A DNA stretch of 64,000 bases from Pogonophryne albipinna (taxonomy: Eukaryota > Chordata > Actinopteri > Perciformes > Artedidraconidae): contig CM053256.1 in NCBI GenBank assembly GCA_028583405.1, forward strand, positions 4,535,995-4,599,994, in the 5' to 3' direction. Below, in pieces: positions 1 through 64,000 of this stretch. The stretch's first letter is position 1. Each line of letters starts with the position of its first letter. A model generated the notes under the pieces. The model was given only the letters and a program-made list of their open reading frames with translations, was not told the origin of the DNA and did no database searches. A program made the position numbers and the translations under genes.

Positions 1-223
1 TTCTCAAGGATTCTGTAGAAGACGTCTTTGCCATGAGGCCCTGCTGATTTCAGGGGACCACTGAAGAGTTCCCTCATCTGCTTCTGAGTGGTCCGGATTT
101 CCATGATTTCATCATAAATCGATGGAGTGATGACTTTTTCATCAAGGAGCTGGTCCAAAATGTCTGCAACGCAGTTCACTCTCTTGATCAGCTCGGTTCT
201 ATGTTCATCCACAAAGTGCTCAC
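1..223 (-). CDS. C-terminal CARD exon, copy A (partial at window edge)
   Basis: Acceptor AG lies just right of 223. The exon enters in phase 1, completing a Ser codon started by exon 2828-2872. The translation begins [15 protein letters not shown] and continues through helices with [10 protein letters not shown] and [20 protein letters not shown], the ordinary CARD pattern seen in ASC, NLRP1 and CARD8. A CARD mediates homotypic binding to caspase-1-like enzymes or ASC in the cytosol. About the last 14 codons lie outside the window; the copy B counterpart (38285-38550) shows the end and stop. Confidence 0.85.
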
Positions 224-3200
224 CTGAGGAAGGAGGGAATAATGAGTAAAGTGTTGATGATACCATGAAGCCAACTTGATACATTTCTAAACAAATAATT
301 TAATATTCTATAACAGTGACTTCTTTATTTTAAATACAGTGGAGGAAATAAGTATTTGATCCCTTGCAGATTTTGTAAGTGTGTCCACTAACAAACACAT
401 TAACAGTCTATAATTTTAATGGTAGGTTTATTTTAACAGTGTAAGCAGAGATGGGGTTGTTACTAAAAAAAAGTAATATATTACATAGGCCTATTACATA
501 TTACTTTAAAAAAAAGTAATATATTACACTACTTCGTTACTCTCTACATAAAGTAACTCGTTACTTTACTCGTTACTTTACTCGTTACTTTACTCGCAGG
601 GCCGGCCTGCCCCTCCCTACAGGCAGATCACGCAGACTGCGGCGCACCTACAGTGCGAACAGCTGTAGGTCCAAACACATTAAGTTGACGAAACACTCGA
701 GTCAAATGTAATTAAAGTCAGATCGTGTCTTAGACGGGGCAGTGATATCATAAACCTGTTAATGTGCGCATTCAAACACTTGTTCTGTTACCAGCTGTAT
801 TCACCTTGCAGGTGCAGCTATGTGGCTTTGATCCTGGATAAAGTGTTTAAGTCATGGATGTTTAAAGTTTAACTTCTTCATATGTCTAATATTATAGTTG
901 ACTTTTCCTTCAGGAAGTATGACGCTGCGCTGTCAGTATGCTTCTCCATGTTTGTGATTGGTCGAATGCTCCAAATACCACCCCTTTCATGTGAACGCGC
1001 ACCTAACTAGATAGGAAACGGCTGGCTTGAGCGATCCACTCAGTCTATGGATCCACTTGATAACCCGGGTCGTATTACCGTTTAGCGAGAGCGCATATGT
1101 TTTGGATTAGGCCAACCGGCTAACTCAAACATATCCAGGTTAGGTTGAACCAGCTTCGTAGTACAGGCCCCAGAGGGGCATACCTCCACCCCTCGAAATG
1201 TATCGCTGACTCAGCCATGTTTATGCAGCACTGCACGTGGAGATGTGGACGCGCATGTCGCGCAACGCGTTACACCCAACTCTGATTGTAAGTAAGAATA
1301 TCAAAAAGAAAATCCAGAAATTGACATTATACAAAAGATAACAATTTATTTGCATTTAACTGTAGGAAATAAGTATTTGATCCCCTTGCAACAAACAAGG
1401 ATTCTGGCTCCCACAGACCGGTTACAGAAGTCCTCTTCCTTTAAAAAAGTACTCCTAATATCAACTTGTTAACTGTATAAAAGACACCTGTCCACAGAAT
1501 CAATCAATCAGATTCCAGCCTCTCCACCATGGGCAAGACTAAAGCGCTGTCTAAGGACCTCAGGGACAAGATTGTAGACCTGCTCAAGGCTGGGATTGGC
1601 TACAAGACACCCAGAAAGCAGCTTGGTGAGAAGGAGACCACTGTTAGTGCGATTATACGGAAATGGAAGAAACATTCAATGACCATCAATCACCCTCGGT
1701 CTGGGGCTCCACACAAGATCTGGCCCCGTGGGATCACAGTCACCAAGAAAACTATTGGTAACACACTGCACCATAATGCATAACATCCTGCAGCACCTGC
1801 AAGGTCCCCCTGCTCAAGAAGGCACATGAAAGGCCCCTCGGAAGTTTGCCAATGGACATCTGAATGATTCAGAGAAGTGGTTGACCCACAGGGATCACAA
1901 ACCAAAATCAAGTGTGCACCCACCGTCTACCGTGGTGTATTGAGCTGTCTCTAGAGCTGAGCGTCCAGCAGCTGAAACAAATTGAGGGAAAATAACAATT
2001 GCTTAATGATGGACAGGTTTACTTTTTTTCCATGCACACAGCAACATAGCAAAATACGGTCATTCAATGTGTCAATGATACATGCACTGTCATTGGTTGC
2101 CAGTTTAATAGAAGACCTAAAACAATAAGACTGATGTTATTCTATATTCAACTAAATGTAAAGATTAAAAGCAACAATGTGTTACTCCACGTCTCTCAAT
2201 ACTGTTCAGCTTCCTAAGTCTATGCTACAACACACCAGCTTGTGTCCAAGGTAATTCCTATCTCAAGTGAATGAATTGGGGCTGGGCCATATATGGATAT
2301 CATAGTGAAATCATGATGTCAGATTACACTTTGTATTACATTTTGGATAACGTCATATCACTTAAGTGTCTTTTCCTGGTTTAAGTGCCTATATTACATA
2401 TTTTGTGAAAGCACGAATAATCAACCCTACAATTTTGGTGGAATATATTTGACCAGAAATATTTGGAAATTTGATTATGTCCATATCGCACAGCCTTAAA
2501 TGACTATGCACCATTATTCACACTACTTTTATGTAAATGTACATCAAAATTCAGTGTCAAGACAGTGTCGTTCTCAATGTGAAGGGTGCAGTTTGAGGAG
2601 AAATGTTAACCTGCAAATTATGTAGACAATATTCCCATTTGCTAGTCTATTCTTTTTCATCCATAACCAAGCTGCAGACCCTGCTATGTCTCTCCAATGT
2701 CTTTTGTGTGGGGCTTTTAAGTTTTTGTGGACTAAAGACTTTTTGCTCAGGTGGAAAATAAATGGTATCCTTTTCAAGTCTTCTATTTTATAATAGCAAG
2801 AAAACCTAATGTAGATAAACAACTCACTGTCCCTTGATTCATTTTCTGAGGACGGTCCACCCGTAGATTCCTCTGTAAAATAGACGGATATGGTTAGTCA
2901 GAAATATGATGGATGACAATTTGACATAAACTTTAGTGTAGGACACACTAACACTGCATGCTGTGATTGGCTGTTTAAACTGGTTAAAGGCAATGTATGA
3001 TGATAATGTGTTGAGTTTTGTAATTCCTCTCTTGTGCTTATTGACATCTTGCTCTTCCAAAAGTGTTCTCAGGGTGTGTGCAGTTCAGCTGGCAGATGTG
3101 TTCACAGACATCTTCAACAGGTCCCTGCTGCAGTCTGTAGTCCCTGCATGTTTCAAATACTCTACCATCGTTCCTGTCCCCAAAAAGACTAAAACCACCA

Positions 3201-6200
3201 GCCTCAATGACTACCGCCCAGTAGCACTCACCTCCATCATCATGAAGTGCTTTGAGCGGTTAATCAAAACATTCATCACCTCCTCCCTCCCTGACTCTCT
3301 GGACCCCCTGCAGTTTGCCTACAGAGCAAACAGGTCTGCAGACGCCATCGCCCTCACCATCCACACTGCCCTCTCACACCTCGACCAGAGGAACACATAT
3401 GTGAGAATGCTGTTCACTGACAACAGTTCAGCTTTCAACACCATCGTGTCCTCCAAGCTGATCATCAAGCTCAGAGACCCATGACTGTCATCGGCCTGAT
3501 CACCGACGGCAACGAGACGTGTACAGAGAGGAGGTCGAAAACCTGATATCTTGGTGCCAGGATGAAAACCTCCATCTCAACATCACTAAGGACCTGACAT
3601 GGACTCATCACACAAACAAAAAAGAGAAATCTCCAACGAGACGTTTTGGGGCAGCATAGACAGGTATTTTCTGTGTTAGAGTGTTACTCGCTACAGAGGT
3701 GTACTTTGAGGGTTTGTGACTTTGCAGACCGTTTACATGCATAAAACCTTCATAACACACAAGAGGACGGGTAATAACCGGAAAAGCATGACATGGGACC
3801 TTTAAGATTCTTATAAATGTAATGGAAATATCATTTAAATACCTGTAAAAACAAACGTTTTAATATGCAGCATCTTACCATCTGAATCACCAGAGTTTCG
3901 TAACTCAACTGAAATACAGAACATACAAAATATGGATTTTTCATATTTTGTTTTTATGTATTGTATTCTCATCAACACATTAAATAAAGATCATTTTTAT
4001 TATGTTTGGACATACAATGGGATTGGGCTCTCTTTAATTTACTATAATCGTTTTTGTATAACACCGTAGTAAATTAAAAGGTAAAAGAATGATTTTTTTT
4101 TTCATATGATGTACAGTAAGTAATAATGCCCACTGACCTTTCAGAATCTTGTGGCTCCACTGTGGTTTGCGTTTCCCTTTGTTAAGTTGTGAGAGAGTAA
4201 GGTTGAAGTCACTGATTGGATTCTTAAAGTGCACGTCAAAGAATATTGAGCGTTGGCTTTGGCTACCATTGCTGAGGGTTATTTTCTATGTGAGAAGAAA
4301 AAAAAGAAATAACAGAGAGAGATGACAAAACCAGATGTGAGGGTCAATATTGAATAAACTAAAGATTTCAGTAGTTTAAAAAAAAGAAGTGAATTAGTCA
4401 CATGGCGAACAGAAAAAATGATGCTGGTTATTTCAAATGAAGAAGTCCTTATTGTTGAACTTAAGTTTGATGGTATATACATGCTGGTTTTTGACTAAGT
4501 CCACAATTTGATCTGCCACTGGTAAATTACAAGCATCAAATTTCTCACATTCGCTCCCCTAGGTTAACACATTTTGGCTACTGAACCATAGCTAATTCTT
4601 CTGTCTGTATGGCATATCTTGTTATCATGTCTTTATTAAACAAGGACCATGCATAACAATACATTAATTACAAAAAGGGAAGAGATGATGTATGGTAGAA
4701 TTTAGCTATTAGCTAATATCCATCTGCAGTCCCTGGGTAGGTAAATACATAAAAATCAACAAAAGAGCAGATCTATAAAATACAAATACCAGCATATTTT
4801 ACGCTCAGCTCGAAACATATTCCAATGCCTGGTGGTTGTAAATTAAAAAGCTGATGGTGCTAAGATAATCTACCTCAGTGGGATGTTTAAGTATAGTGGA
4901 GATCTTGAGGTTCTGACTATTTGTGAGTTCCCTTGATATTGATATATTAAACAGTAGCCATTTTGACGTCTCACTGCAAGGTTGACACAGGTATTATTTA
5001 CAAATAAAATAAATTAATAACTGTCCCATTTTAATTAGTGTCACATCCATTCTAGTGTAGTCAGCAATACCAGGAACCTGGCCCAATTTACTGGCAATTC
5101 AAACTGTACCTCTGGGCAAATCTCGGCCGTTATGCCTGCTGTGAGGTTGAAATCTTGGTGCATTTTCAGGTCCTTGTTTGGGCGTGGCTTTCGGATGAAT
5201 TTGTATTCCTTTATTGTCCTTGTCGATGGTCTGGAAAAAAAATTCAATCTAAGCACAACCCTACTTCAAGTTTACAGTAAGAAACATCTGTGTTTAAAAT
5301 GCATTCATGAAACAATAAGGTTTTAACAACAGAGTATTAGGGTCAGTATCTAGAAAAATAAATATTTCTTTCAGATTTTGTTATTTCAGAATGGCCACTG
5401 AGGAAAAGGTCATGATAAAAAGTCATACCTTCGAGACAAAATGTCTTTAACGTTTTGAGAGTAACTGAATAAGTGAGATCAAACCAAGCTGCAGCGTCAT
5501 CGACAATTACCACCGAATAGTTCTGAGGCACGTCTGTGATTGTATTTAACATTTATAGCAACATGTGAAACAGGTAAATTGGCTTAAATGCTTTGCTGTT
5601 TGAAGCAGCTCTCCATGGAGCAGAACTTTCCCTCGAGTGATAATCTAAAAAACGAAATGATATCTCGCTTAATAAGTATTATCAGGGAACACATTATAAC
5701 ACCATGATAAGTATAAGGTTATATGTCAACCATGTATCGATCATTGAGAGTCATGTTGCAAACATAGCTTCTAGCTTTGGGAAGAGCTAGCTCTGTTTGT
5801 AGGGACTTGGCTTGGCGACCAGAGGGTTTGCAGGTTCAAGTCCCTGAACGGATCAAGTGAAGAGTGGGGACTGATACTTTGTGAGATGGCAGTTGGTCTC
5901 CTGGTCATGCTGAGGTAACCTTGAGCAAGGCACCAGAGCCCCACACTGGGCACTGTAATATAGCAGTCAACTGCTTCTTGTTTAAGGATGGGTTAAAGGC
6001 AGAGACTTGAATTCACTGTGTGCGGTGCTGTGTTCCTGTTTGACGATTGGAAGTTGATTGTATTAAAATCCTCCATTTCCATAACACACAATAGGACCCT
6101 TTTCAGATAATATTTCCTTTAAATGTTTTCCCTCACTTATGACTTTACTCTCATAACAGGACTACTTTAAGAATTAAAGATGTTATTTTCACAATTTAGC

Positions 6201-9200
6201 CCAAATACTCCATTGTAGGTTTTGATTTCATTTTGAATGTGTGACAGTAAGATATTCAGTAACCTCTTTAAGAGCAGGATCGAGCGGGGTCAGGTAAACA
6301 TGAAGAACGGTGCAGGGATGCGTAGGCTTTTGAATAAATCAACACGTTACAGTGTATTTTTACTGGAAAGCCCATTTTCATCAGGACCGTTCTTGGAGAG
6401 AAAACTGGTTCACACAGCTTGACATGGGACGATGTGACTTCAGACACTTTTTCCACAACATCTCCACAGTCATCTATGTGCAGGACTGCAAACTTTTGCA
6501 ATATTTTAGGGATGTCATCTGCATAGTATAAAGCACAATAAATGAATGTGAATAAAAAACAATTGCATTGATTATTTTGATATTTTCCTCCATGATCACT
6601 TACCTATGCAGATCCAGTGTGGCAGGTACACTTCAAATAAATTCCCAGAAATCACTGTGATGTCTATCAGGGGACCTGCTAGCATGTATTTCATCATTTC
6701 CATCCTCTTCATGGGTTCCTCCGAAGAGCAAAACTGGTACTTAAAGCTGACCTTGTCCTGACAGACCCAGCGCAAGCCTGAGACACTGCATTCAAAGTTT
6801 CCCGCTTCAGACTTTAGGCTAAAATATAATGAAAAAAATACTGAGTTTGCATTTGGTACAAAATGTAGCATTAAAACTATTGGGGAAATATTTATAGATC
6901 TTAGTGTTCTCTCTGTGAAGAAATCCCAAGACCGAACCTTCAGTGTTTACTATATTTCCAGTTTGATAATATGCAGTATTTAGGAAACTATTTGTACCTG
7001 TAAGTTGATGCCTCATCTTCATCTGTACTGTTCACCTCAGGTTCAAGTTTAGTCCAGCCACTGGAGTCCTTCTGCAGAGGCAATCATTTTTACAAAGAAG
7101 TGAAGACGTGACTTTTGGAAAAATCACATAAATGATCAACAAATAACTGAATACATAAATAAAATGTAAGGAATTACCGTAATTTTTCCGATACCCTCAA
7201 GATCCAAGCTTCTTGAAGCCCCTTGTGAAGAAACAAGACTTAGTATAAAATGATGTTACTATGAAAAATTAAATCTATGCCCTTTAGCACTATGTGCTAC
7301 ATAGCGATGATGTAGCAATAGTGCACATTTGTTATGCAGGAAATACTGGTGAGTGATGTCTTTTTGGAAGCTTGAAATAATACAATAAGAATACACTTGG
7401 CTTTTCACACCTTTGGATCCTAAAGTGATGTTTGACAACTTTTGCTCCAGACCATAATCTTCTTTCATCTTCTTTAAAATCTCCATTGTCACCTCCATAG
7501 ACTGTTGGCCGTAGATCTCCACCATCAGATCCACAATCTCAACTCTCCCTGCCGTCTCTAATCTCTGACTTGAGATTCTTTGGAGGCCACGCTTGAATTT
7601 CTCGAGCTCTCCATGACTTAAATCTTCCAGTGTTTCCAGAAGCTTCTCCTCCAGTGATGCCACGGTTACTTCCTAATGGATTCAATGTCATCAGAGGGAA
7701 TTCAATGTAATATCTCCACTAGTTGAAAACATTTTCCACCTCTTTACTGTCAACATTTGCAAACTGTAAAACCTAAATGAGAGCCGTGTTGTGTAAAGTG
7801 TGTCTGATGTGATATGACTCACCTCCTTCGGTGGTTTGGACGGATGTTTATCTAAGGAGAAAACCAAGGAAAAGCCTCATCATCACTGATTCAAAATCAG
7901 ATTATCAACGACTTCTTAAGGAATGTTTTTTTCTTTTCTTCATTACTGCACTTGAGTTACGAAGAATCATAAGTTTTTAATAATCGGGAGCCGTGTTAAA
8001 CAACAGGAAAACGATATAAGCTATATAACTGCATCTATATAACACTTTCATTTACAAACTCCCACATAACTCGTGCAGTATAATCAAAGTCTCATTCATT
8101 CAGGCACTAGCTCACTACTTCTGATGTGTGGAGAAGAGTAACGCATTTCAAAGTATGAGACTGTTATTGCAAAAGTGTTTCAAACAGTGAGGTTGTTTTG
8201 GTATAGTTGTGCTGTTATTAAACACGCCCCCCCATTTACTTAAATTCATAGAAATGTCTACATTGTTTGATTTGTTACTCACAGTGGAGTAATTAATTAA
8301 AGTTAATTATTCCTTAAAATTAAAAAAAATAAAATACAAAAGCATTGCAACAAATACAAAACTCATGACTATTAACTCTTCTGTGTGATGTAGCAGTTTT
8401 AGTTTTCTTTCTCTTACCTTTGAGTCTTAAGATAGTCTCTGATAATCTCTCCACTAGATCAGTTCTGTCCATATCCATTAAAACCTCCCTGGTCACCTCC
8501 ACAGACTGCGGACCACAGGTCTCCACCATTCGATCCACTAGACGGAGGTGCACTTGCTGTCCAATTGGGATATCCATGAAAGAGGTAGGATATGCTCTTC
8601 TGGAAGAATGTGAACTGCAGATACCACTGAAATCTGTAGAGCTCATCGTAACTCAAAACCTTAAGAGTTTTCAAAAGGATTGGTTTCACTGCTGCAATTT
8701 GTGCCTGACGGATGTGTAAGAAAAGGTGTTATTTCTCTATGGAAATAAATATGACTTTGTTTTCATTTTATCAGTCAGTGTTTCAGACAAGAGGATTTTC
8801 TATAATTTTGACAAGATCTCTCAAGTCAAAGAAACACTAACATCTGTTCTATTAAATATGTTTAGCTTTTTTCTTCACGAATGCAAACTTTGATATGAGT
8901 GTTCAGACTTCAGTCTGCTAATCTGATCATAACATCAGTGGAAGATCCTTTTGACAGAAGAGATCAACCTTAAAAACGGTTTGGTTTGCATCATCATTGT
9001 TAAGTTCAAGATGGATATGGTTAACAACTTGCATCTATTGAATGAAAGCTGTGATGTGTAAAGTCAGACTCACTCCCTCGGACTGTGCAGGTCGATGTTC
9101 ATCCACAGAGTACATCTCTGAAGAGAGAAAATAAAGTGAATGTCTAACACACAAGATCCCAGCAACTAAACTAAACTACTTCAACTTAAAACATTCTGTT

Positions 9201-9835
9201 TCTTGTTGAGACTATGTGTCGGTGGCCTTTTATGCTATTTTAATTATTTCTTTAATGTTTGTATAGATTCCTGTCCCATGTTTTTTTAATAATTCATATT
9301 GTTGATGAATACAGATTTTTTTTTTACTGAAATATAAAATGTATGTGATGTGAGGGTTTTCTTTCTTCTTTGTCCTACCTTTGAGTTCTAAGTTTGTCAA
9401 CCTCTGCCTCAGATCAGTCCTGTTAATGTCCTTCAAAACCTCCATGGTTATCTCTACACACTGTTGGCCGAAGATCTCCATCATCTGTTTCACTGTTTGA
9501 GATCTGCCTGCTGAGGATCTCAAAATCCATGAAAAATATCTTGGCTTCTTCTTGGAGACAATTAAATCCAGGGACTGCTTGAATTTCTCTAGATCCTCGT
9601 TTCTTAAGTCATTCAGAGTTTCCAAAAGCAGATGTTTAACAGCTGCCATTGTTGCTACCTGAAATAATCAATACATTCATTAGACATGTGTATATTCCTC
9701 TTGGACAATTACAAATGTGTCTATTTGCATCTCTTCACTGTTAATGTTTTCCCTTTAACTCTTAAAAACTGGTTAGTTGTTGTTGGGTTTGACAGACAGA
9801 CAGACAGACAGACAGACGAACAGACAGACAGACAG

Positions 9836-9886
<51 letters not shown>

Positions 9887-9930
9887 AGACAGACAGACAG
9901 ATAGATAGATAGATAGATAGATGGACGGAC

Positions 9931-9993
<63 letters not shown>

Positions 9994-11172
9994 TCATCAT
10001 AGATAAGTCAATCATGTGTTTGGATCATATCTTTATCTGTTGAAGGAAAGGTGTGCTGTAGAAAGTCAGACAGATGTGACATTACTTACTTTCTGGATCA
10101 CTGCAGGTCGCTGTGCCTCTGAGTGTTTCTCTGAAGAGAAAAGAGGTGGAGATAAACCAACTCAATTCATTTTACCTTCTCCCAAAATATTAATCATTGT
10201 TTTGATTAGTCATAAAACATATTTTGTACACTAGGATATAAATACATTATAAATCTAAGCTTCATCTATATTTATAACTTAAAAATAAGTATGCAGAGCT
10301 CATTAAATGCGATAAATCTGAAATAATCATCATTGGACCTAAAAAGCTCACCACATCTATCCAAAACTTCACCACCCTCAACATGGACGGCTTCCCAGTT
10401 CAAACCTCTCCTCACATCCGTAACCTAGGCATCATATTTGACCAAACCCTCTCCTTCAACCAATACATCAAACTGATCACCAAGAAAGCCTTCTTCCACC
10501 TCAAAAACATATCCCGTCTACGTCCATCCCTCTCCCCCATTGCTGCAGAAACCCTCATCCACACCTTCATCACCTCCCGTCTGGACTATTGCAACAGCCT
10601 CCTCTATGGTTCACCTGCAAAAATCCTCAACAAACTCCAATACATTCAGAACTCCGCCACCCGTCTACTCACCCACACCCGAATCCGTGAACACATCACC
10701 CCCGTCCTCATCAAGCTCCACTGGCTCCCCATCCCCCAGATAATTCAGTACAAAATCCTCCTAATGACATACAAAGCCCTCCATAACCTGGCCCCATCCT
10801 ACATTACTGACCTCCTCCACAGACACACTCCCACCCACTCCCTCTGCTCTGTAACTGCTAACCTCCTGCCCCCCCCCCCCCCCCCCCCCACCCGGACCAA
10901 CCTCAAGTCCTGGGCGACAGAGCCCTCTCTGTTGCTGCTCCCACCCTCTGGAACTCACTACCCCAACCATCAGAGACTCTTCCTCCCTCATAGAATAAAA
11001 AAAAATCACTCAAAACTCACCTGTTCAACTGCATTCAACCACTGACCACACCCCCCCCCCCTTATTTTCTCTTATTGTTTTTCTCTTTTAATATATATAT
11101 ATACATATATATAATTGTTTTATTCTCGGTCAAAGCATCTTTGAGTTTTTAGAAAAGCGCTATATAAGTCTC

Positions 11173-11219
<47 letters not shown>

Positions 11220-14200
11220 TAGGATAAACAGGTTTGATGATTTAAAGATGTTTGTTTCTTATTCGTCTCACTTTTGGGTCCTGAGCTGCTTTGTGACAGC
11301 CTCTGCACCAGATCAGTCCTGTTCATCTTCTCAAAAGCCTCAGGGATCATCTCCAGCAGTCTGTGCTGGCTGTGATCTTGCACCAAATAAAACACCATGT
11401 CCTGCCTGTCTCTCATCATTAGCCAGCTTGGTGAGATGTCTAGGTAGTCTTTGTCAGGGAGAATTTGACTCAGGATCATCTTAAAACGGTATAAATCCTG
11501 GTCACTCAAATCTTTCAGTGTTTCCAGAAGCAGCTCTATGACAGACACCGTCGTTTCCACCTGGTAAAATCAAAGGAGATGTTAGGAGAATGGCAGCCAA
11601 GCTGTCCTCCCTGCTGGACAATATGTCCCACCCCCTCCAGGACACCCTGTCCTCACTGTGCAGCTCCTTCAGCGACAGGCTGCTGCACCCCAGCTGTCTC
11701 ACGGAGAGATACCGCAGGTCCTTCCTTCCTGCAGCGGTCAGACTATACAACCAGCACAGCCCCTAGTAGACCCACCCCCCTCCCCTACACACACCACAAC
11801 ACAGACAATATCACCCCTTTCTGCTAAATACCAATCAACTACGTGCAATATGTGCTATATGTGCAATATATATATGCTGTTAATAACTGTGTAATTTATA
11901 CCTGGCTGCTAAATCCTTAAAACCGTTACAAGGTGTGTTTTTTGCAGGGAAACTGGGTTCAGGGGGAGTGGCTGTACCCGTAGGATAGAAAAGGGGGAAG
12001 TGATGTCTGACTCAGAGGTCGCGCGGCTGTGGAGAAGAACGTGTTGCCCACATTCTGTTACTGAGTTTAGGCTAGTTAGCTAGCAGGTTTATTGTTTTGG
12101 GTGCAGTCACTTTTGCCTCCACTTGCTGTTCAAATAAAGGTTGAAAGAAAAAGTAAATCTGTTTACAGTTCTGTTTCATATGGGTGTTGAGAGATGCATC
12201 CATAGATTTAGTCCCTAATTTTGCTCTCAAAGTGCACCAGATGCATTTAACTTCAACATTTAAAAAAAAATCTTCCCGGGGGAGCATGAGGTCCACACCC
12301 CGTTAAATTGTCTCACCCACATTGAGGATGCTTCCTACTGTACGCCCATGTTTTATTCCATGCGTCAAGCCAGGCAAATTGGGTCCAAATGTTATTGCAT
12401 CAATGATCTGTTAACATTAAATTGAATAAATATATGCTGTAACTATTTTGCTCTTGGCAACTCAAGGGCTCAGGTAATGTGATTACTATGAATAATGGTC
12501 CAAAATAACATAAAATGCATAGGGTTTTTGTTAAGAAACATACTTTCGTCGCCGGCCGGCCGATACATGCCGCGCATTAAGTGGGCCTGTCTGTCAATTA
12601 ATCCCCGGGCCACTTTTTCCTCCCAGACCGCCCCTGGCTGTAACGATGCAAATTTCCCCTCTGTGGGACTAATAAAGGTATTCTGATTCTGAATGGGGCA
12701 AAAGAGCAATTTCTCAGCCGGGATGATTACAGATCATTTTTTGCTTACATCTTGTCAGTTTCAGTGTTTTAAAAGAGTGGATGTGGTAAGAAAACATCAG
12801 CCATGTCACGCACAACGTATCAGTACACTTTATATTGTTCATCCAATTCATCACAAAACCATTTTTTTTATTAATTGGGTGTTTGAATCATGACTTTATT
12901 TGACCTCCTAGGTAACTCTTTCAAAGGCTGTGGTAGAAAAACTGCGATAAGCCTCTTGATTTACAACAGAGTGGCTGTTTAACCAGTTTCATCTTTTTTT
13001 TGTATTTGAAAAAATACTATATAGATAACATTAACAGTTTTCTTAATCTACTGAGTCAAAGCTGCAATGTGTGAAATTGATGGGACATTACTCACGCTCT
13101 GGATCAGAGAAGGAAGCGGTTCCTCTGAGGATAAAAAAAAAAAGGAAAAGGCCCTTTTCATTTATTTCATCCCAATGTGACACACTGACCTCCTCAACAG
13201 TGACAGTATAATTATTTATATATCCACTTAAAGATATTCTAACACTGTTCAATGGTTTAAGATACATTTGGTATCGGAATATACATAAACGATATTTTTA
13301 TGAAATAGAAATGTGTATTTTCACATATTTCTGTCTTTTTTCTCTTACCTTTGGTTCCTGAGCTGATGTCTGACAATCTCTGCACCAGATCAGTCCTGTT
13401 CATCGTCTTTAAAACCGTTTTGGTCATATTCACACACTTTCCGCTGAACGTCTTCACCATCAGATCCACTGTTTTATCTGTGTTTGCCGCTTTGAGTCGA
13501 CCCCTTAGGATCAGTGGGAAACTTTCCTCTAATTCAATGAGTGACTTGAATTGGTTAAGCTCATCTGAACTCAAATCATTCAATGATTCAAGAAGTATCT
13601 TCTGAGCCATCATGCTTTGTACCTGTAAAGTTTAAAGTAGATATTTTAGAGTNNNNNNNNNNNNNNNNNNNNNNNNNNNNNNNNNNNNNNNNNNNNNNNN
13701 NNNNNNNNNNNNNNNNNNNNNNNNNNNNNNNNNNNNNNNNNNNNNNNNNNNNNNNNNNNNNNNNNNNNNNNNNNNNNNNNNNNNNNNNNNNNNNNNNNNN
13801 NNNNNNNNNNNNNNNNNNNNNNNNNNNNNNNNNNNNNNNNNNNNNNNNNNNNNNNNNNNNNNNNNNNNNNNNNNNNNNNNNNNNNNNNNNNNNNNNNNNN
13901 NNNNNNNNNNNNNNNNNNNNNNNNNNNNNNNNNNNNNNNNNNNNNNNNNNNNNNNNNNNNNNNNNNNNNNNNNNNNNNNNNNNNNNNNNNNNNNNNNNNN
14001 NNNNNNNNNNNNNNNNNNNNNNNNNNNNNNNNNNNNNNNNNNNNNNNNNNNNNNNNNNNNNNNNNNNNNNNNNNNNNNNNNNNNNNNNNNNNNNNNNNNN
14101 NNNNNNNNNNNNNNNNNNNNNNNNNNNNNNNNNNNNNNNNNNNNNNNNNNNNNNNNNNNNNNNNNNNNNNNNNNNNNNNNNNNNNNNNNNNNNNNNNNNN

Positions 14201-17200
14201 NNNNNNNNNNNNNNNNNNNNNNNNNNNNNNNNNNNNNNNNNNNNNNNNNNNNNNNNNNNNNNNNNNNNNNNNNNNNNNNNNNNNNNNNNNNNNNNNNNNN
14301 NNNNNNNNNNNNNNNNNNNNNNNNNNNNNNNNNNNNNNNNNNNNNNNNNNNNNNNNNNNNNNNNNNNNNNNNNNNNNNNNNNNNNNNNNNNNNNNNNNNN
14401 NNNNNNNNNNNNNNNNNNNNNNNNNNNNNNNNNNNNNNNNNNNNNNNNNNNNNNNNNNNNNNNNNNNNNNNNNNNNNNNNNNNNNNNNNNNNNNNNNNNN
14501 NNNNNNNNNNNNNNNNNNNNNNNNNNNNNNNNNNNNNNNNNNNNNNNNNNNNNNNNNNNNNNNNNNNNNNNNNNNNNNNNNNNNNNNNNNNNNNNNNNNN
14601 NNNNNNNNNNNNNNNNNNNNNNNNNNNNNNNNNNNNNNNNNNNNNNNNNNNNCAGACACCGTCGTTTCCACCTGGTAAAATCAAAGGAGATGTTAGGAGA
14701 ATGGCAGCCAAGCTGTCCTCCCTGCTGGACAATATGTCCCACCCCCTCCAGGACACCCTGTCCTCACTGTGCAGCTCCTTCAGCGACAGGCTGCTGCACC
14801 CCAGCTGTCTCACGGAGAGATACCGCAGGTCCTTCCTTCCTGCAGCGGTCAGACTATACAACCAGCACAGCCCCTAGTAGACCCACCCCCCTCCCCTACA
14901 CACACCACAACACAGACAATATCACCCCTTTCTGCTAAATACCAATCAACTACGTGCAATATGTGCTATATGTGCAATATATATATGCTGTTAATAACTG
15001 TGTAATTTATACCTGGCTGCTAAATCCTTAAAACCGTTACAAGGTGTGTTTTTTGCAGGGAAACTGGGTTCAGGGGGAGTGGCTGTACCCGTAGGATAGA
15101 AAAGGGGGAAGTGATGTCTGACTCAGAGGTCGCGCGGCTGTGGAGAAGAACGTGTTGCCCACATTCTGTTACTGAGTTTAGGCTAGTTAGCTAGCAGGTT
15201 TATTGTTTTGGGTGCAGTCACTTTTGCCTCCACTTGCTGTTCAAATAAAGGTTGAAAGAAAAAGTAAATCTGTTTACAGTTCTGTTTCATATGGGTGTTG
15301 AGAGATGCATCCATAGATTTAGTCCCTAATTTTGCTCTCAAAGTGCACCAGATGCATTTAACTTCAACATTTAAAAAAAAATCTTCCCGGGGGAGCATGA
15401 GGTCCACACCCCGTTAAATTGTCTCACCCACATTGAGGATGCTTCCTACTGTACGCCCATGTTTTATTCCATGCGTCAAGCCAGGCAAATTGGGTCCAAA
15501 TGTTATTGCATCAATGATCTGTTAACATTAAATTGAATAAATATATGCTGTAACTATTTTGCTCTTGGCAACTCAAGGGCTCAGGTAATGTGATTACTAT
15601 GAATAATGGTCCAAAATAACATAAAATGCATAGGGTTTTTGTTAAGAAACATACTTTCGTCGCCGGCCGGCCGATACATGCCGCGCATTAAGTGGGCCTG
15701 TCTGTCAATTAATCCCCGGGCCACTTTTTCCTCCCAGACCGCCCCTGGCTGTAACGATGCAAATTTCCCCTCTGTGGGACTAATAAAGGTATTCTGATTC
15801 TGAATGGGGCAAAAGAGCAATTTCTCAGCCGGGATGATTACAGATCATTTTTTGCTTACATCTTGTCAGTTTCAGTGTTTTAAAAGAGTGGATGTGGTAA
15901 GAAAACATCAGCCATGTCACGCACAACGTATCAGTACACTTTATATTGTTCATCCAATTCATCACAAAACCATTTTTTTTATTAATTGGGTGTTTGAATC
16001 ATGACTTTATTTGACCTCCTAGGTAACTCTTTCAAAGGCTGTGGTAGAAAAACTGCGATAAGCCTCTTGATTTACAACAGAGTGGCTGTTTAACCAGTTT
16101 CATCTTTTTTTTGTATTTGAAAAAATACTATATAGATAACATTAACAGTTTTCTTAATCTACTGAGTCAAAGCTGCAATGTGTGAAATTGATGGGACATT
16201 ACTCACGCTCTGGATCAGAGAAGGAAGCGGTTCCTCTGAGGATAAAAAAAAAAAAGGAAAAGGCCATTTTCATTTATTTCATCCCAATGTGACACACTGA
16301 CCTCCTCAACAGTGACAGTATAATTATTTATATATCCACTTAAAGATATTCTAACACTGTTCAATGGTTTAAGATACATTTGGTATCGGAATATACATAA
16401 ACGATATTTTTATGAAATAGAAATGTGTATTTTCACATATTTCTGTCTTTTTTCTCTTACCTTTGGTTCCTGAGCTGATGTCTGACAATCTCTGCACCAG
16501 ATCAGTCCTGTTCATCGTCTTTAAAACCGTTTTGGTCATATTCACACACTTTCCGCTGAACGTCTTCACCATCAGATCCACTGTTTTATCTGTGTTTGCC
16601 GCTTTGAGTCGACCCCTTAGGATCAGTGGGAAACTTTCCTCTAATTCAATGAGTGACTTGAATTGGTTAAGCTCATCTGAACTCAAATCATTCAATGATT
16701 CAAGAAGTATCTTCTGAGCCATCATGCTTTGTACCTGTAAAGTTTAAAGTAGATATTTTAGAGTGTATGCAGGATAGGATGTCGGTTATGTGTGTGATTC
16801 ACATCCAAGATCGGAGACTGAGTCTCTTCTTATTTCTATCACCAAGATTAACTTTTAGATTGTATATTCAAAACTCGATCTACTGTATAGCGGTTGTATG
16901 CCTCCACAAAAAGTGGCAGTTTACATCCATGGCGATCCAAAATGTAATATCTTTATCATTAATCATTTTAATCCCATGGCATTTTTCCACCAAATTCAAA
17001 ATCAGTTTATTTTTGTACTCAAGTGGATGTTTGTCCCAAATCTAAATAAATAGTTATTTGGTTAAGGAAATCCCATTCTTCCACACAGGGCCCAATGGGT
17101 CAGTGGATGATTTGAAATATTGTCAATCATTTTAAATCATGTTTGAAAATATGTTGAAAATAATATCAGGTTACAGAATATTGTTTCTCAGTGAAGGATT

Positions 17201-18460
17201 TCCTCGTCGATTTCAGAAACATTTACCAGATCAAGGTGAGTTAAGACAACGTATGTTGTTTTAAATGTTTGGCTTAGAGTCATTAATATTTTACTCTCTA
17301 TTGCATACACCTATTGCATCTCAAAATCAGTGATTATATGAGCAGCACACCATATGATATCCAAACTTTCATTACAATTGTCACGGAGGTGATCTCTGGG
17401 CCCATAGATCTCGGCCTCAATTACGGGTTGTATAGCTTCATTGTTGTTGATTGTGTTCACCTGGTGCCCTGTGTTGTCTCCTCCCCCCTCACCTGTGTCT
17501 TGTTGGTTGATTAGTCTGTGGGTATTTAGGCTCTGTGTTTCCTGTTTGTGTGTGGGAGATCCTTGTTGCTGGTGACTGTGTTCACATGAGACAGTAAGAT
17601 TGAGGCTGTGTCATGTACCACAAGGAGTAATAAATGCCCACACCGGGTTATATTTGAACTCTCTGCCTCTGCCTCCTTGCATGGTCGGACCGCTCAACGG
17701 TCAGTCTCACAACAATCCTTTTCAAAACTAAATATGTACTCACCTCCATGTCTTTCTTATTCTTCTTATATTTCTCAGACTCATCAGCAAGGTCATCGAG
17801 AAGATCTGACTCATGTGTTCTCAGCAGTTTATAGAATATCTCTTTTCCTCCAGGTCCACAGACTCTCAAAGGCCCACTTAGGAGAGCCCTCATCTTCTCC
17901 CGAGGGCCATGGAGGGATAGGATTTCCTCATAATGTTCTCTATTGATAACTTTATATGAGAACAGTCCATCCAGAATTGGTTCAATGTTTTTTACTCTCT
18001 GGACTAGTGCTAAATTATGGTTATCCACAAATAGCTCTGAGGAAAGAAAAGGCAAAGTGGTACACACAATATATTTAATAAAAAGTGGTAAAACCTCATT
18101 CATCTAATATTACAAAACTGGAAAATTACCTTTTACTCTGAATGAATTACTTCTAAGAAACTGAGGAGCACATCTCTGGTAAATACAAGTTTAATGTGGT
18201 GATTCTGTATGATTCTTTGTGAGTAAAATTAAGTTTACAGATCCGGGGTCCGGTAAAAACAACCCAATAACCAAACTACCTGATTAGTCGACAATATGCT
18301 ATTGAGTAAGTTGAGTGAAGAATTTCCTAAATGATAAAACAGAAGGAAATACGTTTTCCAGTCAGATTCTGCTTTTAAACTCGGCTGGTTGTAGCCAACC
18401 TTAACTCAAACTAACAGACTGTGTACATGCTGTAATACCTGTGGACCTACCTTCCTCCAT
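1..18460 (-). CDS. Gene copy A: CARD-PYD(n)-FIIND-CARD protein (exon span, 3' end beyond window)
   Basis: Exons read right to left: first exon (18451-18477), N-CARD (17744-18036), PYD/linker series (16734 down to 7411), FIIND exons (7071 to 4138), two short exons and the C-CARD (223 to 1, continuing outside). GT-AG sites are present at nearly every boundary and phases chain correctly: each PYD exon enters in phase 0 and leaves in phase 1, and each linker exon does the reverse. With five PYDs the product would be about 1,000 residues. FIIND plus C-terminal CARD is the hallmark of NLRP1 and CARD8, intracellular inflammasome sensors; a NACHT-LRR block is absent. Introns hold Tc1, hAT, SINE and LINE remnants and no other gene. 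There is one frameshift in the UPA part (near 6315) and one in a PYD exon (8418-8704), so this could be a pseudogene or carry sequence errors. Confidence 0.75.
446..1284. mobile_element. Non-autonomous hAT element nested in Tc1 (copy A)
   Basis: Ends are CAGAGATGGGGTTG at the left and, inverted, CAGAGTTGGGTGTAACGCG at the right. They are flanked by 8-bp direct repeats agtgtaag (438-445) and attgtaag (1285-1292), one mismatch apart, as expected for hAT integration. The 839-bp body has no transposase ORF. Near the left end it carries GTAATATATTAC-type and CGTTACTTTACT repeats. Confidence 0.75.
1529..1783 (+). pseudogene. Tc1 transposase N-terminal fragment (copy A)
   Basis: An 84-codon frame starting [20 protein letters not shown], followed by [19 protein letters not shown] and a WKKH segment: the paired-like helix-turn-helix DNA-binding region of Tc1 transposases. 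It then loses frame; downstream bases resemble a shortened catalytic region ([20 protein letters not shown] appears in another frame). The DDE core is missing, so it cannot encode an active transposase. Confidence 0.85.
2279..2496. mobile_element. Short MITE-like element (copy A intron)
   Basis: It begins GGCTGGGCCATATATGG and ends with the inverted match CCATATCGCACAGCC, about 218 bp with no ORF. This terminus is like those of small fish hAT-type MITEs. Target duplication is not clear. Homologous copies lie at 22275-22508 and 40605-40822. Confidence 0.45.
2828..2872 (-). CDS. Linker exon between FIIND and C-CARD, copy A
   Basis: 45 nt between an acceptor (ttttacag) and donor (gtgagt), phase 1 in and phase 1 out. 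It encodes a low-complexity acidic linker [15 protein letters not shown]. It joins the exon at 3879-3908 to the CARD exon in frame. The match in relic C is 22625-22669 and in copy B 41154-41198. Confidence 0.7.
3038..3640 (+). mobile_element. Non-LTR retrotransposon RT fragment (copy A intron)
   Basis: Reading on the plus strand gives reverse-transcriptase text: [20 protein letters not shown], then [28 protein letters not shown] and [20 protein letters not shown] sequence, ending with a stop near 3482 where the catalytic part is deleted. Remnants of later RT ([10 protein letters not shown]) follow. Jockey/CR1-type LINE piece, antisense to the host gene. The same fragment occurs at 41364-41966 and, shorter, at 29712-29868. 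Confidence 0.75.
3879..3908 (-). CDS. 30-nt exon after UPA, copy A
   Basis: Acceptor (tatttcag) and donor (gtaaga) bracket 30 nt encoding ELRNSGDSD. Phase 1 in and phase 1 out fits both neighbours. Identical in copy B (42205-42234). Too short to recognise by itself; supported by splice sites and phase. Confidence 0.6.
4138..4285 (-). CDS. FIIND UPA C-terminal exon, copy A
   Basis: 148 nt, phase 0 in and phase 1 out, acceptor cacatag and donor gtcagt. Translation runs [20 protein letters not shown], then [12 protein letters not shown] and WSHKILK, matching the last strands of the UPA half of FIIND (EVFI..NP...F.L.L....W...I pattern). The UPA subdomain holds the CARD fragment after autocleavage in NLRP1/CARD8. 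Copy B (42463-42610) is intact as well. Confidence 0.7.
5110..5230 (-). CDS. FIIND UPA middle exon, copy A
   Basis: The acceptor lies after a T-rich tract (ttttttttccag) and the donor is gtacag. Reading gives [20 protein letters not shown] followed by [12 protein letters not shown], the well-conserved UPA stretch. It leaves in phase 0, fitting exon 4138-4285. Its entry needs two carried bases, whereas the preceding FIIND exon seems to leave in phase 0. The internal AAAG at about 5209 would be an alternative phase-0 acceptor. Copy B lacks two bases here. Confidence 0.65.
5765..5990 (+). repeat. tRNA-derived SINE (copy A intron)
   Basis: A tRNA-like head with a good polymerase III B box, GGTTCAAGTCC at 5832-5842, preceded by an A-box-like segment (ggacttggcttggcgacc). 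It is followed by a tRNA-unrelated body with GAGCAAGGCACCAGAGCCCC. No full cloverleaf is expected. The copy B match is at 44090-44320. Exact ends uncertain. Confidence 0.55.
6264..6518 (-). CDS. FIIND ZU5/UPA junction exon, copy A (frameshifted)
   Basis: Phase 1 in. The translation runs [20 protein letters not shown], then [19 protein letters not shown] and [20 protein letters not shown]. The F-S-P step is the FIIND autocleavage motif of NLRP1/CARD8. Near 6315 a run of three G replaces two G found in copy B, so the final strand ([13 protein letters not shown] in copy B) is out of frame here. The donor is most likely gttact at 6258-6263, which is weak. Confidence 0.75.
6604..6818 (-). CDS. FIIND ZU5 exon, copy A
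   Basis: 215 nt, phase 2 in and phase 1 out, acceptor tattttag and donor gtaagtg. Translation: [41 protein letters not shown] and [13 protein letters not shown]. These are the signature strands of the ZU5 half of FIIND. The LPH histidine corresponds to the one needed for self-cleavage in NLRP1/CARD8. It is intact in A; copy B has one extra C in the middle. Confidence 0.85.
6998..7071 (-). CDS. FIIND N-terminal exon, copy A
   Basis: 74 nt, phase 0 in and phase 2 out. Encodes [14 protein letters not shown] followed by an acidic [11 protein letters not shown] tryptophan and LEPEV leading into the ZU5 domain is usual in fish FIIND proteins. Splice sites are ctctgcag and gtacaa. Same in copy B (45324-45397). 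Confidence 0.7.
7178..7221 (-). CDS. Linker exon between PYD-5 and FIIND, copy A
   Basis: 44 nt, phase 1 in and phase 0 out. Encodes [15 protein letters not shown]. Flanked by acceptor cttcacaag and donor gtaatt. Fits both neighbours. Copy B: 45506-45549. Confidence 0.6.
7411..7672 (-). CDS. PYD-5 exon, copy A
   Basis: 262 nt, phase 0 in and phase 1 out. Pyrin (DAPIN) domain of about 85 residues: [20 protein letters not shown] (helices 1-2), then [20 protein letters not shown] (helices 4-5) and EQKLSNI (helix 6). PYDs assemble homotypically with ASC or other PYDs in filaments. It is the last PYD before FIIND and is open in both A and B. The apparent ORF start is GTG, consistent with an internal exon and not a first exon. 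Confidence 0.85.
7823..7851 (-). CDS. Linker exon PYD-4/PYD-5, copy A
   Basis: 29 nt, phase 1 in and phase 0 out, encoding [10 protein letters not shown]. Acceptor ctccttag, donor gtgagt. Together with the following PYD exon it forms one phase 0-0 cassette. Confidence 0.65.
8418..8704 (-). pseudogene. PYD-4 exon, copy A (frameshifted)
   Basis: Splice sites are kept (acceptor atccgtcag, donor gtaagag). The first half reads [20 protein letters not shown] and the second half, in another frame, [20 protein letters not shown] and [12 protein letters not shown], a complete PYD split by one shift. At 287 nt it is one base off the phase rule that the other PYD exons obey. The equivalents in B (46745-47030 and 55100-55388) are also broken, at other places, so this cassette may be decaying in all copies. 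Confidence 0.7.
9074..9117 (-). CDS. Linker exon PYD-3/PYD-4, copy A
   Basis: 44 nt, phase 1 in and phase 0 out, encoding [15 protein letters not shown]; donor gtgagt, acceptor ctcttcag. The same exon recurs at 47400-47443 and 55761-55804. Confidence 0.65.
9379..9658 (-). CDS. PYD-3 exon, copy A
   Basis: 280 nt, phase 0 in and phase 1 out, open throughout. Pyrin domain: [20 protein letters not shown], a basic loop [10 protein letters not shown], then [20 protein letters not shown] and [11 protein letters not shown]. Copy B counterparts (47705-47987, 56069-56356) carry several single-base insertions. Confidence 0.85.
9790..9993. repeat. (GACA)n microsatellite with GATA/GACG interruptions
   Basis: A tetranucleotide tract of mainly acag/gaca units with a short gata block near 9900. 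It lies in the intron between PYD-2-side linker 10090-10130 and PYD-3. Long open frames through it (DRQT or LSVC repeats) are only a consequence of the period. Copy B tracts: about 395 bp at 48118-48513 and about 200 bp at 56488-56690. Confidence 0.95.
10090..10130 (-). CDS. Linker exon PYD-2/PYD-3, copy A
   Basis: 41 nt, phase 1 in and phase 0 out, encoding [14 protein letters not shown]; acceptor tctcttcag, donor gtaagt. Recurs at 48610-48650 and 56786-56826. Confidence 0.65.
10290..11217 (+). mobile_element. L2-like LINE 3' fragment (copy A intron)
   Basis: The plus-strand frame from 10383 reads [16 protein letters not shown], then [42 protein letters not shown] and [12 protein letters not shown]: the C-terminal part of an L2/Maui-type reverse transcriptase. 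A poly-C run (about 20 C near 10870) and a shift spoil the end. The tail AAAGCGCTATATAAGTCTC plus (ATT)n at 11150-11217 is the usual L2 3' terminus. The catalytic RT core is missing (5' truncated). Copies at about 48812-49746 and 56986-57909. Confidence 0.85.
11272..11560 (-). CDS. PYD-2 exon, copy A
   Basis: 289 nt, phase 0 in and phase 1 out, open. The first half is a clear PYD ([20 protein letters not shown]), the end is [12 protein letters not shown]. The middle ([20 protein letters not shown], then [11 protein letters not shown]) departs from the usual VDLMVE..G..VEVT consensus. The acceptor lies only about 25 bp from a LINE fragment whose antisense bases supply a CTAAC branch-like motif and pyrimidines. 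Confidence 0.8.
11583..12695 (+). mobile_element. LINE 3' fragment with 3' UTR (copy A intron)
   Basis: A short plus-strand frame (11590-11766) reads [20 protein letters not shown], then [18 protein letters not shown] and stop, the typical end of a fish jockey/CR1-type LINE ORF2. A non-coding stretch follows and closes with GGGACTAATAAAGGTATTCT, a common fish LINE terminus. The middle may hold further unrecognised insertions. Copies at 14695-15806, 50105-51242 and 58267-59382. Confidence 0.6.
13096..13124 (-). CDS. Linker exon PYD-1/PYD-2, copy A (left of gap)
   Basis: 29 nt, phase 1 in and phase 0 out, encoding [10 protein letters not shown]. Acceptor tatcctcag, donor gtgagt. Duplicated at 16207-16235, 51901-51929 and 59784-59812. 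Confidence 0.65.
13349..13622 (-). CDS. PYD-1 exon, copy A (left of gap)
   Basis: 274 nt, phase 0 in and phase 1 out. Intact pyrin domain: [40 protein letters not shown], then [20 protein letters not shown]. It ends 30 bp from the assembly gap. A second, essentially identical exon lies right of the gap (16461-16734). In copy B there is only one (60036-60309). Confidence 0.85.
13653..14652. other. Assembly gap of exactly 1000 N
   Basis: A round-number run of N, so probably a placeholder of unknown true size. The sequence to its left ends just past PYD-1 and the sequence to its right begins inside PYD-2. Everything from 14653 to about 16766 repeats 11541-13652 almost base for base. ORFs that cross the gap are artefacts. 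Confidence 1.
14653..14671 (-). CDS. PYD-2 exon fragment right of gap, copy A
   Basis: Nineteen bases of the start of a PYD-2 exon (VETTVS) with its acceptor, cut by the gap. Identical to 11542-11560. It is either a true duplicate cassette or the same cassette assembled twice. Confidence 0.6.
14695..15806 (+). mobile_element. LINE 3' fragment, second copy right of gap
   Basis: Repeats 11583-12695 nearly perfectly, including the ORF end, the internal non-coding part and the AATAAAGGTATTCT tail. Confidence 0.6.
16207..16235 (-). CDS. Linker exon PYD-1/PYD-2, copy A (right of gap)
   Basis: Same 29-nt exon as 13096-13124, [10 protein letters not shown], same phases and splice sites. The neighbouring intron differs by one A in a poly-A run and one substitution. 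Confidence 0.6.
16461..16734 (-). CDS. PYD-1 exon, copy A (right of gap, next to N-CARD)
   Basis: Same 274-nt PYD-1 as at 13349-13622 with no coding change. It is the first PYD after the N-CARD exon; the CARD exon leaves in phase 0 and this exon enters in phase 0 (VQSMMAQK). The intron 16735-17743 holds an LTR-like repeat and nothing coding. Confidence 0.85.
17383..17700 (+). repeat. LTR-like or non-autonomous repeat (copy A intron)
   Basis: Starts TGTCACGGAGGTG, then GTTCACCTGGTGCCCTGTG, CTCACCTGTGTCTTG, a TATTTAG box and AATAAATGCC. It has the same style of composition as 30538-30938 and as many fish solo-LTR-like repeats. The right end is not clear. Present in copy B at 60955-61275. Confidence 0.35.
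17744..18036 (-). CDS. N-terminal CARD exon, copy A
   Basis: 293 nt, phase 1 in and phase 0 out; acceptor ctttcctcag, donor gtgagt. With exon 1 it begins [18 protein letters not shown] and runs through [40 protein letters not shown] and [20 protein letters not shown], a full CARD, then a lysine-rich KKNKKD tail. It resembles the C-CARD of the same gene ([21 protein letters not shown]) and the CARD of ASC. CARD at the amino end plus CARD at the carboxyl end is unusual. Open in A; copy B lacks one base near the end. Confidence 0.85.
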
Positions 18461-18477
18461 CGTGTTTAGATCAGTTG
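18451..18477 (-). CDS. First coding exon, copy A
   Basis: ATG GAG GAA G then donor gtaggt. Only ten coding bases (18451-18460); upstream bases up to 18477 are 5' UTR after a possible acceptor (cctcggcag), so a non-coding exon may lie further upstream. The start is chosen because it splices in frame to the CARD and is kept in copies B and C. Confidence 0.65.
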
Positions 18478-20735
18478 CTGCCGAGGATCAAGGAGCTATT
18501 AAAAAAAGGTATTGTTGTTAGATTTTACATATACCTCTGTTGTCTCCTATACAAAACAAAATGCTCTCTTTCTTTAACGGTCCCCACACTAAGAAATGAA
18601 CAATTAAAACTAGCTTAGGCTACACTAAACATTGTGAGGCTCGGTTAAATTACAACTCCAAATGTTCATCCCAAGAAAAAAATGAATATGAAGACATGTG
18701 TGAATCAGAAACAGAAAATAAAGCCAATGACAAGTAAAAGCTACAAGTAAAGTGAAAGGCTCTTTAAGAACTTCTCATGCACAGCTTTGAGCCATCATGT
18801 CATTTTAAAATCAGTTTGTGGTAACTTAAGGAACCATTTTGAGCTAATTTAGTCCAAATCTAAAGATGCTCAATTTCCAATGATTGATATAAAACTATTT
18901 TGGAAATCATTTGAGAAGCTGACACAACAGATTGTATTGCAATTGTGTTCTTTAAAAATGGCTCAAACAAGTACTAATTCTTAAAAAGTTACAAATAGAT
19001 GTTTTAATCCATGTATTTATAGATTAAAAGCTTTACATCCCAGGAAAAAGTCATTTCCACGCAGCACAAACTCCACAATAATAAAAGTAGCCTACAAAGT
19101 TTTGGTTTTTTTCCGTATTTTGAAAACTAGACGTCAGGAAACGAAACCCTAAAAAACTGAATCGTAAGATATATGACAGTGAGGCAGTTATTATGTGAAT
19201 GTGTAGTGACTGAATAATATAACCAAAAGGTCAATTTGACATGACATGAGTGCAAAAAAAACGCAGAAAGGTTAAAGATAAAGTTAAAAAAAAGCGCCGG
19301 ACAAACGTTGTGACTTCTACTCTACCTTGTTGCATTAGTTGTTGGAGTTGAAATCCTTCCATTAATGTTCAATAACTGCGGGACATTGTTAATCTCTGTT
19401 TAAACGAGCTTGTCGTTTACGTGTTAACTCTCGTTCAGTTTCCAGAGGAGGAAGTTAAACGTGTAGGCTGTGTCCTTTTCTCTGAAGTCACGTGGTTCTC
19501 TTTACTCCTCAAACCACCGCCCTTTTGTCTGCACATTGTTAAACTCTTTAAACAATAAAAATGATATTAAATTATGAGGGATTCTGCCATACATTCTTAA
19601 AGATATTGATACTGTAGGAATCAGTACTAGTTGTTAGACTACTCCCACAAGTGCTATGAAGAACCATTACTGTGAACCTTGTATTCCACTGTCAAAATTA
19701 AAACAATGGAAAAGAATTATACAGACTCACAATATTTATCATACTCAACATGAAGTTTAAAACAGGCAGAGTTGTCTTTCATGCCGAAGCCGTGAACTCC
19801 TATATTAAAGAAGAGCTATTGTGGACTGAATTTAACCAGCAAATACTTAATATGTACTTTATAAACAGCACTTTTAAAAACAAAGTGACATGTGCTTTAC
19901 ATAGATAAAGCTTAGTAAAAAGCCCAACCATAATATTAATAAAACAAATGACAAAAACAATAGAGCAGAAAGGACATATTGGAAATAAAATGGTAGCATT
20001 AATAAAACAAAATAAAAAGCAGTTTTAAACAGATCATTGCAGAAGAGTATTTTAAAGACTCAGTCGTGCCAGACTCAGTCGTCACACAGACATTACATAG
20101 CTGCACTTTTGCTTATATAACATCTGGGGGTGCAGTTAGGATGGAGGGATGGGTCCGACTGGAGTGTAATACAGCATCACTTCAGAGGGGAACAACACAC
20201 TATAATTAATCCTTAAAAAAGCATGTAACTCAAAAGAGATGTTGCATCCCACCTTTTTATATACATAAACACTGTATATCTGATTGAATTCCTGAGAGAA
20301 AAACAAATATTTCATGACCTACATCCCACACGTGAATTTACAACTGAAATCAAACATAATACAAACACATAACGTTTCCAAATGTGTAGTATTGAACTCC
20401 AACAGGCATTATCTCTCAGACAGCTCCCTCGAGAGCCACAAAAGGCTTTGTATAACTTTGTTTACTCATGCGGCAGCTACTTTACAAGACTCCTAAACAG
20501 ACTGGATATCTAAACATTGCTGCAGTTCCCCTTTAAATGTATAAACTGTACTTTCATCACCAAGTAAAGTCCTGCCTCCCTTCATCCAAACATACAAGAA
20601 GCTAAGGCTAAACAATTAGGTTGGTTCATAAATCAATGTTTGTTGATAACGTCAAAAGAATACTACCTTCTTCCAGTATCCTTCTGAACAACCAGTTTAA
20701 TAAATAATAAGAATAATATGTAAACATTAAAAAAA
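18478..20735. other. Upstream region of copy A, no coding gene seen
   Basis: No exon or known protein is recognisable. Homologous, with indels, to 62034-64000 upstream of copy B, and in part (to about 19030) to 30216-31185 upstream of relic C. It contains the promoter-like block given separately and AT-rich low-complexity sequence. Confidence 0.6.
19110..19530 (-). promoter_or_regulatory. Putative promoter/enhancer block, copy A
   Basis: GGAAACGAAA at 19137-19146 fits the ETS-IRF composite consensus GGAANNGAAA. Further up, GAGGAGGAAGTTAAACG (PU.1-like), a CACGTGG E-box-like site near 19490 and ACCACCGCCC near 19515 occur. The 19430-19530 part is strongly kept in the copy B upstream (63095-63200) while flanks differ by indels. 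Location about 0.7-1 kb before the ATG. Function is inferred only. Confidence 0.3.
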
Positions 20736-21347
20736 ATCTAGGAGGAGAGCGACGTTCCTAAATCTGTTAACTTCATTACATCTTTATGTCTGCTTCAACT
20801 TTTGAAACACTCTATTCACTCGACATGTGTGATATTTCTAAGAGTTTATTGAAAACGTATTTCGAAATAGAAAACATTGGCCTCCAAAAGTAAACATATT
20901 TTCATGAGGGAAAAACAACAATAGAATCGTTTAGCACATAAGACAATAAGCAAAATTTAAATCTGCATGCAAAAACCTAAGGATAATCATTCATGATCAA
21001 GCATCCTTTAATTTATAAGAAATAGGTTAACAGCTGACTCAATCCATCTGGGATTTGCTGGATCAAAACATTACATGTCAGGTGAGAACGCTAAATCATT
21101 TCTTACATCATTACATTACATGAATGACTTACATGGTTTGCTGAATCTGGTTTAAACCTTACAGGAAAACGTATTCATTTTATAACATATGACTGGTCCA
21201 AGTGTAAAAAAGAGCTATGATTAAACATGAAGGTGCAAAAGCTTTATTTTATTTACATTACTATTTCCCCATTGGAATCATTTAAGACGCTTTTTTTTCT
21301 TGAGGCACAATGTACGTTTAGTCTGAAAAATGATTTCTCCACAACAT
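20736..21347 (-). other. Relic C: 3' UTR homologous to gene B
   Basis: Matches 34708-35225 plus 38190-38284 (the gene B 3' UTR without its LINE insertion). A minus-strand AATAAA is found near 20850. This shows the ancestral uninterrupted UTR and where the LINE entered gene B. Confidence 0.6.
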
Positions 21348-21405
21348 TCACTTCTTTCCCTTTAGCTCCTCAATGAGAAAGGTCCGCTCTTTCTCAAGGA
21401 TTCTG
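21348..21405 (-). pseudogene. Relic C: last codons of C-CARD exon
   Basis: The stop and the preceding codons (ending LKGKK, like gene B) are kept. At 21395-21405 the sequence CAAGGATTCTG, present both in the CARD exon and in the intronic Tc1, switches into Tc1. The rest of the CARD is deleted, so the exon lacks its acceptor and most of the domain. Confidence 0.8.
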
Positions 21406-22015
21406 GCTCCCACAGACCGGTTACAGAAGTCCTCTTCCTTTAAAAAAGTACTCCTAATATCAACTTGTTAACTGTATAAAAGACACCTGTCCACAGAATC
21501 AATCAATCAGATTCCAACCTCTCCACCATGGGCAAGACTAAAGCGCTGTCTAAGGACCTCAGGGACAAGTTTGTAGACCTGCTCAAGGCTCGGATTGGCT
21601 ACAAGACACTCAGAAAGCAGCTTGGTGAGAAGGAGACCACTGTTGGTGCGATTATACGGAAATGGAAGAAACACAAAATGACCATCAATCACCCTCGGTC
21701 TGGGGCTCCACACAAGATCTGGCCCCGTGGGATCACAGTCACCAAGAAAACTATTGGTAACACACTGCACCATAATGCATAACATCCTGCAGCACCTGCA
21801 AGGTCCCCTGCTCAAGAAGGCACATGAAAGGCCCCTGAAGTTTGCCAATGGACATCTGAATGATTCAGAGAAGTGGTTGACCCACGGGGATCACAAACCA
21901 AAATCAAGTGTGCACCCACCGTCTACCGTGGTGTATTGAGCTGTCTCTCCAGCTGAGGGTCCCACAGCTGAAACAAATTGAGGCAAAATTACAATTGCTT
22001 AATGATGGACAGGTT
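21395..22015 (+). mobile_element. Tc1 remnant in relic C
   Basis: Tc1 sequence from the point after the hAT insertion in A/B, with an 84-codon transposase N-terminus (21528-21782) a few residues different from copies A/B ([19 protein letters not shown]). The later [20 protein letters not shown] part is open in another frame. The left terminal repeat and the DDE core are absent. Confidence 0.8.
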
Positions 22016-22274
22016 TAGTCTTTATGCTTTTTTCATGCACACAGCAACATAGCAAAATATGGTCATTCAATGTGTCAATGATACATGCACTGTCATTGGT
22101 TGGCAGTTTAATAGAAGACCTAAAACAATAAGACTGATGTTATTCTATATTCAACTAAATGTAAAGATTAAAAGCAACAATGTGTTACTCCACGTCTCTC
22201 AATACTGTTCAGCTTCCTAAGTCTATGCTACAACACACCAGCTTGTGTCCAAGGTAATTCCTATCTCAAGTGAA

Positions 22275-22508
22275 TGAATTGGGGCTGGGCCATATATGGA
22301 TATCATAGTGAAATCATGATGTCAGATTACACTTTGTATTACATTTTGGATAACGTCATATCACTTAAGTGTATTTTCGTGCTTTTGGTGCCTGCATTAC
22401 ATATTTTGGGAAAGCACCAATTATAAACCCTACAATTTTGGTGCAATATTGAGGTATTTGACCAGAAATATTGGGAAATGTGATTATGTCCATATCGCAC
22501 AGGTTGGT
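22275..22508. mobile_element. MITE-like element in relic C
   Basis: Homologue of 2279-2496 with the same GGCTGGGCCATATATGG start and CCATATCGCACAGG-like end; several differences in the middle. Confidence 0.4.
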
Positions 22509-22624
22509 CTTAAATGACCATGCACCATTATTCACACTTTTCTTTTTGTCACTGTACATCAAAATGCACTTAATGTTTCAAGTCTTCTATTTTATAATAG
22601 CAAGAAAACCTATAAACTACTCAC

Positions 22625-22669
22625 TGTCCCTTGATCCATTTTCTGAGGACGGTCCACATGTAGCTTCCA
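22625..22669 (-). pseudogene. Relic C: FIIND-CARD linker exon
   Basis: 45 nt with both splice sites kept (gcag/gtgagt) and open frame, homologous to 2828-2872 (reads EATCGPSSENGSRD). Its partner exons on both sides are deleted. Confidence 0.6.
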
Positions 22670-22699
22670 CTGCAAAATAGACAGATATGGTTAGCGAGA

Positions 22700-24200
22700 A
22701 ATATGACGGATGACAATTTGACATACACGTTTAATGTAGGACACACTAACACTGCATGCTGTGATTGACTTTTTAAAATGGGAGCTTGATTTGCTAAACA
22801 TTAAAATTGCACACAAGGGGATAATGCTACGCTAATTAAACATTATGTTCAAAGGAATGTATGATAATAATTTGTTGGTTTTGTAATTCCTCTCTTGTGC
22901 ATATATTGACTTTATTTCATTTTATCCTCTGATTTTATGCTTTTTTCAAGCAATTTATAGCAGTGTTAAGAAAAGTGCTATATATATAGAGAGACTTATA
23001 TTATGTTTGCACAAAATCCAAAAGCAAAAAAAAATTCTTCTGGAGGTGGAGAAATGATCTACTCACTGAGAGGCTGACTTGACTCACATGTCCTCTAATA
23101 TATTTCACTTGATGGATGCAGTACTTGTACTTCCTGTACTTCTATCTCTTTAATTTTAAGATGTGTGCGTGTTCATTCCTGCATTTATAGTCGAACATAC
23201 CACATGGGGTGTTACCCATTAATTAACTGCCATCCTTGGATCCATTATGCAATAGATTTGGAATCCTGTTCTGCCAGTTATCCAACAACAGTTGTACATT
23301 ATTCTTGATTCACTATAAACTGTATGTGTTCGCCTCAAGCCTGAAGAAAGAGTATAGTGTCCGAACTACACTGAAACAGTTTAGTTTGTAATCATTTCTC
23401 CATACTGGCTTTGGAAAGAGCTTCCTAACGCCTCACACAAAAACAAGGAAACACAAAATCACTCTTTCGAGGAAAAACTAGAAATCATCAGGAGCATGAA
23501 AATGGAATACGACCATGGAGCTGGCTTGAATGTAGTCATGAATGATAACTAACTGGCACTGGACAGGTGGGGACTAAAACAATATATACACAAGGTGAGG
23601 GACACAGGTGGAAACAATCAGGGCGGCGTAAACAATCACGAACACAGGAGACACATAGGGGCGAGGAGCATGGAGTCCTGAAACAAGAGGCAGAATTACT
23701 TTTCACAATAAGACAGAGGGCACAGAACAAAGGGACATGACAAAACTAATATAAAGAATACACTTTCATAATAAGTTTCCGAGACATGACAATAATGGCA
23801 GGAATAGCCATTAAGAGTTTTCTTTAAAGAGCATTTTATGTATAATGCAGGCGGCTTTTTAGGGATTTGTTAGGCGCATAAATGTGTCAGGGCCTCAAAC
23901 ACCTAAAGACACCTTCATTTACATGGAGACCTGCTTGTTTTCTTCAATTGATTCACAATGGCTTTGATTTCATTCAAAACTTGTGACAAGGAAAACAGTT
24001 GAATGTTCCACAAATTCACTTTTCTGAGCTATTATAACCCTCATCAAAGCGAAAATGACCAAATCCTGGACGATTATTAAAAATTGATTAGTTAAATGAG
24101 TTATCAGTCCCTTAGAGTTTAGGAATATGCTCAGGTGCAACTTCCAGATCCAACATCAGGCTAATTGCCCACCACCTGAGATCAATTGAAGTGATTTGAA
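22700..24200. other. No gene recognised
   Basis: 22700-22910 still matches the intron of copies A/B, then similarity stops. 23480-23770 resembles the reverse strand of LTR-like fish repeats (acaggtggaaacaatcaggg, gacatgacaaaac). Nothing coding was supported. Confidence 0.5.
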
Positions 24201-24269
24201 TTACTTAAAGTAATAAATAAAACCATGGTATTACCTTTGAGATTAATCTTTTTCTTACAGTCTCCTTTC

Positions 24270-24545
24270 TCTTTCAGTTGCAGTTATCTAAGCGTCCAGC
24301 AGAGGTCGGCCATGTCCCACATCAACACCACGGAGCTGCAGTCGCTCCTGCTCTCATTCCTGCAGCACTGCCTCAACAGCAGGCATGCTATCTCCACAGG
24401 TGCCTCAGAACTACACTACCCAGCAGGCTGTGTACCACGGGGCTGGAGCCGGAGCCAGAGCCAACGCTCAGTCTCAGGACATGCTATATATCCTGCTGGT
24501 GGTTGGCATGTTCAGCAATGTCATAGCTGAAAAGCTCACCTGAAT
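24270..24545 (+). pseudogene. KCNE-like potassium channel beta-subunit fragment
   Basis: After an acceptor-like ctctttcag, an ATG at about 24312 reads MSHINTTELQSLLLSFLQHC. One base shift later, another frame reads VPQNYTTQQAVYHGAG and then AQSQDMLYILLVVGMFS, which is the extracellular end and first half of the single transmembrane helix of KCNE proteins. It then runs into unrelated sequence and a stop, so the RSKKLE-type cytoplasmic part is missing. KCNE subunits modulate Kv channels; this piece cannot. Identification rests on the short TM motif. Confidence 0.5.
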
Positions 24546-25100
24546 GCAACATCAGTTGTGGGAGGACCATCAAATGAAAGCTGTTTTGATTGTCTTTACT
24601 CACCCACTACATCTCATCAGAAGAGTGTTCCACTGAAGAGAAAGCAATTTAAAAATATTGTATGAATGATTGATTGAACATCTTACCTCCAACACTTTGT
24701 ATAAGACTATTTTTAATCATATAAATAAATTACAATGACTTTATCACAGAATGATCAACAATGTTGGCAGCATGTCAGCTTTCACATATTTTGTGTAATT
24801 TAATAAAAAACCAAAATGTAGCTAGTTGGGTTAATGTTCTCTTTCCTGTCCTGTGTGGCAACCCTGTGGTTGTCCACCATGTGGTGCTGTTGTAACCTGG
24901 GTTTTCCTTGTAATCAGCAGTGATGAGACCCTGGCACCTGGTTCCACTATTTAAGAGGGCTGCAGAACAGGCTCTCCCTCTCTCTCAGCTGCCCTGCTTG
25001 GTGCACCACCGCTCCTGTGTTGTTTTATTGTTGTTGCGTTGGGATAAATAAATGATTGTTTTGGGCAACTCCTGTGTGGAACTGTTGTCCTTTTGTTACA

Positions 25101-25460
25101 AGCAGAGCCAGGCCAGGGCTTTTAGCTGCACCGCGCCCAGGCTATGGAACTCTCTGCCTCCACACATCAAACAGTCTGACTCCATCATGACATTCAAATC
25201 CCACCTCAAAACCCACCTGTTTAAACTGGCCTACTCACTCTAAAACACATTCAACCTGCTATCACAGATCCTCCTCTCACTCTGTCACTCCACACTCTTG
25301 TCTTGCCTGTCTTATGCTTTTATGCTGCTGTATTGCCTTGTCGGTTCGATTACATTGTGTTCCGTTTTTGTTTTAGCTGTTTTAACTTTTAAATGCACTA
25401 TAAGGCGACCTTGGGTGTCCTGAAAGGCGCCTCGAAATAAAACGTATTATTATTATTATT
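25101..25460 (+). mobile_element. LINE 3' fragment inserted between LTR and PBS
   Basis: The frame 25095-25241 reads RLWNSLPPHIKQSDSIMTFK and SHLKTHLFKLAYS, the C-terminus of an L2-type ORF2, followed by a 3' UTR ending CGCCTCGAAATAAAACGTA and (TTA)n. Confidence 0.7.
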
Positions 25461-25466
25461 ATTATA

Positions 25467-25484
25467 TGGGGTCTCGTCCGGGAT
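25467..25484 (+). other. Primer-binding site of the LTR element
   Basis: TGGGGTCTCGTCCGGGAT differs by one base from the sequence complementary to the 3' end of tRNA-Pro, used as primer site by many LTR elements. It marks the element as LTR-type and fixes its orientation. Confidence 0.65.
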
Positions 25485-25538
25485 CCAAGAACCAGGTGAT
25501 AGTTGTTTACTTGATTTGTTTGCCTTGATTGTGTAGAC

Positions 25539-27011
25539 CAGAGGTGCCCAGTACGTCGACCGGCAATGCTGGTAGATCGCGAGTCATTCATAAAAAAAAA
25601 AAAACCAGCTCCGTTAAAATAGACAAAACAGGTTTTGATCCCTCCTCCCTTGGCCTCCCTGCCACTTAATTCAGGAGTTTACTTGATTGACAGAAAAAGC
25701 GACCTATCGCTTTCCAGTCTGTTAACCCAGAATGCAAAGCATACAAAATCAATCAAGTGCCGGGAAAACTCAAATTAAGTTAAAGAGACAAACAAAAAAA
25801 TGAGTGCGGGACCAAGCAAAAAGCTAAAGACATACCACTTCCACCCAGAATGAGAGGAAGAATATTTTGTTGTGATGTCACATTCAAAGGTTATTTGCCT
25901 TATTTGTAAAGCAAGCGTCGCTCTGCCAAAGAAAGGTAACGTGGAGAGGCATTATCGGAGTGTTCACAAGGCATATGACAGTGACTTCCCTCCGAATAGC
26001 GAGTTGAGAAAGAGAAAGGTCATGTATTATTGCTACACAAACATTATCTTGTAGTCTTAGTGTCGCCAACTCGTTTCTAACATGGAAAAAGACAAAAAAA
26101 TGCGTTTCCAATCCAGACGAGATCTCTCTCTCCCCCGTCTGTGTGCGAGGGGGCGGGGCAGTTCACACACACGCGGCTGCTACATGCAGCAACACACGGA
26201 GGAGATGGCGGAGAGAAGCGCTCCAAGGTGTGGTTAAATGTTACCCGTCTTGAGGTGGACAATGCTCGTTGCCAAGAGTGTTTAGCATGTAAGGGCGGTA
26301 ACACGAGCAATTTGTCTAAACATTTATCAAAAGTGCACCACATTCAGACGGAGGAATGCACCGGGTTCCACTGTCTTTCTAGCAGCTCTGTAGCCCCATC
26401 CACGAGTAACTTTTCCACGTCAGGTGTTATGTATGCTAGCAGCAACACACAGAGTTAACTCCATGATACAAACATGGGTTAATGATTAGAGGAAACAGAG
26501 TTATTTATTTTGTTAAAGTTTCAGCTATTCTGTTTACAGTTATGTCATCAGATTATTTAACACGATTTGTTAAAACATTGTTGTTTCTTTTGATGTGAAA
26601 TATTATTTATTTTATTTAAATAAAAAGCTATGTTAATTTTGTTCACAATTTGTTAATTTAATAATATATGTATTTTTGAATCAAGTATTCATCTTTATTG
26701 TCTTTATTGTTAGTTTCCACATGCCTAAAACAACCTCAAGCTAAATCTAAAAGTTGATGGCTAAATAAGAGCGTTTGAGAAATTGTGCAAGGCATACAGT
26801 AATAGTCCGAATAGTCGATTAATCGTTTCATTAATCGATAGATTAATCTATTATCAAATGAGTCGTTTGTTGCAGCCCTATTGTAGTTATCCCAATAAAA
26901 CGTGTTATTCAGCAACCCTTGCAATTTGGGATTTTATTTTTGGTTGGTAGACCTCGGTGAGCTGGTCATTTCAAAAGTAGCTCACCAGCCAAAAAAGTGT
27001 GGGCACCCCTG
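25539..27011 (+). mobile_element. hAT element (ZBED-like) inside the LTR element
   Basis: Terminal repeats CAGAGGTGCCC and GGGCACCCCTG, flanked by 8-bp duplications gtgtagac (25531-25538) and gtatagac (27012-27019). Inside, 25872-26020 reads VICLICKASVALPKKGNVER then HYRSVHKAYDSDFPPNSELR, a zinc-finger start of a hAT transposase. At 26205-26345 a second, different BED finger (CLACKGGNTSNLSKHLSKVH) suggests another hAT nested inside, ending near 26880 with TTGCAGCCCTA. No complete transposase. Confidence 0.7.
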
Positions 27012-27380
27012 GTATAGACAGTTTGTTCCTGGTGTAGGGCATTAAGGAGTAGCTTTGGAATTACCTTTCCTGATAGGCATAAGCAACATCTCCTTTAGGG
27101 GAGCTTGTTGGTTTGTTATTTTTGTTTGTTATTTTTGTGCATAAACATGATTCGACATTTTTGTCATGGACCATGTCCGTGGCTGTCTTGGTGAGCTTCA
27201 CTGGGGCTTTACCGGGTCATTGGGTAAGTGTTTAAAACACCTGTCGTGGCATGCATGAAGACTAGGGTGAGACAAGGTAGTATTGGGTTAGCTAGGGGAG
27301 AGGTATTCCAGAGTTAATAAAACAAAAATAATAATAATCATTTTAGGTGTCTGTGCATCAGGTTCAAGGGAGTTTGCATC

Positions 27381-28366
27381 ATGGCTACATTGACGGATTT
27401 TGCTAAGTGTCCCAGTGTGGAATTGCTGGAAACATTTACTAAAGACCATCTGTTAAAAATTGCAGGGCATTTTGAGGTAGACGTTCCAAAGCAGGGTCGT
27501 AAAGACACCATAGTGACTACGTTACAGACCCAGTTGGTACTGCAAGAAGTTCTGCCAGCAGTGGCTGTCGATGATTGTTCCGAGGATGAGTTGGCTGAGA
27601 AGGCAGCTATAAATCCAGAGCGGCAGAGAAGTGCAGGTTTTTCTTTGTTTGACTTTGGTGAAATGACATTTGAACAGAGAAAGGAAATAATGCTGCTGCA
27701 GTACCAACAAGACAGTGAACATGAGGACCGGGCTAGAGCTCGTGAACAGGAAACTGAGATGGAGCGTTTGAGGTTAACCACAGTGGTGCGGAAAGCTGAA
27801 TTGCAACAAGAGCGTTACAAGTTGGACCTCATCCAAGAGGGTAAGCTTTCTCCTGGGGTGTCCCCAGCAACTTTTGATGTAGCTTATAACTTCAGGTTGT
27901 TACCGAAATTCGAGGAGAAGACTGTAGATTATTGTTTTGGACTTTTTGGAGCGACTTAGCCAAAGACGACAGTGGTCTGATTCGGAGAAAACATTGCTAT
28001 TACAGTGTGTGTTAACTGGTAGGGCTCAAGAAGCATTTTCTGCATTAAGTATGGCTGACGGTGAAGATTACTTAAGGGTAAAGACTGCAAAAAGCTTATG
28101 AGTTGGTGCCTGAGGCCTACCGTCAGCAGTTCAGGAAGCTAAGGAAGTCAGAAGGACAGACCTATGTGGAACTTGTTCGGGAGCTGATGATGAAATTTAA
28201 TCGGTGGGTCACGGCTTCCGAAGTAGTAAATCTTAATGATTTGAGGGAACTGTTCCTTCTTGAACAATTCAAAGATATCCTTCCAGAACGCGTTGCAACG
28301 TACCTGAATGAGGTTACAAATGTAACAGACGCCGGGGTGAAGCCGACGCTGATGAATACACGTTAA
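27381..28366 (+). pseudogene. Gypsy gag (degenerate)
   Basis: 27381-27959 reads as a 192-residue frame with a helical SAP-like start (LLETFTKDHLLKIAGHFEVD) and a Glu/Arg-rich coiled coil (REQETEMERLRL). It then shifts frame: QWSDSEKTLLLQCVLTGRAQ and, after another break, 28103-28366 with YRQQFRKL, YVELVRELMMKFNRW and LRELFLLEQFKDILP. This last pattern is the SCAN-like capsid C-terminal domain of this Gypsy group. At least two disruptions. Confidence 0.7.
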
Positions 28367-28462
28367 CACACAAGTTTCAGGGGAGAGATTTGACTGGGGA
28401 GCAGAAATAACTGGTCTGGTGACCCCAGAGGTAAAGTAGATCTAAGTACTTGCAACTTTTGT

Positions 28463-29143
28463 TTGGGTAAAGGTCATGGGAAAAGGAATGCCCAGTACTT
28501 GCAAAAACCAAGGGACTCCAAAATGTCCAGTTTCCCAGGCCTGTTGCCCTTGCAGCTTGCCCTCAAAAAATTCCTTGTTAAGATACTGAGAGACACAGGT
28601 GCTATTGATTCGTTCATAACTGAGGGTGTTCTTCCATTTTCCTCGGTAACTGACACTGGAAGTTGTGTATTGTTCAAGGGAATGCAGTTGTTATCTGCTC
28701 CAAAGCATCGGTTGGTGTTGTCCTGTGATTTACGGCAGGGTGAGGTTGCCATGGGAGTCCGGCCATCTTTGCCTGTTCCGGGAGTGGCAGTCATCCTCGG
28801 TAATGATTTGGCTGGCGGCAGAGTGTGGCCTGATGTGCCTCTTTCACCAGGGGTGTCATCTAAGCCAGTGAGGGGCGAGCTTGCTGACCCTGAGAATAAT
28901 CTGACAAAGGTGGTTCCAGCTTGTGCAGTAACACGAGCCCAGAGCTATAAAGCACAAGAGCAAAAAATCATTTCTGAGAATGTTGTTTTTGCGCTACCTG
29001 TTGTTCCATTGTCTGTCTCTCGTAGTGAATTGGTGAAGCAGCAGCAGCAGGAGGATCCAACTTTGCAGGAGCTTTTGTCCCAGGTTCGCCCCGTTGAGGA
29101 AATCATCAGTGCAGCCCATGGGTATTTCTTACCAGAGGTATGA
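28463..29143 (+). pseudogene. Gypsy protease region (degenerate)
   Basis: A 226-codon frame. VKILRDTGAIDSFI holds the Asp-Thr-Gly active-site triplet of a retroviral-type aspartic protease; VILGNDLAGGRVWP matches the C-terminal flap-distal ILGNDLAGG motif. The tail has QQQQEDPTLQELL, normally leading to reverse transcriptase, but the frame stops at 29143 and no RT follows. Confidence 0.75.
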
Positions 29144-29711
29144 CAGGAAAACCGAGAACCGCACTTATCTGCAGCTGTGGAACGACAACCCTCACCGCTA
29201 TTCAACTTAGCCCTGAGAGTCTTAATGCGAGGAAGAGAGCCTAACTCCAAAGATCTTTGAACCACCTAAGAACAGTCTCTTCTTTTTCTTCTCTAAGCTC
29301 TTCACAGTTATCCCATGGAGAACTTGAAGGTGAAACTGAATCACATTACTGTCTGTGATCTTCATGGTTAAAATGCAACTCAAATATGTTCCAAAGTACA
29401 CAGCAGCAGTCTCTCACTGAAACACATCAATCTCCGTCAGCAGTGATGAGACCCACCTGTGGCACTTGTATTTAAGAGGGCTGCAGAACAGGCTCTCTCT
29501 CAGCTCCCCTGCTCGGTGCACCAGGACACCGCTCCTGTTTTTGTTTTATTGTTGGTTGTAACCACTGTGTTGGTTAAAATAAATACTTGTTTTGGGCAAC
29601 TCCTGTGTGGAACATCTTCTCTCTAGCGGATTGCGTCAATTTCAGGAGCCAGTACAGATTTATTGCTCTCCTTTTTGACACAGCAGACAAATTACTTTCA
29701 TTAATCATTCA

Positions 29712-29868
29712 TTTTAATTAGAATTGCTCTTCCAAAAGTGTTCTCAGGGTGTGTGTTCAGCTGGCAGAGGTGTTCACAGACATCTTCAACAGGTCCCTGC
29801 TGCAGTCTGAGTCCCTGAATGTTTCGAACACTCCACCATCGTTCCTGTCCCCCAAAAGACTAAAACCA
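29712..29868 (+). mobile_element. LINE RT fragment in relic C, truncated at a deletion junction
   Basis: Matches 3044-3197 (ttgctcttccaaaagtgttc through aaaccacca) and then jumps at about 29868 to sequence matching 18119, upstream of the N-CARD exon. This marks one end of the large deletion that removed PYD and FIIND exons from relic C. Confidence 0.75.
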
Positions 29869-31185
29869 CCAACCGGAAAATTACCTTTACTCTGAATGAA
29901 TTCCTTCAAAGAAACTAAGGAGCACATCTCTGGTAAATACAAGTTTAATGTGGTGATTCTGCATGATTCTTTGTGAGTAAAATTAAGTTTTACAGATCCG
30001 GGGTCCGGTAAAAACAACCCAATAACCAAACTAACTGATTAGTCGACAATATGCTATTGAGTAAGTCGAGTGAAGAATTTCCTAAATGATAAAACAGAAG
30101 GAAATACGTTTTCCAGTCAGATTCTGCTTTTAAACTTGGCTTGTTGTAGCCAAACTTAACTCAAACTAACAGACTGTGTACATGCTGTAATACCTGTGGA
30201 CCTACCTTCCTCCATCGTGTTTAGATCAGGTGCTGCCGAGGATCAGGAGTTGTTAAAAAAATGTATTGTTGTTAGACTTTACACATACCTCTGTTGTCTA
30301 TGCTCTCCTTCTTTAACGGTCCCCAAACTAAGAAATTAACAATTAAAACTAGCTTAGTCTACACTACACATTGTGAGGCTCGGTTAAATGACAACTCCAA
30401 ATGTTCAGCCCAAGACATTTTTTAGTATGAATACATGTGTGAATCAGAAACAGACAATAAAGCCAATGACAAGTAAAAGCTACAAATAAAGTGAATGGCA
30501 AATAATGAGCTTCTCGTGCACAGCTTTGAGCCATCGTTGTCACGATTCTCATGTCATGTCACATTTCTATGTCTAGGTTTGGGTGTTTTTGCTGTTCTCT
30601 CTGTCATGTTTTCCTCCTGGGTTATTGTCTGGTCCTTTTTCCCTGTGTTTTTCCTCCCGTCTTTAGTTCCCTGGTGTGTCTAGTTATCTGATTGTGTTCA
30701 CCTGTGGCCCTTGTGTTTCTCCTCCCCTGCCCGGCTGTTTCTCGTCTTGTGATTACCCCGCCCTGTATTTAGTCTCGTCTCTTCCTGTGTTCAGTGTTGG
30801 TGCTTCTTTTGTTTGTGACTGAGTTCACCGTGGAGTGTTTTGTTTATCCATGTTAGATATAGCCCTTGAAATAAAGGTATTATCAGTGTTTTCTGCATTT
30901 GGGTCCTACCTGCTTCACTCCTCGTATCAATCGTGACATTTTAAAATCAACTTGTGGTAGCTTAAGGAACCATTTTGAGCTAATTCAGTCCAAATCTAAA
31001 GATGCTCAATTTCCAATGATGTAAAGCTATTTAAGAAATCATTTGAGAAGCCAACACAACAGATTGTTTGCAATTTTGTTCTTTAAAAATGTCTCAAACA
31101 AGTACTAATTCTCAAAAAAGTTACAAATTGCTTTTATAATCCATGTATTTATAGGTTAAAAGCTTTACATCCCAGGAAAAGTTCA
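29869..31185 (-). pseudogene. Relic C: 5' end with first exon
   Basis: Homologous to 18119-19060. The first coding exon ATGGAGGAAG with donor gtaggt is kept at 30206-30215, but the N-CARD exon that should follow is deleted. Interrupted by a 401-bp element (30538-30938). Similarity ends at about 31185. Confidence 0.7.
30538..30938. mobile_element. 401-bp element with 10-bp inverted ends
   Basis: Starts TGTCACGATT and ends AATCGTGACA, a perfect inverted pair. The body has GTTCACCTGTGGCCCTTGTG and AATAAAGG and no ORF. Copies A (18797) and B (62390) lack it, so it is an insertion. No clean target duplication was found, so solo LTR (TG...CA) and small DNA transposon are both possible. Confidence 0.55.
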
Positions 31186-32374
31186 GGACAGGGATGCAGT
31201 GTCACTGCCTTGTCAAAAATGCAGGGGTGTTGCTAAAAACCATGCTCAGCCATTGGACTAAAACCCCTTGTGTTTCGGTAGTGACATGAAAACTGGGGAC
31301 ATGATTTTTTGAGTATAGTTTTTTTATTACAAAATGATACCAACAATAAATCTAAATATTCCAACTTTTGTTTGAATGTAATCATAAAGATCTTCTAAAT
31401 ACACCATTAAAAGTAAAATAAGTGTTATTTACAGAAATTGAAATTTAGATGTCAGGGTTGGGGACAGCTACTCCCCAATAGAAAGTACCCTATAAATGAT
31501 GTTTTTGTATGCCTTGTGTTTAAATAGACCATAACATATTCTTAGCAAATATCTATGTCTGAATACTTAATTGTTTTGTTAAATAGTTTTTCTTGTTGTG
31601 GGACCGCACTTTGCATCAATTCGGTAGAATGGCTCAAACAGGGTGAATTTAGCGATCACAACGAAAACAGCCAAGACACATATTGAGCCCAGAAAATGAA
31701 TGTTTTTACGGGCTGTAAATATAATAAGCCTTTGTCTAAAAAGGACAACATTGTTAGGAGATTTAATGCAGCGATTCTGCACTGCGGTCAACTCAGTCGT
31801 CTCTCGAGTTTGTTATTATTTTTTCAGCCATTAGTTCTTCTTGAGATTGACACTGTTGGACTCAGTACTAGTGAAACAACTCCCACAAGTACTATGAAGT
31901 ACTTTTACCGTGTACTTTTTGAGTAATCCTCTGTCAATGTCCCCTCCTGAGTACAAGAATGCATGTTTCTTTGCTAATTTGAATAAGCGTTAAAACACCT
32001 TTCTTCATGAGACTGATATTGTTGGACAGAGTTCTTTAAGAGGATGGTAGACTTGATATCAGTACTACTTCCAGTCAGTACTCCGGCAGCAGCATTTTTA
32101 CCCCTTGGAAAGTCTTTAGAGTCTGGCCTGGATAGCTGGTCACAACTATCCTTCAGCAAAGTGACAAACCTTTGTGACTCTTGTTGGCGTCTTATGACAA
32201 TGCTGTCTTTTAAATATGATTATTTCTCTGCTCCTAGTTCATTCCTCTCAGATTCTTCCATCAGTCCCAGTCATTGCATGTCATTCAATAGAGCTTCGAA
32301 AAATCTGTCCAATTCAACAAAACGTTTTTTTGTGAGTGAAGGCAACATAATTTCAGCAAATCTGACGACTTCTC
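31186..32374. other. No gene recognised
   Basis: AT-rich DNA with only short unsupported frames. 31840-31940 has weak similarity to 19600-19690 (agtactagt...actcccacaagt), a trace of the repeat unit upstream region. Confidence 0.5.
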
Positions 32375-33447
32375 AGTTGCAGTGAGTGACATTATTGTCA
32401 CAAGTAAGAAGGAAATTACATACCTAGGATCTATTCTTGAGGCAAACCTCTCCAGTGACAAAATGGCATCCAATGTAATAAAAAAAGTCAATCAAAGAAC
32501 TAGATTCCTATACCGGATCTCCTCTCTGGTAAACAAAAACATCCTGAAAACTCTGGCAGGAGCACTCATTCAAGGGTACTATGACTATGCTTGCACGTCA
32601 TGGTACCATAGAACCTCCAAGGTGCTAAAAATAAAACTTCAAACATCGCAAAAATAAACTGGTCAGACTACTGCTTGACCTTTCATCTAGAACCCACCTC
32701 ACCTCTGCTCACTTTGACAACCTAGGATGGCTTAGAGTAGACGACAGAGTACAGCTACTTGCAATGGGCCTGGTCTACAAGATCCACTACACCTCTATGG
32801 TACCCATGTACATGTCAAAATTCTTCCCAAAGGTCAAAGAATACCATGATCATAACACCAGAGGGAGCTCCACAAATCATGTGAAACCCAGATTTGGCAC
32901 AAAAAAGGGTGAATACACGTTTCGCAATTATGCCACATCAAGGTGGAACGCTCTTCCCACAACTGTAAAGGAAAGTCAAACTATACTTACCTTCAAAACC
33001 TCTCTTAAAGAGCACCTTCGGGGGAGAGCATTGCAAAATTGGCCCCGGTAATGGTACAAATCTCAACCTGTCGTACAATGGGCAGCTTCCCCCCCCCATC
33101 TATGTATATACTCTCATTTTAGACTCTGTTACTAACTGTATATCTGTAGACTTGGTATGTCTTAAATGTCCGGTTAGGATGTATTAGAACGAAATCTAAA
33201 ATGAAAATTGTAAATAAGCAATCTGTATGTAAAAAACCACCTGTATGTAAATTGTAAATAAGCCATCTGTATGTCAAATATGTCTTATGTCTTAAATGAT
33301 ATGATGAATTGGAAATGGGGGACCCTGATGTAAACAAGACGAAAGTCTTTCTCTGGTCTGCATCCCCTTAACAATTGTATGTTTTGAGCTGTACTGTACT
33401 GTACCCAATATACAAGCTGTTAATAAACTTTTCAATCAATCAATCAA
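32375..33447 (+). mobile_element. LINE 3' fragment
   Basis: Frames 32382-32657 and 32764-33051 read ITYLGSILEANLSSDK, GYYDYACTSWYH, then LGWLRVDDRVQL between frames, YHDHNTRGSSTNHVKPRF and WNALPTTVKESQTILTFKTS, the C-terminal third of a LINE ORF2, with one shift near 32655. The end is AATAAACTTTTCAATCAATC, a simple (TCAA)n tail. The RT core is absent. Confidence 0.75.
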
Positions 33448-33449
33448 GG

Positions 33450-34700
33450 CCAGAGCTATTATAGATTGTTTGATTGTGTAATTACAAGGTGAGAGAAAAT
33501 AAATACACATCCTCCTACTAAACTTATTTTATTTACTCGTCCATGTTATACTTATATACTTACTTGTATTACAACATTTACATGTTGAACTACATGCTGG
33601 ATATCTTCCCCAGCCTCAAGGAAATACAATAAAATAAATGGATTCATAACTTAAAAAAATTGATAAAAATGTATACATTAATAATGTTGTGTGCAAACAT
33701 TTCAAATTTAAATACAAAAGGAAATAAAGTTTGCTTTTGAAATGATTTCTCACAAAAACCTTTCTAAATTATAGTAAATCATTAAAAAAGTTTTAGTCCA
33801 TAGACGTTTTTCTGCCTAAAATAGTTGAAATTGAACGTATATGAAACACCACATCCATGGCAATTAACCCATTTTTGCCCGCTATTTAAATTGACTTTGG
33901 TTGAAGTTAATAACAATATTGATATTATATAGATATATAGATAATTGATGCAGTCTTTCTGAACACTTTTAAAATTAAATACTGCAAATGAAGAATATTT
34001 GTAATGTTCTGCACAGATAGTGCCTTAACTTGAATTTGATAACACATGGCAACTTTATTAATACAGCAGATGAAAAGATTTGTGGAAGGATAAATTCTTC
34101 ATGGGTTTCAATGGCTCTCTAGTAAAGGGTGTTTAATAGTTGCTTGTGTTATCCTCAGGTAGTGGTTTGTTTAAGTAACTAGTGACATTTGAATAAATAT
34201 TGCAAAAAAGGGCTCCAAAAAAGGCATATATATCCTGGCCGGGTTAGCCAGTGTGTATTTTTTCAAGCACCACAAGATTCATAGTTTATAAAGTACAATT
34301 CTGGGCCATTGATTGTGTAATTTCTTCAAACACATACAGTAAAAATGTCTGTTTTGAAGCCTTAAAATGGTGCAGGAAAAGGACTTTATAATTAAGAGAA
34401 GAGAAAAAAAGGAAAGAAAACTGTTATAATGGGTGATGTAACATTAATGACAGACATAATATGAGGTCCTTGGCAATCAGACTCTAGAGGGGTCCTTTTG
34501 TGATCATCACCCTTGTATACAGTATCAGGAGAATATCATATGGAGTCAGACACTGGAAGTGTGCTGGAGGCGTTGACTGGGACTGATGGAAGGATGAGGC
34601 TGAAGAATCTGCGAGGAACGAACTAGCGGCTGAGAAATAATCATATATTAAAAGACAGCAGCTTCATAAGTGAGGCCAACCAGAGTGACAGTGTGTCTCC
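33450..34700. other. No gene recognised
   Basis: AT-rich intergenic DNA between the LINE fragment and the 3' UTR of gene B. No coding frame, repeat family or RNA gene was supported. Confidence 0.5.
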
Positions 34701-34707
34701 TTTAAAT

Positions 34708-35225
34708 CCAGGAGGAAAGCGACGTTCCTAAATCTGTTAACTTCATTACATCATTATGTCTGCTTCAACTTTTAAAACACTCTATTCACTCGACATGTGT
34801 AATATTTATAAGAGTTTATTGAAAATGTATTTTGAAATAGAAAACATTGGCCTCCAAAAGTAAAAATATTTCATTATTATAAGGGAAAAAACAACAATCG
34901 AATCGTTTAGCACATAAGACAAACATTAAAGATAAAATCTGCATGAAAAACCTAAGGATAATCATTCATGATCAAGCATCCTTTAATTTATAAAAAATAG
35001 GTTAACAGCTGACTCAATCCATCTGGGATTTGCTGGATCAAAACATTACATGCAGGTGAGAACGCTAAATCATTTCTTACATCATTACATTACATGAATG
35101 ACTTACATGGTTTGCTGAGTCTGGTTTTAACCTTACAGGAAAACGTATTCATTTTATAAAATATGACTGGTCCAAGTGTAAAAAAGAGCTATGATTAAAC
35201 ATGAAGGTGCAAAAGCTATATTTGA
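34708..35225 (-). other. Distal 3' UTR of gene B
   Basis: Matches 20736-21245 of relic C. Minus-strand AATAAA near 34812 could be the polyadenylation signal. It is separated from the stop codon by the LINE at 35226-38190. Confidence 0.5.
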
Positions 35226-38190
35226 TAGAACCCCCCACAGAAACGTTTTTTTTTTTAATTATTTTTTATCCAGGAATGTCCCATTGAGATACAAGATCTC
35301 TTCTTCCAGGGAGTCCTGACCAACACGGCACACAACAAGTTTCAACATAAAACAAGGGCATTAAACAAAAAAACATACAATTCAAACATAAATACAGAAG
35401 GCCATTTGTGCAGTGGCAAGAAGCATAATCACATCAGCAATAGCATCAGGTAAAACAGTTACATGTTTCATGAAGGGCTAATCGTAGCATACCTTTAAAA
35501 GCATTTACAGTAGGAAGTGCCTCTCGACAAAGTTTTACTTGCAGCGTATTCCATAAAAAGGGAGCATAGTGGGAGAATGCAGCTTTACCAAGCTCTGACT
35601 GCATCAAAGGAACATTTAAAAGCATCCCATTTGCTGCTCGTCTGGTATTAAAAAAGCAAGTATAAAAGGACAGAAGTCTGGAGATATATAGGGGCAGCTT
35701 ACCTAGCAATGACTTAAGGATAAAAATCAACATGTGTGATTGTCTTCTTTGGTACAGAGAGGACCATCCTAAGGACTGATACAAAGTGCAGTGGTGGGTG
35801 CGAGAGCCTGCACCCGTTACAAAACGTATCGCAGTATGGTACACAGAATCCAGCTTTTTAAGCAGGGAGGAAGGAGCATGCATATAGATCACATCGCCAT
35901 AGTCTAATACAGACAGAAAGGAACTCTGCACAATTCTCTTCCTGGCTTCAGACGGGAAACATTTCTTTAAACGGAAGAAAAAGCCCAGTTTAGGTCTAAG
36001 TTTTCTCAGTAGGTTCCCAATATGAACATCAAAGGCCATCTTTTCATCAATCCATATGCCCAGATATTTGTAGGATGCTACTTTGTCAAGGCATGTCCCT
36101 TCCAGTGTCAGAATCGGAGGGACAGCTGTATTAGCTCGAGAGCGAGAGAAGGTCATGGACTTGGTCTTTTTTGCATTAAGGACCAGTCTTAGCCTTAGCA
36201 AGGAGTGTTGCAGTGTATTAAAAGCATCCTGTAGAAGCTCTATGGCCTGAGTTAAAGAGGAAGCCACTGTGTAAACAACTGTATCATCGGCGTATAAATG
36301 AAACCGTGCTGGGTTTATCCCATTTCCTAATTCATTTATAAAGATGGAGAATAAGACAGGGGCCAAAATAGAACCTTGTGGAACACCTTTGTTTACAGTA
36401 AGAGCAGCTGAGGTATAATCTTCTACTGAGACACACTGAGTTCTCTCCCAGCTCAAAGCCATTTTGCCAAGACCTATGCAGCCAAGCCTCTGCAGTAGCA
36501 ATGCATGATCCACAGAATCAAAAGCTTTAGACAGATCAACAAACAATGCTGCACAGTGTTTTTTCTTGTCTAGTGCTTCAATTATGTCATTTGAGACTAG
36601 CATAGCCGCTGAAGTAGTACTATGGCCTGATCTGAAGCCTGACTGAGACTCGTTAAGAATATTATGGTCAGTTAGAAACTTTTTCAGTTGTTCGTTTACA
36701 AGAGATTCAAAGACTTTGGCCATTACAGACAGTCTGGAAATAGGGCGATAATTATTTAGGTCAGAGGGGTCTCCGCCCTTTAACAAGGGGAGAACCATGG
36801 CCGACTTCCATGAGCTAGGTAATTCACCAGCACAAAGACTGAGATTCAAAATAGAGGTTATGGGTTCTGCAATCAGACCTGCAGCAACTTTGAAGAAGAA
36901 CGGCTCTATCTTGTCTGGGCCTGAAGATTTCTTTACATCTAGGCTCATTAAAGCTTTGTGAACCTGAGAGGTCAAGATGGGGGCAAAGGTGAACAGTTGA
37001 TCAGGGTCAAGTGGCGGAGGACCTGGCTCTCCTTCTGCAGCGATCATCCCTGAGTTGCTAGAATCAAAGATTGAGCCAGCAGAAATAAAATGATTATTAA
37101 AGCTGTCTGCAATATCCATTTTGCCCTTGATTTCACTCTGATTTACCCTTAAGAGATCAGGAAGGCTTTTTGGAGCGATAGAACCTGAGGAGGATTTAAC
37201 AAGTTTCCAAAACTTTGCAGGGTTATTCAAATTGTCATGTATTGCATTAAGATAGTAGGCACATTTAGAGTCTTTAATCAGCTTAGTGCATTTGTTTCTT
37301 AATGTCCTATACAGATTCCAATCTAATGGAATATTCGATTTCTTTGCTTTAGCCCAGGCAGTGTCTCTCTGTCGAATGAGAGAGGATATAGAATCATTAA
37401 ACCAGGGGTTGTCTTTACCGCTTATCCTAGATGTCCTAAAAGGAGCATGCTTGTCACATATAGCCAAGAAGGTGGATTTAAAATAATTCCATGCTAACTC
37501 AACATCGGTCATAAGTGAAACAATGTGTAAATCACTATTAAAAACATCATGTAGAAACGCTTGCTCATCGAAATGTTTGAATCGCCTCTTGTGAATGAAA
37601 CGTGGCTTTCCTTTAGGGACCTTACAGGTTCTCACACAAGCAATTGCGCAGTGGTCGCTTATATCATTACAAAACGTGCCTACTGCGGAGAAACGGTGAG
37701 GTGCGTTTGTAAGAATAACATCAATCAAAGTGGACTTCTCTAAATCGTTTTGGTTTAACCGAGTTGGCGAGTTAACTAGTTGCACCAAACAGAGAGAGTC
37801 ACAAGTGTCCTTGAAAGAGTTTTGTAAATCCGTTTGCCAGTCCCAGTTTAGGTCTCCGAGTAAAACCATCTCGGATTTAGTCCAGTTATGGAGAAGATTG
37901 GAGAGTATATTTGTGGCTTCGCTTGAGGCAGCGGGCGGGCGGTAGCATCCGACCACTATAATGTCTGAACCACTTGGGAGCGATAGTTTAATTACAGAGA
38001 GTTCAAAGCATTTTGGTTTTGTTAGGGATTCGATGCAGGTGCAGTCTAAATGGTTTTTAACATAAATCGCAACCCCGCCCCCTTTTCCCACACGGTCTGT
38101 TCTAAAGACATTGTAATCTTTTATATTTATCATATCATTTGTAATCGACTTTTTGAGCCACGTCTCAGAAAGGACAATGATATCAGAGTT
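35226..38190 (-). mobile_element. Nearly complete LINE (endonuclease-RT) inserted in gene B 3' UTR
   Basis: One open frame (35446-38247, 933 codons; the first 20 or so codons are host UTR). Endonuclease motifs: DIIVLSETWL, GGGVAIYVK, LLGDLNWDW, ISDHCAI. RT motifs: LNNYRPIS, GFRSGHSTTSA, FVDLSKAFDSVDH, GVPQGSILAPVLF, HLYADDTVVY. The 5' end is truncated inside the endonuclease. A short in-frame deletion lies before SWERTQC, where a NYLS-like stretch is expected. CR1/L2/jockey superfamily; exact clade not decided. Sense orientation to gene B, about 95 bp after its stop. Confidence 0.9.
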
Positions 38191-38284
38191 TACATGACTA
38201 TTTCCACATTGTAATCGTTTAAGACGCTTTTTTTTCTTGAGGCACAATGTACGTTTAGTCTGAAAAATGATTTCTCCACAACAT

Positions 38285-38550
38285 TCACTTCTTTCCCTTT
38301 AGCTCATCAATGAGACATTTCTCCTCTTTCTCAAGGATTCTGTAGAAGACGTCTTTGCCATGAGGCCCTGCTGATTTCAGGGGACCACTGAAGAGTTCCC
38401 TCATCTGCTTCTGAGTGGTCCGGATTTCCATGATTTCATCATAAATCGATGGAGTGATGACTTTTTCATCAAGGAGCTGATCCAAAATGTCTGCAACGCA
38501 GTTCACTCTCTTGATCAGCTTGGTTCTATGTTCATCCACAAAGTGCTTAC
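38285..38550 (-). CDS. C-terminal CARD exon with stop, copy B
   Basis: 266 nt, phase 1 in, 88 codons including TGA. Starts [15 protein letters not shown], includes [40 protein letters not shown] and [20 protein letters not shown]. Complete CARD ending five residues after the last helix. In NLRP1/CARD8 this domain on the released UPA-CARD piece nucleates caspase-1 activation, directly or through ASC. Intact in this copy. Confidence 0.9.
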
Positions 38551-41500
38551 CTGAGGAAGGAGGGAATAATGAGTAAAGTGTTGATGATACCATGAAGCCA
38601 ACTTGATACATTTCTAAACAAATAATTTAATATTCTATAACAGTGACTTCTTTATTTTAAATACAGTGGAGGAAATACGTATTTGATCACTTGCAGATTT
38701 TGTAAGTGTGTCCACTAACAAACACATTAACAGTCTATAATTTTAATGGTAGGTTTATTTTAACAGTGTAAGCAGAGATGGGGTTGTTACTAAAAAAAGG
38801 TAATATATTACATAGGCCTATTACATATTACTTTAAAAAAAAGTAATATATTACACTACTTCGTTACTCTCTACATAAAGTAACTCGTTACTTTACTCGT
38901 TACTTTACTCGTTACTTTACTCGCAGGGCCGGCCTGCCCCTCCCTACAGGCAGATCACGCAGACTGCGGCGCACCTACAGTGCGAACAGCTGTAGGTCCA
39001 ACACATTAAGTTGACGAAACACTCGAGTCAAATGTAATTAAAGTCAGATCGTGTCTTAGACGGGGCAGTGATATCATAAACCTGTTAATGTGCGCATTCA
39101 AACACTTGTTCTGTTACCAGCTGTATTCACCTTGCAGGTGCAGCTATGTGGCTTTGATCCTGGATAAAGTGTTTAAGTCATGGATGTTTAAAGTTTAACT
39201 TCTTCATATGTCTAATATTATAGTTGACTTTTCCTTCAGGAAGTATGACGCTGCGCTGTCAGTATGCTTCTCCATGTTTGTGATTGGTCGAATGCTCCAA
39301 ATACCACCCCTTTCATGTGAACGCGCACCTAACTAGATAGGAAACGGCTGGCTTGAGCGATCCACTCAGTCTATGGATCCACTTGATAACCCGGGTCGTA
39401 TTACCGTTTAGCGAGAGCGCATATGTTTTGGATTAGGCCAACCGGCTAACTCAAACATATCCAGGTTAGGTTGAACCAGCTTCGTAGTACAGGCCCCAGA
39501 GGGGCATACCTCCACCCCTCGAAATGTATCGCTGACTCAGCCATGTTTATGCAGCACTGCACGTGGAGATGTGGACGCGCAAGTCGCGCAACGCGTTACA
39601 CCCAACTCTGATTGTAAGTAAGAATATCAAAAAGAAAATCCAGAAATTGACATTATACAAAAGATAACAATTTATTTGCATTTAACTGTAGGAAATAAGT
39701 ATTTGATCCCCTTGCAACAAACAAGGATTCTGGCTCCCACAGACCGGTTACAGAAGTCCTCTTCCTTTAAAAAAGTACTTCTAATATCAACTTGTTAACT
39801 GTATAAAAGACACCTGTCCACAGAATCAATCAATCAGATTCCAGCCTCTCCACCATGGGCAAGACTAAAGTGCTGTCTAAGGACCTCAGGGACAAGATTG
39901 TAGACCTGCTCAAGGCTGGGATTGGCTACAAGACACCCAGAAAGCAGCTTGGTGAGAAGGAGACCACTGTTAGTGCGATTATACGGAAATGGAAGAAACA
40001 TTCAATGACCATCAATCACCCTCGGTCTGGGGCTCCACACAAGATCTGGCCCCGTGGGATCACAGTCACCAAGAAAACTATTGGTAACACACTGCACCAT
40101 AATGCATAACATCCTGCAGCACCTGCAAGGCCCCCCTGCTCAAGAAGGCACATGAAAGGCCCCTCGGAAGTTTGCCAATGGACATCTGAATGATTCAGAG
40201 AAGTGGTTGACCCACAGGGATCACAAACCAAAATCAAGTGTGCACCCACCGTCTACCGTGGTGTATTGAGCTGTCTCTCCAGCTGAGGGTCCCACAGCTG
40301 AAACAAATTGAGGGAAAATAACAATTGCTTAATGATGGACAGGTTTACTTTTTTTCCATGCACACAGCAACATAGCAAAATACGGTCATTCAATGTGTCA
40401 ATGATACATGCACTGTCATTGGTTGCCAGTTTAATAGAAGACCTAAAACAATAAGACTGATGTTATTCTATATTCAACTAAATGTAAAGATTAAAAGCAA
40501 CAATGTGTTACTCCACGTCTCTCAATACTGTTCAGCTTCCTAAGTCTATGCTACAACACACCAGCTTGTGTCCAAGGTAATTCCTATCTCAAGTGAATGA
40601 ATTGGGGCTGGGCCATATATGGATATCATAGTGAAATCATGATGTCAGATTACACTTTGTATTACATTTTGGATAACGTCATATCACTTAAGTGTCTTTT
40701 CCTGGTTTAAGTGCCTATATTACATATTTTGTGAAAGCACGAATAATCAACCCTACAATTTTGGTGGAATATATTTGACCAGAAATATTTGGAAATTTGA
40801 TTATGTCCATATCGCACAGCCTTAAATGACTATGCACCATTATTCACACTACTTTTATGTAAATGTACATCAAAATTCAGTGTCAAGACAGTGTCGTTCT
40901 CAATGTGAAGGGTGCAGTTTGAGGAGAAATGTTAACCTGCAAATTATGTAGACAATATTCCCATTTGCTAGTCTATTCTTTTTCATCCATAACCAAGCTG
41001 CAGACCCTGCTATGTCTCTCCAATGTCTTTTGTGGGGGGCTTTTAAGTTTTTGTGGACTAAAGACTTTTTGCTCAGGTGGAAAATAAATGGTATCCTTTT
41101 CAAGTCTTCTATTTTATAATAGCAAGAAAACCTAATGTAGATAAACAACTCACTGTCCCTTGATTCATTTTCTGAGGACGGTCCACCCGTAGATTCCTCT
41201 GTAAAATAGACGGATATGGTTAGTCAGAAATATGATGGATGACAATTTGACATAAACTTTAGTGTAGGACACACTAACACTGCATGCTGTGATTGGCTGT
41301 TTAAACTGGTTAAAGGCAATGTATGATGATAATGTGTTGGGTTTTGTAATTCCTCTCTTGTGCTTATTGACATCTTGCTCTTCCAAAAGTGTTCTCAGGG
41401 TGTGTGCAGTTCAGCTGGCAGATGTGTTCACAGACATCTTCAACAGGTCCCTGCTGCAGTCTGTAGTCCCTGCATGTTTCAAATACTCTACCATCGTTCC

Positions 41501-44500
41501 TGTCCCCAAAAAGACTAAAACCACCAGCCTCAATGACTACCGCCCAGTAGCACTCACCTCCATCATCATGAAGTGCTTTGAGCGGTTAATCAAAACATTC
41601 ATCACCTCCTCCCTCCCTGACTCTCTGGACCCCCTGCAGTTTGCCTACAGAGCAAACAGGTCTGCAGACGCCATCGCCCTCACCATCCACACTGCCCTCT
41701 CACACCTCGACCAGAGGAACACATATGTGAGAATGCTGTTCACTGACAACAGTTCAGCTTTCAACACCATCGTGTCCTCCAAGCTGATCATCAAGCTCAG
41801 AGACCCATGACTGTCATCGGCCTGATCACCGACGGCAACGAGACGTGTACAGAGAGGAGGTCGAAAACCTGATATCTTGGTGCCAGGATGAAAACCTCAA
41901 TCTCAACATCACTAAGGACCTGACATGGACTCATCACACAAACAAAAAAGAGAAATCTCCAACGAGACGTTCTGGGGCAGCATAGACAGGTATTTTCTGT
42001 GTTAGAGTGTTACTCGCTACAGGGTGTACTTTGAGGGTTTGTGACTTTGCAGACCGTTTACATGCATAAAAACCTTCATAACACACAAGAGGACGGGTAA
42101 TAACCGGAAAAGCATGACATGGGACCTTTAAGATTCTTATAAATGTAATGGAAATATCATTTCAATACCTGTAAAAACAAACGTTTTAATATGCAGCATC
42201 TTACCATCTGAATCACCAGAGTTTCGTAACTCAACTGAAATACAGAACATACAAAATATGGATTTTTCATATTTTGTTTTTATGTATTGTATTCTCATCA
42301 ACACATTAAATAAAGATCATTTTTATTATGTTTGGACATACAATGGGATTGGGCTCTCTTTAATTTACTATAATCGTTTTTGCATAACACCGTAGTAAAT
42401 TAAAAGGTAAAAGAATGATTTTTTTTTCATATGATGTACAGTAAGTAATAATGCCCACTGACCTTTCAGAATCGTGTGGCTCCACCGTGTTTTGCGTTTC
42501 CCTTTGTTAAGTTGTGAGAGAGTAAGGTTGAAGTCACTGATTGGATTCTTAAAGTGCACGTCAAAGAATATTGAGCGTTGGCTTTGGCTACCATTGCTGA
42601 GGGTTATTTTCTATGTGAGAAGAAAAAAAAGAAATAACAGAGAGAGATGACAAAACCAGATGTGAGGGTCAATATTGAATAAACTAAAGATTTCAGTAGT
42701 TTAAAAAAAAGAAGTGAATTAGTCACATGGCGAACAGAAAAAATGATGCTGGTTATTTCAAATGAAGAAGTCCTTATTGTTGAACTTAAGTTTGATGGTA
42801 TATACATGCTGGTTTTTGACTAAGTCCACAATTTGATCTGCCACTGGTAAATTACAAGCATCAAATTTCTCACATTCGCTCCCCTAGGTTAACACATTTT
42901 GGCTACTGAACCATAGCTAATTCTTCTGTCTGTATGGCATATCTTGTTATCATGTCTTTATTAAACAAGGACCATGCATAACAATACATTAATTACAAAA
43001 AGGGAAGAGATGATGTATGGTAGAATTTAGCTATTAGCTAATATCCATCTGCAGTCCCTGGGTAGGTAAATACATAAAAATCAACAAAAGAGCAGATCTA
43101 TAAAATACAAATACCAGCATATTTTACGCTCAGCTCAAAACATATTCCAATGCCTGGTGGTTGTAAATTAAAAAGCTGATGGTGCTAAAATAATCTACCT
43201 CAGTGGGATGTTTAAGTATAGTGGAGATCTTGAGGTTCTGACTATTTGTGAGTTCCCTTGATATTGATATATTAAACAGTAGCCATTTTGACGTCTCACT
43301 GCAAGGTTGACACAGGTATTATTTACAAATAAAATAAATTAATAACTGTCCCATTTTAATTAGTGTCACATCCATTCTAGTGTAGTCAGCAATACCAGGA
43401 ACCTGGCCCAATTTACTGGCAATTCAAACTGTACCTCTGGGCAAATCTCGGCCGTTATGCCTGCTGTGAGGTTGAAATCTTGGTGCATTCTCAGGTCCTT
43501 GTTTGGGCGTGGCTTTCGGATGAATTTGTATTCTTATTGTCCTTGTCGATGGTCTGGAAAAAAAATTCAATCTAAGCACAACCCTACTTCAAGTTTACAG
43601 TAAGAAACATCTGTGTTTAAAATGCATTCATGAAACAATAAGGTTTTAACAACAGAGTATTAGGGTCAGTATCTAGAAAAATAAATATTTCTTTCAGATT
43701 TTGTTATTTCAGAATGGCCACTGAGGAAAAGGTCATGATAAAAAGTCATACCTTCGAGACAAAATGTCTTTAACGTTTTGAGAGTAACTGAATAAGTGAG
43801 ATCAAACCAAGCTGCAGCGTCATCGACAATTACCACCGAATAGTTCTGAGGCACGTCTGTGATTGTATTTAACATTTATAGCAACATGTGAAACAGGTAA
43901 ATTGGCTTAAATGCTTTGCTGTTTGAAGCAGCTCTCCATGGAGCAGAACTTTCCCTCGAGTGATAATCTAAAAACGAAATGATATCTCGCTTAATAAGTA
44001 TTATCAGGGAAACACATTATAACACCATGATAAGTATAAGGTTATATGTCAACCATGTATCGATCATTGAGAGTTCATGTTGCAAAACATAGCTTCTAGC
44101 TTTGGGCAGAGCTAGCTCTGTTTGTAGGGACTTGGCTTGGCGACCAGAGGGTTGCAGGTTCAAGTCCCTGAATGGATCAAGTGAAGAGTGGGGACTGATA
44201 CTTTGTGAGATGGCAGTTGGTCTCCTGGTCATGCTGAGGTAACCTTGAGCAAGGCACCAGAGCCCCACACTGGGCACTGTAATATAGCAGTCAACTGCTT
44301 CTTGTTTAAGGATGGGTTAAAGGCAGAGACTAGAATTCACTGTGTGCGGTGCTGTGTTCCTGTTTGACGATTGGAAGTTGATTGTATTAAAATCCTTCCA
44401 TTTCCATAACACACAATAGGACCCTTTTAAGATAATATTTCCTTTAAATGTTTTCCCTCACTTATGACTTTACTCTCATAACAGGACTACTTTAAGAATT

Positions 44501-47500
44501 AAAGATGTTATTTTCACAATTTAGCCCAAATACTCCATTGTAGGTTTTGATTTCATTTTGAATGTGTGACAGTAAGATATTCAGTAACCTCTTTAAGAGC
44601 AGGATCGAGCGGGGTCAGGTAAACATGAAGAACGGTGCAGGATGCGTAGGCTTTTGAATAAATCAACACGTTACAGTGTATTTTTACTGGAAAGCCCATT
44701 TTCATCAGGACCGTTCTTGGAGAGAAAACTGGTTCACACAGCTTGACATGGGACGATGTGACTTCAGACACTTTTTCCACAACATCTCCACAGTCATCTA
44801 TGTGCAGGACTGCAAACTTTTGCAATATTTTAGGGATGTCATCTGCATAGTATAAAGCACAATAAATGAATGTGAATAAAAAACAATTGCATTGATTATT
44901 TTGATATTTTCCTCCATGATCACTTACCTATGCAGATCCAGTGTGGCAGGTACACTTCAAATAACTTCCCAGAAATCACTGTGATGTCTATCAGGGGACC
45001 TGCTAGCATGTATTTCATCATTTCCATCCTCTTCATGGGTTCCTCCGAAGAGCCAAAACTGGTACTTAAAGCTGACCTTGTCCTGACAGACCCAGCGCAA
45101 GCCTGAGACACTGCATTCAAAGTTTCCCGCTTCAGACTTTAGGCTAAAATATAATGAAAAAAATACTGAGTTTGCATTTGGTACAAAATGTAGCATTAAA
45201 ACTATTGGGAATATATTGTATAGATCTTAGTGTTCTCTCTGTGAAGAAATCCCAAGACCGAACCTTCAGTGTTTACTATATTTCCAGTTTGATAATATGC
45301 AGTATTTAGGAAACTATTTGTACCTGTAAGTTGATGCCTCATCTTCATCTGTACTGTTCACCTCAGGTTCAAGTTTAGTCCAGCCACTGGAGTCCTTCTG
45401 CAGAGGCAATCATTTTTAAAAAGAAGTGAAGACTGTGACTTTTGGAAAAAATCACATAAATGATCAACAAATAACTGAATACATAAATAAAATGTAAGGA
45501 ATTACCGTAATCTTTCCGATACCCTCAAGATCCAAGCTTCTTGAAGCCCCTTGTGAAGAAACAAGACTTAGTATAAAATGATGTTACTATGAAAAATTAA
45601 ATCTATGCCCTTTAGCACTATGTGCTACATTAGCGATGATGTAGCAATAGTGCAAATTTGTTATGCAGGAAATACTGGTGAGTGATGTCTTTTGGAAGCT
45701 TGAAATAATACAATAAGAATACACTTGGCTTTTCACACCTTTGGATCCTAAAGTGATGTTTGACAACTTTTGCTCCAGACCATAATCTTCTTTCATCTTC
45801 TTTAAAATCTCCATTGTCACCTCCATAGACTGTTGGCCGTAGATCTCCACCATCAGATCCACAATCTCAACTCTCCCTGCCGTCTCTAATCTCTGACTTG
45901 AGATTCTTTGGAGGCCACGCTTGAATTTCTCGAGCTCTCCATGACTTAAATCTTCCAGTGTTTCCAGAAGCTTCTCCTCCAGTGATGCCACGCTTACTTC
46001 CTAATGGATTCAATGTCATCAGAGGGAATTCAATGTAATATCTCCACTAGTTGAAAACATTTTCCACCTCTTTACTGTCAACATTTGCAAACTGTAAAAC
46101 CTAAATGAGAGCCGTGTTGTGTAAAGTGTGTCTGATGTGATATGACTCACTTCCTTCGGTGGTTTGGACGGATGTTTATCTAAGGAGAAAACCAAGGAAA
46201 AGCCTCATCATCACTGATTCAAAATCAGATTATCAACGACTTTTTAAGGAATGTTTTTTTCTTTTCTTCATTACTGCACTTGAGTTACGAAGAATCATAC
46301 GTTTTTAATAATCGGGAGCCGTGTTCAACAACAGGAAAACGATATAAGCTATATAACTGCATCTATATAACACTTTCATTTACAAACTCCCACATAACTC
46401 GTGCAGTATAATCAAAGTCTCATTCATTCAGGCACTAGCTCACTACTTCTGATGTGTGGAGAAGAGTAACGCATTTCAAAGTATGAGACTGTTATTGCAA
46501 AAGTGTTTCAAACAGTGAGGTTGTTTTGGTATAGTTGTGCTGTTATTAAACACGCCCCCCCATTTACTTAAATTCATAGAAATGTCTACATTGTTTGATT
46601 TGTTACTCACAGTGGAGTAATTAATTAAAGTTAATTATTCCTTAAAATTAAAAAAATAAAATACAAAAGCATTGCAACAAATACAAAACTCATGACTATT
46701 AACTCTTCTGTGTGATGTAGCAGTTTTAGTTTTCTTTCTCTTACCTTTGAGTCTTAAGATAGTCTCTGTAATCTCTCCACTAGATCAGTTCTGTCCATAT
46801 CCATTAAAACCTCCCTGGTCACCTCCACAGACTGCAGGACCACAGGTCTCCACCATCTGATCCACCACCTGGGATGCACTTGCTGTCCAATTGGGATATC
46901 CATGAAAGGTGCATGATATGCTCTTCTGGAAGAATGTGAACTGCAGCAACCGCTGAAATCTGTAGAGCTCATCATCACTCAAATCCTTAAGAGTTTTCAA
47001 AAGGATTGGTTTCACTGCTGCAATTTGTGCCTGACGGATGTGTAAGAAAAGGTGTTATTTCTCTATGGAAATAAATATGACTTTGTTTTCATTTTATCAG
47101 TCAGTGTTTCAGACAAGAGGATTTTCTATAATTTTGACAAGATCTCTCAAGTCAAAGAAACACTAACATCTGTTCTATTAAATATGTTTAGCTTTTTTCT
47201 TCACGAATGCAAACTTTGATATGAGTGTTCAGACTTCAGTCTGCTAATCTGATCATAACATCAGTGGAAGATCCTTTTGACAGAAGAGATCAACCTTAAA
47301 AACGGTTTGGTTTGCATCATCATTGTTAAGTTCAAGATGGATATGGTTAACAACTTGCATCTATTGAATGCAAGCTGTGATGTGTAAAGTCAGACTCACT
47401 CCCTCGGACTGTGCAGGTCGATGTTCATCCACAGAGTACATCTCTGAAGAGAGAAAATAAAGTGAATGTCTAACACACAAGATCCCAGCAACTAAACTAA

Positions 47501-48185
47501 ACTACTTCAACTTAAAACATTCTGTTTCTTGTTGAGACTATGTGTCGGTGGCCTTTTATGCTATTTTAATTATTTCTTTAATGTTTGTATAGATTCCTGT
47601 CCCATGTTTTTTTAATAATTCATATTGTTGATGAATACAGATTTTTTTTTTACTGAAATATAAAATGTATGTGATGTGAGGGTTTTCTTTCTTCTTTGTC
47701 CTACCTTTGAGTTCTAAGTTTGTCAACCTCTGCCTCAGAATCATTCCTGTTAATGTCCTTCAAAACCTCCATGGTTATCTCTACACACTGTTGGCCGAAG
47801 ATCTCCAATCATCTGTTTCAATGTTTGAGATCTGCCTGCTAAGGATCTCAAAATCCATGAAAAATATCTTGGCTTCTTCTTGGAGACAATTAAATCCAGG
47901 GACTGCATGAATTTCTCTAAATCCTCATTTCTCAAGTCATTCAGAGTTTTCGAAAAGCAGATGTTTAACAGCTGCCATTGTTGCTACCTGAAATAATCAA
48001 TACATTCATTAGACATGTGGATATTCCTCTTGGACAATTACAAATGTGTCTATTTGCATCTCTTCACTGTTAATGTTTTCCCTTTAACTCTTATAAACTG
48101 GTTAGTTGGTGTTGGGTTTGACAGACAGACAGACAGACAGACAGACGGACAGACGGACGGACAGGACAGACAGACAGACAGAACG

Positions 48186-48220
<35 letters not shown>

Positions 48221-48243
48221 CAGACAGACAGACGGACAGACAT

Positions 48244-48274
<31 letters not shown>

Positions 48275-48304
48275 GGACAGACGGACGGACAGACAGACAG
48301 ACGG

Positions 48305-48374
<70 letters not shown>

Positions 48375-48396
48375 TGACAGACAGACAGACAGACAG

Positions 48397-48431
<35 letters not shown>

Positions 48432-48442
48432 GACAGACGGGC

Positions 48443-48513
<71 letters not shown>

Positions 48514-49693
48514 TCATCATAGATAAGTCAATCATGTGTTTTGGTCATATCTTTATCTGTTGAAGGAAAGGTGTGCTGTAGAAAGTCAGACAGATGTGAC
48601 ATTACTTACTTTCTGGATCACTGCAGGTCGCTGTGCCTCTGAGTGTTTCTCTGAAGAGAAAAGAGGTGGAGATAAACCAACTCAATTCATTTTACCTTCT
48701 CCCAAAATATTAATCATTGTTTTGATTAGTCATAAAAACATATTTTGTACACTAGGATATAAATACATTATAAATCTAAGCTTCATCTATATTTATAACT
48801 TAAAAATAAGTATGCAGAGCTCATTAAATGCGATAAATCTGAAATAATCATCATTGGACCTAAAAAGCTCACCACATCTATCCAAAACTTCACCACCCTC
48901 AACATGGACGGCTTCCCAGTTCAAACCTCTCCTCACATCCGTAACCTAGGCATCATATTTGACCAAACCCTCTCCTTCAACCAATACATCAAACTGATCA
49001 CCAAGAAAGCCTTCTTCCACCTCAAAAACATATCCCGTCTACGTCCATCCCTCTCCCCCATTGCTGCAGAAACCCTCATCCACACCTTCATCACCTCCCG
49101 TCTGGACTATTGCAACAGCCTCCTCTATGGTTCACCTGCAAAAATCCTCAACAAACTCCAATACATTCAGAACTCCGCCACCCGTCTACTCACCCACACC
49201 CGAATCCGTGAACACATCACCCCCGTCCTCATCAAGCTCCACTGGCTCTCCATTCCCTCAGATAATTCAGTACAAAATTCCTCCTAATGACATACAAAGC
49301 CCTCCATAACCTGGCCCCCATCCTACATTACTGACCTCCTCCACAGACACACTCCCACCCACTCCCTCTGCTCTGTAACTGCTAACCTCCTGCCCCCCCC
49401 CCCCCCCCCACCCGGACCAACCTCAAGTCCTGGGCGACAGAGCCCTCTCTGTTGCTGCTCCCACCCTCTGGAACTCACTACCCCAACCATCAGAGACTCT
49501 TCCTCCCTCATAGAATAAAAAAAAAATCACTCAAAACCCACCTGTTCAACTGCATTCAACCACTGACCACACCCCCCCCCCCTTATTTTCTCTTATTGTT
49601 TTTCTCTTTTAATATATATATATACATATATATAATTTTTTTATTCTCGGTCAAAGCATCTTTGAGTTTTTAGAAAAGCGCTATATAAGTCTC

Positions 49694-49749
<56 letters not shown>

Positions 49750-52700
49750 TAGGATAAACAGGTTGATGATTTAAAGATGTTTGTTTCTTATTCGTCTTAC
49801 TTTTGGGTCCTGAGCTGCTTTGTGACAGCCTCTGCACCAGATCAGTCCTGTTCATCTTCTCAAAAGCCTCAGGGATCATCTCCAGCAGTCTGTGCTGGCT
49901 GTGATATTGCACCAAATAAAACACCATGTCCTGCCTGTCTCTCATCATTATCCACCTTGTTGAGATGTCTAGGGTAGCCTTTGTCAGCGAGAATTTGACT
50001 CAGGACCCTCTTAAAACTGTGTAAATCCTGGTCACTCAAATCTTTCAGTGTTTCCAGAAGCAGCTCTATGACAGACACCGTCGTTTCCACCTGGTAAAAT
50101 CAAAGGAGATGTTAGGAGAATGGCAGCCAAGCGTCCTCCCTGCTGGACAATATGTCCCACCCCCTCCAGGGACACCCTGTCCTCACTGTGCAGCTCCTTC
50201 AGCGACAGGCTGCTGCACCCCAGCTGTCTCACGGGAGAGATTACCGCAGGTCCTTCCTTCCTGCAGCGGTCAGACTATACAACCAGCACAGCCCCTAGTA
50301 GACCCACCCCCTCCCTACACACACCACAACACAGACTATATCACCCCTTTCTGCTAAATAACCAATCAACTACGTGCAATATGTGGCTATATGTGCAATA
50401 TATATATGCCATTAATAACTGGGTAATTTATTACCCTGGCTGCTAAATCCTTTAAAACCGTTACAAGGTGTGTTTTTTGGCAGGGAAACTGGTTCAGGGG
50501 AGTGGCTGTACCCGTAGGATAGAAAAGGGGGAAGTGATGTCTGACTCAGAGGTCGCCGCGGCTGTGGAGAAGAACGTGTTGCCCACATTCTGTTACTGAG
50601 TTTAGGCTAGTTAGCTAGCAGGTTTATTGTTTTGGGTGCAGTCACTTTTGCTCCACTTGCTGTTCAAATAAAGGTTGAAAGAAAAAGTCAATCTGTTTAC
50701 CAGTTGCTGTTTCATATGGGTGTTGAGAGATGCATCCATAGATTTAGTCCCTAATTTTGCTCTCAAAGTGCACCAGATGCATTTAATGCATTTAACTTCA
50801 ACATTTAAAAAAAAATCTTCCCGGGGGAGCATGAGGTCCACACCCCGTTAAATTGTCTCACCCCCATTGAGGATGCTTCCTACTGTACGCCCATGTTTTA
50901 TTCCATGCGTCAAGCCAGGCAAATTGGGTCCAAATGTTATTGCATCAATGATCTGTTAACATTAAATTGAATAAATATATGCTGTAACTATTTTGCTCTT
51001 GGCAACTCAAGGGCTCAGGTAATGTGATTACTATATGAATAATGGTCCAAAATAACATAAAATGCATAGGGTTTTTGTTAAGAAACATACTTTTCGTCGC
51101 CGGCCGGCCGATACATGCCGCGCATTAAGTGGGCCTGTCTGTCAATTAATCCCCGGGCCACTTTTTCCTCCCCAGGTCCGCCCCTGGCTGTAACGATGCA
51201 AATTTTCCCCTCTGTGGGACTAATAAAGGTATTCTGATTCTGAATGGGGCAAAAGAGCAATTTCTCAGCCGGGATGATTACAGATCATTTTTTGCTTACA
51301 TCTTGTCAGTTTCAGTGTTTTAAAAGAGTGGATGTGGTAAGAAAACATCAGCCATGTCACGCACAACGTATCAGTACACTTTATATTGTTCATCCAATTC
51401 ATCACAGAACCATTTGCTTTTTGTATAAACGGCGTGTTTGATTCATGACTTTATTTGACCTCCTGGGTAACTCTTTAAAAGGCTGTGGTAGAAGAATTAC
51501 TTCAGGCGTCTTGATTTAACAACTGAGTGGCAGTTTAACCAGTTGGCATCTTTTTATTTGGTATAAAAGAGTAAGAATCACTATCTTTATTTTTGCATCA
51601 ATATTGTGAATTTCTCTTTCTGAATATTAGAAAAACAACTCATGAAGAATGTGCTATAATTTCCCCTCCAGACAGACGTAACACAAATTATTAAACACAA
51701 TTCATAAATAACATTGATGCCTAGAACATACAGCTATGTGTTCCTAACTTGGCGTGATCAGATTATTTCTGTAAGAAAACTATCCGAGACCAGAAAATGT
51801 TTGTATCAATAATGTTCAGGGTGGAGATTATTTTCAGTCTTCTAAATCTACTGAGTCAAAGCTGCACTGGGTGGAGTCAGAGTGATGGGACATTACTCAC
51901 ACTCTGGATCAGTGAAGGAAGCGGTTCCTCTGAGGAGAAAAATGACACACGACGGATTCAAAATCACACTATGGACAACTGGTCAGATTGTGTTACTTTT
52001 GAAAAAAACAAACGTAATATGAATAATTCAACTAAATAACGCTCAAATATGGTTCATGCTGGCATCATTCAAATCAATCACAAAGAGTGAGAGGTTTGAC
52101 ACCATATTATTAACACCCATTAAAGGAACACCGCACCCACAAAATGACCTTTTAATAGAAATGACTCCTGCCTTGTTACCTTTAATTCTTCAAGAAACAA
52201 AACAGACAAAAGTATTGATTAATAGGGAGCTATGTTTAACAACAGAACAACTTTATTAACTGTATAACTAAAACTATATAAAACATCTATTTACAAACTC
52301 CCACACAACTCGTGCAGTAGAATCCAAGTCTCATTTATCCTGGCACAATTATAATATAATAATGATTTATTTTGTAATAGTCACACTCGATTACGCCGAT
52401 TTTCTTGTTGCCCAAGCTGGTCGACACCTTTTTTATCAGGACAAATGCTACATTAATGTATTAAATCGATGTTAATCCATGCGTGTAGATGTGGAATTAA
52501 CGGACGTGACGTTGTGCGATTGAGTTGCCAGGCAACAGCTTCGGTTCATGTTAATTTACAAAACTCTTCAACTACAACCGTAGTATATTTAAAACATGTT
52601 AGAAGGCCTCACAAATACTTTAATGCAAATTAAAATGTAAATGTGAAGGAATGTGATACACGTATAACAAAATACATCGGTGATAAACGAAACTGGAAAC

Positions 52701-55700
52701 TGACGTAGGCAAGATCCTCAGCTACGATGATTGGATGGTTTAGCCGCAATGCACGCTGGGACTTGGTCTTTTATGTGATGTGAAATCTGAAAACGTTTTT
52801 TAAAAATAAAATAATACTTTATTCCGAGTGTGCTTGCTTTTCTCTTTGAAAGTCATCACAGAACGGCATTGTAATACACGGTTCGGCTGCATTAAGTATT
52901 ACATATCTGCCGTAGTTCTCTATATATAGAGCCCTGCTGAGAAGACTTCTAGACAAACAGGAGAACTGCCGCCAAAACTGAAACGTGACGTGGATCATAA
53001 ATATATAAGCAATTAAACAACATCTTACATTTCTTTTCACACAATACGTCTCCTTGCAGTCATCAACACTAATTCGGCTGACTTTTATATTTGATCCAAT
53101 GGTAGATAGGCTGTATTTACACCATAACGGTGCAGAGCTGATAGAAAGGGACACCTGGTGGTTGAAGAACGTTATTGAATTGTATTATTTCATATAGATA
53201 TTAATAGGAGGATGTGCAAAACAGACAAACTAATAAGGCTTAATTTAAACATTAAAGAGTACTTTAGGTTAAGGTCTTCTTTTGAATAAGAAACAAGCTT
53301 TGGGAGAAGAAGAATATGGAGGGATGAAACCCTCTTTATTGGTCACACATGCAGAGCACACAGCACACACAGTGACATTTGTATCTATCTATCTACAGAT
53401 AAATATTAAGCCTGACAAAGTACTTACACGTCTAATATATGCTTTCCTGCAATGTTAACTATGGTTAAGCACTTATTTTAACTGATATATACATAATGTA
53501 TTATACTCTTATAAGATGTATGTAGATAGTATAAGAAATGTGCAGAATATGACAGTTTAATGGTGGAGGTATACACACATATTGATAGATGTCTTGTAAT
53601 GCACTGTTTGAGGAACCTGTGACCCAAGTTTTTCATTCATTGCATAACTACACCGTAGTGTGTATAATATAATGTGTCAATAAACCTTAGCTTAGAAAAT
53701 CTTGAAATCTTGAAAGGGGTGTGCAAACTAGTCATTATATACAGTCTTTAATTAACTATAGTAGAGAATAACGAGTGATGAATATACTTTATAGGGATCC
53801 TATTAATATCTAATAATAAAATAATAAAATTCAATAACGTTCTTCAACCACCAGGTGTCCCTTTCTATCAGCTGTGCACCGTTATGGTGTAAATACAGCC
53901 TGTCTACGAATTGGATCAAATATAAAAGTCAGCCGACTTAGTGTTGATACTGCAAGGAGACATATTGTGTGAAAATAAATCTAAGATGTTGTTTAATTGC
54001 TTTATATATTTATGATCCACGTCACGTTTTCAGTTTTGGCTGGAAGTTCTCCTGTTTGTCTAGAAGTCTTCTCAGCAGGCTCTATGAATAGAGAACTACG
54101 GCAGATATGTAATACTTAATGCAGCCGAACCGTGTATTACAATGCCGTTATGTGATGACTTTCAAAGAGAAAAGCAAGCACACTCGGAATAAAGTATTAT
54201 TTTATTTTTAAAAAACGTTTTCAGATTTCACATCACATAAACACCAAATCCCAGCATGCATTCGGCTAAACCATCCAATCATCGAGCTGAGGATCTTGCC
54301 TACGTCAGTTTCCGGTTTCGTTTATCACCGATGTATTTTGTTATACACACATTCCTTCACATTTACATTTTAACTTGCATTAAAGTATTTTGTGAGGCCT
54401 TCTAACATGTTTTTAAATATAACTACGGTTGTAGTTGAAGAGTTTGTAAAATGAACATGAACCGAAGCTGTTGCCTGGCAACTCAATCTTACAACGTCAC
54501 GTCCGTTAATTCCACATCCATACCTATGATCCACACGCATGGATTAACATTGATTTAATACATTAATGTAGCCTTTGTTTCTGCTAAAAAAAGGTGTCGA
54601 CCAGATGGGGCAACAACCAAAATCGGCGTAATCGAGTGTGACTATTACAAAATAAATCATTACGTCGGGGTAGCATTTGCTTGGCATTTCCGGTTATTTC
54701 TCCACTGGTTAACAATACCGTGTACCGTTTTGAAGGGACGAAATCGTGACATCTTCATGTCTCTCAGCATGGTAAATCGTCACATGTTCACGTCTTGCCG
54801 TGATACCGGGTTGGTTATAAACACGCCCCCCATTTACTTCAATTCATAAAGACTTTCTCCATTATTTTAATTGTGACACACAGTGGAGGCATGCAATAAA
54901 ACAGATGTCTTCAAGAATTAAGAGAACTCAGGGTGAGCAATTGTAATACAGAACAACTGGTCATTTTTATCGGTGAACTATTCTTAAAAAAATCAAACAC
55001 AAAAGCATTGCAACAAATACAAAACTCATAACTATGAATTCTAAAATATATGTATAACACATCCATGATACCACGGATGAGTGTGTACTGTTCTCTTACC
55101 TTTGAGTCTTAAGATAGTCTCTGATAATCTCTCCACTAGATCAGTTCCTGTTCAGGTCCATTAAAACTCCCTGGTCCACCTCCACACGACTGCGGACCCA
55201 CAGGTCTCCACCATCCGATCCACTAGCTGGGATGCACTTTGCTGTCCGATAGGCATATCCATGAAAGATGCTCGATATGCTCTTCTGGAAGAATGTGAAC
55301 TGCAGATACCACGGAAATCTGTAGAGTCATGATCACTCAAATCCTTAAGAGTTTTCAAAAGGATTGGTTTCACTGCTGCAATTTGTGCCTGACGGATGTG
55401 TAAGAAAAGGTGTTATTTCTCTATGGAAATAAATATGACTTTGTTTTTCATTTTATAGTTCAGTGTTTCAGACAGAGGATTTTCTATAATTTTGACAAGA
55501 TCTCTCAAGTCAAAGAAACACTAACATCTGTTCTATTAAATATGGTTTTATCTTTTTTCTTCACGAATGCAAACTTTGATATGAGTGTTCAGACTTTCAG
55601 TCTGCTAATCTGATCAGTAACATCAGTGGAAGATCCTTTTGACAGAAGAGATCAACCTTTAAACGGTTTTGGTTGCATCATCATTGTTAAGTTCAAGATG

Positions 55701-56489
55701 GATATGGTTAACAACTTGCATCTATTGAATGCAAGCTGTGATGTGTAAAGTCAGACTCACTCCCTCGGACTGTGCAGGTCGATGTTCATCCACAGAGTAC
55801 ATCTCTGAAGAGAGAAAATAAAGTGAATGTCTAACACACAAGATCCCAGCAACTAAACTAAACTACTTCAACTTAAAACATTCTGTTTTCTTGTTGAGAC
55901 TATGTGTCGGTGGCCTTTTATGCTATTTTAATTATTTCTTTTAATGTTTGTATAGATTCCTGTCCCATGTTTTTTTAATAATTCATATTGTTGATGACTA
56001 CAGATTTTTTTTTTACTGAAATATAAAATGTATGTGATGTGAGGGTTTTCTCTTTCTCTTTGTCCTACCTTTGAGTTCTGAGCTGGTCTTTGTCAACCTC
56101 TGCCTCAGATCAGTCCTGTTAATGGTCCTTCAAAAACCTCCATGGTTATCTCTACACACTGTTGGCCGAAGATCTCCATCATCTGTTTCACTGTTGAGAT
56201 CTGCCTTCTGAGGATCTCAAATCCATGGAAAAATATCTTGGCTTCTTCTTGGAGACAATTACATCCAGGGACTGCTTGAATTTCTCTAGATCCTCGTTTC
56301 TCAACGTCATTCAGAGTTTCCAAAAGCAGATGTTTAACAGCTGCCATTGTTGCTACCTGAAATAATCAATACATTCATTAGACATGTGTATATTTCCTCT
56401 TGGACAATTACAAATGTGTCTATTTGCATCTCTTCACTGTTAATGTTTTCCCTTTAACTCTTATAAACTGGTTAGTTGGTGTTGGGTTT

Positions 56490-56564
<75 letters not shown>

Positions 56565-56608
56565 GGACAGACGGGCAGACAGACAGACAGACAGACAGAC
56601 AGACGGGC

Positions 56609-56644
<36 letters not shown>

Positions 56645-56656
56645 GGGCAGACGGGC

Positions 56657-56691
<35 letters not shown>

Positions 56692-57864
56692 TCATCATAG
56701 ATAAGTCAATCATGTTTTGGTCATATCTTTATCTGTTGAAGGAAAGGTGTGCTGTAGAAAGTCAGACAGATGTGACATTACTTACTTTCTGGATCACTGC
56801 AGGTCGCTGTGCCTCTGAGTGTTTCTCTGAAGAGAAAAGAGGTGGAGATAAACCAACTCAATTCATTTTACCTTCTCCCAAAATATTAATCATTGTTTTG
56901 ATTAGTCATAAAACATATTTTGTACACTAGGATATAAATACATTATAAATCTAAGCTTCATCTATATTTATAACTTAAAAATAAGTATGCAGAGCTCATT
57001 AAATGCGATAAATCTGAAATAATCATCATTGGACCTAAAAAGCTCACCACATCTATCCAAAACTTCACCACCCTCAACATGGACGGCTTCCCAGTTCAAA
57101 CCTCTCCTCACATCCGTAACCTAGGCATCATATTTGACCAAACCCTCTCCTTCAACCAATACATCAAACTGATCACCAAGAAAGCCTTCTTCCACCTCAA
57201 AAACATATCCCGTCTACGTCCATCCCTCTCCCCCATTGCTGCAGAAACCCTCATCCACACCTTCATCACCTCCCGTCTGGACTATTGCAACAGCCTCCTC
57301 TATGGTTCACCTGCAAAAATCCTCAACAAACTCCAATACATTCAGAACTCCGCCACCCGTCTACTCACCCACACCCGAATCCGTGAACACATCACCCCCG
57401 TCCTCATCAAGCTCCACTGGCTCCCCATCCCCCAGATAATTCAGTACAAAATCCTCCTAATGACATACAAAGCCCTCCATAACCTGGCCCCATCCTACAT
57501 TACTGACCTCCTCCACAGACACACTCCCACCCACTCCCTCTGCTCTGTAACTGCTAACCTCCTGCCCCCCCCCCCCCCCCCCACCCGGACCAACCTCAAG
57601 TCCTGGGCGACAGAGCCCTCTCTGTTGCTGCTCCCACCCTCTGGAACTCACTACCCCAACCATCAGAGACTCTTCCTCCCTCATAGAATAAAAAAAAATC
57701 ACTCAAAACTCACCTGTTCAACTGCATTCAACCACTGACCACACCCCCCCCCCCTTATTTTCTCTTATTGTTTTTCTCTTTTAATATATATATATACATA
57801 TATATAATTTTTTATTCTCGGTCAAAGCATCTTTGAGTTTTTAGAAAAGCGCTATATAAGTCTC

Positions 57865-57911
<47 letters not shown>

Positions 57912-60900
57912 TAGGATAAACAGGTTTGATGATTTAAAGATGTTTGTTTCTTATTCGTCTCACTTTTGGGTCCTGAGCTGCTTTGTGACAGCCTCTGCAC
58001 CAGATCAGTCCTGTTCATCTTCTCAAAAGCCTCAGGGATCATCTCCAGCAGTCTGTGCTGGCTGTGATCTTGCACCAAATAAAACACCATGTCCTGCCTG
58101 TCTCTCATCATTAGCCAGCTTGGTGAGATGTCTGGGTAGTCTTTGTCAGGGAGAATTTGACTCAGGACCCTCTTAAAACTGTGTAAATCCTGGTCACTCA
58201 AATCTTTCAGTGTTTCCAGAAGCAGCTCTATGACAGACACCGTCGTTTCCACCTGGTAAAATCAAAGGAGATGTTAGGAGAATGGCAGCCAAGCTGTCCT
58301 CCCTGCTGGACAATATGTCCCACCCCCTCCAGGACACCCTGTCCTCACTGTGCAGCTCCTTCAGCGACAGGCTGCTGCACCCCAGCTGTCTCACGGAGAG
58401 ATACCGCAGGTCCTTCCTTCCTGCAGCGGTCAGACTATACAACCAGCACAGCCCCTAGTAGACCCACCCCCCTCCCCTACACACACCACAACACAGGCTA
58501 TATCACCCCTTTCTGCTAAATACCAATCAACTACGTGCAATATGTGCTATATGTGCAATATATATATGCCGTTAATAACTGTGTAATTTATACCTGGCTG
58601 CTAAATCCTTAAAACCGTTACAAGGTGTGTTTTTTGCAGGGAAACTGGGTTCAGGGGGAGTGGCTGTACCCGTAGGATAGAAAAGGGGGAAGTGATGTCT
58701 GACTCAGAGGTCGCGCGGCTGTGGAGAAGAACGTGTTGCCCACATTCTGTTACTGAGTTTAGGCTAGTTAGCTAGCAGGTTTATTGTTTTGGGTGCAGTC
58801 ACTTTTGCCTCCACTTGCTGTTCAAATAAAGGTTGAAAGAAAAAGTAAATCTGTTTACAGTTCTGTTTCATATGGGTGTTGAGAGATGCATCCATAGATT
58901 TAGTCCCTAATTTTGCTCTCAAAGTGCACCAGATGCATTTAACTTCAACATTTAAAAAAAAATCTTCCCGGGGGAGCATGAGGTCCACACCCCGTTAAAT
59001 TGTCTCACCCACATTGAGGATGCTTCCTACTGTACGCCCATGTTTTATTCCATGCGTCAAGCCAGGCAAATTGGGTCCAAATGTTATTGCATCAATGATC
59101 TGTTAACATTAAATTGAATAAATATATGCTGTAACTATTTTGCTCTTGGCAACTCAAGGGCTCAGGTAATGTGATTACTATGAATAATGGTCCAAAATAA
59201 CATAAAATGCATAGGGTTTTTGTTAAGAAACATACTTTGTCGCCGGCCGGCCGATACATGCCGCGCATTAAGTGGGCCTGTCTGTCAATTAATCCCCGGG
59301 CCACTTTTTCCTCCCAGACCGCCCCTGGCTGTAACGATGCAAATTTCCCCTCTGTGGGACTAATAAAGGTATTCTGATTCTGAATGGGGCAAAAGAGCAA
59401 TTTCTCAGCCGGGATGATTACAGATCATTTTTTGCTTACATCTTGTCAGTTTCAGTGTTTTAAAAGAGTGGATGTGGTAAGAAAACATCAGCCATGTCAC
59501 GCACAACGTATCAGTACACTTTATATTGTTCATCCAATTCATCACAAAACCATTTTTTTATTAATTGGGTTTGAATCATGACTTTATTTGACCTCCTAGG
59601 TAACTCTTTCAAAGGCTGTGGTAGAAAAACTGCGATAAGCCTCTTGATTTACAACAGAGTGGCTGTTTAACCAGTTTCATCTTTTTTTTGTATTTGAAAA
59701 AATACTATATAGATAACATTAACAGTTTTCTTAATCTACTGAGTCAAAGCTGCAATGTGTGAAATTGATGGGACATTACTCACGCTCTGGATCAGAGAAG
59801 GAAGCGGTTCCTCTGAGGATAAAAAAAAAAAGGAAAAGGCCTTTTCATTTATTTCATCCCAATGTGACACACTGACCTCCTCAACAGTGACAGTATAATT
59901 ATTTATATATCCACTTAAAGATATTCTAACACTGTTCAATGGTTTAAGATACATTTGGTATCGGAATATACATAAACGATATTTTTATGAAATAGAAATG
60001 TGTATTTTCACATATTTCTGTCTTTTTTCTCTTACCTTTGGTTCCTGAGCTGATGTCTGACAATCTCTGCACCAGATCAGTCCTGTTCATCGTCTTTAAA
60101 ACCGTTTTGGTCATATTCACACACTTTCCGCTGAACGTCTTCACCATCAGATCCACTGTTTTATCTGTGTTTGCCGCTTTGAGTCGACCCCTTAGGATCA
60201 GTGGGAAACTTTCCTCTAATTCAATGAGTGACTTGAATTGGTTAAGCTCATCTGAACTCAAATCATTCAATGATTCAAGAAGTATCTTCTGAGCCATCAT
60301 GCTTTGTACCTGTAAAGTTTAAAGTAGATATTTTAGAGTGTATGCAGGATAGGATGTCGGTTATGTGTGTGATTCACATCCAAGATCGGAGACTGAGTCT
60401 CTTCTTATTTCTATCACCAAGATTAACTTTTAGATTGTATATTCAAAACTCGATCTACTGTATTGCGGTTGTATGCCTCCACAAAAAGTGGCAGTTTACA
60501 TCCATGGCGATCCAAAATGTCATATCTTTATCATTAATCATTTTAATCCCATGGCATTTTTCCACCAAATTCAAAATCAGTTTATTTTTGTACTCAAGTG
60601 GATGTTTGTCCCAAATCTAAATAAATAGTTATTTGGTTAAGGAAATCCCATTCTTCCACACAGGGCCCAATGGGTCAGTGGATGATTTGAAATGTTGTCA
60701 ATCATTTTAAATCATGTTTGAAAATATGTTGAAAATAATATCATGTTACAGAATATTGTTTCTCAGTGAAGGATTTCCTCGTCGATTTCAGAAACATTTA
60801 CCAGATCAAGGTGAGTTAAGACAACGTATGTTGTTTTAAATGTTTGGCTTAGAGTCATTAATATTTTACTCTCTATTTCATACACCTATTGCATCTCAAA

Positions 60901-62033
60901 AGCAGTGATTATATGAGCAGCACACCATATGATATCCAAACTTTCATTACAATTGTCACGGAGGTGATCTCTGGGCCCATAGATCTCGGCCTCAATTACG
61001 GGTTGTATAGCTTCATTGTTGTTGATTGTGTTCACCTGGTGCCCTGTGTTGTCTCCTCCCCCCTCACCTGTGTCTTGTTGGTTGATTAGTCTGTGGGTAT
61101 TTAGGCTCTGTGTTTCCTGTTTGTGTGTGGGAGATCCTTGTTGCTGGTGACTGTGTTCACATGAGACAGTAAGATTGAGGCTGTGTCATGTACCACAAGG
61201 AGTAATAAATGCCCACACCGGGTTATATTTGAACTCTCTGCCTCTGCCTCCTTGCATGGTCGGACCGCTCAACGGTCAGTCTCACAACAATCCTTTTCAA
61301 AACTAAATATGTACTCACCTCCATGTCTTTCTTATTCTTCTTATATTTCTCAGACTCATCAGCAAGGTCATCGAGAGATCTGACTCATGTGTTCTCAGCA
61401 GTTTATAGAATATCTCTTTTCCTCCAGGTCCACAGACTCTCAAAGGCCCACTTAGGAGAGCCCTCATCTTCTCCCGAGGGCCATGGAGGGATAGGATTTC
61501 CTCATAATGTTCTCTATTGATAACTTTATATGAGAACAGTCCATCCAGAATTGGTTCAATGTTTTTTACTCTCTGGACTAGTGCTAAATTATGGTTATCC
61601 ACAAATAGCTCTGAGGAAAGAAAAGGCAAAGTGGTACACACAATATATTTAATAAAAAGTGGTAAAACCTCATTCATCTAATATTACAAAACTGGAAAAT
61701 TACCTTTTACTCTGAATGAATTACTTCTAAGAAACTGAGGAGCACATCTCTGGTAAATACAAGTTTAATGTGGTGATTCTGTATGATTCTTGTGTAAAAT
61801 TAAGTTTACAGATCCGGGGTCCGGTAAAAACAACCCAATAACCAAACTACCTGATTAGTCGACAATATGCTATTGAGTAAGTTGAGTGAAGAATTTCCTA
61901 AATGATAAAACAGAAGGAAATACGTTTTCCAGTCAGATTCTGCTTTTAAACTCGGCTGTTGTAGCCAACCTTAACTCAAACTAACAGACAGTGTACATGC
62001 TGTAATACCTGTGGACCTACCTTCCTCCATCAT
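38285..62033 (-). CDS. Gene copy B: CARD-PYD(8)-FIIND-CARD protein (exon span)
   Basis: Exons right to left: first exon 62021-62033, N-CARD 61319-61610, PYD-1 60036, PYD-2 57964, PYD-3 56069, PYD-4 55100, then a second series PYD-2 49801, PYD-3 47705, PYD-4 46745, and PYD-5 45739, FIIND (45397 to 42463), short exons and C-CARD with stop at 38285. The segment 46600-51960 repeats 55000-59830, so three PYD cassettes are doubled. Frameshifts relative to copy A occur in the N-CARD, in most of the doubled PYDs, in ZU5 (45053) and in UPA (43530). The gene is complete in layout but not as a clean reading frame; some of this may be consensus error. Predicted intact form about 1,300 residues, cytosolic. 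Confidence 0.7.
38773..39610. mobile_element. Non-autonomous hAT nested in Tc1 (copy B)
   Basis: Same ends and 8-bp flanks (agtgtaag/attgtaag) as 446-1284. Shared position shows that it predates the A/B duplication. Confidence 0.75.
39855..40109 (+). pseudogene. Tc1 transposase N-terminal fragment (copy B)
   Basis: 84 codons like 1529-1783, one residue different near the start ([11 protein letters not shown]). Helix-turn-helix only, no catalytic core. Confidence 0.85.
40605..40822. mobile_element. MITE-like element (copy B)
   Basis: Same as 2279-2496 with the same inverted ends. Confidence 0.4.
41154..41198 (-). CDS. FIIND-CARD linker exon, copy B
   Basis: 45 nt, phase 1 in and out, [15 protein letters not shown]; identical to copy A. 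Confidence 0.7.
41364..41966 (+). mobile_element. LINE RT fragment (copy B intron)
   Basis: Duplicate of 3038-3640: [23 protein letters not shown] and the same early stop. Confidence 0.75.
42205..42234 (-). CDS. 30-nt exon after UPA, copy B
   Basis: Same as 3879-3908 (ELRNSGDSD), phase 1 in and out. Confidence 0.6.
42463..42610 (-). CDS. FIIND UPA C-terminal exon, copy B
   Basis: 148 nt, phase 0 in and phase 1 out. [20 protein letters not shown] and [16 protein letters not shown]. Differs from copy A at TRWSHT for PQWSHK. Open. Confidence 0.7.
43435..43553 (-). pseudogene. FIIND UPA middle exon, copy B (2-bp deletion)
   Basis: 119 nt against 121 in copy A; two bases are missing in the run at about 43530. 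The [13 protein letters not shown] stretch is still present but the upstream frame now meets a TAA when spliced at ttttccag. Either a real lesion or a consensus error. Confidence 0.65.
44090..44320 (+). repeat. tRNA-derived SINE (copy B intron)
   Basis: Match of 5765-5990; B box GGTTCAAGTCC at 44157-44167. Confidence 0.55.
44589..44842 (-). CDS. FIIND ZU5/UPA junction exon, copy B (intact)
   Basis: 254 nt, phase 1 in. Carries the [11 protein letters not shown] cleavage motif, [17 protein letters not shown] and then [15 protein letters not shown] in one frame, without the extra G of copy A. Most likely donor gttact, phase 0. Confidence 0.8.
44928..45143 (-). pseudogene. FIIND ZU5 exon, copy B (1-bp insertion)
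   Basis: 216 nt against 215 in copy A: GAGCC replaces GAGC near 45053, so the frame [20 protein letters not shown] ends in a shift, while the second part ([27 protein letters not shown]) is read in another frame. All motifs present. Confidence 0.75.
45324..45397 (-). CDS. FIIND N-terminal exon, copy B
   Basis: 74 nt, identical coding to 6998-7071 (WTKLEPEVN, acidic tail), phase 0 in and phase 2 out. Confidence 0.7.
45506..45549 (-). CDS. Linker exon PYD-5/FIIND, copy B
   Basis: 44 nt, phase 1 in and phase 0 out; [15 protein letters not shown]. Confidence 0.6.
45739..46000 (-). CDS. PYD-5 exon, copy B
   Basis: 262 nt, open, phases 0/1. Same domain as 7411-7672, with V to S next to the exon start ([10 protein letters not shown]). 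Single copy in gene B, not part of the doubled segment. Confidence 0.85.
46151..46179 (-). CDS. Linker exon PYD-4/PYD-5, copy B
   Basis: 29 nt, [10 protein letters not shown], phases 1/0. Confidence 0.6.
46745..47030 (-). pseudogene. PYD-4 exon, copy B first unit (frame-disrupted)
   Basis: 286 nt, so the total length fits the phase rule, but one extra base (gactgcagg) and one missing base (ctctgtaat) shift the second half. Pieces [20 protein letters not shown] and [19 protein letters not shown] are in different frames. Stop in frame near 46785. Confidence 0.65.
47400..47443 (-). CDS. Linker exon PYD-3/PYD-4, copy B first unit
   Basis: 44 nt, [15 protein letters not shown], phases 1/0, same as copy A. 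Confidence 0.6.
47705..47987 (-). pseudogene. PYD-3 exon, copy B first unit (three insertions)
   Basis: 283 nt against 280: single extra bases near 47740, 47807 and 47950 relative to copy A. Domain text ([31 protein letters not shown]) remains. The net length keeps phase, but local frames are wrong. Confidence 0.65.
48118..48513. repeat. (GACA)n microsatellite, expanded
   Basis: About 395 bp of gaca/gacg units, twice as long as the tracts at 9790 and 56488 in the same intron. Repeat-encoded frames (DRQT, LSVC) are not genes. Confidence 0.95.
48610..48650 (-). CDS. Linker exon PYD-2/PYD-3, copy B first unit
   Basis: 41 nt, [14 protein letters not shown], phases 1/0. Confidence 0.6.
48812..49746 (+). 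mobile_element. L2-like LINE 3' fragment (copy B first unit)
   Basis: As 10290-11217; open from 48904 ([31 protein letters not shown]), but shifted after LHWLSIPS by an inserted base near 49256. The (ATT)n tail is longer. Confidence 0.85.
49801..50090 (-). pseudogene. PYD-2 exon, copy B first unit (1-bp insertion)
   Basis: 290 nt against 289: an extra G near 49973 (AGGGTAGCC) splits the exon into [20 protein letters not shown] and, in another frame, [20 protein letters not shown] and [12 protein letters not shown]. Confidence 0.65.
50105..51242 (+). mobile_element. LINE 3' fragment (copy B first unit, indel-rich)
   Basis: As 11583-12695, but with many one-base gains and losses relative to the three other copies; the short ORF end is broken. 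Tail GGGACTAATAAAGGTATTCT kept. Confidence 0.6.
51901..51929 (-). CDS. Linker exon PYD-1/PYD-2 type, copy B first unit
   Basis: 29 nt, [10 protein letters not shown] with silent differences, phases 1/0. In this unit the exon to its right is PYD-4 (55100-55388), not PYD-1, so the doubled segment joins PYD-4 to this linker; phases still match. Confidence 0.6.
52360..54662. repeat. Large inverted repeat (foldback) with 850-bp arms
   Basis: Left arm 52360-53209 is the reverse complement of right arm 53797-54662, with scattered differences; spacer 53210-53796. Outer ends read TAATGATTTATTTTGTAATA and its complement. Inserted in the intron between linker 51901 and PYD-4 55100, where copy A has simple sequence (about 8110-8210). 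The spacer has a LINE-like tail (CAATAAACCTTAGCTTAG). See separate finding for sites within the arms. Confidence 0.85.
52815..53154 (-). other. Unrecognised open frame in left arm, possibly two exons
   Basis: A 111-codon minus-strand frame with a AATAAA just after its stop (near 52815). A donor-like gtaaga after YCVKRN (about 53030) and an acceptor-like tctcagcag before [14 protein letters not shown] would remove the middle and keep the frame end [13 protein letters not shown]. The right arm has the same sequence, but the donor GT is changed. No family recognised. Confidence 0.3.
55100..55388 (-). pseudogene. PYD-4 exon, copy B second unit (disrupted)
   Basis: 289 nt with several indels against copy A (gttcctgttcagg, ccacacgactgcgg, gtagagtcatg). 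[16 protein letters not shown] at the start and VDRMVETCG later in shifted frames. Splice sites kept. Confidence 0.6.
55761..55804 (-). CDS. Linker exon PYD-3/PYD-4, copy B second unit
   Basis: 44 nt, [15 protein letters not shown], phases 1/0. Confidence 0.6.
56069..56356 (-). pseudogene. PYD-3 exon, copy B second unit (disrupted)
   Basis: 288 nt against 280, with small insertions and deletions throughout. [11 protein letters not shown] and [19 protein letters not shown] recognisable in different frames. Near the donor the bases gagctggtctttg look like a PYD-1/PYD-2-type end (tcctgagctg), which may be gene conversion or error. Confidence 0.6.
56488..56690. repeat. (GACA)n microsatellite, second unit
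   Basis: About 200 bp of gaca with gacggg interruptions, same intron position as 9790 and 48118. Confidence 0.95.
56786..56826 (-). CDS. Linker exon PYD-2/PYD-3, copy B second unit
   Basis: 41 nt, [14 protein letters not shown], phases 1/0. Confidence 0.6.
56986..57909 (+). mobile_element. L2-like LINE 3' fragment (copy B second unit)
   Basis: As 10290-11217 and nearly identical to it; 219-codon C-terminal RT frame from 57079, shorter poly-C run, same (ATT)n tail. Confidence 0.85.
57964..58252 (-). CDS. PYD-2 exon, copy B second unit
   Basis: 289 nt, open, phases 0/1. [20 protein letters not shown], then the same atypical [18 protein letters not shown] middle and [11 protein letters not shown] end as copy A; differs at HSFKRVLSQ for YRFKMILSQ. 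Confidence 0.8.
58267..59382 (+). mobile_element. LINE 3' fragment (copy B second unit)
   Basis: As 11583-12695, nearly identical. Confidence 0.6.
59784..59812 (-). CDS. Linker exon PYD-1/PYD-2, copy B
   Basis: 29 nt, [10 protein letters not shown], phases 1/0. Confidence 0.65.
60036..60309 (-). CDS. PYD-1 exon, copy B
   Basis: 274 nt, open, coding identical to 13349-13622 and 16461-16734 as far as read: [20 protein letters not shown] and [13 protein letters not shown]. Phase 0 entry from the N-CARD exon. Confidence 0.85.
60955..61275 (+). repeat. LTR-like or non-autonomous repeat (copy B intron)
   Basis: Same as 17383-17700: TGTCACGGAGGTG start, GTTCACCTGG, AATAAATGCC. Its presence in both copies predates their duplication. 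Confidence 0.35.
61319..61610 (-). CDS. N-terminal CARD exon, copy B (1-bp deletion near end)
   Basis: 292 nt against 293. The CARD core [14 protein letters not shown] to [13 protein letters not shown] is intact; one A is missing at about 61374 (cgagagatc for cgagaagatc), so the lysine-rich tail is shifted and the exon would leave out of phase. Confidence 0.75.
62021..62033 (-). CDS. First coding exon, copy B
   Basis: ATGATGGAGGAAG then gtaggt. Copy A has ACGATGG, so B gains one more Met in frame. Splices to the CARD exon as in A. Confidence 0.65.
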
Positions 62034-64000
62034 GTTTAGATCAGGTGCTGCCGAGGATCAAGGAGCTATTAAAAAAAGGTATTGTTGTTAGACTTTACAT
62101 ATACCTCTGTTGTCTCTTATACATTTAGAAAGAGAAACAAAATGCTGTCTTTCTTTAACGGTCCCCACACTAAGAAATGAATAATTAAAACTAGCTTAGG
62201 CTACACCACACATTGTGAGGCTCATTTAAATGACAACTCCAAATGTTTAGCCAAAGAAAAAAAAGTACTATGAAGACATGTGTGAATCAGAAACAGACAA
62301 TAAAGCCAATGATAAAAAAAAAAGAAAAGCTACAAGTAAAGTGAAAGGCTCTTTAAGAACTTCTCATGCACAGCGTTGAGCCATCATGAAAGGAAAATCA
62401 GTTTGTGGTAGCTTAAGGAACAATTTTGAGTTAATTCAGTCCAAATCTAAAGATGCTCAATTTCCAATGATATAAAACTATTTCGGAAATCATTTGAGAA
62501 GCTAACACAACAGATTGTTTGCCATTTTGTTATTTAAAAATGTCTCGAGCAAGTACTAATTCTCCAATAAGTTAAAAACTGCTTTTTTAATCCAGTATTT
62601 ATAGGTTAAAAGCTTTACAGCCCAGGAAAAGGTCATTGCCACGCAGCACAAACTCCACAATACTAAAAGTAGCTTTTTTGTAATTGTCTAACACATGAAA
62701 CCTGTCATAACAGTTTCAGACGTATTTTGTAAATCTAGACGTCAGGAAACGGAACCCTAAAAAACCAGAAGCGATATGTCAGTGAGACAGTTATTAAGTG
62801 AATGTGTAGTGACTGAATAATATAACCAAAATGTCCATTTTACATGTCATTAGCGCAAAGAAAACGCAGAAAGGTTAAAGTGAAAGCAAAAAGTTCCATT
62901 AATGTTCAATAACTGCGGGACACCAGTTGGCCGTGATCTGTCTCGTGAACGTTAAACCTGTTCGTGCTGCACGTAGAGATAAAACTCACCGGATGTTTCT
63001 CTCTTTCTCCCTCAGTCTGCTTCCAACAGGTTCTCAATATCTTTCAGTATCTTTAAACTTTATGAAAACAGAGACAACGTTTAAATCCCGCCACATTTCT
63101 ACCTCTCGTTCAGTTTCAAGAAGAGGAAGTTAAACGTGTGTGTGTCCTTTTCTCTGAAGTGACGTGGTTCTCTTTACTGCTCAAACCACCGCCCTTTTTC
63201 CTGAACATTGTTGAACTAGCCTATCTTTTAACAATAACAAATAAAACATTCTACCATACATTCTTAAAGATATTGATACTGTAGGAATTAGTACTAGTTA
63301 GACTACTCCCACAAGTGCTATGAAGAACCATTACTGTGTATCTTGTGAGTACTCCTCTGACCAAATTAAAACAATAGAAAACAATCATACAGACTCACAA
63401 TATGTATCATACTCACATGAAGTTTAAAACAGGCAGAGTTGTCTTTCATGCCGAAGCCATGAACTCCTATATAAAGAAGAGCTATTGTGGACTGAATTTA
63501 ACCAGCAAATACTTAATATGCACTTTATAAACAGCACTTTTAAAAACAAAGTTACATGTGCTTTACATAGACAAAGCTGAATAAAAAGCCCAACCATAAT
63601 ATTAATAAAACAAATGACAAAAATAATAGAGCAGAAAGGACATATTGGAAATAAAATGGTTTATAAAACAAAATAAAAAGCAGTTTTAAACAGATAATTT
63701 CTTACCAGTATTTTAAAGAATCTCTGCCAGACTCAGTCGTCACACAGACATTACATAGCTGCATTTTTGCTTATATAACATCTGGGGATGCAGTTAGGAT
63801 GGAGGGACGCATTCAGAGCCCCATGTGGTAACTGGAGTGTAATCCAGCATCACTTCAGAGGGTAACAACACACTTTAAAATGAATCCTTAAAAAGCATTT
63901 CATGACCTACATCCCACACATGAATTTACAACTGAAATGAGAAAATCTAACAAATTACAAACACATTACATTTCCAAATGTGTATTATTGAACTCCAACA
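62034..64000. other. Upstream region of copy B, no coding gene seen
   Basis: Homologous to 18478-20400. The block 63095-63200 (CTCGTTCAGTTTC, GAGGAAGTTAAACGTG, ACGTGGTTCTC, AACCACCGCCC) is the best conserved part. The composite site is GGAAACGGAA at 62745-62754, one base off the copy A form. No exon recognised to the window end. Confidence 0.5.

Follow-up and report, generated by a model that had tools for sequence, protein, structure and literature searches.

A tandem pair of CARD-PYD array-FIIND-CARD gene copies in an Antarctic plunderfish suggests a NACHT-less family of FIIND proteins in perch-like fishes

The window analysed here is a 64,000-nucleotide stretch of the genome of Pogonophryne albipinna, an Antarctic plunderfish (Percomorphaceae, Notothenioidei), and it holds two tandem copies of one exon series on the minus strand (Table 1). 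Copy 2, read from 62033 downwards to the stop of its C-terminal CARD (C-CARD) at 38285, opens with a start exon (MMEE) and a CARD exon. Eight PYD exons come next, in the order A B C D B C D E, followed by a pre-FIIND exon and the two exons of ZU5, and the series closes with the UPA exons, small linkers and a second CARD exon. Copy 1, from position 1 to about 18460, aligns with it in blocks at 96-99% identity, has PYD exons A B C D E together with a second A adjoining a 1000-N gap (13653-14652), and leaves the window within its own C-CARD. The preliminary description had reported a minus-strand series of CARD, several PYD, FIIND and CARD exons with matching splice phases, present twice; Pfam and splice analysis confirm the series, and the block alignment confirms the two copies. 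The two flanks of the gap are repeats at 99.9% identity, and assembly probably duplicated the PYD-A exon of copy 1 here; the database model P0005 inherits the extra PYD-A.

Table 1. Exons of the two gene copies, in reading order from the start exon (Pfam was run on ten single frames of 38288-61677, within 19 window frames scanned overall; frames are given with their E-values)
Exon	Positions	Strand	Frame and phase	Evidence
Copy 2 start exon (MMEE)	62021-62033	-	phase 1 out	ATG and splice donor
Copy 2 N-CARD	61319-61610	-		Pfam CARD 7.8e-14 (61318-61677), splice sites, lengths
Copy 2 PYD type A	60036-60309	-	open, phase 0 to 1	Pfam PYRIN 2.1e-16 (59947-60318), above curated cut-off
Copy 2 linker after A	59784-59812	-	phase 1 to 0	
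Copy 2 PYD type B	57964-58252	-	open	Pfam PYRIN 2.7e-12 (57914-58261), above curated cut-off
Copy 2 linker after B	56786-56826	-		
Copy 2 PYD type C	56085-56356 (low end approximate)	-	frameshifted	alignment to copy 1
Copy 2 linker after C	55761-55804	-		
Copy 2 PYD type D	55100-55388	-	frameshifted	weak Pfam PYRIN 0.0053 (55164-55412), below cut-off
Copy 2 A-type linker preceding second B	51901-51929	-		motif match; same order in P0012
Copy 2 second PYD type B (B2)	49801-50090	-	frameshifted	
Copy 2 second PYD type C (C2)	47705-47987	-	frameshifted	
Copy 2 second PYD type D (D2)	46745-47030	-	frameshifted	
Copy 2 PYD type E	45739-46000	-	open	Pfam PYRIN 2.6e-15 (45590-46000), above curated cut-off
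Copy 2 pre-FIIND	45324-45397	-	phase 0 to 2	
Copy 2 ZU5 exon 1 (ZU5a)	44928-45143	-	one-base frameshift	Pfam FIIND 1.4e-10 (44923-45138)
Copy 2 ZU5 exon 2 and UPA start (ZU5b)	44589-44842	-	open	Pfam FIIND 1.8e-8 (44556-44927), UPA-FIIND 1.2e-5
Copy 2 UPA exon 2 (UPA2)	43435-43553	-	frameshifted	intact in P0011
Copy 2 UPA exon 3	42463-42610	-	open	
Copy 2 C-CARD, including stop	38285-38550	-		Pfam CARD 1.1e-14 (38288-38626)
Copy 1 start exon	18451-18460	-		
Copy 1 N-CARD	17744-18036	-	open	
Copy 1 PYD type A	16461-16734	-		
Copy 1 second, near-identical PYD type A, beyond the N gap	13349-13622	-		
Copy 1 PYD type B	11272-11560	-	open	
Copy 1 PYD type C	9379-9658	-	open	
Copy 1 PYD type D	8418-8704	-	frameshifted	
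Copy 1 PYD type E	7411-7672	-	open	
Copy 1 linker	7178-7221	-		
Copy 1 pre-FIIND	6998-7071	-		
Copy 1 ZU5a	6604-6818	-	open	
Copy 1 ZU5b	6264-6518	-	frameshifted	
Copy 1 UPA2	5110-5230	-	frameshifted	
Copy 1 UPA exon 3	4138-4285	-		
Copy 1 small linkers (three)	3879-3908, 2828-2872, 1924-1971	-		third as read in P0005
Copy 1 C-CARD, truncated by window end	1-223	-		

Between the two copies lie the two ends of a third, at 21252-22781 (the end of the C-CARD exon with the linker-exon region) and 29724-31185 (the start-exon region), its body being absent; 22800-29700, where the body would be expected, holds unrelated sequence, and the plus-strand frames of 212 aa (27321-27959) and 249 aa (28394-29143) within it gave no significant Pfam match. 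Immediately behind the stop of copy 2, a LINE-type retrotransposon occupies 35446-38298 on the minus strand with an open frame of 950 aa (Pfam RVT_1 1.1e-36, Exo_endo_phos 6.9e-8). Two frames within copy 2, 60889-61185 and 56108-56365, had no Pfam match; the first was considered as a coding linker exon and rejected, the N-CARD exon joining PYD-A directly in phase 0.

The exon ends carry splice consensus and have compatible phases. The start exon leaves in phase 1, the N-CARD exon enters in 1 and leaves in 0 (in copy 1 with an acceptor of 12.8 bits and a donor of 12.2 bits), the pre-FIIND exon runs from 0 to 2, ZU5a from 2 to 1 and ZU5b from 1 to 0, and the C-CARD exon enters in 1. Each PYD exon (0 to 1) has its own linker exon of 29-44 bases (1 to 0), and the pair forms a symmetric 0-0 module, whose duplication or skipping would therefore leave the frame intact. 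For UPA2, entry in phase 2 was rejected; the relative P0011 enters this exon in phase 0, and because of this we read it as frameshifted in both copies. P0005 (1047 aa) is the database model of copy 1, and P0055 (590 aa) covers part of copy 2. By Pfam, P0005 contains two CARDs, six PYRIN stretches, FIIND and UPA, and it agrees with the reconstructed exon chain except where the model steps around frameshifts. Its string, [CARD]AABCDE-ZU5-UPA-[CARD], fits the family definition of an N-CARD, a PYD array beginning with A, ZU5-UPA and a C-CARD.

Neither copy is open throughout. In copy 1 the frame is broken in PYD-D, ZU5b and UPA2. In copy 2 the broken exons are N-CARD, C, D, B2, C2, D2, ZU5a and UPA2, its N-CARD exon being one base shorter than that of copy 1 and losing frame near its end; UPA2 was judged against P0011. 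It is quite possible, if short of an even chance, that the window copies are pseudogenes, with working members of the family located elsewhere in the genome. The frameshifts in both copies point that way, as do the reduction of the third copy to two ends and the divergence between copies, which in two of three aligned stretches is higher in exons than in introns (1.75% versus 0.72%; 4.03% versus 0.93%; 0% of 595 bp versus 0.65%). The 1532 bp of equal-length exons, a count that omits N-CARD, C, D, ZU5a, ZU5b and UPA2 for their unequal lengths, hold 11 nonsynonymous and three synonymous changes and give no sign of constraint since the duplication. However, 56 of the 61 indels between the copies span at most two bases, one copy or the other has an open frame for every exon class apart from PYD-D and UPA2, and N-CARD and PYD-A with its linker carry zero substitutions in their 595 bp. 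The two copies of UPA2 deviate from P0011 in opposite directions, which counts for errors, and a composite drawn from the open exons of either copy, with PYD-D omitted, runs for 704 stop-free codons from the start to ZU5b. According to section 6 of PMC10716251, the assembly was built from PacBio Sequel reads with FALCON-Unzip and polished with short reads by Pilon, and an assembly of this kind can retain errors in repeated exons. Decayed copies at this locus can in any case be compatible with the best explanation for the family as a whole. The excess exon divergence lies mostly in PYD C and D, whose exons (8409-9667 versus 46648-48000 and 54984-56691) diverge far more than the adjacent introns; gene conversion, diversifying selection or polishing errors may be responsible.

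Relatives were collected with a joined-model protein search (best 120 of 270 matches) and an N-terminal search (best 120 of 190), which together gave 130 distinct listed proteins, all of them gene predictions and many of them isoforms of one gene; a search with a shorter query (best 120 of 196 matches) added 113, for a total set of 243. Domains in the 130 were marked with HMMs grown from the window exons and checked on subsets with Pfam. The strict order CARD-PYD+-ZU5-UPA-CARD occurs in 25 of the 130 listed proteins, with four to nine PYDs, from 13 species: Trematomus bernacchii, Gymnodraco acuticeps, P. albipinna itself, Epinephelus lanceolatus, E. moara, E. fuscoguttatus, Perca fluviatilis, Lates calcarifer, Acanthopagrus latus, A. 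schlegelii, Trachinotus anak, Zoarces viviparus and Cebidichthys violaceus. Classed more loosely, the 130 end in a CARD after PYD(n) (30) or CARD+PYD(n) (29), end in a PYD after PYD(n) (37) or CARD+PYD(n) (16), have no C-end domain (7 and 6), or are without ZU5 (4) or PYD (1). Those ending in UPA-PYD rather than UPA-CARD form a sister class (for example, P0013, P0037, P0067, P0096, P0106 and P0122), in which 43 of the 130 listed proteins show the strict order (CARD-)PYD+-ZU5-UPA-PYD, 13 of them with an N-CARD; by analogy, self-cleavage would here free a fragment carrying a PYD. Among the 113 further listed proteins, two have strict CARD-PYD+-ZU5-UPA-CARD, 16 (CARD-)PYD+-ZU5-UPA-PYD, nine ZU5-UPA-PYD, nine CARD-ZU5-UPA-CARD and 14 ZU5-UPA-CARD, the rest being other or partial architectures. 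Listed relatives with any PYD before ZU5 have 2-11 of them there. Some listed models depart from these orders, with the N-CARD missing, internal CARDs or two ZU5s, and databases name the relatives as uncharacterized, or as 'NLRP1 homolog' and similar. Related genes are thus present in many perch-like fishes, and they may represent an undescribed way of triggering inflammation.

By their sequence types, the PYDs are position-specific, in an order common across percomorph families. In a tree of 108 PYDs, taken from 14 proteins and the window and built by a quick method on 90 columns with many forks left open, 12 of the 15 PYDs in first position grouped in a single clade, type A, with support 98, the other three falling outside it; all five C-terminal PYDs fell in another clade (support 99) together with one 'last' PYD, and the middle PYDs fell into recurring types. 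Profiles built from the tree groups labelled the PYDs of the 130 listed proteins, with 29 of 963 labels ambiguous, and read the arrays of Perca and Lates as [CARD]ABFBCD-ZU5-UPA-[CARD] and those of Trematomus and Gymnodraco as [CARD]ABCDBCDE-ZU5-UPA-[CARD]. Among 111 listed proteins held out of profile building, isoforms included, type A opened the array in every one of 60 cases; B was followed by C 120 times, by F 79 times, by D 15 times and by E once; and the last PYD before ZU5 was of type E in 91 proteins, of type D in 15, of type C in four and of none in one. Type T stood after UPA 49 times and before ZU5 five times in the same set, and is not fully confined to the C-end.

The autoproteolytic triad of human NLRP1 is given in PMC9700037 as E1195, H1186 and S1213. 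At these columns, all 122 aligned ZU5s of listed relatives have His, 121 have Glu (the remaining one has Asp) and 121 have Phe-Ser, the one exception to Phe-Ser being P0005, whose model skips the stretch; ZU5b of copy 2 carries the His, the Glu and the Phe-Ser cleavage dyad. Across the 229 ZU5s of the 243 listed proteins, a pattern found Phe-Ser in 191, and inspection of the remaining 38 by eye added 33 with Phe-Ser, two with Phe-Thr and three models without the site. From these conserved catalytic residues we infer that the FIIND is self-cleaving. The window exons and P0005 have ZU5, then UPA, then a C-terminal CARD, the arrangement of the NLRP1/CARD8 class, with UPA2 frameshifted in both window copies. 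NLRP1 is the closest solved sequence to the FIIND-CARD part (8.8e-31) and the closest by fold to UPA. Both the N-CARD and the C-CARD match the CARD of ASC, and the zebrafish GBP-NLRP1-like CARD (4irl) matches the C-CARD. Of the structure models, only UPA, CARD and PYD matches were used, ZU5 having a pLDDT below 50 that made it unusable.

In the parts of PMC11760013 and PMC7857732 that treat NLRP1 and CARD8, the FIIND is described as cutting itself and the pieces as forming autoinhibitory complexes, with degradation of the N-terminal part of mouse NLRP1B freeing the active C-terminal part. The locus is probably a tandem cluster from a percomorph-fish family of NACHT-less FIIND proteins, one polypeptide per gene, that by analogy would act as NLRP1/CARD8-like self-cleaving sensors with an array of inflammasome adaptor domains, perhaps bait, as their regulatory half. 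Each product would unite an N-CARD, ordered PYDs (A-[B-C-D]n-E here), ZU5-UPA and a C-CARD. Following NLRP1 and CARD8, it would cut itself at Phe-Ser, the halves would stay associated, and the CARD/PYD-array half would be the regulatory side in place of NACHT-LRR; once that half was degraded, UPA-CARD would be freed, oligomerise and recruit ASC or a caspase. Such a release of UPA-CARD, or of UPA-PYD, seems the likeliest function.

The least sure step concerns the array itself. Zebrafish caspase-a and -b are described with PYD-like N-termini, and fish NLRP1 as ASC-dependent, in the passages of PMC9978379 on these proteins. As bait, the array would mimic the PYDs and CARDs present in ASC and in those fish caspases that bear a PYD, and any pathogen factor binding or destroying such domains would strike the array too and set off the sensor, with the UPA-PYD sister class feeding the PYD side of the same pathway. 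Because the array copies domains that a pathogen would attack, we tentatively rank bait first among explanations of the PYD array. Stated at its fullest, this becomes a percomorph self-guarding inflammasome, a proposal we regard as doubtful but worth setting out, in which an ordered array of decoys would form the sensor half (in listed relatives often with a CARD, and with as many as 11 position-specific PYDs), a pathogen factor would release the active fragment, and the outputs would be UPA-CARD and UPA-PYD, the latter acting on PYD-bearing caspases or ASC directly. The main rival to bait is a scaffold or regulator role, in which filament-forming surfaces of the PYD array itself would either nucleate ASC and PYD-bearing caspases directly or sequester them in the manner of PYD-only proteins, with self-cleavage only tuning the effect. 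We consider this unlikely: the number of PYDs per chain would give high valency, and the N-CARD is kept in those 13 of the 43 strict UPA-PYD relatives, but nearly all listed relatives retain both the cleavage site and the C-terminal module, and in NLRP1 and CARD8 the output lies on the side opposite to the one that the array occupies.

For the exon chain itself, the proposal of one CARD-PYD(n)-FIIND-CARD gene is supported by the phases, by P0005 and by strict-order gene models in at least 12 other species. Several small genes (PYD-only, CARD and FIIND-CARD) lying side by side and fused by gene finders would account for the in-frame ATGs within the PYD-A and PYD-C exons and for the shorter models with few or no PYDs, and the single-gene model is known here from predictions; yet the PYD exons sit between matching acceptors and donors in compatible phases, and the N-CARD is joined straight to a PYD, at a similar junction, in 46 of the 130 listed models. 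Because the position-specific PYD order is common to percomorph families, we read one ordered array in one gene; with the order shared by distant families, separate small genes are therefore hard to reconcile and in our view highly improbable.

The absence of NACHT-LRR that the preliminary description proposed also holds up: Pfam matched neither NACHT nor LRR, whether in the 19 frames scanned in the window or across the relatives (56 scans, 23 single and 33 as a set, some proteins in both). We rejected as scarcely credible an NLRP1 gene with overlooked NACHT-LRR exons: the FIIND-CARD part is most like NLRP1, some relatives bear that name in databases and copy 1 contains a gap, but copy 2 is gap-free and without NACHT, no scanned relative has one, and GxxxxGK[S/T] occurs in four of the 243 listed relatives, none of the four with a NACHT match.

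If the self-guarding arrangement is true, it would parallel in animals the plant receptors that carry integrated decoys. The family, with an ordered PYD array on the N-terminal side and, in many members, a PYD instead of the output CARD, would show the self-cleaving module to be a general release device that can be loaded with other baits and outputs. It would also explain many fish genes now named 'NLRP1 homolog', 'ASC' or 'uncharacterized', some of them in farmed species such as sea bream, grouper, barramundi and tuna, and it provides natural variants with which to examine what is sensed by the N-terminal half of NLRP1-type proteins.

Known FIIND sensors have either NACHT-LRR (NLRP1) or a short N-terminus (CARD8); compared with these, the family couples the established release module to a new regulatory side, and in the sister class the output is new as well. 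ASC (PYCARD) resembles it in having a PYD and a CARD within one chain, and the layout of the ASC gene resembles a PYD exon with its short linker exon; ASC, however, is an adaptor with a single PYD, a single CARD and no FIIND, whereas here there are several PYDs, ZU5-UPA and two CARDs. Zebrafish Gbp4 has a FIIND part. As described in part of PMC4932187, it likewise places a different N-terminal module before a similar C-terminus with a CARD at the end, the module being a GTPase in place of the CARD and PYD array. With human and rat NLRP1, the family shares the ZU5-UPA-CARD C-terminus and His, Glu and Phe-Ser at the autoproteolysis columns, but it has a CARD and a PYD array in place of NACHT and LRR; fish NLRP1, in the relevant passages of PMC9978379, is described with NACHT, LRR, FIIND and CARD and with no PYD. 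A full-text literature search, with most subscription journals and preprints outside its scope, returned no multi-PYD FIIND or FIIND-PYD protein, including in the parts consulted of PMC12436146, PMC9978379, PMC11508797 and PMC6988351. CARD8 is likewise a NACHT-less FIIND-CARD protein, and the fish 'CARD8-like' P0242 and P0243 have an N-CARD as well; neither CARD8 nor these fish models have PYDs, and in a tree of CARDs the C-CARDs of the fish models form their own distant clade. P0242, P0243, P0199, P0210 and P0236 are fish CARD-ZU5-UPA-CARD models without PYDs, some of them named CARD8-like.
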